Source of the DNA: an uncultured Pirellula sp.
GTDB taxonomy: Bacteria > Planctomycetota > Planctomycetia > Pirellulales > Pirellulaceae
Length of the DNA stretch: 64,000 nucleotides
NCBI GenBank assembly: GCA_903892355.1
Contig: CAITIE010000069.1
Location: 1 to 64,000, forward strand
Reading direction: 5' to 3'
The notes below the pieces were generated by a model. That model was not told the DNA's origin, did no database searches, and was given only the letters and a program-made list of their open reading frames with translations. Positions 1-64,000 of the stretch are shown here, in pieces (the first letter of the stretch is position 1; each line of letters begins with the position of its first letter). Position numbers and translations under genes: made by a program.

Positions 1-196
1 AACTGCTCTACATTGGTAATGGTAGAACAGCTGTCCTCAGCTGTTCCCTCGCTGCGTTTGTCATTTTCGTAACGTTCCAATCTTGCCGTATAGTGACAAA
101 TCGGCGACTTATTGGCACGGCGCAATAGCTCGCAACCGTTTCCTGATGTTAACGCAGGGCGAGAGCAGTTGGGGACAACTGCTCTACATTGGACAT
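1..196. repeat. Non-coding edge with two perfect palindromes and a direct repeat
   Basis: No gene is supported here. Two perfect inverted repeats are visible: 25-46 (arms GAACAGCTG and CAGCTGTTC around TCCT) and 162-185 (arms AGAGCAGTTG and CAACTGCTCT around GGGA). The 16-mer AACTGCTCTACATTGG occurs at 1-16 and again at 177-192, so the window start probably cuts another copy of the second palindrome. Neither palindrome is followed by a T-run, so they do not look like intrinsic terminators. They lie just downstream of the minus-strand gene that ends at 197 and may belong to a dispersed palindromic repeat family. Confidence 0.6.
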
Positions 197-997
197 CTAC
201 TTCTTCTCGTCAGGCCGTACCGTGTTCAGTAGCGCTAGAAACCTCTCGATTTCCTCGTGCATCCCTTCGGAGGCTTTGGCGAGCAACACCGAGCCGATCA
301 TTTGGCATGAGGCACCTCCACCCTGGTCATCCCATGCATCTGGGCGCACCATCTTTTTGATCGTGTTGACGATATTTACCCCTTCCGAACTATTGCTGGC
401 CACATGTGCGAGGTTGTACGCGAGGACGGCTCCGTTGAAGTCGGCTTGCGTTCGGCGAGTGATCTCTAAACGATCCTCGTGAACGATGTAGTCCAAATTC
501 AAGGGGTAAAGGATTCGCTGCAGAACGATGCGAAGGCTTCCCATGTTGGTAGAGAATGTGATCGGATCCTCTGGGGTCACATTTTCCTCTTCTAAACCCT
601 TAGCATCGATATGGACCGGGAACAGATACGTGTCGGAAATAAAAGTCACCACGGAACTCAGTGGTTGATTGTTGAATTGGAACTCTCTCTCTTCATCGAG
701 CCGTCGCCGCATTTTTTCACGGGCACGAAGGGAGTTTTCTCCACGAGCCAGCCAAACCGGTTTGTCACCCTGCGGCTTGACCCACTTGATCACAGGCGAC
801 ATACCACCCATGCCACCCGACTCACCGCCGCCCATCATACCACCGCCACCCGGTGGACCAGCGAAGCCTCCAAGTTCCTGCTCTTGGGCCACGAGCAACG
901 ACTGACCGCATACCAACGCACCGCATACCACCATGCCTAGCAAAAGCGGTACCGTCCAAACCCAACGGTTTCTTTGCATTCGCGATAGCTTCGTCAT
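197..997 (-). CDS. Secreted STN/secretin-like domain protein
   Basis: A 266-residue exported protein of unknown function. Residues 1-38 form a signal peptide (basic start, hydrophobic core ending near VAQEQ). A Gly/Met-rich linker (about 42-65) follows, then a domain at about 100-265 with the pattern of short STN/secretin N-terminal domains (FQFNNQPLSSVVTFISD, then LDYIVHEDRLEI). The ATG has a good ribosome site, GGGAGA, about 8 bases upstream. The C-terminal half resembles the extracytoplasmic end of the kinase encoded just upstream on the same strand (DLGYIVRPSGIEI, YSLAHVS, LLVRATESEHEQI). The two are therefore paralogous and probably co-transcribed. Its location outside the cytoplasm is inferred from the signal peptide. 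Confidence 0.75.
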   Translation of the reverse strand: MTKLSRMQRNRWVWTVPLLLGMVVCGALVCGQSLLVAQEQELGGFAGPPGGGGMMGGGESGGMGGMSPVIKWVKPQGDKPVWLARGENSLRAREKMRRRLDEEREFQFNNQPLSSVVTFISDTYLFPVHIDAKGLEEENVTPEDPITFSTNMGSLRIVLQRILYPLNLDYIVHEDRLEITRRTQADFNGAVLAYNLAHVASNSSEGVNIVNTIKKMVRPDAWDDQGGGASCQMIGSVLLAKASEGMHEEIERFLALLNTVRPDEKK

Positions 998-1052
998 GAT
1001 TCATTCTCCCGTTTGATGAAAAGGTTCTTATCGAAAAGTGTGATGAGTATGT

Positions 1053-2906
1053 CTATCGTTGAACATTCAATGCTAAAGCCACCAACACTTGGATGATCTG
1101 CTCGTGTTCTGACTCGGTAGCGCGAACTAGGAGGATCGGACCGTTGAGGGTCATTGCAATTGCGTCTGAATCGCCTGTACCCAGCATGCGTTCGAGCAAC
1201 TGCACAACCTCCGCTGCTTCGAGATTGGTGCGGGACACGTGCGCCAAGGAGTACCGGCGCACCGTGGGATTCGCTCGCACATACTCCAAGTCGGCGATCT
1301 CGATCCCCGACGGGCGTACGATGTATCCCAAGTCACGCGGGCCCAGCACCCGTTGCAGGATCTGCTTGCGCGTCGTGCGATGCCTGAGTTGAACCGTAGA
1401 CTCGAATTCGGACGCCCTGGACGGATCGGTCGCATAGCCTCGGTAATCCAAAGGAATCGGTTCCAACAGTTCCGCGAGCGCTTGCTCCAGCGGCAACCCA
1501 TTCCAATCGACCTCGATCGTCTCGTCCAATGCGTTGAGGATTGTATCTTCGGGCGTGGTTGGTAATGGATCCACTTTCCACCCGAAAATTGGTGGTATGG
1601 GTTGCCTGGTGTCAGCGGGTGGTGTGGTTACCCATGGTGTCGCGGAGTTCGGAACTCGCGGATTTTTGGAGGACATGCGCATCACCAAAAGACTGATACC
1701 GGTCATCACGAGTGCTCCGGCGATCGCAAACTTCACGAATCGAATGAATTTTAATTTTGCTCTAGAACGCTTTTGCAACGCCGATGGCAGCGCCGAGTCG
1801 AGTGGATGCTGGACATGCGCCAGGCACTGCTCGAGCAATGCAGAAACTTCGCTCGCCGAGGCATAACGATCCTTGGGATCCTTGGCCATGAGAGTTTCGA
1901 CGATCTGCACGAGCCAACTCGGAATCTCGGGATTAAGTTCGCGAATCGGCTTGGGCTGCGACTCTCGTATCTTCTCAAGCACACCGAGGGACGTTTCCGC
2001 GCGATAAGGTGGACGTCCAACGCACATGGCGTACAAGACACTGCCGGCGCTAAACAGATCGCTTTGAACGCTCAGCTTCCCCCCGCGAGCCTGTTCAGGA
2101 GACATGTACTGAGGTGTTCCCGGTAGAACCCCGGAAGCGGTCGCATTGGCATCATCGATTGCTTGTGCCAGTCCGAAATCGGTGAGCAATGCGCGGTCGA
2201 TACCTTCTTCGAGGAGCACATTGGCTGGTTTCACATCGCGATGGATCAGACCTTGAGCATGAGCCGCAGCCAAACCGGCGGTGACTTGTTTGCCAATCCG
2301 AAGGATCTGCTTGAGGTCGAGCGGGCCGACGCGATCGATGCGTGCCTGCAGCGACTCGCCAGGGACATAACGCATGACGAGGTAGGGGACTTCGCGATCG
2401 GCGTCGACGTCGTAGATCGGCACGACATCTTCGTGGACGACTGCCGCAGCAGCCCGAGCTTCCTTGGCGAATCGATGGCGGGCCGATCCATGGAAGGCTA
2501 ATGAAGGAGCCAAGACCTTGATCGCTACGGAGCGATGTAGCTCGGTATCAAAACCCTTGAAGACGATTCCCATGCCACCTGAGCCTAGGAGCCGCTCAAT
2601 GTCGTAGCGACCGATCCGGCCGAGCATCTCCGGATGGGCCGGTGGCGATAGAAGTTTTCTCGACAGCGACTCTGCCAATTCATCCGTACGAGCAATGTGG
2701 CTGCGGTCGGTGGACGAGGAGAGCACTTCGCGCGTTTGCGACCAATCCCCTTCTTCGCCAGCCAAAGCATGAAGCTTCGTTTGGCATGTGGTGCACTGCT
2801 CGAGATGTTGCAGCCATGCATCGGAATCGGCATTGTTGACACTGCCGACAAGCAAGTCATGGAGCTGTTCGTTGCTGCAGCATGTTGGATGATGCGGAGT
2901 TGTCAT
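1053..2906 (-). CDS. Transmembrane Ser/Thr protein kinase with N-terminal zinc-finger-like segment
   Basis: A Hanks-type kinase of 617 residues, predicted to phosphorylate Ser/Thr on unknown targets. Residues 1-46 carry an anti-sigma-like cysteine/histidine segment (CC at 9-10, HLEQCTTCQ at 34-42). The kinase domain spans about 100-365: G-loop GSGGMGIVF at 108-116, Lys130, HRD at 222-224, DFG at 243-245. One membrane segment lies at about 390-410. The extracytoplasmic part (about 460-610) is STN-like and related to the neighbouring secreted protein. I chose the ATG at 2906 because it overlaps the TGA of the upstream sigma gene (ATGA), implying translational coupling; an in-frame upstream start at 2960 exists. 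Sigma-kinase pairs are known in planctomycetes; here the kinase probably receives an envelope signal and modulates the sigma factor. Confidence 0.88.
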   Translation of the reverse strand: MTTPHHPTCCSNEQLHDLLVGSVNNADSDAWLQHLEQCTTCQTKLHALAGEEGDWSQTREVLSSSTDRSHIARTDELAESLSRKLLSPPAHPEMLGRIGRYDIERLLGSGGMGIVFKGFDTELHRSVAIKVLAPSLAFHGSARHRFAKEARAAAAVVHEDVVPIYDVDADREVPYLVMRYVPGESLQARIDRVGPLDLKQILRIGKQVTAGLAAAHAQGLIHRDVKPANVLLEEGIDRALLTDFGLAQAIDDANATASGVLPGTPQYMSPEQARGGKLSVQSDLFSAGSVLYAMCVGRPPYRAETSLGVLEKIRESQPKPIRELNPEIPSWLVQIVETLMAKDPKDRYASASEVSALLEQCLAHVQHPLDSALPSALQKRSRAKLKFIRFVKFAIAGALVMTGISLLVMRMSSKNPRVPNSATPWVTTPPADTRQPIPPIFGWKVDPLPTTPEDTILNALDETIEVDWNGLPLEQALAELLEPIPLDYRGYATDPSRASEFESTVQLRHRTTRKQILQRVLGPRDLGYIVRPSGIEIADLEYVRANPTVRRYSLAHVSRTNLEAAEVVQLLERMLGTGDSDAIAMTLNGPILLVRATESEHEQIIQVLVALALNVQR

Positions 2907-3493
2907 TCGCTCGTCTCCCACTGCTTCACCAATTTTCGGATCCGATCCATGATGCGGCATCGACTCAGGTAGACAACACCTTCGCGAACGCCGAGCGACT
3001 GGGCGACGTCAGCGATAGGACGCCTTTCAATGGTTGATAACCAGAATGCTTGCCACGTCGATTCTGCTGCGGTGCGGCGAACCTCGGTTGCCGCCCGCGA
3101 GAAAAGTTCCCAGCGGTATTCAAAATCCCAAAAGGTCGCGGTGGCTGATTCTCGCTGCTCTAGATTGTCCCATTGGACATTGGAACCGAACTCGGGGCGT
3201 GTCGCCCGGCGAGTAATCAGGTCGAGGGCTTTATTCCTGGCGATCCGAAACAGCCACGGTCGAAACCCGATTCGCTCCTCGCGCTCCAGCCATTGATGGA
3301 TCGACTTGGAGACAGCCAAGAGAACTTCTTGGACGACGTTATCGGCATCAGCGGTTTGTAGTCCCATGCGTTTGGCGGTTCGGTGGATCACGGGCGAGTA
3401 GATTTCGGTGAAGTCCTGCCAAGCGACCGCATCGGCCGAATCCCGAAGCTTCAGCAGCAGACTGGCTCGCGTTTCGGGGTCGAGGTCATGCAT
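2903..3493 (-). CDS. ECF-type RNA polymerase sigma factor
   Basis: A 196-residue sigma factor with the two conserved ECF regions. Region 2 is at about 15-90 (DFTEIYSPVIHRTAKRMG, then DADNVVQEVLLAVSKSI and FRPWLFRIARNKALDLI). Region 4 is at about 130-190 (WLSTIERRPIADVAQSLGVREGVVYLSRCRI), a helix-turn-helix expected to read the -35 element. Its TGA overlaps the kinase ATG by 4 bases, so the two are one translation unit. An alternative ATG lies 4 bases inside the chosen start but in another frame. No cognate promoter could be identified from one sequence. Confidence 0.9.
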   Translation of the reverse strand: MHDLDPETRASLLLKLRDSADAVAWQDFTEIYSPVIHRTAKRMGLQTADADNVVQEVLLAVSKSIHQWLEREERIGFRPWLFRIARNKALDLITRRATRPEFGSNVQWDNLEQRESATATFWDFEYRWELFSRAATEVRRTAAESTWQAFWLSTIERRPIADVAQSLGVREGVVYLSRCRIMDRIRKLVKQWETSE

Positions 3494-3733
3494 AACGATG
3501 GGAGAACCGGGATTGAATAGACAGGGCCTTCAGGGTCGGATCCCTTCCAGGATGCCCGTCCATTCAGAAAACGCAACCGTTCGCGGGATCTTTCAGGGGT
3601 AAGATGAACTTTTTGGCAAGTTTTTGGATGCTCACCGAGAACGGCATCCTGCTGAATTTGCAGCCAACCGCGCGTCCGGATAGGAAGAAACACAGAGACA
3701 CCGAGGACATGGAGAGAATGCGTCCCAGAATTG

Positions 3734-4164
3734 GATCATGACTAGCATCGGGGGATAGCGGGTTTCGGCGTCCAGTCGCCACTTGCTAACACGCATGGCT
3801 CGGATTGGCGAAGTGATGTGTGCATGGTGATTCGCGAAGCGAATCGAATCGGAGCCTTCGGCGTCAGCGCCGGGTGGCGGGGCGTACCGAGGCGATCGCT
3901 TCATGGCCTCGATCATGACTAGCATTGGGGGATATCGGGTCCAGCGTCCAGTCGCCACTTGCTAACACGCGTGGCTCGGATTGGCGATGCGATGTGGGTA
4001 TGTTGCTTCGCGAAGCGAATCGAATCGGAGCCCTCAGCGTCAGCGCCGGGTGGCGGGGCGTACCGAGGTGATCGCTTCATGGATTGGATCATGACTAGCA
4101 TCAGGGGATAGCGGGTTTCGGCGTCCAGTCGCCACTTGCTAACACGCGTGGCTCGGAATGCCGG
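3734..4164. repeat. Tandem ~176-bp repeat, 2.4 copies
   Basis: Copies begin at 3734, 3911 and 4087, each starting GATCATGACTAGCAT; the third is truncated at about 4164. Copies 1 and 2 differ by scattered substitutions, so they are diverged. Each full copy contains a perfect short palindrome around GATTCGC-GAA-GCGAATC (copy 1) or its near-equivalent, plus a GC-rich stretch GGCGGGGCGTACCGAGG. The repeat is non-coding as far as I can tell. It could be a local member of a dispersed intergenic repeat family. Confidence 0.85.
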
Positions 4165-4189
4165 TCTAGATTGAGACCCATTCAACGAA

Positions 4190-4219
4190 AAAAGCCCTCG
4201 CCGAATGGCGAGGGCTTTT
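4190..4219 (-). terminator. Intrinsic terminator of the BBP7 gene
   Basis: A 13-bp perfect stem (AAAAGCCCTCGCC at 4190-4202, GGCGAGGGCTTTT at 4207-4219) with a GAAT loop. Read on the minus strand it ends in a run of T, about 40 bases after the BBP7 stop codon. Confidence 0.9.
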
Positions 4220-4261
4220 CAATATCTTTCCCGACGGAACAATCCAGGCCTAACCACCTAT

Positions 4262-5797
4262 TTACCAGGTGAACTCAGCACCGGCGGTGAACCCTTGATA
4301 AACCACATTCGCATCGGTGTTCACTCGTGCAATTCGTGATGCCGTTGGAGAGATCACCGAAGGTGCTGTTGCGTTGAAGTTATCCGACGCAAGGGCTACG
4401 TTGTCCATCCAGAGCACCTCATACGATGATCGGAATGCCCAAGAGTAGTTCAGCCGATAAACCATTTGCGGTGACAACTGGGTTACGTACGCCGTCTCGT
4501 TGTTCAGGGCCGACTCGCGAATCTCGGGGATTCCGAACGCTGGCAATGAGTTTGCAAAGATCGTTGTATTTTGCTTGGAACGATTGTTGAAGATACCAGT
4601 CTTCAATTCAACACCCAGCTTAATACCTGGTCGGAAGTTGTACCAAAGATCACCACCGACTTGCCAGCCGACGAGAGCGTTTCGTGTGCCCAAATCATAA
4701 TCGAAAAAGCGAGGTCCGTTGTTGGCAGCACCGTTGTTGTTCAAACCGGTAGCTGTGAATCGGGACGTTTCGACGAGTTCGAGATAACGAATGCCGGTCA
4801 AGAAACTGCCTTGGAAGAACCCGTAGGGCTCGGACCAACGTCGGCGGAAGTTGATTTCGCCGTTCTGAAGCTTCGAGGTGTAGTCGAGTGTATGGAGCAA
4901 CGATCGATCGGAATCGTCGAAGCCACCTGCTGGGAAGGTCCCGAAGTTGCTGATGAACGAGTACAAGTTACCCGGAGCAGGACTGGTCGCAAACGCGCTG
5001 TCGCTCCACGTATCAAGCCCCCAGTAGATCGCTTCCAGGTTCGAGCCAGGGCCGACTTGGACGTTTGCTTGCAGACCCAAACCGCCTTGCATGCTGTTCG
5101 GGGCTACCATGCCAGTACCCAGCACGAAGTCGCCCGTGCCAGCACCCAGCGATGATGTATTGAAGTTGCTATTGCCCGAGGTTCGGGTCATCCCGATACC
5201 TTCGATCTTGGCGTCGTACCAACGTTGTGTCGCAATGCCACCTTCGCCGAAAGGGACGAACAGTGCGGGGATTTTGGCAAGACCGCCCGTGACGTGGGAG
5301 ATCAAGCCCATGGCGTCCCGTCCAAAAACGTCGCAGTGGGATCCACCGCAGCCTGGGCAAGGCCCACCACATTCCGGACATGGTTGTGGACCACCCATGC
5401 CTTCTGGACCATAAGGACCAGCCATCGGCGGTGCCATGCCGGGTCCCATTGGCGGCATGCCAGGACCACCCATTGGTGGCATGCCAGGACCACCCATTGG
5501 CGGCATACCAGGACCACCCATTGGTGGAGCCATGCCAGGACCCATCGGTCCCATACCAGGAACTGGTCCCGGCCCAGCCATCGGTACGCCCTCTGCGAGG
5601 TGAGCACCACCGGCGATGCCTCCTGTCGGGACCCCGTAGTCTTGACCGGCATAGGACACGTTCTGTGCCCGTAGACCATTTTGGCCCATCGGAGCCATGT
5701 CCAAGCTACCTGGCTTCTGTGCAAGCACATGTGCATGGGACCCGGCCAGGGTCATGCCCGCCATCAAAGTAAGTTTCCAGCCTTTGAACAGCCTCAT
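4262..5797 (-). CDS. BBP7-family outer-membrane beta-barrel protein
   Basis: A 511-residue exported protein matching the planctomycete BBP7 beta-barrel family. Residues 1-27 form a signal peptide (MRLFKGWKLTLMAGMTLAG...HVLAQ). A Gly/Met/Pro-rich low-complexity segment follows with repeated GMPPMGGP units (about 70-125), then a Cys-rich patch (CPECGGPCPGCGG), then a long Tyr/Trp/Asn-rich barrel region. The last residue is Trp (GAEFTW), as in many barrels inserted by the Bam machinery. The ATG at 5797 has GGAG 8 bases upstream; a GTG at 5806 is less likely. A strong terminator follows the gene. The Cys/Gly-rich spacer may stay in the periplasm or on the surface; this is inference. Confidence 0.82.
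   Translation of the reverse strand: MRLFKGWKLTLMAGMTLAGSHAHVLAQKPGSLDMAPMGQNGLRAQNVSYAGQDYGVPTGGIAGGAHLAEGVPMAGPGPVPGMGPMGPGMAPPMGGPGMPPMGGPGMPPMGGPGMPPMGPGMAPPMAGPYGPEGMGGPQPCPECGGPCPGCGGSHCDVFGRDAMGLISHVTGGLAKIPALFVPFGEGGIATQRWYDAKIEGIGMTRTSGNSNFNTSSLGAGTGDFVLGTGMVAPNSMQGGLGLQANVQVGPGSNLEAIYWGLDTWSDSAFATSPAPGNLYSFISNFGTFPAGGFDDSDRSLLHTLDYTSKLQNGEINFRRRWSEPYGFFQGSFLTGIRYLELVETSRFTATGLNNNGAANNGPRFFDYDLGTRNALVGWQVGGDLWYNFRPGIKLGVELKTGIFNNRSKQNTTIFANSLPAFGIPEIRESALNNETAYVTQLSPQMVYRLNYSWAFRSSYEVLWMDNVALASDNFNATAPSVISPTASRIARVNTDANVVYQGFTAGAEFTW
5430..5560. repeat. 24-bp coding repeats (GMPPMGGP units)
   Basis: Inside the BBP7 gene the motif CCAGGACCACCCATTGG(T/C)G recurs about four times at 24-bp steps, encoding the Gly-Met-Pro-Pro repeats. 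Such perfect units change copy number easily. Confidence 0.85.
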
Positions 5798-6210
5798 CGA
5801 ATTCACTCCAGCGCCAAATGCAACCGGTCTGACCGTATCATTCCTTCAATAGGAACGTGCGGAATACCTGATACCTTCGGCTTTATCGGCACATGCAGGC
5901 CCAAACGTTCGGTGAAACGGAGTTTTTCTCGCTACAGACGTCAAAATTGGACTATTGAGCAATGCTGTCAAATCAAAATCCCCACGTCTGGTGGTCCGGA
6001 CTTAGGGAAAGGCTTGAAGGAAGAACTCGAACGCAGTTCCATCCTGAACTGTCACATCCTGAACTGTCCGGCTCGATTGTTACCTCGACAAGCTGGATTA
6101 GCTATCATGACAGGCCAGACCGCGATGGATAACCGCGATGCGATATTGCCATACGGGCTATTGCAATTGGCTCGAGTTCGTTCAGGTAGCAATCAGGTAA
6201 CAAGTCCACC
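5798..6210. other. Divergent intergenic region between BBP7 and PI-PLC-like genes
   Basis: About 410 bases without a supported gene. It must hold the promoters of both divergent flanking genes, but I cannot assign -35/-10 boxes with confidence. A short tandem, CATCCTGAACTGT(C), occurs near 6040-6070. Confidence 0.5.
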
Positions 6211-7377
6211 ATGAGTTCATCAACAGCACGACATTTATCCGGGGTCGCTCACTCGTTCGCTGTTCTGAGATTAGCTGCACTGGGATTGTTTATAGTGGGA
6301 TTGATAGTATTCGTGCCAGCATCCATGGCCAGTGACTTCGACGCAGAGTCGGCGTCGTTGCGGTGGAACCAGATCCAGGTCATCGGGACTCACAATTCGT
6401 ACCACTTAGCTCCAGAAGCAAAGATCCTCGAACTGATCTCCTTGACAGGTCGTCAGGTCGCCCAAGCAATCGACTATTCGCATGCTCCCCTGACGCAACA
6501 ATTCTCGGAACACGGCATACGGCAAATCGAACTCGATCTCTATGCAGATCCAGAAGGGGGGCTTTATAGCAAGCCTATTGGCAAGCAATTGGCCCGCGTC
6601 ACCGAGGAGGATCCACGAATGCCTTTCGACTTCCAAAAGGTGATGACACAGCCTGGAATCAAGGTGATTCACGCACCGGGGTTTGATTACGCAACGACTG
6701 TTCCAACCTTGAAGGCAGGACTGGAGGAAGTGGTTCGTTGGTCCGCGGCGAATCCCGATCACTTGCCTATTCTTATTTTGTTAGAGCTCAAGGAATCGGC
6801 GACGGGGCCGGCAGGTGTCAAGCCACTCCCGTTTGATGAAGCGATGCTCGAGCAACTCGATCAACAGATTCGCGACACGGTTCCCGCGCAGCAGTTGATT
6901 ACTCCGGACTGGGTACGAGGCGAATCCGAAACATTGCGCGATGCGATCGTGACACGGGGTTGGCCAAAACTCGACGAGGTTCGCGGCCGTTTGATGTTCG
7001 GCCTCGATAACACCGACAGCGTGCGGCAACGTTATTTGAAGAAAAGCGAGACGCTTCGCGATCGCATGATGTTTGTTTCCGTCGATGAATCGCACCCGGC
7101 GGCAGCTTGGATGAAGCTCAATGATCCCATCGGTGATTTTGAAAAAATACAGCGATGCGTGAAGCAAGGTTTTTTGGTCCGAACGCGGGCGGATACCGAT
7201 ACTAGGCAATCCCGGTCCAACGATACCACGATGCGAGACAAAGCCTTCGCGAGTGGGGCTCAATTCATCAGCACCGATTATCCGGTTCCCGATGAGCGTT
7301 GGTCGGAGTACCGAGTATGTTGGCCAAATAACGCTGTGTATCGTCGCAATCCTATTGCAACGTCGCCCTCGAAATGA
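6211..7377 (+). CDS. Secreted PI-PLC-like phosphodiesterase (Ca2+-dependent type)
   Basis: A 388-residue protein with an N-terminal signal/anchor segment (about 12-40, ending near ASMASDF). It then has the TIM-barrel signature of phosphatidylinositol-phospholipase C-like phosphodiesterases: IQVIGTHNSYH (about 54-64, first catalytic His), IRQIELDLYAD (about 109-119, metal and acid residues) and VIHAPGF (about 152-158, second His). Later barrel strands appear as LPILILLELKE and LMFGLDN. The family cleaves glycerophosphoinositol-type phosphodiesters; the true substrate is unknown. The gene stands alone, with a minus-strand gene downstream. Confidence 0.82.
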   Translation: MSSSTARHLSGVAHSFAVLRLAALGLFIVGLIVFVPASMASDFDAESASLRWNQIQVIGTHNSYHLAPEAKILELISLTGRQVAQAIDYSHAPLTQQFSEHGIRQIELDLYADPEGGLYSKPIGKQLARVTEEDPRMPFDFQKVMTQPGIKVIHAPGFDYATTVPTLKAGLEEVVRWSAANPDHLPILILLELKESATGPAGVKPLPFDEAMLEQLDQQIRDTVPAQQLITPDWVRGESETLRDAIVTRGWPKLDEVRGRLMFGLDNTDSVRQRYLKKSETLRDRMMFVSVDESHPAAAWMKLNDPIGDFEKIQRCVKQGFLVRTRADTDTRQSRSNDTTMRDKAFASGAQFISTDYPVPDERWSEYRVCWPNNAVYRRNPIATSPSK

Positions 7378-7455
7378 CGCTAGCGATGGTTGCGTAGAGA
7401 TAATGGCATTGTTTCATGTCGAGCAAATTGGGATTGGGTGGACCTTGTACTGTTG

Positions 7456-10400
7456 CTAATTATTCGGGAGGCCATACCCGCCTCCACCGGGTGTCATGAT
7501 CCGAATACGATCGCCCGCTTGGATATGGATTTGGCACGAGCCCTCAAGACGTTCTGCGTGACTGGGTGCCTGATCACCTGTTGCATGGATCCACCAGTTC
7601 TCACCGAGTGCCCCGTCGTTCCCACCGTTCAAACCGAAAGGTGCCTTGGTTCCTCGCCGGCTGGTGACGAGGGAAACATCGAGCGGTTCGAGCGCGAGCA
7701 GTTCGCGGATCATTCCATGGCCGCCACGATGCGCACCGAGACCGCCACTTCCGCGGCGAATTGAGAACTCCATCAATCGCACGGGGTAGCGACTTTCGAG
7801 GATTTCGACATCGGTCAATCGAGTATTTGTCATGTGGGAATGAACCGCGTCGGCACCGGGACCTTGCGCTGAGCCTCCCGTTCCACCCCCGATGGTTTCG
7901 TAATAACCAAATTTGCTGTTCCCAAACAAAAAGTTGTTCATTGTGCCTTGGCTGGCGGCCGCGAGTTCGAGTGCACCGAGCAAGCAATCGACGACGCGTT
8001 GGCTGGTCTCGACATTCCCGCCAGCCACCGCAGGCCACTCTTCGACGGGGCCTGAGGTTCGTGGATTCAAAATCCCTGGAGGAATATGGAGTTCCATGGC
8101 GCGCAGGACGCCTGAATTGAGTGGCATCGTATCGGCGATCGCACACCGTACGACATACATCACGGCGGCGGTCACAATTCCGGGGTTCGCGTTCAAGTTC
8201 CCTCGGCTCTCGGGGCCTGTGCCAGTGAAGTCGATTCTCAATTGCTCGCGCGGACCATCGTGTTCTTTGCGGATCGAGACGGCGATCGCGGTTCCGTCAT
8301 CCATCGCATCCGACCAACGGTACTCGCGATCGGCGAGCGTTTGAATCCAAAGGCGGGTTTTGGTTTCTGCTGCTGCAAGAATCGATTCGAGGTAGCATTG
8401 CAAACGATGGCATCCAATCTCGCTAGCGAGTTCCTTCATGGCCACGGCACCTCGCATGTTGGCAGCTTGTTGGGCCGCGAGGTCCGCCATGTTTTCGGTA
8501 ACATTGCGCGACGGAGAGGTTGCACTGCGCAGCAAGTGTTCTACGTCCTGGGATCGATCGATACCGCCATCGAGCAACCTCATGGGCGGTAGGATCACCC
8601 CTTCCTCACCGAGTCGCGTGGACGTGGGAGCCATCGAACCTGGAGCAATACCCCCAATCTCCGCATGGTGTGCGCGCGACGCAACAAAGAAATCTGCCTT
8701 GTCTGAATCAGAATCACCCGAAAAAACTGGAGTGACTACCGTGACATCCGGTAGGTGGGATCCGCCCCGATAGGGATCGTTGGTGACGAAGCAGTCACCG
8801 GGCTTCATGTCGGGAAATTCGATAATCATTTCCTTGACGGTTCGGCTCATCGCACCCAAGTGGACTGGGACATGGGGTGCGTTGGCAATCAATTCTCCGT
8901 TGGCATCGAAGACGGCGCAGCTGAAGTCGCGGCGTTGTTTGACATTCACACTGATCGCTGTTTGTTCGAGCACGATCCCCATTTGGTCCGCGATCGCTGC
9001 GATGCGCTGCGCGAGGACTTCGCGGAGTACCGGATCGATCTCGATAACGGCATCGCCCGGTAAAATTTCGTTTCGTTGCGATTGGGCATCAAGAGTTCTT
9101 CCTAGTCCCACCGTTTGGGATTCTTTTGATAGGATCAAAGTACCATCGAGTTCCACCGAGCCACGCCAACCCGTGTCGATGATCGTAGTGGAGCCATTGG
9201 ACTGAATAAGGGCTGGACCAAGTATTGTCGCGCCAGGTTTACAAGCCGATCGATCCAGCTTTGCGATGGGGTGCCAGTGCTCTTTGGAAACCATACGGCT
9301 CTCTGCAGATGATCGGTGCTCGCTTGGATTTGGTTGCGTCGTGTTAGCATTCGTGGTAGGGATATCTGCAAGTTGCCGGCCAGCGGAGGAGCCTTCGATC
9401 CAAAGACTGACCAATTCCAGCGGTCGGCCGGCCCGGTTGTACCCGAACCGCTGTTCATGAGCCGCTTCAAAGGCATCGGTCCACGCGGCGAATGTCTCTT
9501 GGGAATCTTGGGTTTGCATATTCCACGGAATCAACAATGTTCCTTCTGTGCCCACATAGCGTAACTCCACTTCAGACCACCATTGAATCTCAGTGCTTGC
9601 CAAACCTTCGCTGGCGAGTTCCGATGCAACGACGGTTCGAAGTCGCTGGTGGATTGCGTGGATTTCTGCCACATCGAGATTGTGGATACTTCGATAGATG
9701 GAACTATTTTTTCGACGTTGGATTTTGGCAAGTCCGATGCCTAGGGCGCTGAGCAGGCCGGCATCGGGATGGTCGATAATTTTGTCCATGCCGAGCAGTT
9801 CCGCGATCTCGCAGATGTGTTGGCCGGCAGCACCGCCGAATCCTGCGAGCGCATGTTCGCGAGGATCTGCTCCTTGTTCGATGGAGATTGCTCGGACTGC
9901 GGAGGCCATCTGCTCGTTCGCGATGCGACGCAGCCCTGCGATCAAGCCGTGGGTGTCCATGGACTTGAAGATAGAGACATGGGCGATTTGCGAAAGCAGT
10001 TCTTCAACGCGTTTTTGCGATGCTTCGGGCGTTAATGGGATAGGGAATCGAGAAGGATCGATACGGCCTTGGAGAAGATTCAGATCGGTTATTGTGAGCG
10101 GGCCACCTCGTCCATAGCAGGCGGGGCCGGGGTTGGAGCCGGCGCTTTGCGGACCAACCCGTAACTGGACCCCATCGAACCAACAGATACTCCCTCCACC
10201 GGCAGCAACCGTTTGTATTGCTAGTGTGGGGACCATCATCCGAACGCCAGCCTTGATCGTTTCATGTTCGATTTGGAGTCGGCCATCGATACGGCAAACA
10301 TCGGTCGACGTCCCCCCCATGTCGAGCCCGATCAGCTTGGGCTGGTGAAAGCGATCTGCAATCGATTGCAAGGCGACTGCACCACCGGCTGGACCGGAGA

Positions 10401-11433
10401 GGACCAACTGCCTGCCGCATGCTTCGCTGCTGCTGATGAGTCCTCCGCTGCTGGTCATGATGCGCAGTTGTGCGGTGGAGTTGGAACTGAGTTGGCTTTG
10501 TACCCGGCTCAAATAATCTCTGACGATCGGGGTTAGGTATGCGTCGACGACTGCCGTTTCACCGCGTGCAACCGCCTTGATCACCGGTGCGATTTCGCTG
10601 CTGGCGCTGATGCAATCGAAACCGATTTCTTCGGCGATGCCGGCGATGATTTTTTCATGGACTGGGTTGCGGTAGGAATGGAGCAAGCAGATGGCGAGCG
10701 AACGGATGCCTTGATCGTAGAGCTGTTGCAAACGCGTTTTCGAATCGGCAACATCGATCTCTTGCAAAACATTCCCATGCGCGTCGAGCCGTTCGTGAAT
10801 TTCTACGACGGTTTCGTAGAGCGGTTCTCGTTTGACAACACGGATCGCAAAGAGTTCGGGGCGTTCTTGGTAGGCAATAGCCAATAAGTCGGCGAATCCG
10901 CGGGTCGTCACGAAAGCGGTTCGGGCACCGGTGCGAGTAAGCAATGCATTGGTAGCCCGTGTGGTACCCAATCGCATATCAAGCCGAGGCAGGGGCTGGT
11001 TCAACGGGATCTCCAATAGGAGTCTTGCGGCCAAGATAGGTGCTTCGAGCTCCGGGCAAAGTTCGTACCCGGCGACTTCGGGATGCGAGGTGGGATCGAA
11101 GGGTGCGTTCGGATCCGATTGGAACGTTAGGGTGGCATCGGTTGCATCGAATCGGAGGCAGTTTGTGGTTCCAAGGGTGATGCCGTTCCGATCGACCCAC
11201 CGCATAGAGCATCCAGTCCAAAAGTCGGCCGGGTCCGCGCGTCGCAGGGGATCGTTGAATTGGTACTCACCAATCCAATGCGCGATACGGCCTGGAACTC
11301 GTCCATGAGATAAGACTTTGGTCCGTCGTACGTCACCGTCGCTGGTTACGACAAAGCAATCGGTAAAGGTTCCACCCACGTCGCACCAAACGTGGGCTGT
11401 CGGTTCATGAGTGGTGGTTTCCAAGACCGGCAT
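7456..11433 (-). CDS. Fused hydantoinase A/B protein (5-oxoprolinase type)
   Basis: A 1325-residue single chain joining HyuA (about 12-700) and HyuB (about 780-1320). This is the arrangement of ATP-dependent 5-oxoprolinase, which opens 5-oxo-L-proline to glutamate. HyuA landmarks are VWCDVGGTFTDCFV near the N-terminus, LRLGTTRATNALL-like GTTRATNALLTRTG, LSGPAGGAV and LIGLDMGGTSTDV, all phosphate-binding motifs of the actin/Hsp70-like ATPase fold. HyuB landmarks are VNVKQRRDFSCAVFD, VPVHLGAM, PGDCFVTNDPYRGGSHLPDVTV and a Gly-rich GETIGGGTGGSA-like region. The ATG at 11433 is well placed. Many bacteria split these into two genes; the fused form resembles the eukaryotic enzyme. Substrate specificity (oxoproline or hydantoin) is not proven by sequence. 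Confidence 0.88.
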   Translation of the reverse strand: MPVLETTTHEPTAHVWCDVGGTFTDCFVVTSDGDVRRTKVLSHGRVPGRIAHWIGEYQFNDPLRRADPADFWTGCSMRWVDRNGITLGTTNCLRFDATDATLTFQSDPNAPFDPTSHPEVAGYELCPELEAPILAARLLLEIPLNQPLPRLDMRLGTTRATNALLTRTGARTAFVTTRGFADLLAIAYQERPELFAIRVVKREPLYETVVEIHERLDAHGNVLQEIDVADSKTRLQQLYDQGIRSLAICLLHSYRNPVHEKIIAGIAEEIGFDCISASSEIAPVIKAVARGETAVVDAYLTPIVRDYLSRVQSQLSSNSTAQLRIMTSSGGLISSSEACGRQLVLSGPAGGAVALQSIADRFHQPKLIGLDMGGTSTDVCRIDGRLQIEHETIKAGVRMMVPTLAIQTVAAGGGSICWFDGVQLRVGPQSAGSNPGPACYGRGGPLTITDLNLLQGRIDPSRFPIPLTPEASQKRVEELLSQIAHVSIFKSMDTHGLIAGLRRIANEQMASAVRAISIEQGADPREHALAGFGGAAGQHICEIAELLGMDKIIDHPDAGLLSALGIGLAKIQRRKNSSIYRSIHNLDVAEIHAIHQRLRTVVASELASEGLASTEIQWWSEVELRYVGTEGTLLIPWNMQTQDSQETFAAWTDAFEAAHEQRFGYNRAGRPLELVSLWIEGSSAGRQLADIPTTNANTTQPNPSEHRSSAESRMVSKEHWHPIAKLDRSACKPGATILGPALIQSNGSTTIIDTGWRGSVELDGTLILSKESQTVGLGRTLDAQSQRNEILPGDAVIEIDPVLREVLAQRIAAIADQMGIVLEQTAISVNVKQRRDFSCAVFDANGELIANAPHVPVHLGAMSRTVKEMIIEFPDMKPGDCFVTNDPYRGGSHLPDVTVVTPVFSGDSDSDKADFFVASRAHHAEIGGIAPGSMAPTSTRLGEEGVILPPMRLLDGGIDRSQDVEHLLRSATSPSRNVTENMADLAAQQAANMRGAVAMKELASEIGCHRLQCYLESILAAAETKTRLWIQTLADREYRWSDAMDDGTAIAVSIRKEHDGPREQLRIDFTGTGPESRGNLNANPGIVTAAVMYVVRCAIADTMPLNSGVLRAMELHIPPGILNPRTSGPVEEWPAVAGGNVETSQRVVDCLLGALELAAASQGTMNNFLFGNSKFGYYETIGGGTGGSAQGPGADAVHSHMTNTRLTDVEILESRYPVRLMEFSIRRGSGGLGAHRGGHGMIRELLALEPLDVSLVTSRRGTKAPFGLNGGNDGALGENWWIHATGDQAPSHAERLEGSCQIHIQAGDRIRIMTPGGGGYGLPNN

Positions 11434-11482
11434 ATTAGGACGGATTGCGGTACGGGGGGAGTCGATAATGGATCGCGGCTAT

Positions 11483-12661
11483 TCAGTCGAGGTATTCAGA
11501 CCATAGGCTGTCGCTGACGACGAGCCCTTTGCGGGTCAATCGTACATGATCTTCGATCTCATGCATCCAGCCGTGCTCGATATGCTCAGCGATTTTCTGA
11601 TTGATCGATTCACGGACATTCGCCGGGACATGCGATTGCCATGATTGCCACGGAACGCCGCGGAGCTGGCGCATGCCGAACACAAAGCGTTCTCTCCATT
11701 GTTGGTCCAGAGTTAGTTCTTCGCGTTCGATGACGGGTGAGCAACCCGTCTCGAGACGGCGGAGGTACTCGAGTGTACCGCGGTGATTCACACTCCGAAC
11801 GCCACCAACGTATCTGGCTGCGCTCGGACCGAATGCCCACCACGAATCTCCGCGCCAGTACGCTTGGTTGTGACGGCAAGCCTGATCCGGCTTGGCGAAA
11901 TTCGAGATTTCATAATGCTCGAACCCATGGCTCGACAGGGTGTCGATCGCATCAAGGTACATCTCCAGTTCCGTATCCTCGTCGACAGGCTTAATGATTT
12001 GGCGTGCTCGTTCTCCCCAAAAGCGTGCTCCTTTTTCGTAGGTCAAGCCATAGGTAGAGAGATGGTTTAGACCGCTATGGATTGCATGAACGAGGTCGTT
12101 GTGCCAGATTTCTGGAGTTTCATCAGGAGCGGCAAAGATCAGATCGAGCGATACCGAGTCCATCACCGATCGAGCAGCTTCGATCGCGCGATCGAGTTCG
12201 TCCGGGGAATGGTCGCGCTCGAGTCGCTTCAGTTTTGCGGGATCGAAGGACTGGCCGCCGATGCTGATGCGGTTGATCCCGAGATCCTTCCAGAGGTGGA
12301 GTGAGTCGGCACGGATATCGAGCGGGTTGGCTTCGATAGACCACTCACCACCCTTTGACAGTGGCAACCAATGGCGGAGCAGCGCGAGAAGTTGCTGCAT
12401 AAGAGGCGGGGGGAGAATCGATGGAGTGCCACCGCCGAGGAAAAGTGTCTGCACAGGGCGTGGCTCTTGCAGTTCGCTCAGTTCCGTTGCGAGTCCATTG
12501 AGGAATCGCTCGAAAAGGTCATCGCGGTTTGCGAGGAGTGAGAAATTGCAATAGCCGCAACGATGGCGGCAGAACGGGATATGAACATATGCCGCGATGG
12601 GAGGGGATGTGTGATGGTGATTCCATCCCCAAGTTTTGAGAAGATTCAAGTCGGAGTGCAT
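11483..12661 (-). CDS. hemW: HemW-like radical SAM protein (coproporphyrinogen III oxidase-like)
   Basis: A 392-residue radical SAM protein with the 4Fe-4S motif HIPFCRHRCGYC (Cys31, Cys35, Cys38) and the extra aromatic/Cys pattern of the HemN/HemW group. Further signatures are TLFLGGGTPS, WSIEANP, INRISIGGQSFD and the C-terminal winged-helix part (LTRKGLVVSD). HemW proteins are thought to be heme chaperones rather than true oxygen-independent oxidases. The residues N-terminal to the Cys motif that HemN needs for substrate are not obvious here, favouring HemW. The start is the first ATG in frame (12661); no strong ribosome site is visible. It lies 49 bases after the oxoprolinase start on the same strand, so the two may be co-transcribed. 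Confidence 0.82.
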   Translation of the reverse strand: MHSDLNLLKTWGWNHHHTSPPIAAYVHIPFCRHRCGYCNFSLLANRDDLFERFLNGLATELSELQEPRPVQTLFLGGGTPSILPPPLMQQLLALLRHWLPLSKGGEWSIEANPLDIRADSLHLWKDLGINRISIGGQSFDPAKLKRLERDHSPDELDRAIEAARSVMDSVSLDLIFAAPDETPEIWHNDLVHAIHSGLNHLSTYGLTYEKGARFWGERARQIIKPVDEDTELEMYLDAIDTLSSHGFEHYEISNFAKPDQACRHNQAYWRGDSWWAFGPSAARYVGGVRSVNHRGTLEYLRRLETGCSPVIEREELTLDQQWRERFVFGMRQLRGVPWQSWQSHVPANVRESINQKIAEHIEHGWMHEIEDHVRLTRKGLVVSDSLWSEYLD

Positions 12662-12681
12662 CGAACGACCAAAAATAAAAA

Positions 12682-12714
12682 ACGCGAGGCAACCAAAGTA
12701 AGGTCGCCTCGCGT
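12682..12714 (-). terminator. Intrinsic terminator of the MFS gene
   Basis: A 9-bp perfect stem (ACGCGAGGC at 12682-12690, GCCTCGCGT at 12706-12714). On the minus strand it is followed by TTTTTTATTTTT. It lies about 70 bases after the transporter's stop codon and just before the hemW start, so hemW probably has its own promoter. Confidence 0.82.
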
Positions 12715-12780
12715 CGAGTATAGCAACGGATTCGAGTCTACGAAGTGCAAGGCGTTCGCAGATCGCAGAATCGCTGATGT

Positions 12781-14367
12781 TTAGACTTGTTCTTCATCGA
12801 TTCGAAGAGGTCGGTAACCGCCGATGCTCTTGTAGTAAAGCATCAGTCCGAGATAGATCAGAGCCATGGTGGCCGGGATGAACGAATCGATTCGCAACGT
12901 AGTTCGGTCACCGGTTTCGCTGGCAGTGACCAAGCTTTGCTGTTCAGCGGTACGTTCGGCTTTGCTAACCTCGCGAGCGTCTTCAGTGGCTTTGCCATTG
13001 AGTCCGAACACTTCGGTCGCAGGAATATTCAAGAACGTGCTCGGCGTTTCAGCCTTGTACTTCTCCGCGAGGGAGGCATCTGCTCTTCGGAGCTCTTCAC
13101 CCGCAAAGCGGTCCTTGCAGTATCCGAGCCCAGGACCACCGATCAAACCAGCGGAAAGCATTCCGATACCACCCATGATCGACATGGCGACAGCACCGGA
13201 CTTAGGATAGCGGTCACCAACAACGGCCAACATGGTCGGCCAGAAGAAGGTCTTGCCAACGGCATAGATACCGAGAGCGATCAGTGCCATTCCGAAGGTT
13301 TGCATGCCGCTGGCGAGATTCAGACCGATGCAAGCGATCACCGAGCAAGCGAGAAGCAATGCAATTGGCTTGAGTTTCAAGGTGTTTTCGATCCAGTGGG
13401 CACAGAATCGGAGACCAAACATGATGGCCGATGTCCAAAGGAATAGGTACTTGCCTTGTTCAGAGGTGAACAGGTTTCCTGTAATGTTCTGAATCCACGA
13501 GTCGGTACCAAGTTCCACCGAGCCAACCAAGGCGTGGGTAATAAAGAGAACAAACAGAACGAGCGAACCCATCGAGAAGTTGGTGATCAAGCCTGAGGCG
13601 ATCAGCAAGGCTCCACCGATGGCGTATCCAATCAAATTGGCATAGTCAGGAAAGAATCCCTTGAGGATGTCGCCGAAGAACAACGAGAGGAGGTAGCAGG
13701 CAACCAGTGAGCCGAGCAAACCGACCGACTTGTACATGTCTGCAAAACTGGTTCCCGACGCGGCTGCTTCTGATTTGGGGAAGCTCTGACCGAAAAACAT
13801 GATTGCATAGAGGGCGGTTGGCAACAGATAAAGTGCCAACTGATATTGCCAAGCCCATTTCAATTGGTCGTCGAGGACCCAGCCGAGAGCCGAACCGATG
13901 ACCAAACCTGCTGGCCAACTGGCGTGCAGGATATTGAGGTAGTGCGTGCGGTTGTTCGGGAAGATGGTTGCAACCAATGGGTTGGCGACAGCTTCCAGGG
14001 TTCCGTTGGCATAGGCAAAAATAAAGCTGCCCCAGAACAGCATCGTGTATGCGTTGCTAGGCCCGGCGGAGAATGTTACGAGCGCCGAGAGGATGTGCCC
14101 AACCAGAGCGAGGACGACGAGCTTGCCGTACCCGATCTTGTCAACGATCACGCCACCGATGATGATCCCAAAGCAGAATCCAGAGAGTCCGGCTCCGGTG
14201 ATTGAACCAAGTTGTTGTGCATTGAAACTGAACTCGCTGGCCCAGTTGTCCAAAATGCCACCCCGAATCGCAAAACCAACTCCGGCAGCCAAGATCGCCA
14301 TGAAGCCTGCCCATAGAAGCCGATGGGCATTGGGGACGATGGGTCCCGATGTGTCTGAAGTAGTCAT
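12781..14367 (-). CDS. MFS transporter
   Basis: A 528-residue multi-pass membrane protein of the major facilitator superfamily. I count about 12 hydrophobic helices. The first ([21 protein letters not shown]) and the loop after helix 2 ([21 protein letters not shown]) match the MFS A-like motif. A long soluble stretch near 430-490 ([13 protein letters not shown]...[17 protein letters not shown]) interrupts the last helices, which is unusual. Start: the ATG at 14367 is preferred to a TTG two codons upstream. The substrate cannot be told from sequence; the nearest-looking relatives are sugar or organic-acid carriers. It stands alone, with its own terminator. Confidence 0.82.
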
Positions 14368-14632
14368 AGGCAACGATGCTCAAAAGCTAAAAATAGGTGT
14401 GTGGGTCGGAACGAACAACGACGCTGAGGCAAGAGTCTAATCCCCCGCGGGAAGCTACGCTACCACTCCGGCCGTATAAAGGAGTATCTCGGGCCTTAGT
14501 TCGTCGTTGTCGAGCAGGAGGATCTTGGCTAACCCGAAAACCTTTCCAGCCGCCCCGAAAACTTTTCCCTTGGCTCGGTCCCAATTTGCCCCGAGGATGC
14601 AATGAAACGGCTCCCTCGGATAGAATCGGGGC

Positions 14633-15058
14633 ATGCGGCTCCCAAATTACCGAGGTACAACCAGCGTTTCCATCAACATGACGCCGATGATCGACGTCAC
14701 GTTCCTGCTGATTATCTTTTTCCTTGTCAGCAGCCACCTAGCCAAGCAAGAGAACTTTTTACCGCTGGATCTTCCCTCCGCTGCGGCGGGAATCGCTGAT
14801 TTTTCCGATCGACCGACGGTGACTGTCCAGGTCCCCAAAGATGGCAGCTATCAAGTCAACGGCGCCGAGGTTTCCTTACCCCAAGTCCGATCGGTCATTC
14901 TGACGAGGATGCAGGCGGAAGGAGGCGGACCGATTCGGATTCGAATTCGGACCGACCGCAATGTTCCCTACGGCGCCTTGGCCAAACTCCTCAAGGAGTG
15001 CGCTCTCTCCGGAAATTCCGACATCGTCTTTGCTGTGTACGAAGGGGAGGGAGCATGA
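14633..15058 (+). CDS. ExbD/TolR-family protein, first copy
   Basis: A 141-residue inner-membrane protein of the ExbD/TolR family. It has a short cytoplasmic start, then the invariant segment SINMTPMIDVTFLLIIFFLV (about 13-33) with the membrane Asp of the proton channel (PMIDV). A periplasmic C-terminal domain follows (VTVQVPKDGSYQVNGAEV...IRIRTDRNVPYGALAKLLKECALSG). ExbD works with ExbB and, in most systems, an energy transducer such as TonB. No ExbB lies beside it here; one is at 48.7-49.7 kb. Its TGA overlaps the ATG of the next ExbD gene. Confidence 0.9.
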   Translation: MRLPNYRGTTSVSINMTPMIDVTFLLIIFFLVSSHLAKQENFLPLDLPSAAAGIADFSDRPTVTVQVPKDGSYQVNGAEVSLPQVRSVILTRMQAEGGGPIRIRIRTDRNVPYGALAKLLKECALSGNSDIVFAVYEGEGA

Positions 15059-15513
15059 AGACGCGATTCGCAAGCCAAGGGAGCCGTACGAGCCTCGACA
15101 GCATGATGACTCCCATGATCGACGTCGTCTTCTTGCTGTTGGTCTTTTTCTTGACCACAGCCTCATTCCAACGCTTGGAGAAACTACTACCGAGCGCAGT
15201 CTCAGCGGAATCCGAATCGCAGGCGGGTGGGACATCGGAGGAGCCTCCCAAGCCCAGTGAAAGCGACGTCAGCGATTGCGTGATTAAAATCAACCGCCCC
15301 GAAGGGATCGGTGGATTGCAATATCGATTCAACGATACGCCGATCGCATCATTGCAGGAACTCAGCTCGCGCCTTCGGGCGGTGATCCGTGTTCGACCCG
15401 ACGTTCCTATCGTCGTGGATCCCGAAGATTCCATCTCCGCCGGGGATGCTCTTCGCGTTTATGATCTTGCTAAATCGAATGGGGCGTTGGCCGTCTATAT
15501 GGTAGCTCGTTAG
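15055..15513 (+). CDS. ExbD/TolR-family protein, second copy
   Basis: A 152-residue paralogue of the preceding protein, with SLDSMMTPMIDVVFLLLVFFLTT near residues 13-36 and a periplasmic domain ending LAKSNGALAVYMVAR. The chosen ATG at 15055 overlaps the upstream stop as ATGA; a longer in-frame start at 14998 would overlap the first gene by 60 bases and is unlikely. Two adjacent, translationally coupled ExbD proteins suggest a heteromeric ExbD partner in a planctomycete TonB/Tol-type complex (inference). Confidence 0.9.
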   Translation: MKTRFASQGSRTSLDSMMTPMIDVVFLLLVFFLTTASFQRLEKLLPSAVSAESESQAGGTSEEPPKPSESDVSDCVIKINRPEGIGGLQYRFNDTPIASLQELSSRLRAVIRVRPDVPIVVDPEDSISAGDALRVYDLAKSNGALAVYMVAR

Positions 15514-15793
15514 CCATGGCTGCACCGATCTTGCATAACATCACCAGCAGTATGTTCAGTATGTTGATGTTTTGTATGTTGAAATCGCGAGCGGCGACGC
15601 GCTAGCGGCCGGTCCGAGGCGATAAGAATCGAGGCTCTGCGAATTGTTCGGAGTCGCCATCGCGGGATCCGTGAGAAGAGGGTACCATCTGACGGTATCG
15701 CGGGATCATGACTGCTGGCTCACGGCTGGGTGATCATCGCTGTGGAGTGCCCGCCGAAGGAACCTTTTACCATTTCAAATTACGGATCGTGAA
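15514..15793. other. Leader region upstream of thiD
   Basis: 280 bases without a gene. A microrepeat with GTATGTT three times occurs at about 15550-15580. I looked for a TPP riboswitch and did not see its conserved core. The ribosome site and promoter of thiD are not obvious. Confidence 0.45.
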
Positions 15794-16636
15794 ATGACTG
15801 AACCCAAACGCTTCCAACCCAATTCCATCGCGTTGACCATCGCGGGTTCTGATCCCAGCGGAGGGGCTGGAATCCAAGCGGATCTCAAGACTTTTCAGCA
15901 AATCGGCGTGTACGGGGCCAGCGTGGTGACGTTGTTAACCGCGCAAAACACGATGGGTGTGCGGCGTGTCGAAACGATGTCACCGGACCTCGTTATTGAT
16001 CAGATCGATGCGGTTTTGGACGATCTCAAGCCCGTGGCGGCAAAAACTGGAGCGTTGGGGAATGCCGAAATTATCGAAGCTGTCACAGAGCGCGCGGAGC
16101 GTTTTATGTTCCCCTTGATCGTGGACCCAGTCATGGTGAGCAAGCACGGGGATACGCTCGTCAGCGATGATGCCATCGAAGCGTATCGTGGGCTCATGAA
16201 GCATGCATTTCTAGTCACTCCAAATCGATATGAGTTGGCAGCGCTTACCGGCAACGATCTTAATAGTACCGAATCGATCGCCAAAGCCATTCATGATTTG
16301 CACATGATGGGAGCGAAGTTCGTTCTCGCAAAGATGGGTGAAGTCGACGGGTCCTCAGAACATATCCTGGGTTCCGGTCAAGAAAACCTGTCGATTCAGT
16401 CGAGCCGCTTCCCGACGAAGAACACGCATGGAGCAGGATGCGTGTTGTCAGCGATGATTACCGGTTTGATCGCTTATGGCGAAACGGATCTACGAAAGAT
16501 CATCAACCGCGCGATTCGCCAAGTGACCATCGGCATCTACAATGCCCAATCGCTAGGTCGGGGGCAAAGTCCAGTCGAAACTCGAGTGCTCGAGAACGAC
16601 CCTATGGAACTCGAAAGAGACGGTATTGAGTCGTAG
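15794..16636 (+). CDS. thiD: Hydroxymethylpyrimidine/phosphomethylpyrimidine kinase
   Basis: A 280-residue kinase of the ribokinase fold that phosphorylates HMP and HMP-P in thiamine biosynthesis. Signature segments are ALTIAGSDPSGGAGIQADLKTF (about 12-33), LVTPNRYELAALTG (about 135-148) and KNTHGAGCVLSAMI near 210-225, which holds the anion hole and catalytic region. The length is typical for ThiD. The gene is alone and ends at a strong bidirectional terminator shared with rplS. Confidence 0.92.
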   Translation: MTEPKRFQPNSIALTIAGSDPSGGAGIQADLKTFQQIGVYGASVVTLLTAQNTMGVRRVETMSPDLVIDQIDAVLDDLKPVAAKTGALGNAEIIEAVTERAERFMFPLIVDPVMVSKHGDTLVSDDAIEAYRGLMKHAFLVTPNRYELAALTGNDLNSTESIAKAIHDLHMMGAKFVLAKMGEVDGSSEHILGSGQENLSIQSSRFPTKNTHGAGCVLSAMITGLIAYGETDLRKIINRAIRQVTIGIYNAQSLGRGQSPVETRVLENDPMELERDGIES

Positions 16637-16696
16637 TGCCTTTACTAGGGGTGGTCGATTGGCTATCGATCGATTCAACGAGTTGCCGGTAGATAC

Positions 16697-16736
16697 AAAA
16701 GACAAGAGCCACCGATTTGGGTGGCTCTTGTCTTTT
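16697..16736. terminator. Bidirectional intrinsic terminator between thiD and rplS
   Basis: A 17-bp near-perfect stem (arms 16697-16713 and 16720-16736, GACAAGAGCCACC with GGTGGCTCTTGTC) with A/T runs on both flanks. It can terminate both converging genes. Confidence 0.93.
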
Positions 16737-16769
16737 TGGATGCTTGATAGGCGAATCGCAGCGAGGCGA

Positions 16770-17123
16770 TTAACGATCGCGGCGTTCGCGAAGTCGAACA
16801 CCCTTACCGGTACGTTCGCGGAGGAAGTACAGCTTGGCACGGCGGACAACCGACCGTCGCTTGACTTCGATCTTTTCGATCCTAGGAGAGTGGAGCGGGA
16901 ACTTTCGCTCAACACCTTCACCAGCCACAATACGACGAACGACGAACATTTCACGCGAGCCGGATCCGCTGCGAGCGATCACGGTGCCGCTGAAAATCTG
17001 GATCCGCTCTTTGTTGCCTTCTTGGATCTTGGTGTGAACGTCGACCGTGTCACCGATCCCAAATTCGTCAACCTTTTCCTTGAGGAAGGAACTCTCGACC
17101 GCTTGGAGAATTTGTTGGCTCAT
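16770..17123 (-). CDS. rplS: 50S ribosomal protein L19
   Basis: A 117-residue ribosomal protein at the 30S-50S interface. The sequence is a full-length L19: [59 protein letters not shown] and the basic tail [20 protein letters not shown]. The start at 17123 matches the family's N-terminus; a much longer open frame upstream (to 17369) would add about 80 residues foreign to L19. It is not next to trmD, rimM or rpsP, its common partners in other phyla. Confidence 0.95.
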
Positions 17124-17368
17124 GATCAACGGCAATTTAGGCAAAAAGTAAACGAAACAAAAACCTCGACCGGGACCGGTACCAAGGGGCCACCATGGTG
17201 ACGAATTTGGGCTGCATTGGAAAGGCCAAAAACCGGGAAAATCGAGGATTTGGCCCCCGCGGACGGCCTGGCTACTGGCAAAATAGGGCCAGGATTCCGC
17301 AGAGACCGATGTTTTCATACTCTGGATCGATCCAATCGAACTCCCGAAGCACCTTCCCGCCAAAGCCA

Positions 17369-17376
17369 CCCTGCCC
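17369..17376 (-). other. KOPS-like octamer, non-permissive orientation
   Basis: GGGCAGGG on the minus strand. It is the only copy left of 43.0 kb with this orientation, and lies in the leader of the ceramidase-like gene. It may be a chance occurrence. Confidence 0.5.
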
Positions 17377-17398
17377 TATTTCTCGTCTGGACCTGCCA

Positions 17399-20300
17399 AT
17401 GCTAACTCGTGATGAAAAGAGAGTGACTCAAGGAAACCACAGCTTCTCCCGAGATTTTTGGGTAACGTTTTGTCTAACAATTGCTATTGGACTGGGGAAT
17501 GGCCTACTCGGTTCGGATGTTTGTGCCCAAACGGAGGCAACCAAGAAGGCTCTCGAAGGAACGGTGGCAACGCGTGACTCGCTCAAGGCGGGGGCGTACG
17601 CCCGGAACATCGATCCGGTTTCATTTCCCGTTTGGGTCAGCGGTGGCATTGTGGCGGCCAAGGGTGAGCGGGTCATCGATCCGTTGTTCGCGCGGTCCCT
17701 CGTGCTCGAGCGAGGGGGCGACGCGATCGCGGTTTGCGTTGTCGACAGTTTGGCAGTACCAGCGTCCATTGTCTTACGAGCGAAAGAAATCGTTGCCGAG
17801 CAAATCGGGATACCTGCGGATCGTATCTTGATCAGTGCGACCCACGCCCATTCGGCACCGTGTGTCATGGGAGCGCATGGCACACCGGTACAAGAGGACT
17901 ACGCGGTTCTGTTGCCGGGATGGATCGCTGAGTCGATCGTGCAAGCGCACGCGCGCCGTGTCGACGCCCAGGTTGCGTATGCGGTCACCAACGCGGATCG
18001 ATACATCCATTGTCGTCATTGGATCATGGAGCCAGGCCACGCCGGCGGTGTCCTGTTTTCCGGTCGCGATGGAAACATCGCCATGATGAATCCGGGGTAT
18101 GAGAACCCGTTCAAGATTCGGCAGACGGCCGAAGTGGATCGCTCGATTCCCGTCCTGTCCGTTCAGACGATCGATGGAAGACCACTCTCGGTACTCGCGT
18201 CGTTCTGTACCCATTACGCGGGCGCTCCTGCGCTATCGTCGGATTACTTTGGCGTTGTCGCGAAAGAGTTAGAGCGCAAGCTGAGTACGGATACGTCGAC
18301 CCCCTTCGTGGGGATCATGGCCAACGGTACCAGCGGTGATGCCAATTGCATCGATTTCAGTAGGCCGCCACAACCGTTCAATCATCGCGAGGTGGGCAAT
18401 TACGTCGCGCAGCGGATCCTTGATCTCATTCCTACGATCACGTATCAGTCGACCGCTAAAGTTGATGGCCAGTTAGAGACAATCACGGTGAACGTACGTG
18501 TGGCGGATACTGAGGAACTCAAACAAGCCGAAGCGTATGTGGCGACAAAGATGGCAGGGCGTTCGCCTAGTGACGATTCACTGCCAAGCAATGATCCACT
18601 GCCTAGCAACATCGAGGAAAATTATGCGAGAGAGACAGTGCTTCTAACGAAAATGCCTCGCACTCGAGATCTGCCACTTCAAGCATTACGAATCGGCGAC
18701 ATGGTGATTGCCGGGTATCCCAACGAGACATTCAATGCGACCGGCCTCGCGGTACGAGCACGCAGTCCGTTTGCAGTGACCATGAACATCGGTTTGGCCA
18801 ATGAGTATGCAGGCTACCTGCCGCCGGCAGATCAATTTCCATTGGGTGGGTACACTTCCTGGCGAGCTCGCACCAGTTGCCTCGAGGAGCGTGCCGAGGC
18901 AATGGTGGTCGAAGGGGTAAACCGCTGCGTTCAATCCCTGGCTGCGAAACACTTTTTAGGTTGGGCCCACGCAAATGCTTTGACGGACAAAAATGATGGG
19001 CCTGGTGACGAGCTTGTTCGCTCCACGCCGAGCACCGCTGTCTCGCCGACAGAGTCCCTGTATCACTTTGTTGTCGATCCGCTGCAGCGGATCGAGCTAG
19101 CCGCATCCGAACCCAACGTGATCGATCCGGTAGCGATTCGTTTCGATGATCGCGGGGATTTGTGGGTGGTTGAGATGAGGGACTACCCCAACCCGATCGA
19201 TCCGGCGAAACCAACCGGTCGCATCCGTGTCCTTCGCGATGAAAATCTCGACGGTGTCTTCGAATCGGATCGGCTTTTCGCGGATGGATTGCTGATGCCT
19301 ACAGGTTTGCAGTTTCATCGTGATGGGGTGTTGGTGACTGTCGGTGGCGAGTTGTGGTTCTTGCGCGATACCGATGGAGATGGTCGCTCCGACGATCAGA
19401 AGATTTGGCTGCAAGGCTTCGCGGCCGAGAATCCGCAATTGAGGGTGAACGATCCTGACTTTGGGATCGACACGAAGCTTTATCTAGCGAACGGGCTCAG
19501 GAGCAGCCGCATCTCGTCTGGTGACCAAACCGTGTCCATCGGTGGTAGTGATGTTCGCTACGATGTGCGAACGGGCAAGGCCGAGGCGATCACTGGGCCA
19601 TCGCAATTCGGCATGAGCTGGGATCGTTTCGGCAATCGTTACTTCTGTAGCAATCGCAATCCATGCGATACGGTGCTTCTCGAGTCGGATTTTGCGGCGC
19701 GAAGTCCGTTGGTTGGATTGGCGCCGATGACCGAATCGGTTTTGCCAGCGGGTGAACGTTCCACGGTGCATCCCTTGGTGAACGCGTGGACCACATCGAA
19801 TCTTCACGCTGGTCAATTCACTGCAGCGTGTGGGTTGTTGATTTCTGACAGCCAACACATGCCTTCGGCCTCCCTGGGGAATGCATTGACGTGCGAGCCC
19901 ACGGGGAGCTTGGTTCATCGCGTGGGATTAGGTCGGATCCGGGGCAAAACGATTGCGGAGGAACCGGCTCGCAATCATGAGTGGTTGGCGAGCCAGGATC
20001 CATGGTTTCGTCCAGTGAATCTGGAAGAGGGACCGGATGGAGGCATCTATGTCGTCGACATGCACCGAGCGGTGATCGAGCATCCCGACTGGGTTCCCGA
20101 CGAATTGAAGCATCGGGTCGATGAGCGTTGGGGGGATGATTCGGGTCGGATCTACCGAGTTGTGCGGCACGATGCACCACGCATAGATCCAATCTTCCAG
20201 CAGTTGCGAGATAGACCACTTCGCGGACGCAGTTCGTCGGAACTGGTTGATGCGTTGGATCATCCGAACGAATGGGTGCGGAAAAATGCGGCCCGGATCT

Positions 20301-22009
20301 TAAACGAGCGCGATGAGCCCGAAGTGGAGTCATTGCTGCTCAAGTATTGCCGGCGCAATCACCACTCGCCCGGATTCCTGCGTGGAATTTATCTTCTCCA
20401 GAGTCGTGGTGCTTGGGACCGGGGGCTGATGGAACTCTACACTAGGTGGCTGGATGACTCTAAGTCTTCGGAAGAAGCGATAGCGGATCCGGCGCTGAGA
20501 GCCGCGCTATGGAGGGCTTCGCCGTCGACCGACCTTGGAACGCTCGGGCTATATGCATCCGCATGGGGGGCTATCGCCGATGGGACCGCTGAGGAACTCA
20601 TCGCTTGTGTGCAGTCCGCACCTGTTCTATCGGATCCTTCGAAATTGGACCTCGCGTTTCTCGCTCCCTTCGTGGAAAGGGCTTCTGCCTCGGCCGATGA
20701 TCCACACGTTTTGTTGGCGATAAGCGCGGTGGTGAGAGGGAACTTGGTCCGCTTTACGGGGGAGTTTCTAAATGCGGCACAGACCAAGCTCGATCAGAAG
20801 AAGATGGTTGTCAATATTGCATGGCCCGCGATCCGGAAGTGGGTTTCGTTGAGCGCACGGCCTGACGATGCCGTGTGGATTCAGATTCGAGATAAATGGT
20901 ATTCCGAAGCCATGAAGCGTCTCGCGTTAGATGGAATGCCGTCCGAGGCGGAGCGTCGGATGGTTGTGGAACCTCAATTGCGGTTGGCTTTGGCAGTTGC
21001 GATCGGGATCGGTAGCTCAGCCGATCGAGCTTGGTTGGCGCAACATCCCGAGTTTTGGGACCGATGGATATCCCTGTTGCATCGGAGCGAAATCTCCGAG
21101 CCCTTGAAATCGGAGATCCTGGAGTTGCTCGGTCAGGTCGTGTCACCGGAGCAGTCCGAGCAATGCGCGAAGGCGCTCGCCGATTGGACCGCCCAATCGA
21201 CCGAGCCATCGATGATGCGTCGTTCGCTTGCCGCTTGGGCCAAGTATGCGGATCCATCGATCACCGATTGGATTTTGGATCGATGGGACGGCGCCACGCC
21301 GGCGATTCGAGGCGAGTTGTTTCAGGCGTTGCGGGGCCGACCAGAGCGAATGGCTGCATGGTTGGATAGGGTAGAGCAGGGGGGGGCCTCGCTCAATGCT
21401 CTGGATGCGACGCAGTTGCAATCGCTTCGGCAAATCGCAGGGGAACTGCAACCAAGGATCCATAAATTGCTTGAGGGTCGAACCAATGCCAATCGGCAAC
21501 AGGTGATCGATCGCTATGCGGTGATACTCCATCAATCGGATCTCGCATCTGCTGATATGGTACGAGGTAAGCAGTTGTTCACGCAGCACTGCGCGGCCTG
21601 CCATCGCGTGGATGGTGTTGGGACTGCGGTCGGTCCTGATGTTTCCGATTCGCGCACGCAGTTGCCCATGCAGTTGCTCGTTTCGATCCTCGATCCCAAT
21701 CGAGCGATCGATAACAATTATTTTCGGATCACCGTTCGTATGACCGATGGCGCAATCCATGATGGGATCGTCGTCGAAGAGTCATCGCAGCATTTGACGT
21801 TACGCAATCAAACCACACCATCGATTGTCCTGAGCAAGTCCGATATCGACTCGGCCAAATCGAGCGGAGTATCCTTGATGCCTGAAGGGATCGAAGCGCA
21901 GATCGACGAAGCATCGATGGTGGATCTGATCGGTTATATCAAGAACTGGCGTTATGTTGGTGGAGAAGCACCTAGGCTTAAGGCTTCGGTAGCACCTAAG
22001 CCGAAATAG
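17399..22009 (+). CDS. Secreted ceramidase-like domain fused to PVC-type dehydrogenase/heme-binding protein
   Basis: A very large exported protein of about 1536 residues. A signal peptide is at about 15-45 (FWVTFCLTIAIGLG...DVCAQ). The N-terminal part (about 60-540) resembles neutral/alkaline ceramidase-like domains (ISATHAHSAP, FCTHYAGAPAL, NGTSGDANC). From about 560 a PVC-type membrane-bound dehydrogenase beta-propeller begins (VVDPLQRIELAASEPNVIDPVAIRFDDRGDLWVVEMRDYP), followed by a helical-repeat region. A C-terminal c-type heme motif CAACH (about 1396-1400, in GKQLFTQHCAACHRVDGVG) completes it. I chose the ATG at 17399 because it directly precedes the signal peptide; the open frame extends to 17195 without protein-like sequence. 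The substrate is unknown. Confidence 0.82.
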   Translation: MLTRDEKRVTQGNHSFSRDFWVTFCLTIAIGLGNGLLGSDVCAQTEATKKALEGTVATRDSLKAGAYARNIDPVSFPVWVSGGIVAAKGERVIDPLFARSLVLERGGDAIAVCVVDSLAVPASIVLRAKEIVAEQIGIPADRILISATHAHSAPCVMGAHGTPVQEDYAVLLPGWIAESIVQAHARRVDAQVAYAVTNADRYIHCRHWIMEPGHAGGVLFSGRDGNIAMMNPGYENPFKIRQTAEVDRSIPVLSVQTIDGRPLSVLASFCTHYAGAPALSSDYFGVVAKELERKLSTDTSTPFVGIMANGTSGDANCIDFSRPPQPFNHREVGNYVAQRILDLIPTITYQSTAKVDGQLETITVNVRVADTEELKQAEAYVATKMAGRSPSDDSLPSNDPLPSNIEENYARETVLLTKMPRTRDLPLQALRIGDMVIAGYPNETFNATGLAVRARSPFAVTMNIGLANEYAGYLPPADQFPLGGYTSWRARTSCLEERAEAMVVEGVNRCVQSLAAKHFLGWAHANALTDKNDGPGDELVRSTPSTAVSPTESLYHFVVDPLQRIELAASEPNVIDPVAIRFDDRGDLWVVEMRDYPNPIDPAKPTGRIRVLRDENLDGVFESDRLFADGLLMPTGLQFHRDGVLVTVGGELWFLRDTDGDGRSDDQKIWLQGFAAENPQLRVNDPDFGIDTKLYLANGLRSSRISSGDQTVSIGGSDVRYDVRTGKAEAITGPSQFGMSWDRFGNRYFCSNRNPCDTVLLESDFAARSPLVGLAPMTESVLPAGERSTVHPLVNAWTTSNLHAGQFTAACGLLISDSQHMPSASLGNALTCEPTGSLVHRVGLGRIRGKTIAEEPARNHEWLASQDPWFRPVNLEEGPDGGIYVVDMHRAVIEHPDWVPDELKHRVDERWGDDSGRIYRVVRHDAPRIDPIFQQLRDRPLRGRSSSELVDALDHPNEWVRKNAARILNERDEPEVESLLLKYCRRNHHSPGFLRGIYLLQSRGAWDRGLMELYTRWLDDSKSSEEAIADPALRAALWRASPSTDLGTLGLYASAWGAIADGTAEELIACVQSAPVLSDPSKLDLAFLAPFVERASASADDPHVLLAISAVVRGNLVRFTGEFLNAAQTKLDQKKMVVNIAWPAIRKWVSLSARPDDAVWIQIRDKWYSEAMKRLALDGMPSEAERRMVVEPQLRLALAVAIGIGSSADRAWLAQHPEFWDRWISLLHRSEISEPLKSEILELLGQVVSPEQSEQCAKALADWTAQSTEPSMMRRSLAAWAKYADPSITDWILDRWDGATPAIRGELFQALRGRPERMAAWLDRVEQGGASLNALDATQLQSLRQIAGELQPRIHKLLEGRTNANRQQVIDRYAVILHQSDLASADMVRGKQLFTQHCAACHRVDGVGTAVGPDVSDSRTQLPMQLLVSILDPNRAIDNNYFRITVRMTDGAIHDGIVVEESSQHLTLRNQTTPSIVLSKSDIDSAKSSGVSLMPEGIEAQIDEASMVDLIGYIKNWRYVGGEAPRLKASVAPKPK

Positions 22010-22213
22010 TGTTCTTCGAACGGCTGCAGTTCGAAGTTTGGGGCGAGACTGCAAGTCACGGGGTGTGTTCGGAATTAGGGCAATCGTCATAATAGCCATT
22101 CCGAGTGACCAAAGACCAATTCACGGTATTGGCCCAGGCTTCCTAATTGGCCAGGCTTCCTCATTTGTAGGTGGGAGCTCTGTGGATGCGATTCCTTACA
22201 CGAGCACGACAAT

Positions 22214-23533
22214 ATGATGACTTTTCAACGATGGACGCAGAACTCATGGGTGGCATCGCTGGTTTTGGTTGCCGCGATTTCGGGGTTCGTCGATGGTTTG
22301 GTGGCGGGTGAGTGGCGGGTTCCGATCGGTGGCAACGCCTTTCGGGTCGAACCCTCGCCTGGTGGCAATAACTTGCGACGCAATGGTGTTTTGACATGGG
22401 GGGATTCCAAGGATGTATATGCCGTTTTCGTGCATATCGACCGACCAGCGGAACTGAGTCTTGCGATCGAAGCGAAGGCATCACAAGGCGAGTCGATGCT
22501 GGAGACGCGCGTCGGCGAGCGATCGTTTAGCACGAAGATTTCTGGGGTGGAGCCAACAGAGCATGCGATCGGCAAGGTTCGGGTGGGCGAAGCTGGCTAC
22601 GTACGAATTGAGTTCCGAGGGAAATCGCGCACCGGGGATTCGTTCGGAGAGATTCGCGAAGTGATTGTCCAGTCGGACGACAGTGATCTGAAGGTTGATT
22701 ATGTCCGCAACAATGATGGGAATATGTTTTATTGGGGGCGGCGAGGTCCATCCGTTCATTTGACCTACAGTTTGCCTCGCGACCGAAATATCCGATACGG
22801 TTACAGTGAGATCACGGTTCCTATGGGCAAGGATCCGATCGGGTCTTACTACATGGCCAACGGTTTTGGGGAAGGGTATTTTGGGATCCAAGTGAATGGA
22901 CCTGACGAACGCCGAGTCTTATTCTCGGTTTGGAGTCCGTTCCAAACCGACAATCCCAAGGACATTCCAGAGGATCAACGCATCGCCGCATTGGGGAAAG
23001 GCCCGGGCGTGCGTATCGGCGAGTTCGGCAACGAAGGCTCTGGAGGGCAGAGCTTTTTGGTGTATCCATGGAAAGCGGGGACGACGTATCGTTTTCTTAC
23101 CGAGGTCAAGCCCGACGGCGAGGGACGCACGGTCTACACATCGTGGTTTGGTGATAAAAGTCAAAATGAGTGGCGGCTCATCGCCAGTTTCCGCCGTCCA
23201 AAAACCGACACCCATCTCAAGGGGTTCCACTCGTTTCTAGAGAGTTTCGATCCTAGCTACGGACATATCGGACGCGAAGCGGAGTACGGAAATGTTTGGG
23301 TCTGCGATACGGACGGGGAGTGGCACGAATGCTTGAAGGTTCGCTTTTCGGTCGATGCGACTGGGGGTGGCCGGCATCGACTCGATTTCGGCGGGGGGGC
23401 GGAGGGAACTCACTTCTTCATGAAGAACTGCGGCTTCTTTTCGAGTTCAGCCAAGGCTGGGGATATGTTCACTCGAGCGTCCACCGCAGACCAAAAGCCA
23501 CAGATCGATTTCTCAACGCTGCCTCGCGAATAA
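22214..23533 (+). CDS. Secreted DUF3472 (and DUF5077-like) protein
   Basis: A 439-residue exported protein. The signal peptide is about 1-32 (WVASLVLVAAISGFVDGLVAG). An N-terminal beta-sandwich of DUF5077 type follows (about 35-155, DVYAVFVHIDRPAELSLAIEA). The DUF3472 domain is at about 165-430 (VHLTYSLP, YYMANGFGEGYFGIQVNGPDERRVLFSVWSPF, TTYRFLTEVKPDG...YTSWFGD). DUF3472 domains occur in glycan-associated secreted proteins, but no activity is established. It lies 204 bases after the fusion protein on the same strand. Confidence 0.82.
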   Translation: MMTFQRWTQNSWVASLVLVAAISGFVDGLVAGEWRVPIGGNAFRVEPSPGGNNLRRNGVLTWGDSKDVYAVFVHIDRPAELSLAIEAKASQGESMLETRVGERSFSTKISGVEPTEHAIGKVRVGEAGYVRIEFRGKSRTGDSFGEIREVIVQSDDSDLKVDYVRNNDGNMFYWGRRGPSVHLTYSLPRDRNIRYGYSEITVPMGKDPIGSYYMANGFGEGYFGIQVNGPDERRVLFSVWSPFQTDNPKDIPEDQRIAALGKGPGVRIGEFGNEGSGGQSFLVYPWKAGTTYRFLTEVKPDGEGRTVYTSWFGDKSQNEWRLIASFRRPKTDTHLKGFHSFLESFDPSYGHIGREAEYGNVWVCDTDGEWHECLKVRFSVDATGGGRHRLDFGGGAEGTHFFMKNCGFFSSSAKAGDMFTRASTADQKPQIDFSTLPRE

Positions 23534-23621
23534 ACTCTCACTCGCCCGCAATCGACGAGGGAGAGATTGGTGAAACACGCATCCGTCGGTCTTCCTATAT
23601 CGGACGGTCTCGATTGCGGAA

Positions 23622-24569
23622 TCAAGAGGCCTTCGAAGAGTTCACGGGAAGCAATTCCCATGATTCCGAGCGGTAGTAGAGATACATACTAGCGAGGGAG
23701 GCCGCCGTCAGGAGATGCCAAGCAGCGTGGCCTTGGAACCACGATTCTGGAGTACTGAATTTGCCTGCGACATCGAGTTGTCGGCAGGTGACAGCTAGGA
23801 TCATCGCCAGGAGCGAAACAGCAAGCCATCGCCGTTGAATACTGTAGGTATGAAGTCGTCGAAGCGAAAACGGCCATGAGCTTGGAACGAAATCCGCAAT
23901 CGCGAATCCGGCAACGATCGCAATATGCAGCGGGAGGACTTGGCCGGATGACATCGACCACTTGTAGTGGTAGAGCAAGTAGGAGATGACGATCACTCCG
24001 GCAACGAGCAGTGGCCAGGTAGGGACTCGAGTGCTGGGGTTCGACGTGGTGCGGATTGAGGGAAACCAGGGGGCGTAACGCCCCAAGTTGATCGCGATGC
24101 ATGCAAGCAGTGGAGTGTACATTGAGCCCACGTCGAGTTGCTGTCCCCAGCGCGTTAAGGATGCATGGAATAGCCCGCTCCCGAAACCGAGGTAGCAGCA
24201 GGCGACACCGAAGAGAACGCTCATGGCGGGTGTTTTCGTCACATAATTTTGGTTTGCCGAATCGATGTTGCGGTGATCGCAAAAACCAAAGCAAATCGCG
24301 TAGATGCCTACGAGGACATAGGCGAGATTCGACCAAGTGTTGGCTCGCGTTCGAAACAGGTCGTCAACGTGAACCGTTTCGGCGTAATTGGAGCCACGTA
24401 GTTCATGGCTTGCGATCCATTCATTCCAGATATTCTGTCCGCGGTAGAGTTCAACGAGACAAACCAGAAGCAAAACGATTAGGCCAGTCGTTCCCCATGC
24501 GATCGCATGGGTCCGCAATGGAAATCTTCCTAGCATTTGATCGCTTTGGTGGATTTTTGGATCAATCAT
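23622..24569 (-). CDS. CREST-type membrane hydrolase (alkaline ceramidase family)
   Basis: A 315-residue membrane protein with about seven helices. It shows the CREST/alkaline-ceramidase signatures: ANTWSNLAYVLVG (about 75-87), FGSGLFHASLTRWGQQLDVGSMY (about 125-147, with Ser, His and Asp that would bind zinc) and GHAAWHLLTA (about 283-292, two further His). This family hydrolyses amide bonds of ceramide-like lipids in the membrane. Bacterial members are mostly untested. It converges with the DUF3472 gene. Note the ceramidase-like domain 2 kb away on the other strand. Confidence 0.78.
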   Translation of the reverse strand: MIDPKIHQSDQMLGRFPLRTHAIAWGTTGLIVLLLVCLVELYRGQNIWNEWIASHELRGSNYAETVHVDDLFRTRANTWSNLAYVLVGIYAICFGFCDHRNIDSANQNYVTKTPAMSVLFGVACCYLGFGSGLFHASLTRWGQQLDVGSMYTPLLACIAINLGRYAPWFPSIRTTSNPSTRVPTWPLLVAGVIVISYLLYHYKWSMSSGQVLPLHIAIVAGFAIADFVPSSWPFSLRRLHTYSIQRRWLAVSLLAMILAVTCRQLDVAGKFSTPESWFQGHAAWHLLTAASLASMYLYYRSESWELLPVNSSKAS

Positions 24570-24696
24570 AGGGATCGCGGATGATTGCGATACCGATTCA
24601 CATGGGGAGAGGTATCAACGGAGGGTAATGCGTCGAAGAATCAAAATGATACCTAGATCATCAACGAGCTGGTTAGATATCACAAACTCAGTTGGT

Positions 24697-25917
24697 TTAT
24701 TCCGTGATCCGAATGGCATCGTTTTTTTTGATCACCATCGTTCGGTTGCCATTGCCGAACTCAACATGGCAGTCTAGCCAAACCCCGACGGACGCATCGC
24801 TTGGTACATCAATCTCAGCGGTGATCGTGTTCCCATCTCGCTCGACCGACTTGGCTTCGTAAGGTCCGAACTGAACCCACGATGGTTTTCCTTCAGGGAG
24901 TGTTCGCCGTAAGGCTTTCGGATCGATATCGATCAATACCTTGTGCGAGATGCCCCGAACTAGATTGCCAGGTCGAATTGATGGCAGCATCCCGTCGTAC
25001 TTATTTCCTGGTTGTGTGTTGTCCTCGAGAGCACCAATGGGGCTGCGCTGCAGCCCTCGGTTGTTTGACGGTTCCACGACGCCTGCGTAGCCACCTAGGA
25101 TGTAGGGAAAGCGACCTGGGGTTACGTGGTAGTGGTATCCTCGCTGCGGATCCGAGTGCCCATTGCATGCATCGAGCGCGTTCTCGTCGGTGAGTTCTAG
25201 AGCCATGCGGCCCTCAGATTCGTAGGGGCCGTAGAGAGGGAATCCATCAAACGCAAAGCCGATGATCGGTGAATGCCCTTTGCCGTTGTCAGAGAAAGGA
25301 GATTTCACACATGCTGGGTACTTGTGATAGTGATAAACACCGGTTTGCTGGGGGTGACCGCAGCATGCATCCAGCCAGACTTCGGAGTACCCTTCGACCG
25401 CGTTCATCCCTCCCATTTCAAACGGGTTGAAGAAGACGACGCCATTGAGTGCCATGCCGATGGGGCCCATGGGAACACGGGTGATTTTGCCAGCGAGCTT
25501 TGGCTCCAGCGGTAGCCGGAATGTGAAATCTTGGACGCGGATCGAGTTTGGGTTATCGCTATTCGGAAAGATAGCGGTGGGGTGGTTCGGGTAACCTTGG
25601 CTCCGCAGGATCAAGAACCGTTCCTCGTGAGTGATTTGAAGGTTCGGGATCCCATCTTTATTGGAGTCCTTCGTGTGGTACGAGAACAAGTCCACGAAAC
25701 GGTCGGCGTCTTTGTAGTAATAGATGGCCGGTTCGTTCTTGGTAACATACCACTGCCCGCCGATCGGTCGCAGATCGACTTCGGAAACTGCCGCAGCATC
25801 GTCCCCGAAAACGGCCGTTTGGGTGGAGAAGGCATCCAGTCCCGGACCAAGAAGTCCTGTGGAAACCAAAAAAATGATAGCTATACAAGCTGTTGGGAAA
25901 GGGGCATAAAATCGCAC
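24697..25917 (-). CDS. Secreted YHYH-domain protein
   Basis: An exported protein of about 406 residues with a YHYH domain. The paired motifs GVYHYHKYP and GYHYHVTPG flank FAFDGFPLYGPY. A short Cys-rich patch (LDACCGHPQQTG) precedes the first. The function of the domain is not established. Start: no ATG is available; the GTG at 25917 (VRFYAPF) directly precedes a clean signal peptide and has an AAGGA about 10 bases upstream, whereas a TTG at 26019 would add 34 residues. The C-terminal part is a beta-rich domain (VGVWLDCHVEFGNGNRTMVI). Confidence 0.75.
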   Translation of the reverse strand: MRFYAPFPTACIAIIFLVSTGLLGPGLDAFSTQTAVFGDDAAAVSEVDLRPIGGQWYVTKNEPAIYYYKDADRFVDLFSYHTKDSNKDGIPNLQITHEERFLILRSQGYPNHPTAIFPNSDNPNSIRVQDFTFRLPLEPKLAGKITRVPMGPIGMALNGVVFFNPFEMGGMNAVEGYSEVWLDACCGHPQQTGVYHYHKYPACVKSPFSDNGKGHSPIIGFAFDGFPLYGPYESEGRMALELTDENALDACNGHSDPQRGYHYHVTPGRFPYILGGYAGVVEPSNNRGLQRSPIGALEDNTQPGNKYDGMLPSIRPGNLVRGISHKVLIDIDPKALRRTLPEGKPSWVQFGPYEAKSVERDGNTITAEIDVPSDASVGVWLDCHVEFGNGNRTMVIKKNDAIRITE

Positions 25918-26088
25918 GATCGGATGATTCCTTCCGGCTGGAGAGGCAGGTGGGGCTGATTCGCACGGGAAAGTATGCGTTCGAAACCTGAAGAGACAAT
26001 GAAGCCTATGTTTTTTCAAGGGAAGTTTGAATCTGTTTTTTCAACATTCCTCAGGGCAGTGCAGGGGGGGAGCGACTAAATAGGCATC

Positions 26089-26634
26089 ATGACTGCAGTT
26101 TCATTGGGATTTCCTATGCCGGGCCAGTCGGACTCGACCATTGACTGGGGCCAAGCCTTGGAGACGCATCGCCGCTGGTTAGCGACGGTGATTCGTTCGC
26201 GTCTGTCCGATCCGGACGCAGCCGAGGACGTCCTTCAAGAGGTTGCATTGGCAGCGATCAAACAGTCGAGTCGTCCGACGGATCCGTCCAAAGTGGCTCC
26301 TTGGCTGTACCGGATTGCTCTGCGCAAGGTGATCAATCATCACCGTGTGACAGGCCGACGGCGCAAGTTGCTCGAGGGGGCCATCGGGGCCGGCCGAGTG
26401 GAGGAAGAGTCTCGGGAGAGTCTCCCTGGCGAGTGGATGATGCGCCAGGAGGCGATTGGATCGGTGGAGGATGGACTGGGCAAGTTGGAGGCGCAGGATC
26501 GGCAATTGTTGATGCTCAAGTATTCCGAGGGGTGGGGGTATCAGGAGTTGTCGGATCATTTAGGGATTTCGATCAAGACGGTCGAGTATCGGTTGCTCAA
26601 GGCGCGGCGGGCGTTGCGAGCGCAGTTGGGATAG
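26089..26634 (+). CDS. ECF-type RNA polymerase sigma factor
   Basis: A 181-residue sigma factor. Region 2 covers about 25-95 (VIRSRLSDPDAAEDVLQEVALAAIK, APWLYRIALRKVINHHR). Region 4 covers about 125-180 (LEAQDRQLLMLKYSEGWGYQELSDHLGISIKTVEYRLLKARRALR). It heads a three-gene unit with a membrane anti-sigma-like protein and a PDZ protein, 45 and about 56 bases apart, so I infer that this sigma factor is controlled by the second gene. Confidence 0.9.
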   Translation: MTAVSLGFPMPGQSDSTIDWGQALETHRRWLATVIRSRLSDPDAAEDVLQEVALAAIKQSSRPTDPSKVAPWLYRIALRKVINHHRVTGRRRKLLEGAIGAGRVEEESRESLPGEWMMRQEAIGSVEDGLGKLEAQDRQLLMLKYSEGWGYQELSDHLGISIKTVEYRLLKARRALRAQLG

Positions 26635-26679
26635 TTTGCAGTTTGGTCTTTTTTTGATGGTTGTGAATTGTTTAGGGTG

Positions 26680-27471
26680 ATGACTCGTATGGCACCATTA
26701 GAACTACAACGGTTGATCGATGGCGAAATGACACACGCACAGCGTGCCGACTTGCTGCATCGATTGGGTGACGATACCACGCAGTGGAAGTCGCTGGCTA
26801 TGTCGCTGCTCGAGGAGCAGCAGTGGAGTCGTGAGATCTCGCGAGTTGTAAGTCCGGAGAGTATACCTGTGCCCACACAGCACCATTCAGAGTCACCGAC
26901 GGTGATGTTGGCTCATCCGGCCCCTTCACTGATTCGGGATGAAAATACCGTTAATCACGGCGTCGGTACTTCGACTGGCATGTCGGCAGGGACAAAGCGA
27001 TCCTGGAATTGGGTGAGTGCTTTAGCCGCAGGTGCGCTGTTCACTGTCGGCCTCGCGGGCGGTTCCTGGATGCGATCCTTACAAAGTGCCGGGGAAGGGC
27101 AGGGGGGGGCGATTACGCAAAGTCCCATAAGTGCCGGGAATAGCGGTGCTGGGAACAGTCAAGTTGCAGCGAATGCAACCGAGAGCCCCTCGCGTTACAA
27201 ATCATCGTGGGAAGCAACGGCTCCGATGCGCATGGTTGTCTCGGGGCTTGATTCCAAGAAATCAGAGATTCCTTTGGTGAATGCCAAAGACATCGATCCA
27301 AAATTGCTGATGGCGAGCGAGGCGTTGGAGATGGCGAAGCTCAACAAGCAACTCCGTCGGCAAGGTTACGAGATGGATGTAAAGCCTCAGTACTATTCTG
27401 GAAACTTGGGAGATGGCCGAAAGGTGGTCGTCCCTATTCATAATGTTTCGCTTAAGCCTTATGGGTTGTAA
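26680..27471 (+). CDS. Single-pass membrane protein, probable anti-sigma factor
   Basis: About 263 residues. The cytoplasmic start (LQRLIDGEMTHAQRADLLHRLGDD...WKSLAMSLLEEQQWSREI) resembles the short N-terminal domain of anti-sigma factors, but without the zinc-binding Cys. One membrane segment is at about 113-133 (NWVSALAAGALFTVGLAGGSW). The C-terminal part is extracytoplasmic. ATGs at 26680 and 26689 are both possible. A KOPS-like octamer lies in the coding sequence just after the membrane segment and encodes part of GEGQGGAI. The assignment rests on order (directly after an ECF gene) and topology. Confidence 0.7.
   Translation: MTRMAPLELQRLIDGEMTHAQRADLLHRLGDDTTQWKSLAMSLLEEQQWSREISRVVSPESIPVPTQHHSESPTVMLAHPAPSLIRDENTVNHGVGTSTGMSAGTKRSWNWVSALAAGALFTVGLAGGSWMRSLQSAGEGQGGAITQSPISAGNSGAGNSQVAANATESPSRYKSSWEATAPMRMVVSGLDSKKSEIPLVNAKDIDPKLLMASEALEMAKLNKQLRRQGYEMDVKPQYYSGNLGDGRKVVVPIHNVSLKPYGL
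27097..27109 (+). other. KOPS-like octamer within the anti-sigma gene
   Basis: GGGCAGGG followed by extra G on the + strand, read in frame as Gly-Gln-Gly-Gly. Orientation points toward 43 kb. Confidence 0.6.
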
Positions 27472-27527
27472 GCGCGAACCGACCATTACTTTTCAACTTG
27501 GTGTTCACAAGAAGGGTTTAACGGATC

Positions 27528-28667
27528 ATGAAAAGCATTTTGCGATGGAATCGAAAGTGGTATGCGGCTACCTCGCTGATGGGAGTCGCTGTTCTTGGGC
27601 TAGCAGGTGCGAGTTCCGCTCGTGCTCAACAAGCATCAGACGATGGCAAAGCGATACAGAAGCAAACAGTAGTTGTTGTTAGCTCGGGTGACGAGAATAC
27701 TGAAAAGATCATTGCGAAGGTACGTGATGGTATCAAAGATCTTCCCAAGGAACTGCAAGAAAGGATTCTTAAGCAAGTCGAACAAGCGATCGCGGGTGCA
27801 TTGAATGCCAAGGTAGCCACGGCCGTAGGCGATGCCGTCGAAGGTCAGGGCCGGGCCACCACGCGTACGCTTACGGTCACCGCCGTGGAGAAGAGCGACG
27901 GGGACGATAACGCGAACGAGAAAACCAACAAGTCAGTTCAGACGCGTATTGTTGTGGTCGGCCCTGATGGAAAACCACAGGAGATGAATATCCAGCAAGG
28001 GATGCCGTTGCAATTGCCACTCATTCCGGGGCAAGTCATGTTCGGTCAACCCGGCCCAGCGGGCCAAGCCTTGAACGCCGTCAAAATCGAAGATTTACGG
28101 CAGATGATTCCAGGGATGTTCCCACAGGTAGTTCAAGGGCAGATGATGCGTATGGATGCGAACGGTCCCAGTTACCGTATCGGCATCGCCATCGTTCCTG
28201 AAGATGAGGGAGAAGGAGAGGATTCCGAAGGCTTGGTCGTCCGCGAAGTGATGGAAGACTCGCCGGCTGAAAAAGCGGGGATCGAGCAAGGGGATGTAAT
28301 CCTCTCGATCAATGGGAAAGAAGCTGAGGGATTCACGGATCTGCTCGAGGCCGTTCAAGCTGCTGGAAAGGCGAGTGAGGATTTACTGTTGCTCGTCGAA
28401 CGCGATGGCAAGGAGATGAAATTTGAAATCACTCCTGCGAAGACCGAAGGCTCCGATGTCGGCGTAGTAAATTTTAACTTGGCTCCTGAAGCAGGGATGA
28501 TTCTCGATTTAAACGACGCGAGAGTACCCGCAGGTATTGCCATCCAAGGACAAGCATTTCCGGGGATGATGGCGGGAAATACCGATGCACTTAAAGAAGA
28601 GATCGGCGAACTTAGAAAAGAGATCGAAGAACTTAAGGGGATGATCCGCAAGCTGATAGAAAAATAG
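27528..28667 (+). CDS. Secreted PDZ-domain protein with C-terminal coiled coil
   Basis: A 379-residue exported protein. A signal peptide is at 1-34 (ending ASSARAQQ). A PDZ domain lies at about 220-305 (IGIAIVP...VREVMEDSPAEKAGIEQGDVILSINGKEAEGFTDLL), with the usual Gly-Ile carboxylate loop region. The last 30 residues form a Glu/Lys/Leu heptad coiled coil (LKEEIGELRKEIEELKGMI). There is no protease domain. As the third gene of an ECF/anti-sigma operon it may sense misfolded envelope proteins and feed back on the anti-sigma factor (inference). Confidence 0.8.
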   Translation: MKSILRWNRKWYAATSLMGVAVLGLAGASSARAQQASDDGKAIQKQTVVVVSSGDENTEKIIAKVRDGIKDLPKELQERILKQVEQAIAGALNAKVATAVGDAVEGQGRATTRTLTVTAVEKSDGDDNANEKTNKSVQTRIVVVGPDGKPQEMNIQQGMPLQLPLIPGQVMFGQPGPAGQALNAVKIEDLRQMIPGMFPQVVQGQMMRMDANGPSYRIGIAIVPEDEGEGEDSEGLVVREVMEDSPAEKAGIEQGDVILSINGKEAEGFTDLLEAVQAAGKASEDLLLLVERDGKEMKFEITPAKTEGSDVGVVNFNLAPEAGMILDLNDARVPAGIAIQGQAFPGMMAGNTDALKEEIGELRKEIEELKGMIRKLIEK

Positions 28668-28687
28668 TCGCGGATTACGGTAGGAGC

Positions 28688-28723
28688 TACGATGGGTGCA
28701 TCGACGAAACCCGATGCATCGTA
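28688..28723. repeat. Interrupted inverted repeat after the PDZ gene
   Basis: Arms TACGAT...GCATCG (28688-28703, with GGGT bulged) and CGATGCATCGTA (28712-28723) can form a stem of about 12 bp. It lies between the stop codon and the terminator below and could stabilise the transcript end. Confidence 0.5.
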
Positions 28724-28730
28724 GATAAAC

Positions 28731-28780
28731 AAAGGATGGCTCGCTGCCGACTGGTCGGTCAAGGCGAGCTGTCCTTTTTT
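28731..28780 (+). terminator. Intrinsic terminator of the ECF/anti-sigma/PDZ operon
   Basis: A 14-bp stem with two G-T wobbles (AAAGGATGGCTCGC at 28731-28744, GCGAGCTGTCCTTT at 28764-28777) followed by a T-run. It lies about 65 bases after the PDZ stop codon. Confidence 0.85.
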
Positions 28781-28802
28781 ATTTTTGTGACTTGAACCCC
28801 CC

Positions 28803-29735
28803 ATGGCCCTCCCATCGACAGTGATCATTTCTGCCAATCCCAAGTCTGGCGCAAGGAGTGGATTGGACCAAGCTGCATCGTTGCGTCAGGCGCTGGAGCA
28901 GCGTGGGTTCGTCGCCGAGATGTATACCGATGTGGATGCGATGGCGTCGCGTGCGGATCGATGCCAGCAAGAAAGGACGTTGCGGACGGTGGTGTCCGCT
29001 GGTGGTGACGGAACCGCGTCGCTGGTCCTGTCGAAGATACCATCAGACATTCCGGTCACTTTGTTCCCTTTGGGCTCTGAAAACCTAGTCGCCAATTATT
29101 TCGAGATGACTCGCGATATCGATCGAACGGTAGCCTGCATCGAAAATCTCGACACAGAGCCGTTGGATTTGTTTCTAGCCAATGGGCGACTGACACTGCT
29201 GGTCGCCAGTGTTGGTTTCGATGCCGAAGTGGTACGACAAGTCCACGAGAATCGTAGATCGCATGTGACGCGGTCGGTCTACCGCATGGGTATACTTCGG
29301 GCGATGTTTTCGTATCGGTGGCCAAAGTTTCGCGTGCAGCGCCGCGATGCCGATGGGAATTGGGGTGAGTCGGTCACAGCCAATTGGGTCTTTGCGTTCA
29401 ATGTACCACGGTACGCCGCAGGGATTCGAATCATCGAATCGACATCGATCTCGGATGGATTGCTCGACGTGGGCATGTTTCAAGGTGGAAGGTTATGCCA
29501 GGGATTATGGAACTATGGAATGGTGGTGCGAGGCGTGCATGAGCAGTCGGGCGCCTGGAAACGATTTCAGACATCGGGGCTTCGGATCTCGTTGGTGACG
29601 GAAAATACAGCTGCGAACGTTCAACCCGAGGTCGCTTATGAAATCGACGGGGATGCGGGCGGGGTTCTTCCGTTGGAAGTGATCTACTCAGGCAGCAAAG
29701 CAATGATCGTTTCAGGACGATCTGTTGGCGCGTAA
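28803..29735 (+). CDS. Diacylglycerol/lipid kinase family protein
   Basis: A 310-residue protein of the DAGK catalytic-domain family (YegS/BmrU/DgkB fold). It has an N-terminal nucleotide-binding segment (VIISANPKSGARSG) and the signature VVSAGGDGTASLVL with GGDGT at about 67-71. The next motif is PLGSENLVANYF, where PLGTGND is typical; the replacement of GTGN by GSEN makes the catalytic loop atypical. A C-terminal beta-sandwich follows (DGLLDVGMFQGGR, EIDGDAG). It is likely to phosphorylate a lipid or sphingoid base, but the substrate is unknown. It is separated from the PDZ operon by a terminator and so is probably a separate unit. Confidence 0.8.
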   Translation: MALPSTVIISANPKSGARSGLDQAASLRQALEQRGFVAEMYTDVDAMASRADRCQQERTLRTVVSAGGDGTASLVLSKIPSDIPVTLFPLGSENLVANYFEMTRDIDRTVACIENLDTEPLDLFLANGRLTLLVASVGFDAEVVRQVHENRRSHVTRSVYRMGILRAMFSYRWPKFRVQRRDADGNWGESVTANWVFAFNVPRYAAGIRIIESTSISDGLLDVGMFQGGRLCQGLWNYGMVVRGVHEQSGAWKRFQTSGLRISLVTENTAANVQPEVAYEIDGDAGGVLPLEVIYSGSKAMIVSGRSVGA

Positions 29736-29808
29736 AGCGACGCGAAGGGGTGCAAAGCCTCGCTGCTATGTCGCAGGCGGAGTCACCAATGGGGTACCAA
29801 GTAGTCGA

Positions 29809-30378
29809 TCACAGCGACGATGAGTCTTGCAGTTTGCTGATTTCTTGGTTGAGTCGGTCGAGTGAGCGATTCACCATCATACGCACGGCGTCTTCGCCGC
29901 GCGAGACGAGCTCCGCAATCTTGCGATACGAGTAGCCTTCGAAGTATCGCCATTTGAGGATCTGCTGATGCGCCGATGGTAACTTGCTCATCGCTGCGTG
30001 CATGCGTTTGAGTTCGCTTTCGCGGCGCGATCCGCCGGAATCGGAGTCGGCGAGTTTGTTGTTTAGACTCGGTAGGAGGGGTACTTCTCTCGCAACATTC
30101 CTTTTGAGAGATTCGCGAAAGTATCGCACGGCATCGAGAAAATTATTTACCAGCATCGCCCGCAGCCATGAATCGACGTGGACAGCGTCTTTCGACTTGA
30201 GTGTCTCAAGATCTTCGTAGGCTTCCAGCATGGTCTGTTGGACCAAATCGGAAGCATCGATCTTCGACTGCAGATCGCGTGCGATCAGGTCTTCAGCGAG
30301 TTCCTGCAGCATGGGGCGAATCCTGCAGAAGAACTCCTCTTGCGACTCGGCTTTAGGGGGCGTATTTCCGGAATCCAT
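29809..30378 (-). CDS. ECF-type RNA polymerase sigma factor
   Basis: A 189-residue sigma factor of the type with DASDLVQQTMLEAYEDLETLK in region 2 (about 40-65) and LPSAHQQILKWRYFEGYSYRKIAELVSRGEDAVRMMVNRSLDRLNQEI in region 4 (about 130-180). This variant, with a conserved Arg-Tyr pair after the helix-turn-helix, is common in planctomycetes. It starts 24 bases after korB on the same strand, so it is probably the last gene of the korAB transcript. No anti-sigma gene is adjacent. Confidence 0.88.
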   Translation of the reverse strand: MDSGNTPPKAESQEEFFCRIRPMLQELAEDLIARDLQSKIDASDLVQQTMLEAYEDLETLKSKDAVHVDSWLRAMLVNNFLDAVRYFRESLKRNVAREVPLLPSLNNKLADSDSGGSRRESELKRMHAAMSKLPSAHQQILKWRYFEGYSYRKIAELVSRGEDAVRMMVNRSLDRLNQEISKLQDSSSL

Positions 30379-30402
30379 GGCGATTTGGTTGCGATGGATC
30401 CA

Positions 30403-31422
30403 TTACGCCTTGACGGTCCACGTATCCCCGCTGTTGAAGAGTTTTTGCAAATCCCCTTTGCCTCGCTGCGAGACGGCTTGATCGATTTGCCCCCGCACCG
30501 CTTCCTCGAACGTCTCGTGGACAACATTTCGGAAGACACCGATTGGTTCTGGGAATGCGGGGTGCCTCATGCGGGAGAGGAGGTACACGAGTACCGGGTC
30601 GGCCTGTTCGTCGTGGAAGAGCAAGTCATCTTCTTTGACTTTCCCATCCGCGAGGTCCACGACTTCCAGCGACAACCCGTTCAGACGGATCCCTTTGTCC
30701 CGATTCTTGCCGAAGATCATCGGCTTGCCATGCTCGAGTTCGATCGTGGTGTCATCCCGTGTGGCTTTGTCTTGCGCATAGCTAAACGCACCGTCGTTGA
30801 ACACATTGCAGTTTTGGTAGACTTCGACGAAGCTCGTGCCGCGGTGTGCAGCAGCTCGTTTTAGGACGGTTGCCAAATGCTTGATGTTGCTGTCGACCGA
30901 ACGCGCGATGAATGTGGCTTCGGCCCCTATCGCGATGCTGATCGGATTGAGGGGGTGGTCAACGACCCCCATCGGCGTACTCTTGGTGATCTGTCCTTCG
31001 ACGCTCGTCGGAGAATACTGGCCCTTGGTGAGTCCGTAGATACGGTTGTTGAACAAGACGATATTGAGATCGACGTTGCGGCGCAGCAAGTGGATAAAGT
31101 GGTTGCCTCCGATGCTGAGCGCATCGCCGTCCCCGGTGATGACCCAGACGCTAAGATCGGGCCTAGAGAGCTTTAATCCAGTGGCCACTGCCGGAGCCCG
31201 GCCGTGGATAGAGTGGACACCGTAGGTATTCACGTAGTAGGGAAAACGGCTGCTGCACCCAATTCCTGAAATGAATACGGTTTGTTCGGGAGGGATACCG
31301 ATCTCCGGAAGAACCTTTTTCATTTGGGCCAGGATGGAGTAGTCACCGCATCCTGGGCACCATCGAACATCCTGATCGCTCGCAAAGTCGTCAGCTTTTA
31401 ATACGTTTAGTGCGGTGCTCAT
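30403..31422 (-). CDS. korB: 2-oxoacid:ferredoxin oxidoreductase beta subunit
   Basis: A 339-residue thiamine-diphosphate-binding subunit. Key segments: WCPGCGDYSILAQM with the CPGC iron-sulfur ligands (about 22-25), GIGCSSRFPYYVNTYG, HGRAPAVATGLKLSRPDLSVWVITGDGDALSIGGNH (the GDG...N Mg-ThDP site) and LFNNRIYGLTKGQYSPTS. With the alpha subunit it oxidises a 2-oxoacid, most likely 2-oxoglutarate, passing electrons to ferredoxin, and could replace 2-oxoglutarate dehydrogenase in the TCA cycle. It follows korA by 117 bases and precedes an ECF gene by 24. Confidence 0.92.
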   Translation of the reverse strand: MSTALNVLKADDFASDQDVRWCPGCGDYSILAQMKKVLPEIGIPPEQTVFISGIGCSSRFPYYVNTYGVHSIHGRAPAVATGLKLSRPDLSVWVITGDGDALSIGGNHFIHLLRRNVDLNIVLFNNRIYGLTKGQYSPTSVEGQITKSTPMGVVDHPLNPISIAIGAEATFIARSVDSNIKHLATVLKRAAAHRGTSFVEVYQNCNVFNDGAFSYAQDKATRDDTTIELEHGKPMIFGKNRDKGIRLNGLSLEVVDLADGKVKEDDLLFHDEQADPVLVYLLSRMRHPAFPEPIGVFRNVVHETFEEAVRGQIDQAVSQRGKGDLQKLFNSGDTWTVKA

Positions 31423-31539
31423 GTCTGGTCGTACTCTAGTTGGATTGGGTTCAGTAGGAACTGAGTCGTTGTTGTGTTGTCAGAAGACTTGGTTGTCGCG
31501 AAGTCCTCGTTGAGGGCTGGGCTATTCGATTGTTCGAGT

Positions 31540-33438
31540 TTACTTGGTCGATACCGCGTTCGGGCGATGTGCAGACTTTGTCATCTCGCAGATCTTCTCG
31601 AACAGTTCGGTCACCGTAAACGGCTTGCCTTTGACCTTGTTGTAGCCGACCGCGTCGACGAGGTATCGGCTGCGGATCAGCATCCTCAGTTGGCCCATGT
31701 TGAGTTCTGGGATCAGGACCTTCTCGTATCGCGAGATGATCTCCCCAAGGTTGCTTGGGAATGGATTCAGGTAACGGACGTGAGCGAGCGCCACACTTCG
31801 GCCGGCTTCTTGGGCTTGTTGCACGGCGGTCAAGCACGCTCCGTAGGTGCCACCCCACGAGAGGACCAAAAGCTCACCGCTCTGGGGCCCGAGGACTTGC
31901 TGAGGGGGAAGGAGTTTGGCGGCATTCGCGACCTTTTGAGCCCGAATGTTGACCATCTTCTGATGGTTTTCAGGGTCGTAGCTGATGTTGCCGGTGCCAT
32001 CTTCTTTTTCGATTCCACCAACCCGGTGCATGAGGCCCGGGGTACCGGGGATAGCCCATGGTCGCGCGAGCAACTCATTGCGAAGGTACGGTTTGAAAGG
32101 TCCGTTCGGATTGTTGTTTCCTTGCGGGTGCTCGATCTTGATCGGCGATAGCTTGGAAACGTCGGGGATGAGCCATGGCTCAGCACCGTTGGCGATGTAG
32201 CCATCGGAGAGCACAACCACCGGAAGCATCAATTGCGTTGCCAGCATCCAAGCTTCTTGGACGATTTCAAAGCAGTCACCGGGGCTTCGGGCCGCCAGAA
32301 CCGGCAAGGGTGCTTCGCCGTTTCGTCCGAACATCACCTGCAGCAAGTCCGCTTGTTCGGTTTTCGTCGGAAGCCCGGTGCTCGGGCCACCGCGTTGAAC
32401 ATCGATGACCAAGAGAGGCAGTTCCAGCATGATCGCTAGCCCCATCGCTTCGGTCTTGAGGGCGATCCCTGGACCGCTGGAGGTGGTAACCCCCATTTGG
32501 CCGCCGTAGGCCGCGCCGATGGCAGCGCAAACCGCTGCGATTTCGTCTTCGGCTTGGAAGGTGCAAACACCGAAATTCTTATACCGAGCCAACTCGTGAA
32601 GGATGTCGCTGGCAGGTGTGATCGGATACGAGGCATAGAAAACCTCTTTTCCACTTCGCTGGGCTGCAGCGAGCAATCCCCACGCGAGGGCTTGGTTCCC
32701 CATGATATTCCGGTACGTTCCAGGGGTCAGCTTGGCAGCTTCGACATTGTACGAATGACCGAGAGCCTCGATCGTCTCACCAAAGGCCCAACCAGATCGC
32801 AAAGCCTTTTCGTTCGCGTCCGCGATCACGGATTTACCAGCACCGAATTTGCCGTGGATGAATCGCAATGTGGCATCCATGTTTCGGCCGTAGAGCCAGT
32901 AGACCAATCCCATCGCAAAAAAGTTTTTGCAACGATCGGCATCCTTGGATCCGAGTCCGAACTCGGCAACCGCCTCTTTGGTGAGTCGAGTCATCGGGAC
33001 TTTGATCAAGCGATAGTTTTCCATCGAGGGATCCTCAAGCGGACTCGTGTTCAACTTCGCGAGCTTGAGATCCTTTTCTTCGAAGCTATCTTCGTTGACG
33101 ATCAGCAAGCCTCCTTTGGGGAGGTCTGCCAAGTTCGTGACCAGTGCGGCAGGGTTCATCGCGACCAGAGCGTCGAGCGTATCGCCCGGTGTGTGGACTT
33201 CGTGCGAAGCAAATTGGACCTGGAATCCCGAAACCCCCGCGCGGGTTCCTCGCGGCGCGCGAATCTCCGCTGGAAAGTCAGGGAAGGTTGCGACGTCGTT
33301 TCCAAGCAGGGCGGATGTGTTCGTCAATTGCTGACCGAGCAACTGCATACCATCACCCGAGTCACCAACCAACCGCACGGTGATTCCGCTTACAAACTTG
33401 ACAGGCTTCTCGGTCGACGAAAGAGATTCGGTAGACAT
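31540..33438 (-). CDS. korA: 2-oxoacid:ferredoxin oxidoreductase alpha subunit (gamma-alpha fusion)
   Basis: A 632-residue subunit. An N-terminal gamma domain (about 15-200: VRLVGDSGDGMQLLGQQLTN, FPAEIRAPRGTRAGVSGFQ) is fused to the alpha pyrimidine-binding domain (GNQALAWGLLAAAQRSGKEVFYASYPITPASDILHELARYKNFGV, TTSSGPGIALKTEAMGLAIMLELPLLVIDVQRGGPSTGLPTKTEQADL). The ITP motif and the GPST/TKTEQ loop are typical of KorA/VorB. A C-terminal transketolase-like domain ends the chain. The 2-oxoglutarate assignment rests on overall resemblance. Gene order korA-korB-ECF is noted separately. Confidence 0.92.
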   Translation of the reverse strand: MSTESLSSTEKPVKFVSGITVRLVGDSGDGMQLLGQQLTNTSALLGNDVATFPDFPAEIRAPRGTRAGVSGFQVQFASHEVHTPGDTLDALVAMNPAALVTNLADLPKGGLLIVNEDSFEEKDLKLAKLNTSPLEDPSMENYRLIKVPMTRLTKEAVAEFGLGSKDADRCKNFFAMGLVYWLYGRNMDATLRFIHGKFGAGKSVIADANEKALRSGWAFGETIEALGHSYNVEAAKLTPGTYRNIMGNQALAWGLLAAAQRSGKEVFYASYPITPASDILHELARYKNFGVCTFQAEDEIAAVCAAIGAAYGGQMGVTTSSGPGIALKTEAMGLAIMLELPLLVIDVQRGGPSTGLPTKTEQADLLQVMFGRNGEAPLPVLAARSPGDCFEIVQEAWMLATQLMLPVVVLSDGYIANGAEPWLIPDVSKLSPIKIEHPQGNNNPNGPFKPYLRNELLARPWAIPGTPGLMHRVGGIEKEDGTGNISYDPENHQKMVNIRAQKVANAAKLLPPQQVLGPQSGELLVLSWGGTYGACLTAVQQAQEAGRSVALAHVRYLNPFPSNLGEIISRYEKVLIPELNMGQLRMLIRSRYLVDAVGYNKVKGKPFTVTELFEKICEMTKSAHRPNAVSTK

Positions 33439-33853
33439 TATTTCGATAGGATCGGGGTAGGATCAAAAAACCAGCGACTCGGGATCTCCGCCGCGCCATC
33501 GACCATGCTCGCATGGATATTGCATGCATTGTCCAACGATCAACGTCGATTGCCGGGCACTCTGGAGGGAACTCCGTTCCCCCCCGGAAACGATAGTCCT
33601 CGGTGGGGGGATTTGACGGTTGTATCGATTCTCGGAGCTCGGTTAGATGAGCTATTTTGGCAAATCACTCCTAGGTTGAGTATGTCAAAATCGCCCAAAG
33701 CACCTACTTTCCCAGGGCTTTTCTCCCTGGGACTCGCTGCAAAAAGCCTTCACGCCTTCCAAAAGCTTACCCGTGGGGATCGAGGATTAAAAACACCCAA
33801 CCTCGAAACCACCGCTCCACAGCCGTATGCGACTCGGGGGCGTAACGCAGGGC
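33439..33853. other. 415-bp gap with a hairpin, no gene supported
   Basis: This stretch lies upstream of korA and downstream of the ABC permease. I see a 7-bp hairpin at 33710-33730 (CCCAGGG, loop CTTTTCT, CCCTGGG) that could end the permease transcript, though its T-run is in the loop. The korA promoter should lie near 33440-33600 but is not recognisable. Confidence 0.5.
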
Positions 33854-36049
33854 TTATTCGACTTCGGAGGTCACGACATCGAGTACTCGGAGTTCGCAAT
33901 GCTCCAGCAATTTCCCCATGGGGCGGATCAACGCGCGATAAAGACTCCAAGAACCCAACGCCCATGGAATGGCCAGAAGGAGTGCCAGTGGGACTGGGGC
34001 CATCGCTGGAACGAACCGGCTGACTAGAAACTCGACTCCGAGCGGGGCGAGGCTCAAACAAAACATGGTGGGGATCAACGTCGAGAGGAGCAAGGTCATG
34101 ACAACCGCCTTCCAGTTGAAACGCTTGGGCTGGATCCCGCCAACGGGTAATCCAAACGGGGCCAAGATCGATTGGAGGTTTGTTACGAGGAAGTAAACCG
34201 GAATGAAGGTCAGAATCGCTAGCAGGGAGTAGAGAAGTTTATCCAAGGGGATGCGCCAGTAGATCCCAATCCCGATGCAAGTCAGTGCGGCTACCGCGAA
34301 TGAAGGGATGCCATAGGCAATATTGCGACCGTTTAAGATCCGATGCCTGGGTATTGGGGACAGGACCCACGCGCGGAAGCCCGAGCGATCGAACCCAAAC
34401 AAGTTGCCTAGGAAGCCTGAGCAAGTGTAAAGACAGAATCCTGCAATCCCCAAGGCGAGGAACGTGTCCAAAAACGGATTGGCCGCCGGTTTCCAGTAAC
34501 CCATGACGAACAGCAGAATGATCGGCTGGATGAAGGGACCCATCAACTGTAGCTTCAGCTCAGGCGCTCGCCATATCGAAATCCATGTTTGGGCGACAAT
34601 GGCGGACAAGGTGTCATCCAGCATCGGAAAGGTGCGCTCCATCCATGCGGTTCTTTCCCCTGAGCTTTCCAGCGGCCCAGCATTGGAACCGGTCTGGCTA
34701 ACCCTCGTCTGGCTAACGACTCGGGAGGATGTTGCAACCTCGTTGGGTTTGGACATGCCGGGATCGGAACCGAAACCGTGCTGATAGTACCGCAATGTCG
34801 TCGCATAGTTTCGTCGTAACGACCATGCTGAGATCGCCAGCATCCCAGGAACCAAACAAAGCGATTTCCAAGGTGACTTCGGAACCGACTCGGCACATGC
34901 CGCAAACCAAAAAGGGGGGGCAGTCAAATCGAGCCAACCCAAGGCCGTGTCCAACAACCCCTTGAACTCATTGAAGGATGCCGCAATAGAGGCAGGTACC
35001 GTGTCAGCAGATACCGTGTCAGCAGCAGGTACCGTGTCAGCAGCAGGTACCGTGGTTGGTGCTGATCCAAGCGGGACTTCGGACGGGGATTCTGGAGGGA
35101 GTGACTCGTCGACTTTTCGCGCGATGTTTCCATCCGTGTTTCCATCCGTGTTTCCCTCACGCAGGCTCTCGTCGAGCGAAGGAAGCGGTGCGTTGGGAGG
35201 CAACGTGCTATCGGGAAGCACCGTCGGTGGCGGGGGCAGGACGCTATTCAGGTTGGGCCTTGTAATGCGAGCAATGTAGGAGGTGATTTGACTGATCGAC
35301 AGACCAACTCCGGCTATGGTGACGCCCACGATAAACGGCAACAGCAACATCACCAATCGCCTGCGCTTAGGATTGGCGACCCACGCCGATAGGATGCTTC
35401 GCAAGTGAGATGTCAGCGCTGTGATCATCATCAAGTACGCCAGCAACGGGATAGCGATCAAAAGGACCGAGGGGCCATGCGAAATCGATCCGCCAAGGAT
35501 CAATCCGATGCAGATGCACGTGAAATAGATAAAGGGCAAGTTGCCCAAGGAAAGGATGTAGTTCAGGGAAAAGACATGGCTTGGGGAAATTGGCAAATGC
35601 ATGATCCGGTCCATGCTGACCCCATCGCTCCGAGTTAGCTCCGTCGAGATCTCGATGATCCAAAATAGAAGGAAGGCGAACACCAGACCATTCCAAACAT
35701 ACAACGCGTAGTCCACGGAACTAGCGTTTCGATAGAGAGCGAATCCAGCGATGGCACCGATGAGCACGGCGAAGATCGTCCCCATACTGATTGCCGAATA
35801 GAAGACAAAAACGATCACCTTGCCGAGGATCGATTCTCGAGACCAGCGGTTCGCTACGATGCGCGATTGAAGGAATAGAATCGCGCTGAAATGCTGAATG
35901 CACGTCCGAATCCAACCGGACAATGAGGCTTGGTCAGCGATGCTAACACGCCGCGATGACTGGTCTCTCGAGGGTAGGGGAGAGGATGGCAAGTTAGGGG
36001 AGGGCAGGGCAGGGGAGGGCAGGGGAGTGCCGGCAGACTGAGGGGTCAT
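33854..36049 (-). CDS. ABC-2-type transporter permease with low-complexity inserts
   Basis: A 731-residue multi-pass permease working with the ATPase encoded just upstream; the genes overlap by 4 bases (ATGA at 36046-36049). The first ~35 residues are Pro/Ser/Leu-rich (TPLPSPALPSPNLP) and coincide with three KOPS-like octamers. A membrane block is at about 65-265. A long soluble insert at about 280-360 has repeats (NTDGNTDGN, PAADTVPAADTVSADTV). A second membrane block spans about 480-710. Two half-transporter blocks in one chain suggest an ABC exporter of a lipid, antibiotic or polymer; the substrate is unknown. The low-complexity segments would lie outside the helices. Confidence 0.8.
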   Translation of the reverse strand: MTPQSAGTPLPSPALPSPNLPSSPLPSRDQSSRRVSIADQASLSGWIRTCIQHFSAILFLQSRIVANRWSRESILGKVIVFVFYSAISMGTIFAVLIGAIAGFALYRNASSVDYALYVWNGLVFAFLLFWIIEISTELTRSDGVSMDRIMHLPISPSHVFSLNYILSLGNLPFIYFTCICIGLILGGSISHGPSVLLIAIPLLAYLMMITALTSHLRSILSAWVANPKRRRLVMLLLPFIVGVTIAGVGLSISQITSYIARITRPNLNSVLPPPPTVLPDSTLPPNAPLPSLDESLREGNTDGNTDGNIARKVDESLPPESPSEVPLGSAPTTVPAADTVPAADTVSADTVPASIAASFNEFKGLLDTALGWLDLTAPPFWFAACAESVPKSPWKSLCLVPGMLAISAWSLRRNYATTLRYYQHGFGSDPGMSKPNEVATSSRVVSQTRVSQTGSNAGPLESSGERTAWMERTFPMLDDTLSAIVAQTWISIWRAPELKLQLMGPFIQPIILLFVMGYWKPAANPFLDTFLALGIAGFCLYTCSGFLGNLFGFDRSGFRAWVLSPIPRHRILNGRNIAYGIPSFAVAALTCIGIGIYWRIPLDKLLYSLLAILTFIPVYFLVTNLQSILAPFGLPVGGIQPKRFNWKAVVMTLLLSTLIPTMFCLSLAPLGVEFLVSRFVPAMAPVPLALLLAIPWALGSWSLYRALIRPMGKLLEHCELRVLDVVTSEVE
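34997..35055. repeat. Short tandem repeat inside the permease gene
   Basis: Units of TACCGTGTCAGCAG with or without CAGG repeat about four times and encode the PAADTV repeat of the soluble insert. Copy-number change in multiples of three would keep the frame. Confidence 0.8.
36002..36025 (+). other. Three KOPS-like octamers in the permease start
   Basis: Copies of GGGCAGGG begin at 36002, 36007 and 36017 on the + strand, within the first 20 codons of the minus-strand permease gene. The G-run spacing could also form a G-quadruplex. GGGTAGGG, another KOPS-type octamer, lies nearby at 35972-35979. All point toward 43 kb. Confidence 0.65.
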
Positions 36050-36909
36050 AGTGTTGCGTCCCCACCGTTGGTCTTCTCTGTTTCGAGGGTTGTTGGTCCA
36101 ACAATCGCAACCTGGCTACCTGTCTGGCTGGTGCGTGCTGAGGTCTCCGTGGCATCCAGCCAGTCCAGCGTTGCAGCGGATCCATTTTCCGTGCCAGCAA
36201 CTTCGATGAACTTCTTTTCGAGCGAACCTGATTCGAGGATTTCCTGCATGGAATTTTGGAGGACCAGTTTGCCACTGACGATCACACCGACATGCGTGCA
36301 AAGTCGCTGCACGATTTCTAAGACGTGGGAGGTTAGGAAGACGGTGGCACCACGCTGAGTGAACTGCAACAAAAGATCTCGAATGACTAACGATGCGACG
36401 GCATCCACACCTTCGAAGGGTTCATCGAGAAAAAGTAGCTTTGGATTGGATAGAAGAGCTGCGGCTAATGATAGTTTTTTTCGCATCCCATGCGAGTAAT
36501 CGATGGTCAATTTTTTCGTTTCACGATCGAGGCTCAGCAGGGACAAAAGCTCCGACGAACGCTTGCGAATCTCATCGCGTTCGAGACCATGAATGCGACC
36601 TATGAAGGTCAAATAATCTGTGGCTGTCAGGTTGTCGAAGAGTGCCAGGTTTTCAGGGATCACGCCGATTTGGCGCTTAGCCTCTAAGGATTGTTTCGGG
36701 TCGAGCATGTCGCATCCGAGGACGCGAATCGAGCCGCTGGTGGGAGCCAATAGCCCCGTCAGCATTTTGATCGTAGTCGATTTGCCTGCGCCATTAGGGC
36801 CGAGAAAGCCGTAGAACGTGCCTGGCTCTACCGTTAAGTTCAGCGTGTCTACCGCGAGCCTGCCGTGGAAGGCTCGACAGAGTGAATCGGTGGAAATAAC
36901 AGCGTTCAT
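36046..36909 (-). CDS. ABC transporter ATP-binding protein
   Basis: A 287-residue ATPase. Walker A is GPNGAGKST (about 38-46), Q-loop IGVIPENLALFDNLT, signature DYSHGMRKKLSLAAALL (a variant, HGMRKK, of the usual SGGQ), Walker B PKLLFLDEPFEGVD (about 158-171) and the switch His in TSHVLEIV. The variant signature is seen in other ABC-2 exporters of this kind. It powers the permease downstream, whose start overlaps its stop. A terminal extension (about 225-287, TENGSAATLDWLDATETS) is low in complexity. Confidence 0.9.
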   Translation of the reverse strand: MNAVISTDSLCRAFHGRLAVDTLNLTVEPGTFYGFLGPNGAGKSTTIKMLTGLLAPTSGSIRVLGCDMLDPKQSLEAKRQIGVIPENLALFDNLTATDYLTFIGRIHGLERDEIRKRSSELLSLLSLDRETKKLTIDYSHGMRKKLSLAAALLSNPKLLFLDEPFEGVDAVASLVIRDLLLQFTQRGATVFLTSHVLEIVQRLCTHVGVIVSGKLVLQNSMQEILESGSLEKKFIEVAGTENGSAATLDWLDATETSARTSQTGSQVAIVGPTTLETEKTNGGDATL

Positions 36910-37136
36910 AGGGTGGATTGGAGTGCTTCGTTAGTTTGCTCTGGACGACCACAATATCTTCGAGTTTCGAAAAATCATACTCCTGGAATCGGGCTCTGGG
37001 CTAACGAGACCCGTAATTCGCTCTGGCTGGTAACTCGACCTTTGCCGTACTCCATTCGAATTGCCGCTACAATTCTTGGGAACACGTTGTTTTGCGGATT
37101 TATTTTTCAGTCGAAACTTGGTGATGGGGCCCGACG

Positions 37137-40100
37137 TTGGCGAGACGAAAGAAATCTCCTAGTTCCTACTCCCTCGAGGCGCTGCGTGCGATTCTCGATC
37201 AAGAGTTTTCATTACCAAAGCTTGGAGCAGCGTCGGAATTGCTCGGTGCGTTTGGCCTCAGTCGTACCGCCAATCGACCCGCAAGTGACCGCTCCGACGT
37301 CGCTGATAAGTCGGAAGTTGGAGATGCCGGCCATGGAAAAAACTCCAAGTCAAACGCTTCGCGACGAACGGAATTGACGCGTTCGGAACTATGGCAACCA
37401 CGTTTCCAAAAGATATTGGACCGGTTGCCTGCGACACTTGCCAAGTTGACGATGCCTGTCGAGGACGAGATCCAGTTCCTCGGAACGCATGCTTCTACCA
37501 TCGTTGAAGCTGCCTATCGGACCCCCACCGATGAGTTCCTAGTCTTCGTATCGACCGATTGGAACCTGGGTTGCGGTTGCACGTGCCCAGCGAGTGCTGG
37601 GCGAGGGCACTGCGCTCATACCGCGCGTTTGCTACAGCGAGTCAGCAAAGACCTCGCTCATCCGGAATTCGAGCTCGCTCAAACGGTTTCTGAGGGAGTC
37701 TTTTCCGACGAAGGCTTCCGATTGGTGGATTATTTGCCCGACCCAGGCCTTACGCAATTGAACGGACTCGATCGTTTGATCGCGTTACCCAAGTGGACGG
37801 AACAAGCTGAATCGATTCGAGTCGATCGCATTCCTCGTAGACGCTCGCGGGTCGTCTGGCACATCGAGTTGCATTGGGGGGTCGGAATCACCCCACACCT
37901 TCAAGTCGCGAACAAAAAGGGAAACGGTTGGAATCGCCCAAAAGAGATCGAGTTTGCCGAATTGTGGAGCAGCGGGATTGAATTGAGCGAAGCGGATAAA
38001 CGCGTTCGAAAATGGATCGAGCATGAACTTGCCGGAAATGATTTGCCAGTCATCGACATCCTGGAAACTCTCGTCGGACAACCCAATGTGTTTCTTGGCC
38101 ATGGGGAAGTGGAAGTTATTCTGAGCGATGGCTGCATTGTTGTCCATGAGATTCCTAAAGCACGCAAGCTGCGACTCTGTTTTCGCGAGGAAGCTCAATG
38201 GCCTTCGGCGAACGTTTGTTTCTTAGAAAATGGGATTGTGATCGTCTCTGAGATCGCCCGAAAAGTTGCGGTCGCGCGATTCGATGCGAAGCAAACAGAG
38301 ATGCTTCACGAACTGCGCCGTATCGCTGATATTCCAGCCAAGCATCGCGATGCGGTTTTGCAAAAGATGGAGATGCTGCAGTCGGTTCTCAATGTCGAGT
38401 TGCCGCCGCAGGAAGAGATCGCGGTCGCGGAGCTCGATGCCAAACCGGTGATGCTACTTAAAAGTTTTCGTGATGGAGTCTTAGAGTACGGACTTCGCGT
38501 GCGCGATGCCAAGGGCATTCTGCATCGTCCTGGACAAGGATCTTTATTCCACATCGATCGCAGCGGAGCGACGCCGACGCAGTGGGTTCGATCTGCGGCC
38601 AAAGAAATCGAACTTTGCCAGCAGTGGCAAGATCGCCTCGGGATCCAAGTTGCTAACTGGGACGGAGCCATCGAGGACTTCAGCGAAGCGATGCAACTCG
38701 TCGGTTCCTTAAAGGAAAACTCTCGTGATGGCCGACTCTTCGATCAAGCTGGAGTGGTTGTCGATGTTAGTGCGGTTGACGAAGTTCCAACGGCAAATCG
38801 TATCGAAGTGCTTTGGGATCCTAAGAGCGAAGCCAAGCCGCAAATAGCCGGCACCATCGGCATCGCAAACTTGCGAGTTGCCATCGAACGAAAACGGGAC
38901 TGGTTCCAATTGGCTGGTGAGTGCCAGCTGGGAGAATCATCGATCGGCCTCCAGCAATTGCTTGAGGCGATCGATGATAGCGAATCTGTCCGGGATGGTA
39001 TAGCAGCGGGGCGGGGCAGGGGGGGTAACGATGGGAACGAGTTCGTTCGCGTTGGGGATTTGGGATGGGCGAAAATCTCCACCGAGTTGCGACGGAATTT
39101 GAAGCAACTGCGAGAGTCGGTGCATAGCGAACGCAAGATTTTGAAATTCGATCATTCCGCGGCGATCGAGATGCGAGCGCTTCAGCAACGCCTTCCGATA
39201 CAAACCCATAAGGCGTGGGAGGAATGCTTGGATCGAGTCGCTAGCGCGCAGTCGATGGAGCCCACGTTGCCCGGCGGGTTCGCAGCGTCGCTGCGCGACT
39301 ACCAGCTCGATGGTTATCGGTGGATGCGACGGTTGTGCGAATGGGGCGTAGGCGGTGTTTTAGCCGATGACATGGGTCTCGGTAAAACCGTGCAAACATT
39401 GGGCGTGCTGCTCGACAGGGCAGGGGAGGGACCATCGCTCGTCATCGCACCGACATCGGTCGGTTTCAATTGGATGCGGGAGACAGAACGATTCGCTCCT
39501 GGAATCCAAGCCCATCTCTATCGCGAAACCGATCGCGACGATTTTCTTCGTGGCGTGGGACCCCATCAATTGGTGGTCGCTAGTTACGGATTGGCGTTGC
39601 GAGACATCGAGAAACTCAAACAAGTCGAGTGGAATATTCTCGTTCTCGATGAAGCGCAAGCGATCAAGAACGGGAGGAGTAAAACCTCGCAAGCGATCGC
39701 GGATCTCGGATCCAAGTGGACGGTCGCGCTGACGGGGACTCCGGTTGAAAATCATCTCGGTGAATTGTGGAGTTTGTTCCATACCGTCGCGCCGGGTGTC
39801 TTCGGGTCATGGGATCAGTTCCGTATTCGATTTGCTAGCCCCATCGAAAAAGACAACGATCCTGAGCGGCGAGATGCCCTGCGGAAACGATTGTTGCCTT
39901 TTGTTCTACGAAGGACAAAAAAAGAAGTGCTCAGCGATCTTCCGTCACGGACGGAAATGAATCTGATGGTCGAGTTGAGCCCCGCGGAACGCAAGCGTTA
40001 CGATGCGGTTCGCGCGAGTGCCATCCGCGAAGCGGAGACCATTGCTAAATCCTCCGAGGATCAAGAGCAACGCTTCCGGATCTTGGCGATATTGACCCGA

Positions 40101-40673
40101 TTGCGTCAGTTGGCATGCCATCCTCGGCTGGTGGATGAATCGTGGAATGAATCCTCCGCGAAACTGGATCAGCTCAAAGAGACGCTGTTGCAACTCCGAG
40201 AAGAAGGGCATCGTGTGTTGGTCTTCAGCCAATTCGTCCAGCACTTGCAGTTGATCCGTGCCATGCTTGACAAGGAGAGCATCACCTACCAGTATCTCGA
40301 TGGCTCGACGCCGGCCAAAGCAAGGCAGATCGAGGTGGATCGGTTCCAAAACGGAAATGCCAGCGTGTTTTTGATTTCGCTCAAGGCGGGTGGCACCGGG
40401 TTGAACCTAACGGCGGCTGACTATGTCGTTCATATGGATCCATGGTGGAACCCAGCGGTCGAGGATCAAGCCACCGATCGGGCGCACCGCATTGGGCAGA
40501 CCAAGCCGGTCATGGTCTATCGCATTATCGCGCAGCAGACGATTGAAGAAGAGATTCTTAAACTCCATGAAACCAAACGCGATTTGATCGCGGGGGTGCT
40601 CGACGGGGCCGAGGGTGCAGCCAAGCTAACCACTGCGGACTTGATCGCGCTTATCCGAGGCGAGCATGCTTAG
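37137..40673 (+). CDS. SNF2-family helicase with N-terminal SWIM zinc finger
   Basis: A 1178-residue DNA-dependent ATPase. A SWIM finger lies at about 145-160 (CGCTCPASAGRGHCAH). A beta-rich middle region follows, then the SNF2 motor: DDMGLGKTVQTLG (motif I, about 741-753), VLDEAQAIKN (motif II, about 835-844), LTGTPVENHLGELWSLF (motif III), HMDPWWNPAVEDQATDRAHRIGQ (motifs V-VI, about 1100-1122). The start is a TTG at 37137: an in-frame stop lies five codons upstream, no ATG is close, and GGGG lies about 7 bases before it. Two KOPS-like octamers fall in the gene, encoding RGRGGN and DRAGEG, the latter between motifs I and Ia. Chromatin-like remodelling or RNA polymerase recycling is possible but unproven. 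Confidence 0.9.
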   Translation: MARRKKSPSSYSLEALRAILDQEFSLPKLGAASELLGAFGLSRTANRPASDRSDVADKSEVGDAGHGKNSKSNASRRTELTRSELWQPRFQKILDRLPATLAKLTMPVEDEIQFLGTHASTIVEAAYRTPTDEFLVFVSTDWNLGCGCTCPASAGRGHCAHTARLLQRVSKDLAHPEFELAQTVSEGVFSDEGFRLVDYLPDPGLTQLNGLDRLIALPKWTEQAESIRVDRIPRRRSRVVWHIELHWGVGITPHLQVANKKGNGWNRPKEIEFAELWSSGIELSEADKRVRKWIEHELAGNDLPVIDILETLVGQPNVFLGHGEVEVILSDGCIVVHEIPKARKLRLCFREEAQWPSANVCFLENGIVIVSEIARKVAVARFDAKQTEMLHELRRIADIPAKHRDAVLQKMEMLQSVLNVELPPQEEIAVAELDAKPVMLLKSFRDGVLEYGLRVRDAKGILHRPGQGSLFHIDRSGATPTQWVRSAAKEIELCQQWQDRLGIQVANWDGAIEDFSEAMQLVGSLKENSRDGRLFDQAGVVVDVSAVDEVPTANRIEVLWDPKSEAKPQIAGTIGIANLRVAIERKRDWFQLAGECQLGESSIGLQQLLEAIDDSESVRDGIAAGRGRGGNDGNEFVRVGDLGWAKISTELRRNLKQLRESVHSERKILKFDHSAAIEMRALQQRLPIQTHKAWEECLDRVASAQSMEPTLPGGFAASLRDYQLDGYRWMRRLCEWGVGGVLADDMGLGKTVQTLGVLLDRAGEGPSLVIAPTSVGFNWMRETERFAPGIQAHLYRETDRDDFLRGVGPHQLVVASYGLALRDIEKLKQVEWNILVLDEAQAIKNGRSKTSQAIADLGSKWTVALTGTPVENHLGELWSLFHTVAPGVFGSWDQFRIRFASPIEKDNDPERRDALRKRLLPFVLRRTKKEVLSDLPSRTEMNLMVELSPAERKRYDAVRASAIREAETIAKSSEDQEQRFRILAILTRLRQLACHPRLVDESWNESSAKLDQLKETLLQLREEGHRVLVFSQFVQHLQLIRAMLDKESITYQYLDGSTPAKARQIEVDRFQNGNASVFLISLKAGGTGLNLTAADYVVHMDPWWNPAVEDQATDRAHRIGQTKPVMVYRIIAQQTIEEEILKLHETKRDLIAGVLDGAEGAAKLTTADLIALIRGEHA
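39013..39025 (+). other. KOPS-like octamer within the SNF2 gene
   Basis: GGGCAGGG with extra flanking G, + strand, encoding Gly-Arg-Gly-Arg-Gly-Gly in a region before the helicase motor. Confidence 0.6.
39418..39426 (+). other. KOPS-like octamer in the helicase motor
   Basis: GGGCAGGG followed by G, + strand, encoding part of Arg-Ala-Gly-Glu-Gly in the loop after motif I. GGGGAGGG (39423-39430) overlaps it and also fits GGGNAGGG. Confidence 0.6.
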
Positions 40674-40694
40674 CTGGGGTGATGGGCCAGAGCA

Positions 40695-40703
40695 GGGCAG
40701 GGG
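40695..40703 (+). other. KOPS-like octamer between convergent genes
   Basis: GGGCAGGGG on the + strand, three bases from the stop codon of the minus-strand gene at 40706. Confidence 0.6.
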
Positions 40704-40705
40704 AG

Positions 40706-41431
40706 TTAGCGAATCCAGTTGCCCGACTGCTCGCGGACCATGTTGAACCAATCGGTCGCCGTGTGAGGGATGTTGTGCTGGTGCTGGTATCCGAATCGTT
40801 GCATGATCCCTTCGTCGTGGTATGCCAGAACGCCCAGCAGGATTAGCAAGGCGTAGGTCATGAGATTGGGAATACGATTTTCACCCCAGAATTTGAGCGC
40901 GGTTCCAAAGCTGTGCTTGAACACGTAACGACCTCGTCGAAATTCGACCGACCAAATTTCATCGAGCAGGATATGCGACATGAAGCCGATGAAGACGGCT
41001 ACGGTTTTGAAAAGTCGAAGGTTGATGTTTTCGGAGGAGGAAACCAGAAAGACGAATAGGGCGGCGATGAATGCCGCGGGCAAGCTGTGCCACATCCCGC
41101 GGTGGACCGTGTATCGTCGGAACAGTTCTGCGATGCCGAACCGGAGGAAGAAGTAGATGCCGCCGGTGATCAGGAGCATTGTTTCGTGGGAGAGCCCGAC
41201 CCGCTCGAGCCGGCTGACCATCAGCATCGGGACGAAGGCCGCAGCGAACGCGACGGCTTCGCGAAGCGGAATGCCCGAATCGCTATCCAAATCGGGTAGC
41301 ATTCCGCTGACGGCGCAGAGCCCACCTGCGATCACGCAGCTTTCCCAAGGCATCCCAGATTGGTATCCCCCCAAGCCGAACAACGCGCCGGCGATGGTGC
41401 TGACCGTAATATGCGTTTTGAAATCGGCCAT
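40706..41431 (-). CDS. YdjM-like membrane-bound metal-dependent hydrolase family protein
   Basis: A 241-residue membrane protein of the YdjM (LexA-binding, inner-membrane hydrolase) family. Signatures are an N-terminal His (KTHITVSTIAGALFG), GMLPDLDSDSG with Asp residues (about 43-53), VHRGMWHSLPAAF (about 108-120) and SHILLDEIWSVEFR (about 152-165). The His/Asp pattern suggests a metal site at the membrane face. A pair of KOPS-like octamers sits directly upstream of the ATG, so the usual ribosome-binding position is C-rich in the mRNA (CCCCCCTGCCCT then ATG). Confidence 0.82.
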   Translation of the reverse strand: MADFKTHITVSTIAGALFGLGGYQSGMPWESCVIAGGLCAVSGMLPDLDSDSGIPLREAVAFAAAFVPMLMVSRLERVGLSHETMLLITGGIYFFLRFGIAELFRRYTVHRGMWHSLPAAFIAALFVFLVSSSENINLRLFKTVAVFIGFMSHILLDEIWSVEFRRGRYVFKHSFGTALKFWGENRIPNLMTYALLILLGVLAYHDEGIMQRFGYQHQHNIPHTATDWFNMVREQSGNWIR

Positions 41432-41432
41432 A

Positions 41433-41469
41433 GGGCAGGGGGGAGCTTGAACGAATTAGGGCAGGGGGG
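41433..41469 (+). other. Two KOPS-like octamers upstream of the YdjM-like gene
   Basis: Copies of GGGCAGGGGGG at 41433-41443 and 41459-41469 on the + strand. The first begins two bases from the ATG of the minus-strand gene. These are the last permissive + copies before the dif-like site 1.5 kb away. Confidence 0.65.
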
Positions 41470-41714
41470 AATACCGTTAGCGGTCGGTTCCCCTGCATTG
41501 GGGTAATTGCTACGAGCAGGGTAATACCAAGAGCTTATGGGTTGAATCAAGATTGGCTCGTGCGGAGCGAATCTTCTTTTGTGAAAACTGGCCTTCGTTC
41601 CGGTGATGGCATATGGTTATAGTCGGGCACGGCGGATTGGAAGGCTGCTGAGCTGATTGCAAGGATGGTTATTCCACTGCGATTCGCTGTTCAACTACGA
41701 GAAAGCACAATTGC

Positions 41715-42560
41715 ATGCAAACCTACGACATCATCATGTTGGTCGTTCTCGCGGCCGCGACGATTTTTGGAGCGATCAAAGGATTTGCTTGGCAAGTAGC
41801 ATCGTTGGCCTCGATCATTGCCAGTTATTTTGTTGCTAGCTATTTCCGCAACGATGTGGCCAAGGTGATCAATGCACAGCCCCCTTGGAACATGTTTTTG
41901 GCGATGTTGCTGTTGTATTTCGGAACGAGTTTGGCGATTTGGTTGTTGTTTCGCATGATCAGCTCGTCGATCGACAAAATCCGGTTGAAGGAGTTCGATC
42001 GTCAGTTGGGAGCAGGTTTTGGACTGATTAAAGGTGCCGTGCTTTGCTGCTTGATCACCATGTTTGCCATGACGTTGTTGGGTCGAACGCAGCAGCAAGC
42101 GATCGCAAACTCACGGAGCGGTCATTACATTGGCCAAGTCCTTTCGCAAGCGGGCGGAGTATTGCCGGCCGAGGTGAAAGAGGTCATCGGGCCGGTCCTT
42201 GCGAATGTCGGGAAGCAGTTGGAGCAGAGTCGCGATCCAAACTACAACCCGCAGGTGGCTCCTGGTTTGCCAGGGGGCGATGATCCTTGGTCCAAAGGTT
42301 TGGACGCGGCGGTGAACGCGTGGGGGCAAGAGATGACGGGTGGAGGTCAAGCACCAGCGGGAGAACGAAACACTTCGGGCGGGATCTTGAGCCGCTGGTT
42401 GAATCCCAACAATACACCGGCTCCAAGTAATCCGCCGCCGGCGGCTCCTCTGCCGGGCAATCCGAATCCGGGCAATGTTCCGGGCGGTTTGTACCCTCCT
42501 GGTTATCCAGCGAGTTTTCCGAGCACTGGAGGGAATTTGAACCCTGGTTACAACCCGTAA
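41715..42560 (+). CDS. CvpA-family membrane protein
   Basis: A 281-residue protein. The first ~150 residues hold four membrane helices with the CvpA pattern (YDIIMLVVLAAATIFGAIKGFAWQVASLASIIASYFVA; LGAGFGLIKGAVLCCLITMFAMT). CvpA proteins are linked to colicin V production and stress tolerance in other bacteria; here the role is unknown. The C-terminal ~100 residues are Pro/Asn/Gly-rich (APSNPPPAAPLPGNPNPGNVPGG) and probably disordered. It is the last gene before the gene-poor gap holding the dif-like site. Confidence 0.82.
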   Translation: MQTYDIIMLVVLAAATIFGAIKGFAWQVASLASIIASYFVASYFRNDVAKVINAQPPWNMFLAMLLLYFGTSLAIWLLFRMISSSIDKIRLKEFDRQLGAGFGLIKGAVLCCLITMFAMTLLGRTQQQAIANSRSGHYIGQVLSQAGGVLPAEVKEVIGPVLANVGKQLEQSRDPNYNPQVAPGLPGGDDPWSKGLDAAVNAWGQEMTGGGQAPAGERNTSGGILSRWLNPNNTPAPSNPPPAAPLPGNPNPGNVPGGLYPPGYPASFPSTGGNLNPGYNP

Positions 42561-42580
42561 GTCTGCCCAGGCGTCAAAAG

Positions 42581-42859
42581 CTAGCTAATCGCAATTGGCT
42601 TTGCTAGCACTTCATTTTCTCTGATTTGGCGATTTTCATTTTCTAGAATAATCAGAACTTCCGGCGCATTTTCCCAGCGGAGGCTTTTTCGTTGGAGATT
42701 GATTGCGGATAAATAGCCGGGCGTAATTGGGTCGAGCTCGTCGATCTGAGCCCAAGGTTCAAACGGGAGTGGAGGCTTGGCTCCTGTCCGGCCGCATGGC
42801 GTTGGTCGGATTCCAGATTCGGGTTTGCCGGTTTCCAGGTTTGGATCAGAAATGAGCAC
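42581..42859 (-). CDS. Possible small hypothetical protein (92 residues)
   Basis: An open frame converging on cvpA, starting at GTG. A stop lies nine codons upstream. The C-terminal part (PLPFEPWAQIDELDPITPGYLSAINLQRKSLRW...LIILENENRQI) reads like real protein, but the N-terminal part is low in information. I recognise no family. It could equally be a remnant of a longer gene or a chance frame in the terminus gap. Confidence 0.25.
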   Translation of the reverse strand: MLISDPNLETGKPESGIRPTPCGRTGAKPPLPFEPWAQIDELDPITPGYLSAINLQRKSLRWENAPEVLIILENENRQIRENEVLAKPIAIS

Positions 42860-42978
42860 GAGTCCGTCGACGGCTTTGGAGAGTCATGCCGTCTGGTTGC
42901 GTGGCAAGGCTTCCGACCCAGACCGCACCAAAAAGCGATCGCCCCAGACTCCTCCTTCACCAAAACCATCCCTAAATA

Positions 42979-43006
42979 ACGTCCGATAATGTTTCTTATG
43001 TTCGGT
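42979..43006. other. dif: Candidate dif site (XerC/XerD recombination site)
   Basis: A 28-bp element with the dif layout. The left 11-bp arm is ACGTCCGATAA, the 6-bp centre is TGTTTC and the right 11-bp arm is TTATGTTCGGT. In the 17-base core from ATAA through TTATGTT it matches the E. coli dif, as I recall it, at 15 positions. The outer ends differ. It lies in non-coding DNA at the centre of the converging GGGCAGGG octamers. It is the only ATAA-N6-TTAT arrangement I found by eye between 41.5 and 46.8 kb. Function is inference. Confidence 0.65.
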
Positions 43007-43461
43007 TATGGCTTGAAAAATGCCTGGAAAAACAGGGTTTTGGCTTTGTGGGGCTTGGTTGGCGGCGTGTTGCGTTTGGGTTCCCTGCCGGTCGATGGGA
43101 GGTGTTGCTTGAATGCTTGGGGCAAGCCGCTGTGTGTCTGCGAACCGGGGGCTCAATCTTCCAAATCCAATTGCGAAGGCCGGCGTTGTTGAGGATCCGA
43201 CAGTGTGGTTATCGCCCAGTTGGTTGGTGCTCGGCTAGCTGGTTTTGCCGCTCGTTGCGGCTGCAAAAACCTCTCGTGGTTTCCCGTTTTCTGCTCAAAA
43301 TCGCCTGACCAGCTTGACGGCCAAAATTGCGTTTTTGGGACCGCCGAGCCCTCAGGCGGTTGCAGGAATCCTTGTGCGGCGGTTCCGCTCAAGTCATTCC
43401 CGTGCGATGATGGCGACTCGGGTTTTCGGATCGTGCCGCTTGTAATGCCGAGGAAACATCG

Positions 43462-44538
43462 TTGCTTCCGTCAAACTTTTCCGGCCTCGGCCCCGTGGAT
43501 CCTCCCGCTGACGGGCCGGCTTCCGGTGCGCTAGAGCCCGCCCAAAATCCCTCGCCGAGTCCCTCGGCGCGGAACGTCCTGACTATCATCGCAACGCTCT
43601 TGGTGATTTGGGGGTGCGGCTGGCTGATCCGAAACTTGGCTCGCTCCGATGAAGTCGCTCGGTTGGCGTCCATGATCCTGTTCGCCCCGGTGCCCGTGGT
43701 CTCCATTTGGTTCGGTTGGCGCACGCGATGGCGAATCGCAGACTGTCTCGCCGCTGCATTCTCGCTTCTGCTTGGATTCATAGTCTGGAACGGGATCATG
43801 CTCCAAGGCCTAGGCAATCCCTCGCAGCTTCGCGAGGTCATCTCTTTGAACGCTCTTCATTGGGTTCTGTTTGTGCTGGCCGGCGCCACAACCGCCCGAT
43901 GGATTCAGTGGGTCTCCCGAATCGGAATATGGTCTATGGCCGTTAGTGATGAGGAGCCCGAGACCAAGGCGTTATCGGTGATTCGGCTGATGGGGATAAC
44001 GGCTGCAGTAGCCGCGCTGGCGGTTTCCTATCGAGTGATCTTTAACGCTTCGATCGAGGAAGCCAAACCCTGGGTTGATATGGGGTTTCCAAATGGGGCG
44101 ACTCACTGGTACTCGTGGTTTCCGCTGCGTTCCAAAATCTGGGTTTCGGGAGCAATCGGTGGTCTGCTGATCGGAGTTCATTGGTTCGCGATCGTCGGGA
44201 TCCTTCGCTCGGGTTCGTACCGAATGGCCGGACTCGTGCTCTGGATCGTTGTCGCAGCCGGCCTTCGGTGGAGTGCGAATCAGATTTACTGGGGTGAGAT
44301 ACCGATCTTGGGTGATGGACCGATCCTGATCGATCTCGGCTTCCAGTCGCTGAGTGGAAGTTTAGCTTTTCTGCCAGTGCAGATCGCAATCCAAACGCTC
44401 GTCGAAGGAACCTTGCAAACCCTCATCACGTGCGCGTCAATCTATTGGTTGCGCGGTTTGGGTTATCGGATTGGGTTATCGGATTGGGCGAAGGGGCAGG
44501 GCCCCCCTGCCCTAGCCTTCCCTAGCGGGATGCAGTAG
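43462..44538 (+). CDS. Multi-pass membrane protein of unknown function
   Basis: A 358-residue protein with about eight hydrophobic helices from residue 38 on (VLTIIATLLVIWGCGWLIRNL; ASMILFAPVPVVSIWFGW; ALHWVLFVLAGATTARWI; and so on). It has a Pro/Ala-rich N-terminus. I recognise no family. The start is a TTG at 43462 with AGGA 7 bases upstream; no ATG is available nearby in frame. Its C-terminal tail (AKGQGPPALAFPSGMQ) is encoded by a palindromic pair of KOPS-like octamers, so the end of the protein may have been shaped by that DNA element. It is the first gene to the right of the dif-like site. Confidence 0.65.
   Translation: MLPSNFSGLGPVDPPADGPASGALEPAQNPSPSPSARNVLTIIATLLVIWGCGWLIRNLARSDEVARLASMILFAPVPVVSIWFGWRTRWRIADCLAAAFSLLLGFIVWNGIMLQGLGNPSQLREVISLNALHWVLFVLAGATTARWIQWVSRIGIWSMAVSDEEPETKALSVIRLMGITAAVAALAVSYRVIFNASIEEAKPWVDMGFPNGATHWYSWFPLRSKIWVSGAIGGLLIGVHWFAIVGILRSGSYRMAGLVLWIVVAAGLRWSANQIYWGEIPILGDGPILIDLGFQSLSGSLAFLPVQIAIQTLVEGTLQTLITCASIYWLRGLGYRIGLSDWAKGQGPPALAFPSGMQ
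44493..44512. other. Palindromic pair of KOPS-like octamers
   Basis: GGGGCAGGG (44493-44501, + strand) abuts CCCCCCTGCCC (44502-44512), so the two octamers point at each other and could form a hairpin. It is the exact place where the octamer orientation switches along the window. Confidence 0.65.
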
Positions 44539-44700
44539 TAACGCAGCAAGGAAAGCAAGGAATCAGAGATCACCAAGTGAACGGGGCCTGCAGAAACCCG
44601 GCTAGGCCCCTAGAAACCGGGCCTGCAGCGATTGCACTTCGGCGTGGCAAATGCCGAAATGCTCGAACGAAGTCAGTTACTGGAAGTCAGTTACTGGAAG

Positions 44701-45708
44701 CTAGACGCTGAAGGTATATCCGTGTTGGCTCACGGTGCCATCTTCGAGCTGCTCAAGGTACGAGCCCATTTTCCGAAACTTGTCATAGCGGCGTTCGAGG
44801 AGTGTTTCGGGATCGGTTTTGACCAATTGCTCCAGGGTTTTTGCAAGATAGTTTTTCAGGCGAGCCGCCATTTGGTGATGGTCTCGATGGGCGCCGCCGA
44901 GGGGTTCCTCGATGACATCGTCGACCACACCGAGTTGCGGCAAATGCTCCGAAGTGAATCGCAACACATCGGCCGCCTTAGGCGCATGCTGATGGCTCTT
45001 CCACAGGATCCCCGCGCAACCCTCGGGGCTGATCACGGAGTAATAGGCGTACTGCAGCATGGCGATGCGATCCCCGACGCCGATCCCGAGTGCGCCACCC
45101 GAGCCGCCTTCGCCGATGACGATACAAATGATCGGCGTTTTGAGTTGGCTCATCAGGAACATGCTTTCCGCAATCACTTGAGCTTGTCCTCGTTCCTCGG
45201 CGCCGATCCCTGGGTAAGCACCTGGGGTATCGATGAAGCAGATAATTGGGATGCCGTACTTTTCCGCTAGTTTCATCTTGGCCATCGCCTTGCGATAGCC
45301 TTCAGGGTGGGCGCAACCGAAATGGCAAGCGGCGCGTTCCTTAAAGGTTCGGCCCTTTTGGTGCCCGACCACCATGACTTTTTGGCGCCCCAGTTTGGCG
45401 AATCCAGTGAGAAGAGCTCGGTCGTCGCCAAAGAACTTATCGCCGTGCAATTCGATGAACTCATCGAAGGCTAGGTTCAAGTAGTCGCGGGTGTAAGGAC
45501 GGTCCTTGTGGCGAGAGACCTGGACGACTTGCCAAGGCGTCAGTTTCGAATAAATCTCTCGCGTCGTATCGGTCCAACGGCGTCGCAGTTGGCGAGCCAG
45601 TTCTTGCTGTTCCTCCGACGGGTTTGCGGCGGCTTCGATTTCGCCCAATTGCGTTTCGATATCCAGCATCGGTTGTTCGAATTCAAAGCCTTTTGCTGCG
45701 CTTGGCAT
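44701..45708 (-). CDS. accA: Acetyl-CoA carboxylase carboxyltransferase subunit alpha
   Basis: A 335-residue carboxyltransferase subunit that transfers the carboxyl group from biotin to acetyl-CoA, starting fatty acid synthesis. The N-terminal helical region (FEQPMLDIETQLGEIEAA...) leads to the crotonase-like core: LLTGFAKLGRQKVMVVGHQKGRTFKERAACHFG, FIDTPGAYPGIGAEERGQAQVIAESMF, GEGGSGGALGIGVGDRIAMLQYAYYSVISPEGCAGILWK. The length and motifs are full. The beta subunit gene accD is not in this window. A duplicated GTCAGTTACTGGAA (about 44669-44698) lies at its 3' end. Confidence 0.95.
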   Translation of the reverse strand: MPSAAKGFEFEQPMLDIETQLGEIEAAANPSEEQQELARQLRRRWTDTTREIYSKLTPWQVVQVSRHKDRPYTRDYLNLAFDEFIELHGDKFFGDDRALLTGFAKLGRQKVMVVGHQKGRTFKERAACHFGCAHPEGYRKAMAKMKLAEKYGIPIICFIDTPGAYPGIGAEERGQAQVIAESMFLMSQLKTPIICIVIGEGGSGGALGIGVGDRIAMLQYAYYSVISPEGCAGILWKSHQHAPKAADVLRFTSEHLPQLGVVDDVIEEPLGGAHRDHHQMAARLKNYLAKTLEQLVKTDPETLLERRYDKFRKMGSYLEQLEDGTVSQHGYTFSV

Positions 45709-45832
45709 GATCTTGAATGGGTTATTGGTAGAGTGCTAATTTGGAAAACGATGAAACGTCAATGAATTTATCGGGCTCCACAGTCAGACCGAAGCTTGAT
45801 CGAAGAACGCGGTCGACGTGGACGGAGACGGC

Positions 45833-46738
45833 CTAGGTCGGGGCGTCGATCCGGCCGCCTCCTTGGAAATCGTCGAACGGGTTTACATCCGGAATGCGAG
45901 GCGGCTTCTTAAAGATCGGTGTGCCTCGGAGCATTTTGAGGACATCCCACATGCTATCTGGCCGATCCTCAGGTTTCTTGGCAAGCATCTTTCGCACGAC
46001 TGCGTTGAACTCGGGAGTCACGTTTTCATTGCCGACGAGGATCGACGGGACCGATGCCGAAAGGTGTTTGCTCAAGAGTTCGTTGGGTGTGTTTCCGGTA
46101 AAGGGAGCGCGGCCCGTGATCAATTCATAGATCATGCAGCCCATCGAGTAGATATCGCTGCGCGGGTCCAAGGTTTGTCCTCGGATTTGTTCTGGGGACA
46201 TATAAGATCGCGTCCCTTCCACTTTGGTTTTACCAGCAAAGAGTTTGCCGAGTCCCGTTTTGACTTTTTTGGCGATCGTAAAGTCGATCATTTTGACTTC
46301 CCAATTCCGGCTCAAAAGAAAATTGTCAGGCTTGATATCGCAGTGGACATATCCCTTGGAGTGCAGGAAGTAGAGTGCCTCGGAGGATTGTTCGACGATG
46401 CTCGGCAACTGGTATGCGATGGATTCGGGGCCTTTTCGCATGGCCATTTTCAAGTTGAGTTCGCTGAAAAGTTCCAAAACGATGAACGGGGTTTCGGCAT
46501 CGGTTCGATACTCGATGAGTTTGATGATGTTCTTGTGGCTCATTGCTTTGGCCACTTCAAATTCATGCTTGAGGAACGCGATTTCCTCCTTGTTTCCTCG
46601 CTGTTCGGGGCGGAGTACTTTTAACGCAAAGTGGGCGTTGTCCTTGTCTCGAATCGCTTCCCAGACTTGGCAGGTGCTACCGAGTCGGATCAGTCGGGCG
46701 AGTCGATAGGAGCCGAGAAAGTCGCGAACCTTGACCAT
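45833..46738 (-). CDS. Cytosolic Ser/Thr protein kinase
   Basis: A 301-residue Hanks-type kinase without a membrane segment. The catalytic core spans about 10-270: a degenerate G-loop IRLGSTCQVWEA, ATP-binding Lys in FALKVL, catalytic CDIKPDNFLL (CD replaces the usual HRD), DFT (in KMIDFTIAKK) instead of DFG, and SPEQIRGQ. The HRD and DFG changes are notable and could mean an altered or weak kinase. The start at 46738 (MVKVRDFLGSYRL) is preferred; the longer frame to 46825 runs through a KOPS-like motif and is not conserved-looking. The gene stands alone. Confidence 0.78.
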   Translation of the reverse strand: MVKVRDFLGSYRLARLIRLGSTCQVWEAIRDKDNAHFALKVLRPEQRGNKEEIAFLKHEFEVAKAMSHKNIIKLIEYRTDAETPFIVLELFSELNLKMAMRKGPESIAYQLPSIVEQSSEALYFLHSKGYVHCDIKPDNFLLSRNWEVKMIDFTIAKKVKTGLGKLFAGKTKVEGTRSYMSPEQIRGQTLDPRSDIYSMGCMIYELITGRAPFTGNTPNELLSKHLSASVPSILVGNENVTPEFNAVVRKMLAKKPEDRPDSMWDVLKMLRGTPIFKKPPRIPDVNPFDDFQGGGRIDAPT

Positions 46739-47150
46739 ATTGAAGCTACTGCTTGTTGAGCTACTGCGGGGGCAAAAGGAATCAGGACCCCCCTGCCCTA
46801 CCCTGCATCGGGAACGCCGAGGCAAGTGAAACGGATGCCGATTGTGCCTTGGTATGCCGTTTCGATTGGAACTGCGTTTTCGCCTCGGAACATCGAGTCG
46901 AACACAGAAAGTTCGGGTCGAACACGGGATGGCCGAGGTACGAGCCTGGGGGCCGCATCTTCAGTACTATAGGCAAAACCCGCAAAATCCGAAAGGATTG
47001 ACCTTTCCGGCGACTCCCCTACATTCTCTCGCAATGCCACGTGGTTGGGCGAGTTCAGTCCCGGGGCGTATCGCGAAAAAAGCATCGCAACTCGAGCGTT
47101 GAGTGGCGTAAGTCGTATTCAAGTCCTTCTATTTCCAAGGAATCTATATC
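46739..47150. other. 412-bp divergent gap with a KOPS-like octamer
   Basis: No gene is supported. It lies between the divergent kinase and tpx genes and must contain both promoters. It includes one KOPS-like octamer (46788-46798). Confidence 0.5.
46788..46798 (-). other. KOPS-like octamer upstream of the kinase
   Basis: CCCCCCTGCCC, i.e. GGGCAGGGGGG on the minus strand, about 50 bases upstream of the kinase ATG. It points toward 43 kb. Confidence 0.6.
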
Positions 47151-47669
47151 ATGGCCCGTTCTGGAGTTATCACGTTCAAAGGTTCCCCAATGACCCTTCT
47201 CGGGGACGAACTCAAGGTGGGGAGTAGTTTGCCTGACTTTACCCTCCACTACTTCGAGGGTGGATTGAAGACCATTACGCCTAAGGATTTGGCCGGCAAG
47301 CCGACCATCATTTCCTCGGTTCCGTCTCTCGATACCGGGGTCTGTGCTATCCAAACCAAGAAATTCAACAGTGAATTGGCCGCCATGGAAGGAAAGATCA
47401 ACGCTGTTACCGCTAGCCGCGACCTACCGTTCGCCATGAATCGTTTCTGTGGCGCTGAGTCCATCAAGAACATGCGTGTCGGTAGCGATTACCAATCGGG
47501 GGATTTCGGAAGCAAAACTGGGCTTCTTATCGACGAGCTCAAGCTTCTTACCCGAGCGGTTATCGTTGCGGATGCCAATGGCAAAGTCGTTTATGTAGAG
47601 ATCGTTCCAGAAGTGACCTCAGAGCCCAATTACGATGCGGCGTTGAGTGCATTGAAGTCGATTCTCTAA
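47151..47669 (+). CDS. tpx: Thiol peroxidase (atypical 2-Cys peroxiredoxin)
   Basis: A 172-residue Tpx that reduces hydroperoxides with thioredoxin as donor. The peroxidatic cysteine is Cys65 in PSLDTGVCAIQTKKFN; the resolving cysteine is Cys100 in MNRFCGAE. The family's N-terminal pattern (ITFKGSPMTLLGDELKVGSSLPDF) and the C-terminal YVEIVPEVTSEPNYDAAL are present. The ATG has AAGGA about 10 bases upstream. The gene is alone and followed by a strong inverted repeat. Confidence 0.94.
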   Translation: MARSGVITFKGSPMTLLGDELKVGSSLPDFTLHYFEGGLKTITPKDLAGKPTIISSVPSLDTGVCAIQTKKFNSELAAMEGKINAVTASRDLPFAMNRFCGAESIKNMRVGSDYQSGDFGSKTGLLIDELKLLTRAVIVADANGKVVYVEIVPEVTSEPNYDAALSALKSIL

Positions 47670-47726
47670 ACCTGAGTGTTGGATCGATTTTCAAGAATTG
47701 AATTTGCGGGGGCGTAGAATGACCTA

Positions 47727-47764
47727 CCCCCCCTGCCCTCTGCTCTGTCCCCCCTGCCCTGCCC
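47727..47764 (-). other. Three KOPS-like octamers after tpx
   Basis: GGGCAGGG on the minus strand at 47731-47738, 47752-47759 and 47757-47764 in the short space after the tpx stop codon. All point toward 43 kb. Confidence 0.62.
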
Positions 47765-47789
47765 TGAGGCGTTGGGCCATGAAAACAAG

Positions 47790-47829
47790 AAGCTCTTACC
47801 TCGATGGATTGAAATCGAGGTAAGAGCTT
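47790..47829. terminator. 16-bp perfect inverted repeat between converging genes
   Basis: Arms AAGCTCTTACCTCGAT (47790-47805) and ATCGAGGTAAGAGCTT (47814-47829) with an 8-base loop. The flanking T-runs are short on both strands. It lies between the ends of tpx and the coiled-coil gene, where a bidirectional terminator is expected. Confidence 0.72.
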
Positions 47830-47927
47830 TAAACCAGATAAAAGCTTTAGATATAAGCCTTGCTGAAAGGGATACCGCGCATGTCTGCTTCGATTCTTCA
47901 AAGATCCGCGGTCTATTCATCAAAAAG

Positions 47928-48557
47928 TTAGTCTCGGTCGCGTTTCAGTTCGCCGGCAATACGTTTCATTTCGCCAGCCATACGCTCAACCATCTCACGC
48001 AATTCACGCATTTCTCGTTTGAGCTGCTCATTCTCTTCCATGAATCGTGCCATCGGGGCCCCTGGAGCGTTCGGTCCGGGTGGATTGAATCCTGGTTGCC
48101 GTTGATTTTGCATCGAACGCGCAAATGCTTCCTTAGCGTTGCCTAAGTCGTTTTCAATATCGTCGGCCTTGCGAGTGACCTCGTGAGCCATGTCGTGCAT
48201 TTCTGCCATCTTGAGGTTTTCGGCAGCGACTCGCAGGTGCTGAAGTCGTTTCGCAGTTCGTTCGAGCTTCTCGACTTGCTCAGCGTTCGGACGCCCTTGG
48301 CGGGCACGCTCGGGCGACTCTTTGCGATTTTGTCGTTCCGATTGACGTTCTAGCGCAGCCATCAATTCCGCGGCTTCACGTTTGCGCTGACGCGCTTGTT
48401 CAGGTTTTCCATTGTTTGCGAGTTCTTCCGATTCCTCACGCAGTTGTGCGATCTTGGCTTTGAGTTCTTCGCGTTCATCGGCATGCGAAGGTGCCGCATT
48501 CGATAGAAAGCATGCGGTGGAAACGAATGCGGATGCAATCCAAAGTTGGTAACGCAT
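47928..48557 (-). CDS. Secreted coiled-coil protein
   Basis: A 209-residue exported protein. The signal peptide is 1-26 (ending APSHADE). A Glu/Arg/Lys/Gln-rich helical chain follows, with heptad character throughout (REELKAKIAQLREESEELAN, NEQLKREMRELREMVERMAGEMKRIAGEL), interrupted by a Pro/Gly/Asn-rich loop (QPGFNPPGPNAPGAP) near 155-170. I recognise no named family. It may be a periplasmic scaffold or a Tol/Exb-associated protein, given that the gene upstream on the same strand is an ExbB/TolQ protein (inference). Confidence 0.7.
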   Translation of the reverse strand: MRYQLWIASAFVSTACFLSNAAPSHADEREELKAKIAQLREESEELANNGKPEQARQRKREAAELMAALERQSERQNRKESPERARQGRPNAEQVEKLERTAKRLQHLRVAAENLKMAEMHDMAHEVTRKADDIENDLGNAKEAFARSMQNQRQPGFNPPGPNAPGAPMARFMEENEQLKREMRELREMVERMAGEMKRIAGELKRDRD

Positions 48558-48731
48558 AAAGGATGGTCCTGGGTTGGGAGTGTAGGAGAGGCAAAGCCCA
48601 CTTGCACCGGAGCCTCGAGGTTCCGCGCGGGCGCGAGAGCAGGTTTTTGATTGCTCCCATGAAACGACTATACTTGGCGGAGGGAGTGGGTGACAAGGTC
48701 TGGGGCCGAGATAGGATTACGTCACAATAGG

Positions 48732-49676
48732 TTAAGACGGGGATTCCGTGCGTCGCGAAACAGGCGGGGCGTTTGGCGGGGGAACTGGAGATTTTCGCAC
48801 ATCGCGAGCAGCGAGCTCGCGGCCGATGATATCAAAGCGGGTTTTGCTTTCGAACGGTTCGAGGCTTCGGACCAATTCGCTCATCAGTTCTTCAATCCGG
48901 CCGAACACCTTGGTGATTTTACCTTCGAAGTAATGGGATGCGATGGCAGCGGGGATCGCAACAATCAAACCGGCAAGTGTTGTCACGAGGGCTTCGTAGA
49001 TCCCCACCGCCAAGAAGTCGGCTCGGTTTTGACCGGCGGTCAGTTGCGTCGTATCGTGGAAAGCTCGAATCAGACCCCACACCGTACCGAGCAATCCCAG
49101 CAATGGCGCGATGCCAGCTCCAAGGTTGAGCCACCTCACATTGGCATAGGCGCGATCGACTTGTCTCTGGGTCGCCTCGGTGACTGCGGTGGCGATTTCC
49201 GATTGGGGCCGGCCTGCTAGCACGATTCCCGATTTCGCGATCTCGGATGCGGCGCATCGAGACTCATTGCATACACGATACAGCTCCCGCGGATCGACTT
49301 TGCCGGAGCGAAGTGCGTTGGTCATCGATTTTCGAAACGAGTTGGGGAGAAGGCGTCCCGAGCGCAACCCGATCCAACGGTCGAACACAAACGTCACGAC
49401 AACCAAGCTGGTGACTCCGATCGGGATCATGAACACACCCCCGCGGATCAGCAGGTCGATGAAATCGATCCCCATTTGTTTTTTATCGACGGGGACTTCG
49501 GCGGCGATGGTTGTCGGTGTGGTCCCGAGAACTTCGTTGGATTGCCCAAAGCTCACTCCGCAGAAGCCAACGGTTAAAGCCAAGATCCCAACCATCAAAA
49601 GCAATTTGCCGCGGGCATGCAACGCCGTGAAAAGCAGCGAGCGAGTGCTCGCTGCATTGGTATTGTCCAAACGCAT
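48732..49676 (-). CDS. MotA/TolQ/ExbB-family proton channel
   Basis: About 314 residues. A signal-like or membrane segment is at about 18-42 (GKLLLMVGILALTVGFCGVSFGQ). Three further membrane segments carry the ExbB/TolQ pattern (GGVFMIPIGVTSLVVVTFVFDRW; ANVRWLNLGAGIAPLLGLLGTVWGLIRAF; ALVTTLAGLIVAIPAAIASHYF). The ATG at 49676 is chosen; the frame upstream to 49844 lacks protein character. It would form the channel with an ExbD partner. The two ExbD genes are 34 kb away at 14.6-15.5 kb, so the pairing is unproven. A Pro-rich C-terminal tail follows the last helix. Confidence 0.85.
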   Translation of the reverse strand: MRLDNTNAASTRSLLFTALHARGKLLLMVGILALTVGFCGVSFGQSNEVLGTTPTTIAAEVPVDKKQMGIDFIDLLIRGGVFMIPIGVTSLVVVTFVFDRWIGLRSGRLLPNSFRKSMTNALRSGKVDPRELYRVCNESRCAASEIAKSGIVLAGRPQSEIATAVTEATQRQVDRAYANVRWLNLGAGIAPLLGLLGTVWGLIRAFHDTTQLTAGQNRADFLAVGIYEALVTTLAGLIVAIPAAIASHYFEGKITKVFGRIEELMSELVRSLEPFESKTRFDIIGRELAARDVRKSPVPPPNAPPVSRRTESPS

Positions 49677-49865
49677 TTGGTCGCAAGCAGACCGTAAACC
49701 GGATCGCGATCGTGGTGGCACGCAATGCTCCTTTGTGACGACGAATAAAACAGGAACCCCAGTATAACCCAAGGCCGAAGACATCAAAATCAGAATCCGC
49801 GAGTGGGGATCGATCCTCTGAGCAGTAGCTCCCGGTTTATTCAAGGAAGTCTGGGTTGTTTCGGG

Positions 49866-52403
49866 CTATTGCACAGAGTGCCCTACTGAAAAACATTCCG
49901 CGTCACTGGAGAGATAATCCCATGGGACCCTTGAGATCGCACCTGATTGTTCGAGTTTGAGAACCGCGTCCCGCATGGCTGTCTCGAAATTGCTTCGAGC
50001 CATGCGATCGCCAGCGGCGATGCTGCGCCAATCGATGACGAGGTACCGTACTATGGCTTTAGGTGCGACTGGGGCTTTCGGTGCGACTGGGGCCTTCGGT
50101 GGGTCGGGCAGACTAAAGTTGGATCGAAGCAACGGTTCGAGCGAACCAAGTTCCCCTGGTCCGACTTCCAGCGTCGGCACCGTGAGGAAAAATGTATCGG
50201 CAGTTCCGATCACCAGCCACCGATCCGTTGCGGGAGCGATCTTGGAGATCGTGGAGATGTTCTGCGAGGCAGGAAAGCGATTGATCCAATCGGTATAGAT
50301 CGGGTAGGTCGATGGATTGGCTGATAGGCTGTTCGAAGGAGGCGAAACGACCGAGTTCGAGCTCACAGCCCCCCCCTGCCCTGCCCTACCCTCTCTGTCT
50401 TTTGCTATGCCTTCTTGATCTTCCCCCCTGCCCTCCCCTGCCCCGGAATTGTCAGGTTCTGCATCGCGGTTTATCGCTTTGGCTTGGTTGTTGGTCGGAG
50501 CATTGGCGATCGAAGCGGGGATCAGTCGATCGATGGCCACCAATAGGCGTGGGTCGGCGGTAGGCCAGGCGGCCAATGCGATGGTGCTCCATGCGAGCGA
50601 GATCAATCCAAGTGGGAAGAGCCAATAGCCGCCAGATCTTTCGCGAAGCCATTGGATCGCACGTGCGGCCGGCAAAGCCAGCATCGGAGTTGCGACAACC
50701 CAATCGCGATCGAGGTGGGTGGTGAACACCCACCAGAGAAGGATCCAAACCAACCATACGATCGACGTGAAGCGAATGTTTCGATCGCGATAGCCTAGTA
50801 CAGCGCCGATCGCAGCAAGTGGCATCAGCAACAGTCCATGCGCCATGGAGTTCCAAAGGATTCCGTGGAATGCCTCGGCTACGTCGCGGAACGAGGCGCC
50901 GAGCATGGCGATGTTCGAGTGTGCAATCGCCAACGTCGGAAGGAAATCGTGGGATAGCGGCGGGCCATGCAGGTAAGCTCGAAGTTGCCATGGAACCGCA
51001 GCAACGATGGCTACCGAGAGCATCGCAATTTTTGCGATGCCGTATCGACTTGCAATGGAGTGACTTTTGCGGAGTTCACCTGTTCGATCGCGAGGGTCGC
51101 GGTAGATGACCCAATGAAGAAGAATGTTGCCGACGATGATTCCGAGTAGCGTTTGGTAGCTGAGAGCTCCAGTAGCGATGCACCACGCGCAAAGGCTGGG
51201 TATGGACTTTCTATTTGGCATTTGGATCAAAACCATCGATGCAGCGATCCAAAGCATTACCCCCCCTGCCCTGCCCCCGAGCCGGACCAGTTCGTGCATC
51301 CCAGGGTGAGCGACGAGTAGAAACGCGATCAGCGCGGCGGCCAACGCACCGGATCGCGAGCGGATGTTCGACGCAATCAGTAGGATTGCGATCAACCAAA
51401 GCGATGCGTGGAGGACTTGTCCGGAGAGCCATGCGCACGTGAGGTGGCGAAGCATGGCTTCGGGTGTTTCGCTGGGATTGAAGGTTTCTAGCAGCGAAGT
51501 GATGGCGAGGGCCGGCATGATGCTCCCTTGAGGGCCGTTCGCAGCACGATGGAAGTCGAACCATACGATCGAGTTATCCAGAAAGTATTTTTTGGTCGAG
51601 AGCATCTCGATCTCTCGGACATCGGCATCGTAGCTGGGCAAGCAGGAACCGAGCAGCGCGATGGCAGCGAGCCAGCAAGAACCGACAACCGATAACCCGA
51701 TCAAGCGACGGCTCCACGAGGATGCGAACGATGGATCGTTTTCAGTGGATCGCGAATCGGGTTCCTCAAGAAACTCAAGAGGCTCAAGAGGAATCGAGCG
51801 ACTCATGGATTCGGACGCATCGCGAGCAGAAGCGTTATCGACTTGAGGTGTAACGGCATTCGATCGAAAGGATCCGAAGAGCCATCGCAATGCGAGAGCT
51901 AGAAGCACCGTGGATAGGGCGAGTGGCAGGAAGGATCGCGGTCCGAAAATCCAACCGAGAACGAGAGTGAGTTGCGATAGGATCGCGTGGCCGATTGCGA
52001 TCGAAAACCCGTGAGTAGCCATCGGGCCATTCCATTGGTCGAGCGATTCCCGTTTAGCGATCGGGTGGCCGATGCACCAGGAGACGGCTAGCCATCCTGA
52101 CGCGAGGAGCAGCATGGGAATTCGGTCCAGCCATGTAGCGTAGATTAGGCCGCCAGTCCATTGTTTCCAGAGCTCGGACAGGCTGGCGACGTCGACCAAC
52201 CAAAGTTCCAGTCGTGAGGTTTGTAGGAATTCTCCGTAGGGGTCGGCCAGCGGCATGGACGGAATTAGTAGCATTGCTGCCGAGTAGCCGACCAGGAGCA
52301 GTCCGGCTGCAACGATTGCGATCCATTTTCCTGTTTGTGGCTGTTTTTTTGGCACTTGAGAGTGGGCCGAGCGAGCGAAATCGTGGCTGAGAACTAAACT
52401 CAC
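49866..52403 (-). CDS. Large multi-pass membrane protein, possible GT-C-type glycosyltransferase
   Basis: About 845 residues with a dozen or more hydrophobic helices, beginning near residue 25 (WIAIVAAGLLLVGYSAAMLLI). A long first extracytoplasmic loop after a helix has an acidic patch (SYDADVREIEMLSTKKYFLDNSIVWFDFHRAANGPQGS) of the kind seen in GT-C sugar transferases such as ArnT; this is suggestive only. A low-complexity segment near residues 700-740 (GAGEGRGEDQEG...GRAGQGG) coincides with four KOPS-like octamers. Another repeat, APKAPV, follows. Start is uncertain: no ATG is near; GTG codons at 52403 and 52355 and a TTG at 52565 are candidates. Confidence 0.6.
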   Translation of the reverse strand: MSLVLSHDFARSAHSQVPKKQPQTGKWIAIVAAGLLLVGYSAAMLLIPSMPLADPYGEFLQTSRLELWLVDVASLSELWKQWTGGLIYATWLDRIPMLLLASGWLAVSWCIGHPIAKRESLDQWNGPMATHGFSIAIGHAILSQLTLVLGWIFGPRSFLPLALSTVLLALALRWLFGSFRSNAVTPQVDNASARDASESMSRSIPLEPLEFLEEPDSRSTENDPSFASSWSRRLIGLSVVGSCWLAAIALLGSCLPSYDADVREIEMLSTKKYFLDNSIVWFDFHRAANGPQGSIMPALAITSLLETFNPSETPEAMLRHLTCAWLSGQVLHASLWLIAILLIASNIRSRSGALAAALIAFLLVAHPGMHELVRLGGRAGGVMLWIAASMVLIQMPNRKSIPSLCAWCIATGALSYQTLLGIIVGNILLHWVIYRDPRDRTGELRKSHSIASRYGIAKIAMLSVAIVAAVPWQLRAYLHGPPLSHDFLPTLAIAHSNIAMLGASFRDVAEAFHGILWNSMAHGLLLMPLAAIGAVLGYRDRNIRFTSIVWLVWILLWWVFTTHLDRDWVVATPMLALPAARAIQWLRERSGGYWLFPLGLISLAWSTIALAAWPTADPRLLVAIDRLIPASIANAPTNNQAKAINRDAEPDNSGAGEGRGEDQEGIAKDREGRAGQGGAVSSNSVVSPPSNSLSANPSTYPIYTDWINRFPASQNISTISKIAPATDRWLVIGTADTFFLTVPTLEVGPGELGSLEPLLRSNFSLPDPPKAPVAPKAPVAPKAIVRYLVIDWRSIAAGDRMARSNFETAMRDAVLKLEQSGAISRVPWDYLSSDAECFSVGHSVQ
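50062..50097. repeat. 18-bp tandem coding repeat (APKAPV)
   Basis: Two copies of GGTGCGACTGGGGCTTTC and its close variant, encoding the Ala-Pro-Lys-Ala-Pro-Val repeat near the end of the membrane protein. Confidence 0.8.
50369..50443 (-). other. Four KOPS-like octamers in the membrane protein gene
   Basis: GGGCAGGG on the minus strand at 50374-50381, 50379-50386, 50426-50433 and 50436-50443. They encode the Gly/Arg/Glu/Ala-rich segment of the protein. All point toward 43 kb. Confidence 0.65.
51260..51276 (-). other. Two KOPS-like octamers in the membrane protein gene
   Basis: GGGCAGGG on the minus strand at 51264-51271 and 51269-51276, encoding Gly-Gly-Arg-Ala-Gly-Gly between helices. Both point toward 43 kb. 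Confidence 0.62.
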
Positions 52404-52556
52404 GGTGTACCGTCGGCCTGCGACGGAGTCCAGGGTGGGCTCCCTCGTCGAGCGTAGAATCGTATTAAAACGATACTGGCGGTGGGTTGCGGTACCCTTT
52501 ACGGTATCGTAGGAACCGTTTGCAAGCCAACAAGATTCTCTGTTATTGTTTCCCTT

Positions 52557-53564
52557 ATGAACCAACCACTTTCAGGCATATTTACACCGAATATCACACC
52601 ACTGGATGCCAAAGGCCGGCTCGACGAAGACAAGCTTCGAGGCTATGTCGATTGGTTGATCGAGCATGGGGTCCACGGGTTGTATCCGAACGGGAGCACG
52701 GGCGAGTTCGTGCGCTTCACCCCGGAGGAGCGACGTCGGGTGATCGAGGTGGTGGTCGATCAAACACGGGGGAGGGTGCCAATTCTTGCAGGGGCTGCGG
52801 AAGCCAACGTCGCAGAAACGATCCGAGCGTGCGATACGTACGGAGCGCTAGGTTGCCGTGCGGTCGCGATCGTTGCTCCGTTCTACTACCGGTTGGCTCC
52901 GGATGGCGTCTTTGCTTATTTCAAAGAGATCGCTGACAATGTGTCGGTGGATGTCACGCTCTACAACATTCCATTGTTTGCATCACCGATTGATGTTGCG
53001 ACGGTCAAGCGATTGGCGCAGGAGTGCCCTCGCATTGTCGGAATCAAGGATAGTTCGGGGGATATCCCGCACATGATGCGGATGATCTCCGAGGTTCGTC
53101 CTCTGAGGCCCGACTTCTTTTTCTTGACGGGATGGGATGCCGCGTTGGTCCCGATGCTCTTGGTCGGTTGCGATGGTGGTACGAACGCCACGAGTGGCGT
53201 GGTCCCCGAGTTGACTCGGGCGATTTACGAAGCATGCAAAGCGGGTCAATGGGACCGCGCGATGCAGTTGCAGTACCGGTTGTTGCCGCTGTTTGACGCT
53301 ATGATTGCGACCGTTGAGTTTCCTGAAGGATTTCGACGTGGAGCCCAGATCCGAGGTTGGGATTTGGGGCAATCTCGCCAGCCGCTCACCCCGCAGCAAA
53401 CCACCGCCGCCGATGTAGCGCAGCGAAGGATTCGGGAGATGCTTTCCGGTTTCGATTTCATGCAGACCAAGAGTTCGCTGTCCAAGGTCGTGGCACCGGA
53501 TGCGAGCGATGCGGTAATCGATCGGATCGTATCCGAGGTCTTGACGCAATTGCGTTCCAAGTAG
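52557..53564 (+). CDS. DapA-family aldolase (dihydrodipicolinate synthase-like)
   Basis: A 335-residue class I aldolase barrel. The GSTGE loop is in [11 protein letters not shown] (about 41-51), the catalytic Tyr is Tyr136 in VTLYNIP and the Schiff-base Lys is Lys164 in [10 protein letters not shown]. The N-terminus [21 protein letters not shown] is family-typical. Within DapA, NAL and KDG aldolases I cannot tell the substrate; the long C-terminal tail ([20 protein letters not shown]) is unusual for DapA itself, so lysine biosynthesis is not certain. The ATG at 52557 fits the family start. Confidence 0.88.
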
Positions 53565-53670
53565 CCTTCAGTCCAAGTCATCAGCGCGGGTCGATCGGCG
53601 CAGCATGTTGAGTGCGCTGCGCCCCCATGGATCCCAGTGAAAAGTAATAGGAGCTGTAAAGATTCGAGAG

Positions 53671-54066
53671 GTGCAGGATCGCGACTGGGAAGCTCGAGTG
53701 CTGTCGGTGATTGAGTCGCGCAGTCGGGCGTTGGGATGGCTTTCGATGGCGTCCATCATGGGGGCTGTACTCTATGTAGGGATTGCCTCATCGTCGAACG
53801 TGCGCGAGGAAGATTTGGGGACACCGTTTGTGCTCGATTTGAACCGAGCGAGCGAAGCCGAACTCAATTTGTTGCCGGGGGTCGGACCAAAAATGGTGCG
53901 GTCCATTCTGGATTACCGCCAATCTCAGGGCGGATTTGATAGCGTTGAAGATCTCATGGAGATTCCAGGGATTAAGGAGGGGCGATTGAGGCAGTTGGCC
54001 CCGTATGTGCGTGTCGGGCAAAATTCCGCTTCGGGAATCATCAGCGATCCGGCTACGAAAAAGTGA
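53671..54066 (+). CDS. ComEA-like helix-hairpin-helix protein
   Basis: A 131-residue protein. One hydrophobic segment is at about 21-40 (LGWLSMASIMGAVLYVGIAS), then a tandem HhH DNA-binding domain: LDLNRASEAELNLLPGVGPKMVRSILDYRQSQGGFDSVEDLMEIPGIKEGRLRQL. This matches ComEA, the membrane-anchored DNA receptor of competence systems, though no other com gene is in the window. The start is GTG at 53671. It precedes uvrB by 109 bases on the same strand. Confidence 0.85.
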   Translation: MQDRDWEARVLSVIESRSRALGWLSMASIMGAVLYVGIASSSNVREEDLGTPFVLDLNRASEAELNLLPGVGPKMVRSILDYRQSQGGFDSVEDLMEIPGIKEGRLRQLAPYVRVGQNSASGIISDPATKK

Positions 54067-54175
54067 CAGGAACGGTCGCGTGGGGATCTGTTACGGATTG
54101 ACTCCCTGGTCGATGCCTTACAATCGTAGCGGCAGATTCCTCGGGACAGTAACTTTTTGGTAGAGACTACCGCGC

Positions 54176-56269
54176 ATGCATTATCTGGAAGGTCCGATCG
54201 AGTTCGATTTGGATAGTCGTTTCAAACCTGCTGGGGATCAGCCGCAGGCTATCGATGCGCTGGTTCGGGGGATACGGAATGGTGACAAGCATCAGGTGCT
54301 GATGGGGGTAACCGGCTCCGGAAAGACCTTCACGATGGCCAACGTGATCGCTGCGGTTCAGCGTCCAACGTTGGTATTGAGCCACAATAAAACGCTTGCG
54401 GCCCAGTTGTATGCCGAGTTCCGGGATTTCTTTCCCCGCAATGCTGTCCACTATTTTGTGAGTTATTACGACTACTACCAGCCCGAAGCATATATCCCGC
54501 AGCGCGATATCTACATCGAGAAGGATGCATCGATCAATGAGGAGATCGATCGTTTGCGATTGGCTGCGACCAGTGCTCTGGTCAGTCGTCGCGACTGCAT
54601 CATCGTCGCCAGTGTTTCCTGCATCTACGGTTTAGGGTCTCCGGAGGAGTACCGACGGATGGTGATCCCGATTCGTGTTGGAGAGGCATTTCAGCGCGAG
54701 GATTTGATCTTGCGGCTGATCGATATCCAGTACGAACGAAACGATATCGCATTCGAACGCAGTCGGTTCCGAATTCGGGGGGATACGATCGAGCTGTGGC
54801 CGTCGTACGAAGAGTTTGCGTATCGGATTGAAATGTGGGGTGACGAAATCGAGCAGATATCGATCATCAATCCGGTGAGTGGCGAGGCGATATCCCGGCA
54901 CAAGGAAGTTTACATCTATCCGGCGAAGCACTTTGTGACGTCCGAGGATCGGATCTTGAGCGCGGTGCGAGTGATCAAGCAAGAGCTCGAGCAGCAACTT
55001 GAAAAGTTCAAGTCCGAAGGAAAACTTCTCGAGGCGCAGCGGCTCAATGCGAGAACACGGTTTGACATCGAGATGCTGCAGCAAGTCGGTTATTGTCCCG
55101 GGATCGAAAATTACTCGCGTCCTTTGTCCGGTAAACCACCAGGTGCCACCCCCGACACGCTCTACGATTTCTTTCCAAAAGACTTTTTGTTGATGATCGA
55201 TGAATCGCACGTCACGGTTCCACAAGTGCGAGCAATGTATTCTGGGGACCGTAGCCGCAAAACAACACTGGTAGACCATGGTTTCCGGCTTCCTTGTGCG
55301 CTCGACAACCGGCCGATGAAATTCGAAGAATGGGAACAGAAGAGCGGCCAAGTCATCTTTGTGTCAGCGACGCCGAGCGATTATGAGCTTGAGAAGACCG
55401 GTGGCGAAGTCGTCGAGCAAGTCATCAGGCCGACGGGATTGCTGGATCCACTGATCGAAGTGGTGCCGGCGCAAGGCCAGGTGATGCATTTGCTGGGTCA
55501 GATTCGCCAACGCGTCGCTATGGGAGACCGAACGCTGGTGACCGCGCTCACGAAACGTTTGGCGGAGGACTTGGCGAACTTCTTCACCGATCACGATGTG
55601 AAGTGCCGTTGGTTGCACAGTGAACTTGACGCGTTCGAGCGGGTTGAGTTACTGCGCGAGTTGCGGGATGGTCGCTGCGAAGTCCTCGTAGGAGTCAACC
55701 TGCTCCGCGAAGGCCTGGACTTGCCCGAGGTTTCCCTGGTTGCCATCCTGGATGCCGACAAAGAAGGATTTCTACGAAGTGAGACATCGTTGATCCAAAC
55801 CATCGGCCGAGCCGCTCGGAATGCGAACTCGAAAGTTATCTTGTACGCCGATACGATCACGAACTCCATGCAGATCGCGATCGAGGAAACGCGGCGTCGT
55901 CGCAAGCGGCAAGAAGAGTACAACGCGGAGCATGGAATTACCCCTGAGACGGTGAAGAAGGGGATTGTCGCCAGCATTCATGAAGCGGCTGAGGCTAGGA
56001 AACGGGCACGCGATATAGTGCGTCGCGACCCGGTAGGACAGGTGATCACAGAAGCGTATCTGAAGACGCTCGAAGAGGAGATGCTCGCCGCGGCGGAGAA
56101 CCTCGAGTTCGAGAGGGCTGCGGCTCTTCGGGATAAAATTATGCGTTCGAAGGAGCGCATTGGAGAGCCGCTCGAAGAAGACTCGGCGGACTCAGAGCGA
56201 GTCGTCGGTGCTCGCCAGAAGAAACGGGCTGGCAAATCCTCAAGTGGTCGTGTACCACGAAGGAAGTAG
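54176..56269 (+). CDS. uvrB: Excinuclease ABC subunit B
   Basis: A 697-residue UvrB, the helicase-like damage-recognition subunit of nucleotide excision repair. Walker A is GVTGSGKT (42-49), followed by the beta-hairpin region (NAVHYFVSYYDYYQPEAYIP), the DEAD-type DESH (about 338-341), motif VI (IQTIGRAARN) and the C-terminal UVR coiled coil (LEEEMLAAAENLEFERAAALRDKI, about 633-656) that contacts UvrC. The length is normal. It is not next to uvrA or uvrC. Confidence 0.96.
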   Translation: MHYLEGPIEFDLDSRFKPAGDQPQAIDALVRGIRNGDKHQVLMGVTGSGKTFTMANVIAAVQRPTLVLSHNKTLAAQLYAEFRDFFPRNAVHYFVSYYDYYQPEAYIPQRDIYIEKDASINEEIDRLRLAATSALVSRRDCIIVASVSCIYGLGSPEEYRRMVIPIRVGEAFQREDLILRLIDIQYERNDIAFERSRFRIRGDTIELWPSYEEFAYRIEMWGDEIEQISIINPVSGEAISRHKEVYIYPAKHFVTSEDRILSAVRVIKQELEQQLEKFKSEGKLLEAQRLNARTRFDIEMLQQVGYCPGIENYSRPLSGKPPGATPDTLYDFFPKDFLLMIDESHVTVPQVRAMYSGDRSRKTTLVDHGFRLPCALDNRPMKFEEWEQKSGQVIFVSATPSDYELEKTGGEVVEQVIRPTGLLDPLIEVVPAQGQVMHLLGQIRQRVAMGDRTLVTALTKRLAEDLANFFTDHDVKCRWLHSELDAFERVELLRELRDGRCEVLVGVNLLREGLDLPEVSLVAILDADKEGFLRSETSLIQTIGRAARNANSKVILYADTITNSMQIAIEETRRRRKRQEEYNAEHGITPETVKKGIVASIHEAAEARKRARDIVRRDPVGQVITEAYLKTLEEEMLAAAENLEFERAAALRDKIMRSKERIGEPLEEDSADSERVVGARQKKRAGKSSSGRVPRRK

Positions 56270-56285
56270 CTGTTACGAGGGTTTC

Positions 56286-56822
56286 TTAGTTGATGGACGC
56301 GTGCGAAGATTCTCCCGATAAATTGGCCCGCACCAGCACATCGTCGAGTCGATGTCTGAGTAAATCCATTTGGTCATGGCACAACGCTTGTCCGATTTGG
56401 CTTGCAAGGAATAAGCCTGCGTAGAGGATCGCGGTTGCGATCACGATTGCCCAACCCCACGGGAATTGCCCGATCATCCATTGAGATCCGCCAAAGATAG
56501 CGGCGAAAAAGATAGAACAAAAAAAGAGGAGGTAGAAGATCCATACCAATGTCCATACGTTGGGCCGCGGAGCGAATCGGCCGAATAAAACGCAGTGATC
56601 GGGCGCGTGGTCTTCTAGAAAATAGACGGAGAGGTGAGGTGACCAAAGGCGATGCGAATGGGGTTCGAGATGAAATTCTGCGTAGTCCCCATGGCTCAGA
56701 TAAAGTGTTTCGTCGTTCATCTCGAGCAGGATTGATGAAAAACGCGAGATCGCTTCCTGCCTCGGATGAGGAATGTTCAGCGTGAAGGTTGGCCGGATCG
56801 CGAGTTGAACCCATTGAACCAT
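56286..56822 (-). CDS. Hypothetical two-helix membrane protein
   Basis: A 178-residue protein. The N-terminal soluble part (VQWVQLAIRPTFTLNIPHPRQEAISRFSSILLEMND...SHRLWSPHLSVYFLEDHA) has a beta-rich character. Two membrane helices follow (WTLVWIFYLLFFCSIFFAAIFGG; WGWAIVIATAILYAGLFLAS), then a short basic tail. I recognise no named family. The ATG at 56822 is chosen for its GGAG 8 bases upstream; a longer in-frame start at 56927 overlaps the upstream gene. It lies 37 bases after the LON-domain gene on the same strand. Confidence 0.7.
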   Translation of the reverse strand: MVQWVQLAIRPTFTLNIPHPRQEAISRFSSILLEMNDETLYLSHGDYAEFHLEPHSHRLWSPHLSVYFLEDHAPDHCVLFGRFAPRPNVWTLVWIFYLLFFCSIFFAAIFGGSQWMIGQFPWGWAIVIATAILYAGLFLASQIGQALCHDQMDLLRHRLDDVLVRANLSGESSHASIN

Positions 56823-56859
56823 CGCTTCGGCTCCATGCCATTCTCGTTGGCAGTGAATG

Positions 56860-57573
56860 CTAGTTGACGCTGAATGGAGGTGGGAACCCACGACGAATGC
56901 TTTGAGACGATTCTTCTTTAGCGTCATCTGGTTCCACCAAGGTGGTCAGGTTGTCCATGAGGACTTTGAAACGGCTCTCGATTTTGGGTTCGCCGAGCAA
57001 GTACTGTTTAACGGCTATGGGCAAGTTGACTGCGTAGGCGATGACGTCTGTCAGGATGCCCAGCGGCAATTGGCGGGTTAGCAAGTCCGAAAACGTTTTT
57101 GAGTTTGCTGCATCCTTCGGGATCATGGTTCGGAAGACATCCAGCAATTGGTCGCGGCAGGTTTCTTCCAAGCTTTCATCGTCGAATGGAATGTCTTCGA
57201 TGATTTCAACCTTGGCTTGGCGGAAGGGGGTCTCCACCTGGATTTCTTCCAAAACACGAGCACGCTGTATGCCGGCCAGGAAAATGTTGTGTCGGCCATC
57301 GCCGGTGGGTGAATGGGAGATAATTCGTCCGATGCAGACCACTCCCGATAGTCGAGGTTGGTCGTTGAAGTTGGATTCCCATCCCTGCTCGAGCAGGGCC
57401 ATGGTGATCAAGTGATCGGATTCCAGAGCCTCGGAGAGCATGTCGCAGTATCGGGGTTCGAAAATATGCAAGGCTTGGATGACGTGCGGGAAAAGGACGA
57501 GATTCGGCAATGGAAAAAGCCGGACGGTGCCGTCAAATTCCTCCGGTAAGCCGATGTTTTCCCAGTGTCCCAT
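56860..57573 (-). CDS. LON substrate-binding-domain protein
   Basis: A 237-residue protein with a stand-alone LON N-terminal domain (about 15-210: VRLFPLPNLVLFPHVIQALHIFEPRYCDMLSEAL, LEQGWE, GVVCIGRIISHSPTGDGRHNIFLAGIQRARVLEEI). There is no protease domain. Such proteins are widespread and may act as adaptors or in DNA-damage response; the role is not established. The fit of the whole chain to the domain is good. It is likely co-transcribed with the two-helix membrane protein downstream. Confidence 0.85.
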   Translation of the reverse strand: MGHWENIGLPEEFDGTVRLFPLPNLVLFPHVIQALHIFEPRYCDMLSEALESDHLITMALLEQGWESNFNDQPRLSGVVCIGRIISHSPTGDGRHNIFLAGIQRARVLEEIQVETPFRQAKVEIIEDIPFDDESLEETCRDQLLDVFRTMIPKDAANSKTFSDLLTRQLPLGILTDVIAYAVNLPIAVKQYLLGEPKIESRFKVLMDNLTTLVEPDDAKEESSQSIRRGFPPPFSVN

Positions 57574-57763
57574 TGTTGCCTACGTTCCCGATTGCTCGCT
57601 CGACGCTGCTTTGCTGAACAACGAACTGCCAGATGAAAGGTATCTGCCAGTCGGCGTAAGCCGAACGGCACCCCCGGAAAACCAGGAGTTGCCGCGACGG
57701 TCATCCCACAAGCGACCCGCACCTTCTTCCCACGCACGGGAGTATAGCATTCAGGCTAGTCCG

Positions 57764-57796
57764 GCCCCCCGGCTCTTCGGGGGATGGGGGCTTTTT
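57764..57796 (+). terminator. Orphan terminator-like hairpin
   Basis: GCCCCC (57764-57769) pairs with GGGGGC (57786-57791) followed by TTTTT. An alternative inner stem uses CCCCCG and CGGGGG. On the + strand it would end transcription, but the nearest + gene upstream (uvrB) is 1.5 kb away across two minus-strand genes. Confidence 0.5.
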
Positions 57797-58012
57797 GCCA
57801 AAATACGTCCCCTTCAATGAAATGCGGACCCGTAAATACGTAGTCAGATGCGTTGTTTCGGTGGTTTGGGGGGGCGGCTGGGTGTTTGAGGGCTGGGCTT
57901 TGTTTTCAAAATGATTGCAGCGATGAAATCGCAATGATGACAACGCGGAAATAAATACCTTTGTGGATCGGGAAAGGCGAAACAAAAGGGTACAAAAGGG
58001 GGGCTGATCCAC

Positions 58013-58018
58013 TATAAT
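58013..58018 (+). promoter_or_regulatory. Possible -10 element for the DUF1501 operon
   Basis: TATAAT on the + strand, about 320 bases upstream of the DUF1501 start. A matching TTGACA at the proper distance is lacking, so this is weak. Confidence 0.25.
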
Positions 58019-58335
58019 GAGGATCCCTCCGGCATGCAGTATTTCCCAGACTGCCGCCTGTAATCCCTCCTAAATGGTGACAACATCGATACGGTTTTTG
58101 GTTTGGATTCTCGGGCGGCATACCGAGATTTGCATACCGATCTTTCCTGTATCGAGGCTGACGCCAAACCTGCGTTGCATGCAGCGTTGCCGTATTGCAT
58201 GCTGTGTTGCCGACAAACCTATTTCAAACAACCAACCGCGAACAAGCTTGACGTATCGGCGGTCGACCGCTTAGCCAGCGAATCGAATCCTCCAGCGTAC
58301 CGAAAGCACGACCGCACTAAAACGAAGGAGTATTG

Positions 58336-59649
58336 ATGATGAAATGTTTGGGCAATCCATTAGGACGAAGAGGTTTTCTTACCGTAGGAGCTGTTGGGGG
58401 CTTGGGATTGACGTTGGGGGACATGTTCCGCCTTCAATCCAACCGAGCGTTTGGGGATCAGAAGCACTACGACTTTATCGAGGCCAAGGCTGAAAGCGTG
58501 ATCCATGTCTTTTTGCCGGGCGGGATTGCTCACCAGGAAACATTTGACCCCAAGCCGTACAGCCCGCTTGAGTATCGTGGCGAGATGAACACGATCAAAA
58601 CGAAGACGGGGGATGTGTTCAGTGAGACGGTTCCCCGATTGGCGAGTCTATCCGACAAATTGACAGTGATTCGTTCGATGACACACGGTGAGGCAGCGCA
58701 CGAGCGGGGCACGCACAATATGTTCACCGGGTACAAGCCTTCACCGGCATTGATTTATCCGAGTTTTGGCTCAGTCGTCAGCCATGAATATGGTCCTCGC
58801 AACAATCTTCCGCCGTATGTTGCGATTCCAAGCAACCCCAACGAGTTTTCTGGGTCGGGCTATTTGAGTTCGAGCTACGGACCATTTAGTCTCGGTGCCG
58901 ATCCTGCGAACAATGGTTTCCGCGTCCAGGACTTGAATTTGCAAGGGGACGTCGACATGGCGCGGTTTGGCCGCCGTCGATCCGCGTTAGAAGCGGTCAA
59001 CGAGTATTTTGAATCCAAGCAGCGATCGGACAATATCGCAGCGATGGACACCTTCTACGAACGAGCTTATTCGCTCATCAGCAGCGATTCTGCTCGTGAG
59101 GCATTCAATATCGAAGCAGAGGACAAGGGGCTGCGAGACAAGTACGGCCGCAACGCGGCCGGCCAACGCTTGCTGATGGCGCGTCGTTTGGTCGAAGCTG
59201 GAGCGCGCATGGTGACCGTTACCTACGGTGGTTGGGACATGCACAACCAAATCGCCGGGGGGATGCGTCGCGATGTGCCGCCGCTCGATCAAGCCCTTGC
59301 GACGCTGATCGAGGATTTGGAGTCTCGGGGATTGCTCGGCAAAACGTTGGTGATGGTCAGCAGCGAGTTCGGCCGGACGCCAAAGATCAACAACGATGCG
59401 GGACGAGATCACTGGCCCAAGGTATTCTCGGTCATGCTCGCCGGTGGTGGAGTCAAGGGTGGTTTGATCCACGGTGCTTCGGATGCCACCGCGACGGAGC
59501 CCGAGTTTGATCCTGTTTCGCCTGAGGATTTGGCGACCACGATGTACCACTTGCTCGGAATCGTCGCCGACAAAGAATTGATGGCTCCCGGCGATCGTCC
59601 GATCGAAATCTGCGATGGCGGCCGTTTGATCAACGAAATCCTGGCGTAG
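58336..59649 (+). CDS. DUF1501 protein with Tat-type signal
   Basis: A 437-residue protein of the DUF1501 family, abundant in planctomycetes. The N-terminus has a twin-arginine-type signal (GRRGFLTVGAVGGLGLTLGDM) that would export a folded, probably metal-binding protein. The alkaline-phosphatase-like core includes VFLPGGIAHQETFDPK, THGEAAHERGTHNMF, VTYGGWDMHNQI, MVSSEFGRTPKIN and DHWPKVFSVMLAGGGVKGG. Starts at 58336 and 58339 are both possible after AAGGAG; the first is chosen. It heads a group with the PPC-domain protein and the DUF1549 protein downstream. Confidence 0.9.
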   Translation: MMKCLGNPLGRRGFLTVGAVGGLGLTLGDMFRLQSNRAFGDQKHYDFIEAKAESVIHVFLPGGIAHQETFDPKPYSPLEYRGEMNTIKTKTGDVFSETVPRLASLSDKLTVIRSMTHGEAAHERGTHNMFTGYKPSPALIYPSFGSVVSHEYGPRNNLPPYVAIPSNPNEFSGSGYLSSSYGPFSLGADPANNGFRVQDLNLQGDVDMARFGRRRSALEAVNEYFESKQRSDNIAAMDTFYERAYSLISSDSAREAFNIEAEDKGLRDKYGRNAAGQRLLMARRLVEAGARMVTVTYGGWDMHNQIAGGMRRDVPPLDQALATLIEDLESRGLLGKTLVMVSSEFGRTPKINNDAGRDHWPKVFSVMLAGGGVKGGLIHGASDATATEPEFDPVSPEDLATTMYHLLGIVADKELMAPGDRPIEICDGGRLINEILA

Positions 59650-59694
59650 TCAGGCTAAGCTGCACGATCGTTCCGTTCCTAAGAGGTCGAGTCA

Positions 59695-62181
59695 ATGATG
59701 ATGGTGATGATATCGGCGTTGCGTCGTACGGTTTTAGGAGCTCAAGGCCGTTTGGTTTTGGGTTGCGCCGTTGGCTTATGGACGTTTGGGTGCTTCCCAG
59801 GGGTAAATTGCTCGGCCTCACAGCCGGCGGCGAACTCGCTCTCTGTGGTTGGCGTTCAAAGAGGTCAGTCTGTCGAGGTTCAAATCGCCGGTTCGCAGTT
59901 GGGTGATGCCAGGGAGTTGCTTTTCTACACCCCTGGCTTGTCCGCTAGTAACATCACCAAGGTCGACGATAACAACATCAAGGTGACGATCACCGCTGCA
60001 CCGGACGCAAAGACGCAATTGCACGCTTTCCGAGTGGTGACCGCGACCGGGACGAGCAACATGCGTCTGTTCAGCGTATCGGCCCTTCCGACTGTCGCTG
60101 AGGTGGAACCCAACAGCGAGTTTTCCAAGGCTCAGCCGATCGCTTACAACTGCACCGTGGATGGCGTTGTTCTCAATGAAGATGTCGATTATTTTTCTGT
60201 CGACTTGGAAGCGGGTCAGAAGTTGAATGTCGAGCTCGAAGGGCTAAGGCATTCCTACTTGAACGATTTCTTCGATCCGTATGTCGCGATCTATGATGCA
60301 AACCGTTTTGAAATCACTGCGAACGATGACTCGGTCTTCCTGCAACAGGACTGTCTTTGTTCGATGGTGGCACCTGCGAAAGGGAAGTACATCATCGAAG
60401 TTCGCGAAAGCAGCTTTGGTGGGAACGACCGTTCCAAGTATCGACTGCATGTCGGTGGGTTCCCACGGCCAGTTGCGATCTTGCCGGCGGGTGGCCCTCC
60501 TGGCCAGCCATTAACAGCGACCTGCATCGATTTACTCGGAAACACGTGGACCGAAACCTTCGACATCCCCGCCGATGCGCGGACCAAGGTCGCTGGTGTT
60601 TGGTCGCAGCAGGACTCGCTCGTGGCCCCCTCCCCCAACATGCTGCGGGTCAATAATCTTCCGAACGTCCTCGAGACCGAACCTAACTCCGATTACAACG
60701 CAATCCCCACATCGCATCCGGTGCCTGTTGCCTTCAATGGTGTGCTAGAAACGGAATCCGATCGCGATTACTGGATTTTCGAAGCGAAAAAAGATCAGCA
60801 ACTCGACATCAATGTTCATTCGCGAATCCCATTGCGTTCGCAAGTGGACCCGGTTCTACAAATCTTCAAAGTGGGTGGGGGTGGATTGGCCTCCAACGAC
60901 GATCAAGGTGGACCGGACAGTTATCTCAGCTTCAAAGTCCCCGAAGATGGCAAGTACGCGGTTTGCGTGTCCGACCATTTGGGACGCGGTGGCAAGCATT
61001 TCGTGTATCGCGTCGAAGTCACCCCGGCTGCTGCCGAAGTTGGAACCACGGTGAACGAATTGGAACGGTATGTGTCGCAAGTCGTGAACATCCCCAAGGG
61101 AGCACGTATGGCGGTCGAAACCAACTTCGTTCGCAAAAATGTTGGAGGCGAAGGTCGGATCGCCGTGCCGGATCTTCCTGCGGGTGCGAGCCACGCCGAT
61201 AGTGTTGTGGCAGCGGATCTGGGCACGATTCAGATGCTGTTCCGTGCGGCACCCGATGCTGCCAACGCAGGGAAGCTCGTCGACCTCACAGCAACACTCG
61301 TCGCTTCACCAGAGTTGACCCTTACCGGTTTCCTGAATCAGCGGTCTCAATTGGTACGTGGCCAGAACAATGTCGACGTGTGGGGACGATGGGATGATCG
61401 ACTCGCGGTGAACATCATCGATGCGGCTCCCTTTGATATTGAGATTGTGCAACCACAAGTTCCCATCGTGCGGAATGGGTCGCTGGCCTTGACGGTCAAT
61501 GCAAAGCGGAATCCGGGCTTTGACAAGCCGATCAATGTGCGATTGCTCACCGCCCCTCCAGGAATTGGAGCTTCGCCCGTGACCATTGCTGGGGATCAAT
61601 CGACGATTCAAATGAACTTGACTGCCAACAATGGTGCTGGCATCCGCAAATGGCCGATCCTGGTTTTGGCCACTACCGATATCGGTTATGGTCCGATCAC
61701 AATCGCCTCGGAGTTTATCGAACTGGATGTTGCCGACGCGTTGTTTCAGTTCAAATTCGCTAAGACCATGGCAGAGCAAGGTAAGCCTGTGGATGTTATT
61801 GTTGGGGTGGAGTTAAAGCGCCCTGTGGAAGGTACCATTGAGGTCGAGATCCTTGGGGTACCACCCGGAACGACTGCGACCACGCCGAAGCTTCCTTTGG
61901 CCGCTGATGCAAAGCAGTTGGCGTTTCCATTGCAGGTCCCTCCCGAGGTTCGAGCCGGAAACTACAAGACCGTGGTTTGCCGTGGCACGGTTACCAGCGA
62001 CAAAGGGGTTATTACCCAGACCAACGGTAACGCCGAAGTCCAAATCGATGTGCCGGTCGCGCCTCCCCCACCCGCTCCAGCAGCAGCTGCAGCACCAACA
62101 CCTCCCCCTGCCCCTGCACCACCCACGGATAAACCCTTGAGTCGCCTCGAGCAATTGCGGCAACAAAAGGGCAAGCCGTAG
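59695..62181 (+). CDS. Secreted pre-peptidase C-terminal (PPC) domain protein
   Basis: An 828-residue exported protein with beta-sandwich domains. The signal peptide is about 10-40 and includes a Cys near 32 that could mark a lipoprotein (GCFPGVNCSAS), though the lipobox is weak. PPC-type domains are seen at about 130-270 (VEPNSEFSKAQPI...VDYFSVDLEAGQKLNVELEG) and 325-455 (LETEPNSDYNAI...DYWIFEAKKDQQLDINV). Ig-like segments follow, and a Pro/Ala-rich tail ends the chain. Its place between DUF1501 and DUF1549 genes is a recurrent planctomycete arrangement, probably in polysaccharide or peptide breakdown. Confidence 0.85.
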   Translation: MMMVMISALRRTVLGAQGRLVLGCAVGLWTFGCFPGVNCSASQPAANSLSVVGVQRGQSVEVQIAGSQLGDARELLFYTPGLSASNITKVDDNNIKVTITAAPDAKTQLHAFRVVTATGTSNMRLFSVSALPTVAEVEPNSEFSKAQPIAYNCTVDGVVLNEDVDYFSVDLEAGQKLNVELEGLRHSYLNDFFDPYVAIYDANRFEITANDDSVFLQQDCLCSMVAPAKGKYIIEVRESSFGGNDRSKYRLHVGGFPRPVAILPAGGPPGQPLTATCIDLLGNTWTETFDIPADARTKVAGVWSQQDSLVAPSPNMLRVNNLPNVLETEPNSDYNAIPTSHPVPVAFNGVLETESDRDYWIFEAKKDQQLDINVHSRIPLRSQVDPVLQIFKVGGGGLASNDDQGGPDSYLSFKVPEDGKYAVCVSDHLGRGGKHFVYRVEVTPAAAEVGTTVNELERYVSQVVNIPKGARMAVETNFVRKNVGGEGRIAVPDLPAGASHADSVVAADLGTIQMLFRAAPDAANAGKLVDLTATLVASPELTLTGFLNQRSQLVRGQNNVDVWGRWDDRLAVNIIDAAPFDIEIVQPQVPIVRNGSLALTVNAKRNPGFDKPINVRLLTAPPGIGASPVTIAGDQSTIQMNLTANNGAGIRKWPILVLATTDIGYGPITIASEFIELDVADALFQFKFAKTMAEQGKPVDVIVGVELKRPVEGTIEVEILGVPPGTTATTPKLPLAADAKQLAFPLQVPPEVRAGNYKTVVCRGTVTSDKGVITQTNGNAEVQIDVPVAPPPPAPAAAAAPTPPPAPAPPTDKPLSRLEQLRQQKGKP
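62104..62113 (-). other. KOPS-like octamer in a Pro/Ala-rich tail
   Basis: GGGCAGGGGG on the minus strand at the end of the PPC protein gene. It may be coincidence, because the tail is built of Pro and Ala codons, but the orientation matches the other right-side copies. Confidence 0.4.
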
Positions 62182-62354
62182 TTTAGAGCAGTCGCTCGAA
62201 AACGATCCTCCAAAACGATGGCCGAACTGAGTCCCGATCCGACTTGTCGCTCCGCCTTTGTCGAGATCTCCTTATCGAGTTCGACGGATGGGGCGTTCAG
62301 GATTTGGCTCGAGCTCACCAACTTTCGATTGAATCCCGCGAGATCTCAATAACC

Positions 62355-64000
62355 ATGGATTGTATGAAACGTTTCTCAAAACTTGTTCAGGTCTGTTTTG
62401 GTGTTGGAGCCATCGCTCCTTGGGGATTTCCATTATTTGCCCAAGAGGCATCGCCACCGCCACCGCCTCCTGCGGCCGAAGCTCCTGCGACGCCTGCTCC
62501 TGCGGCTGAAGCCCCTGCTGCTTCGACGCCGCCGGCTCCGGTTGCTCCAGTGCCTGTGGAATGGAAATCGCTGACGGTCTACCCGCCGGCGATCCGAATC
62601 AGCGCCCAGAACGATTCCCAGCACTTCATTGCGATGGCCACACGGGCCGACGGGATCACGGTGGATGTTTCCGACCAAGTCCAATGGAAGCTTGAAAACC
62701 CTGCCATCGGACGGCTGGAGAATCTGATTGTCTTTCCCGCCGCGGACGGGTCGACTCAGTTGGTCGGTAATTGGAACGGGATGGAGGCGAAGGCGAGCCT
62801 CGAAGTGACCCAGTCGCAGACCCCTCGCAGTGTCGGATTTGAGAGGGATGTAATGCCGGTGTTGACCAAGTCCGGGTGCAACACGGGATCGTGCCACGGG
62901 GCTGCTCGCGGCAAAGATGGTTTCCGACTTAGCTTGTTCGGATTCGATCCGTTAGGTGACTACCAGCGGATCACTCGAGAGATCGGTATTCGTCGTATCA
63001 ATCTGGCGGTCCCTGAACAGAGTTTGATGTTGCTGAAAGCAACCGGTGCAGTGCAGCATACGGGTGGAAAGAAAATCGAGCCAGGAAGCAAGCACTACAA
63101 CACGCTTCTCGCATGGTTGCAAGCCGGCGCGCCTGCGGATGCGGCTCGGCCCCCTGCGGTAACCAAAGTCGATCTGTATCCCAACCAAGCGGTAATGGAG
63201 GGTGAAGGCGCCCAGCAACGTTTGGTTGCGGTTGCGACCTACGCCGACGGCACCCAGCGGGATGTCTGGGATTTGGCTGGATTCACCACCAACAACGAGC
63301 GCACTGCGGCCGTCGCGTTTGACGGGCGAGTCACCAGCGGTGTTCGAGGCGAAGCATTCGTGATGGCCCGGTTCGATACCCACACCGTAGGTACTCAAGT
63401 CCTCGGACTTCCTAGCGGACTTCAGTTCCAATTCAAACCGAGCGGCGGCAATTACATCGATGACTTGGTGGACGCAAAACTTCTCAAGCTGCGTTTGCCG
63501 GCGAGTGGTTTGTGCACCGACGAAGAGTTCCTCCGCCGCGCAACGGTCGATATCACGGGATTGCTTCCCACCGAACAAGAGACCACTGCATTCTTGGCCA
63601 GCACCGATCCCAACAAGCGATCCGCGCTGATCGAGACCCTTTTGTCTCGGAAAGAGTTCAGTGAAATCTGGGCCATGAAGTGGGCGGATTTGCTGATGAT
63701 CAAAAGCAAGAACGAGGTCAGCTATAAGGCAGCGTATCTCTACTACAACTGGTTGATCAATCAGATCGCTTCCAACACACCGATCGACAAGATCGTTCGG
63801 GAGATGTTGAGTGCGAGTGGCGGTACCTTTCAAAATCCTGCTACGAACTTCTACCAAGTGGAACAGGACCGACTGAAGATGTCGGAGAACGTGGCTCAAG
63901 TCTTCATGGGTATACGAACCCAATGCGCTCAATGCCATAATCACCCGTTCGATCGCTGGACCATGGATGATTACTATGGATTCGCTGCATTCTTTGCCCA
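62355..64000 (+). CDS. DUF1549/PSCyt-type protein, cut by the window end
   Basis: The first ~548 codons of a large exported protein. The signal peptide is followed by a Pro/Ala-rich linker (about 30-60), an Ig-like domain, a cytochrome-like segment with CNTGSCHGAARGKDGFRLSLFGFDP, a second Ig-like domain and the start of DUF1549 (LPASGLCTDEEFLRRATVDITGLLPT). A second CxxCH motif occurs near the window end (CAQCHNHPFDRWTMDDYYG). The CxxCH motifs suggest heme binding, as proposed for PSCyt domains. In-frame ATGs at 62355 and 62364 are both possible. No stop is reached before 64000; a DUF1553 domain would be expected further on. Confidence 0.88.
   Translation, partial: MDCMKRFSKLVQVCFGVGAIAPWGFPLFAQEASPPPPPPAAEAPATPAPAAEAPAASTPPAPVAPVPVEWKSLTVYPPAIRISAQNDSQHFIAMATRADGITVDVSDQVQWKLENPAIGRLENLIVFPAADGSTQLVGNWNGMEAKASLEVTQSQTPRSVGFERDVMPVLTKSGCNTGSCHGAARGKDGFRLSLFGFDPLGDYQRITREIGIRRINLAVPEQSLMLLKATGAVQHTGGKKIEPGSKHYNTLLAWLQAGAPADAARPPAVTKVDLYPNQAVMEGEGAQQRLVAVATYADGTQRDVWDLAGFTTNNERTAAVAFDGRVTSGVRGEAFVMARFDTHTVGTQVLGLPSGLQFQFKPSGGNYIDDLVDAKLLKLRLPASGLCTDEEFLRRATVDITGLLPTEQETTAFLASTDPNKRSALIETLLSRKEFSEIWAMKWADLLMIKSKNEVSYKAAYLYYNWLINQIASNTPIDKIVREMLSASGGTFQNPATNFYQVEQDRLKMSENVAQVFMGIRTQCAQCHNHPFDRWTMDDYYGFAAFFA

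Follow-up and report, generated by a model that had tools for sequence, protein, structure and literature searches.

A local array of KOPS-like octamers converging on a dif-like site in a planctomycete genome

The closest described systems are found in E. coli and Vibrio cholerae, in which FtsK gamma reads KOPS of the form GGGNAGGG in a system with XerCD/dif. The array described here has the octamer, the convergence on dif, FtsK gamma, XerC and XerD in common with these systems, but differs from them in that 20 copies are crowded into the 10 kb on either side of dif, that polarity is absent elsewhere on the chromosome of a complete genome from the same genus (G006), and that FtsZ was not found. 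According to the available parts of the respective papers, architecture imparting sequences (AIMS) are also 8-mers whose abundance and strand bias climb toward the terminus (PMC5993296), and the SRS of B. subtilis and the KOPS of L. lactis are likewise polar guides for FtsK/SpoIIIE-type pumps (PMC5357621). AIMS are in the same partial description defined by leading-strand abundance, whereas our array is local and opposes GC skew on one arm; the SRS and the L. lactis KOPS are set apart by other sequences, which in L. lactis are A-rich heptamers (PMC5357621, same parts). As far as the available text of the sources goes, a 2011 survey was unsuccessful in predicting dif in Planctomycetes (PMC3025954), and in the FtsZ-less Planctopirus limnophila ftsK is apparently essential and the division mechanism unknown (PMC6952346, PMC10632474). 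No description of a planctomycete KOPS or dif was found in the accessible portions of the open-access literature, PMC10591338 included.

Polar octamers around a dif-like site

The window, that is, the whole stretch of 64,000 nt that was analysed, contains 23 copies of GGGCAGGG on both strands, compared with 2.39 expected (sd 1.58) and a maximum of 7 in 100 shuffles. An earlier sequence-only reading had listed these copies with their strands and put the chance number at about two; all of its coordinates and strands were right. Left of position 42979 the octamer is on the + strand in 9 of 10 cases, and right of 43006 it is on the - strand in 12 of 13 (Fisher p = 1.1e-4 for the strand-by-side table 9/1 and 1/12), with 20 of the 23 copies no more than 10 kb from this switch. 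The sole + copy right of the switch (44494) pairs with the - copy at 44505 to form a palindrome, and the wrong-way copy on the far left (Table 1) is probably background. Copies on the same strand fall inside ORFs of either strand and in gaps between ORFs, as judged with ORFs hand-picked from a mechanically made list, which agrees with the earlier statement that octamer orientation is independent of gene direction.

The switch point of the strand bias is a dif-like site. Its pattern matched once in the window and in none of 100 shuffles, and the genome holds this single, exact match, in keeping with dif, a 28-bp site of 11-6-11 layout that is present once per chromosome. Judged against E. coli dif, we take the left arm to be XerC-type and the right arm XerD-type; read as inverted repeats, the arms agree at 6 of 11 positions, indicating partial symmetry.

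The genome as a whole (6.18 Mb, 158 contigs) contains 141 copies of GGGCAGGG and 170 of the reversed control octamer. Since just 118 of the 141 are found in the 6.12 Mb beyond the window, the cluster is local. A longer 12-mer form, AGGGCAGGGGRG, is present 14 times in the genome; all 14 copies are inside the window and all 14 face dif.

Table 1. Positions of the dif-like site, its neighbouring genes and the octamers in the window
Position	Strand	Feature	Basis
17369..17376	-	wrongly oriented GGGCAGGG, 26 kb from dif	motif search
27097..27104	+	GGGCAGGG facing dif, within 12-mer AGGGCAGGGGGG	motif + 12-mer search
36002..36024	+	three GGGCAGGG (36002, 36007, 36017), two of three in 12-mers	motif + 12-mer search
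39014..39021	+	GGGCAGGG	motif search
39418..39425	+	GGGCAGGG inside 12-mer	motif + 12-mer search
40695..40702	+	intergenic GGGCAGGG inside 12-mer	motif, 12-mer, ORF comparison
40706-41431	-	YdjM-like gene, left of dif	relatives' dif flanks
41433..41466	+	two GGGCAGGG (41433, 41459), both in 12-mers, between YdjM-like and CvpA-like genes	
41715-42560	+	CvpA-like gene, left of dif	relatives' dif flanks
42979..43006	+	dif-like site ACGTCCGATAA-TGTTTC-TTATGTTCGGT, 11-6-11, 28 bp	pattern search
44494..44512	.	palindromic pair: 44494 (+, exception) with 44505 (-, inside 12-mer)	
44701-45708	-	accA, right of dif	relatives' dif flanks
45833-46825	-	protein kinase gene, right of dif	relatives' dif flanks
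46791..46798	-	GGGCAGGG inside 12-mer	motif + 12-mer search
47731..47764	-	three GGGCAGGG (47731, 47752, 47757), two 12-mers, outside chosen ORFs	
50374..50443	-	four GGGCAGGG (50374, 50379, 50426, 50436), two 12-mers	motif + 12-mer search
51264..51276	-	two GGGCAGGG (51264, 51269), one 12-mer	motif + 12-mer search
62106..62113	-	lone GGGCAGGG, 19 kb from dif	motif search

Convergence on dif among relatives

A dif-like site was found in 54 of 59 relatives at up to three mismatches and in 49 of 59 at up to two; three of the 54 (G011, G012 and G027) have 3-mismatch matches only, which are un-dif-like. Six of the seven single-contig genomes contain a single match (G006, G017, G018, G039, G043 and G059; three mismatches each in G039 and G043), and the seventh, G052, contains two, one exact and one with three mismatches. 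The reversed dif control gave 13 matches across 11 of 60 genomes at up to three mismatches. Flanking regions were taken from 19 of the 54 dif-bearing relatives, picked for complete chromosomes or long contigs. Matches to accA and the protein kinase gene both lie within 8 kb of dif in all 19, and the YdjM-like and CvpA-like genes found matches in 11 and 15, respectively. The site in the window is predicted to be an active dif.

In 20 genomes, GGGCAGGG pointed toward versus away from dif in a ratio of 287:17 with a toward majority in every genome, which does not amount to 20 independent trials because the genomes are kin; the control GGGACGGG gave 14:12 over the identical stretches. Together with the dif-like site at the switch, this bears out the KOPS-like polarity proposed in the sequence-only reading. 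Within 20 kb of dif the ratio was 284:16, compared with a trinucleotide expectation of 13.2 and 9.2, and a blind ranking of all 8-mers for polarity placed GGGCAGGG at the top. At 117 named loci, which partly overlap with the numbered genomes (L121/G048 contig; L091/G010:C217), GGGCAGGG gave 298:25 among the matches listed. Among the matches listed for these loci, the other forms of GGGNAGGG also pointed toward dif (A 42:8, T 42:7, G 50:9), the controls being 11:15 for GGGACGGG and 26:13 for GGGCTGGG. Two properties of KOPS, a match to GGGNAGGG and inversion of polarity at dif, are hence both present. Arrays were weak in the same-genus genomes G026, G010 and G007 (6:1, 5:2 and 8:1), and outside the class polarity was lower (21:6), with one genome at 0:3.

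That a mobile or expanding repeat, or a G-quadruplex or terminator hairpin family, piled up here by chance is very improbable. Copies are indeed spaced in 5-base tandem steps, most so in G009, and some can form hairpins, namely 44494/44505 and 4 of the 16 wrong-way copies within 20 kb of dif. Such a family gives no ground for the orientation of the 12-mers, of which 92 of 92 on dif contigs face dif (ten genomes, from a search of 10 of 27 genus members, every one with a TGTTTC dif centre). Moreover, GGGCAGGG copies are mostly unalignable between species except in the nearest relative, yet the polarity is kept, and copies more than 40 kb from dif in G006 show no neighbour agreement (50/102; shuffles 52.4, p 0.72).

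Extent of the polarity and its relation to GC skew

The array had earlier been described as a polarity map of the chromosome, which for this genus does not hold. In G006, polarity is confined to distances of up to about 40 kb from dif; beyond this distance 60 of 111 examined copies face dif (131 of 163 octamers examined), and the whole-chromosome over-representation and polarity typical of KOPS was not found. Outside the window in our genome, agreement between neighbours was 24 of 42, against 21.6 in shuffles (p 0.27; 77 of 118 copies in a low-powered contig test). In G043, which belongs to another genus of the same family, the polarity of AGGGCAGGG spans the chromosome (78/80) and flips a second time close to the antipode of dif; in G039, AGGGCAGGG was examined for 45 of 86 copies. 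The second switch in G043 agrees with the earlier expectation of a bias switch also at the origin, but none was seen in G006. These data suggest that KOPS indicate the origin-terminus axis in G043, where sampled GC skew gives none. DnaA was uninformative as an origin marker, there being two DnaA-like genes per genome, far from the dif antipode in G043 and G039.

The direct evidence for confinement comes from one complete genome (G006). Because some members have weak arrays and some a genome-wide excess (the octamer is 2-3x its control in G010, G001, G004 and G011), confinement may hold for just part of the genus. The confinement of sites near dif is presumably functional.

GC skew in the window is +0.0705 left of dif and +0.0695 right of it, and its sign is unchanged across dif in G006 as well. 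The window therefore holds a dif/KOPS convergence point and not a proven replication terminus; the sign change by which a terminus is recognised was not seen in the window, and the earlier proposal that the window spans the terminus was not borne out. The skew also bears on the view that a G-rich octamer merely tracks the G-rich leading strand through mutational strand bias. KOPS are enriched on the leading strand in known genomes, according to the available part of PMC5357621, and the octamer sits on the G-rich strand in 24 of 40 arms. In the other 16, the right arm of the window included, it sits on the G-poor strand, arms of opposite skew share one octamer polarity, and the reversed control octamer is unpatterned in both data sets above. 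This explanation is scarcely credible, and strand composition as the cause of the polarity was ruled out by the skew and the 40-arm comparison.

FtsK, Xer proteins and a proposed mechanism

The organism is a planctomycete, presumably of the order Pirellulales. Profile models identified 4TM, alpha, motor and gamma domains in its FtsK. With the NCBIfam FtsK model NF007615 the protein scored 420.7, below the cut-off of 1566, which speaks against the KOPS/FtsK reading. A gamma domain was found in this genome and in 53 of 59 relatives; the best PDB matches of our own are 2ve8/2ve9. The FtsK of P. limnophila is said, in the available part of PMC12283558, to lack PF17854, there named gamma; in our domain search PF17854 is FtsK_alpha, and our FtsK has both alpha and gamma. 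XerC and XerD models scored above their cut-offs in this genome, and XerD did so in all eight genomes searched. No match to the FtsZ C-terminal domain was found in the 60 genomes searched, our own included, consistent with the earlier notion of FtsK steering in a lineage lacking FtsZ.

KOPS are read in E. coli by gamma residues R1300, E1303 and E1306, according to the accessible text of PMC2680272. In the 20 of 21 proteins from which the domain was extracted (G017 left out), R1300 is conserved throughout, E1303 is replaced by D in all 20, and E1306 gives way to A in 16 proteins and to S in 1 and is retained in 3.

With two of three DNA-reading residues unlike those of E. coli, the octamer might be a polar site for another machine, such as a Chi-like recombination site or the target of a terminus-organising or fork-arrest protein. 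Chi-like sites are likewise polar, and the sites are clustered next to dif. Against this, the octamer is identical to E. coli KOPS with a tolerant fourth base, octamers converge on dif chromosome-wide in G043, and clustering within 10 kb of dif would be unexpected for Chi. We consider another machine unlikely.

The octamers are very probably planctomycete KOPS, i.e. oriented FtsK loading sites, and the organism's FtsK gamma is presumably their reader, from which oriented translocation would follow. The KOPS/FtsK reading is well supported for a prediction, because a dif-like site lies at the switch, 20 genomes show convergence, FtsK gamma, XerC and XerD are present, and FtsZ was not found. FtsK gamma would recognise the G-rich strand of the octamer, and the motor would assemble facing dif and then pump DNA dif-ward; on reaching dif, FtsK would switch on XerCD and dimers would be resolved. 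Genus members like the window and G006 would carry their sites densely packed over a short landing strip, for the most part no more than 10 kb away from dif and in many cases as AGGGCAGGGGRG, the rest of the chromosome being left without guidance.

There is perhaps an even chance that, in part of one genus, a chromosome-wide map for FtsK steering has shrunk to a strip of some 10-40 kb next to dif, with the 12-base AGGGCAGGGGRG read by a gamma of altered contacts in cells without FtsZ. If true, FtsK would load only on the last DNA at the division site and replichore polarity would be unneeded. With a defined dif and KOPS, the role of FtsK without FtsZ becomes directly testable, and the occurrence of local and chromosome-wide arrays in one family would constitute a natural experiment on the amount of KOPS that a chromosome needs.

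The dif-like site and its occurrence

The dif-like pattern was matched once in the window and in none of 100 shuffles. The arms agree as an inverted repeat at 6 of 11 positions, and by comparison with the E. coli dif sequence the layout is that of dif.

Position and structure of the dif-like site in the window
Feature	Position	Description
Dif-like site, ACGTCCGATAA-TGTTTC-TTATGTTCGGT	42979-43006	Two 11-base arms flanking six bases

The dif core CGTCCGATAA-N6-TTATGTTCGG was searched at a tolerance of 3 mismatches in the window's own genome and 59 relatives; it was matched in 54 of the 59 relatives, 49 of them with at most 2 mismatches. Beyond these 49, the inner arms are intact in G039 and G043, and the matches in G011, G012 and G027, all with three mismatches, do not have a dif-like appearance. 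Since the reversed control gave 13 matches in 11 of the 60 genomes, 3-mismatch matches alone carry little weight. An exact scan of named genomes yielded at least 117 stretches with a dif-like site; among the 80 matches listed, 79 titles are planctomycetes, many of them Pirellulaceae or Pirellulales, and the remaining one reads "bacterium" only (L161). The window would accordingly belong to the Pirellulales.

The draft genome G028 has two exact matches (G028:C116:42-67 and G028:C151:15545-15570), one at the extreme end of a contig, perhaps because a contig end is duplicated or because there is a second replicon. accA and a kinase gene (window 40706-46825; L031-L070) lie within 8 kb of dif in all 19 relatives whose dif surroundings were fetched, and relative to these genes dif is inverted in nine (G013, G018, G059, G043, G052, G039, G048, G034 and G035), the reference being the window's genus and G017. 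According to passages of a 2026 paper (PMC13342612), dif need not mark termination.

Octamer polarity around dif

The octamer GGGCAGGG (identical to that of E. coli KOPS, the oriented guide sites for the FtsK translocase) occurs 23 times in the window against 2.39 expected, and the recount returned every copy where the sequence-only reading had placed it. It lies on the + strand in 9 of 10 copies left of the dif-like site and on the - strand in 12 of 13 to the right (Fisher p = 1.1e-4), with 20 of the 23 within 10 kb. The wrong-way copy at 44494 is half of a palindrome; counting it, 4 of the 16 away-pointing copies located up to 20 kb from dif in 20 genomes are such halves.

In these 20 genomes (the window and the 19 relatives), copies pointing toward dif outnumber those pointing away without exception, in total 287:17 compared with 14:12 for the control GGGACGGG, which supports the KOPS-like polarity proposed from the window. 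When 8-mers located up to 20 kb from dif were ranked blind, GGGCAGGG came first (284:16), where trinucleotide composition predicts 13.2:9.2. The 117 named loci listed, which overlap partly with the 20-genome set, gave 298:25 (toward-pointing copies prevail at 84 loci and the reverse at 4, with 5 ties and 24 loci lacking the octamer), and the controls GGGACGGG and GGGCTGGG 11:15 and 26:13. Strand composition was rejected as the cause, since GC skew in the window is nearly equal on both sides of dif (+0.0705 left, +0.0695 right) while the G-rich octamer switches strand, and since in 16 of 40 arms it is the G-poor strand that carries the octamer. In G006, a complete genome of the window's genus, the two sides of dif likewise have GC skew of the same sign.

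The 12-base form AGGGCAGGGGRG was searched in ten chosen members of the genus (of 27, own genome included), all with the TGTTTC dif centre. It occurs 101 times (reversed control, 8); all 92 copies on dif contigs (in G006, the chromosome) point toward dif, and the remaining nine are on contigs other than these (G029 1, G031 3, G005 5). All 14 copies of the own genome are inside the window, seven per side of dif, and those of G006, six in all, are no more than 16 kb away from it.

Comparison of the window with its near relative G008 shows 17 identical octamers among the 21 that can be aligned; with five further members of the genus, three in G009 are the only ones that align, and the polarity nonetheless persists. 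We infer that polarity is retained while the sites change, as would be expected under selection. About 1.8-2.0 kb left of dif in G009 (L038), a GGGCA-type run holds twelve octamers in about 140 bases, which might be one way for such arrays to grow.

In four genomes from other orders of the same class the octamer gave 18:0 and ranked first again. In other classes (16 stretches, 15 genomes) it reached only 21:6, with one stretch at 0:3, and other 8-mers outranked it. The most polarised 8-mers by the dif-like site there (L232-L247) were GTGGGGGA (41:3) and GGTGGGGG (43:4); four related-looking genomes (G123, G094, G110 and G076) supply about 28 of the 41 toward-pointing copies of GTGGGGGA, which has no polarity in the window's order (11:9 across the 20 genomes). 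Other planctomycete classes may use a different KOPS.

Extent of the array along the chromosome

The array would be confined near dif in members of the window's genus such as G006 and is chromosome-wide in G043, a complete genome from another genus of the family. On the 7.18-Mb chromosome of G043, 78 of 80 copies of AGGGCAGGG point toward dif along its whole length, and the two wrong-way copies flank the antipode of dif, one on each side; in G039, all 45 copies among the matches listed (of 86) point toward dif. Confinement is seen directly in one complete genome, G006, for which 131 of 163 octamers were listed (up to 5.14 Mb for part). Within 40 kb of dif, 19 of 20 listed copies point toward it, and their density reaches 55 per 100 kb; farther out the share is 60 of 111, the density is about 1 to 3 per 100 kb, and neighbours do not agree in orientation (p 0.72). 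The complete AGGGCAGGG set of G006 (n=25) gave 8/8 within 40 kb and 10/17 beyond. For this genus, the polarity map of the chromosome proposed earlier finds no support, as polarity in G006 stops about 40 kb from dif.

The own genome contains 141 octamers (control, 170), 118 of them outside the window, where neighbours likewise do not agree in orientation (24 of 42 cases, p 0.27; 77 of the 118 copies). The genus is not uniform, as arrays are weak in G026 (6:1), G010 (5:2) and G007 (8:1); octamers are two to three times commoner than controls genome-wide in G010 and some other members.

KOPS polarity in G043 marks a likely origin opposite dif, at 2.43-2.70 Mb of C1. Sampled GC skew in G043 is weak and patternless, and its DnaA-like genes lie elsewhere. 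Two such genes, one long and one shorter, are found in each of G000, G006, G043, G039, G017, G018, G059 and G052.

FtsK, Xer proteins and FtsZ

FtsK of the own genome has FtsK_4TM, alpha, motor and gamma domains and scores below the cut-off of the long NCBIfam model NF007615; XerD and XerC exceed their NCBIfam cut-offs. The gamma domain is present in 53 of the 59 relatives as well as in the own genome, and its best solved match is FtsK gamma of 2ve8/2ve9, the latter with KOPS DNA. In the 20 extracted FtsK proteins, R1300 (E. coli numbering) is conserved throughout, position E1303 is D in all 20, and E1306 is replaced by A in 16 and by S in 1, with E kept in 3. In the passages seen of two papers, RQFRIGYNR is residues 1289-1297 of E. 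coli FtsK (PMC5052618), and R1300, E1303 and E1306 mutants are impaired in KOPS reading (PMC2680272). With E1303 changed throughout and E1306 in most of these proteins, the KOPS reader of this lineage may have shifted DNA contacts.

The general lack of FtsZ, named at the outset, is supported: its C-terminal domain was found in none of 60 genomes (own and 59 relatives), with 13 of 14 control genomes positive. The passages of literature examined hold no description of a terminus-confined form of KOPS. The most likely reading of these sequences is a dif-like site with KOPS in an FtsZ-less phylum, where FtsK would read octamers that point to the site from both sides.
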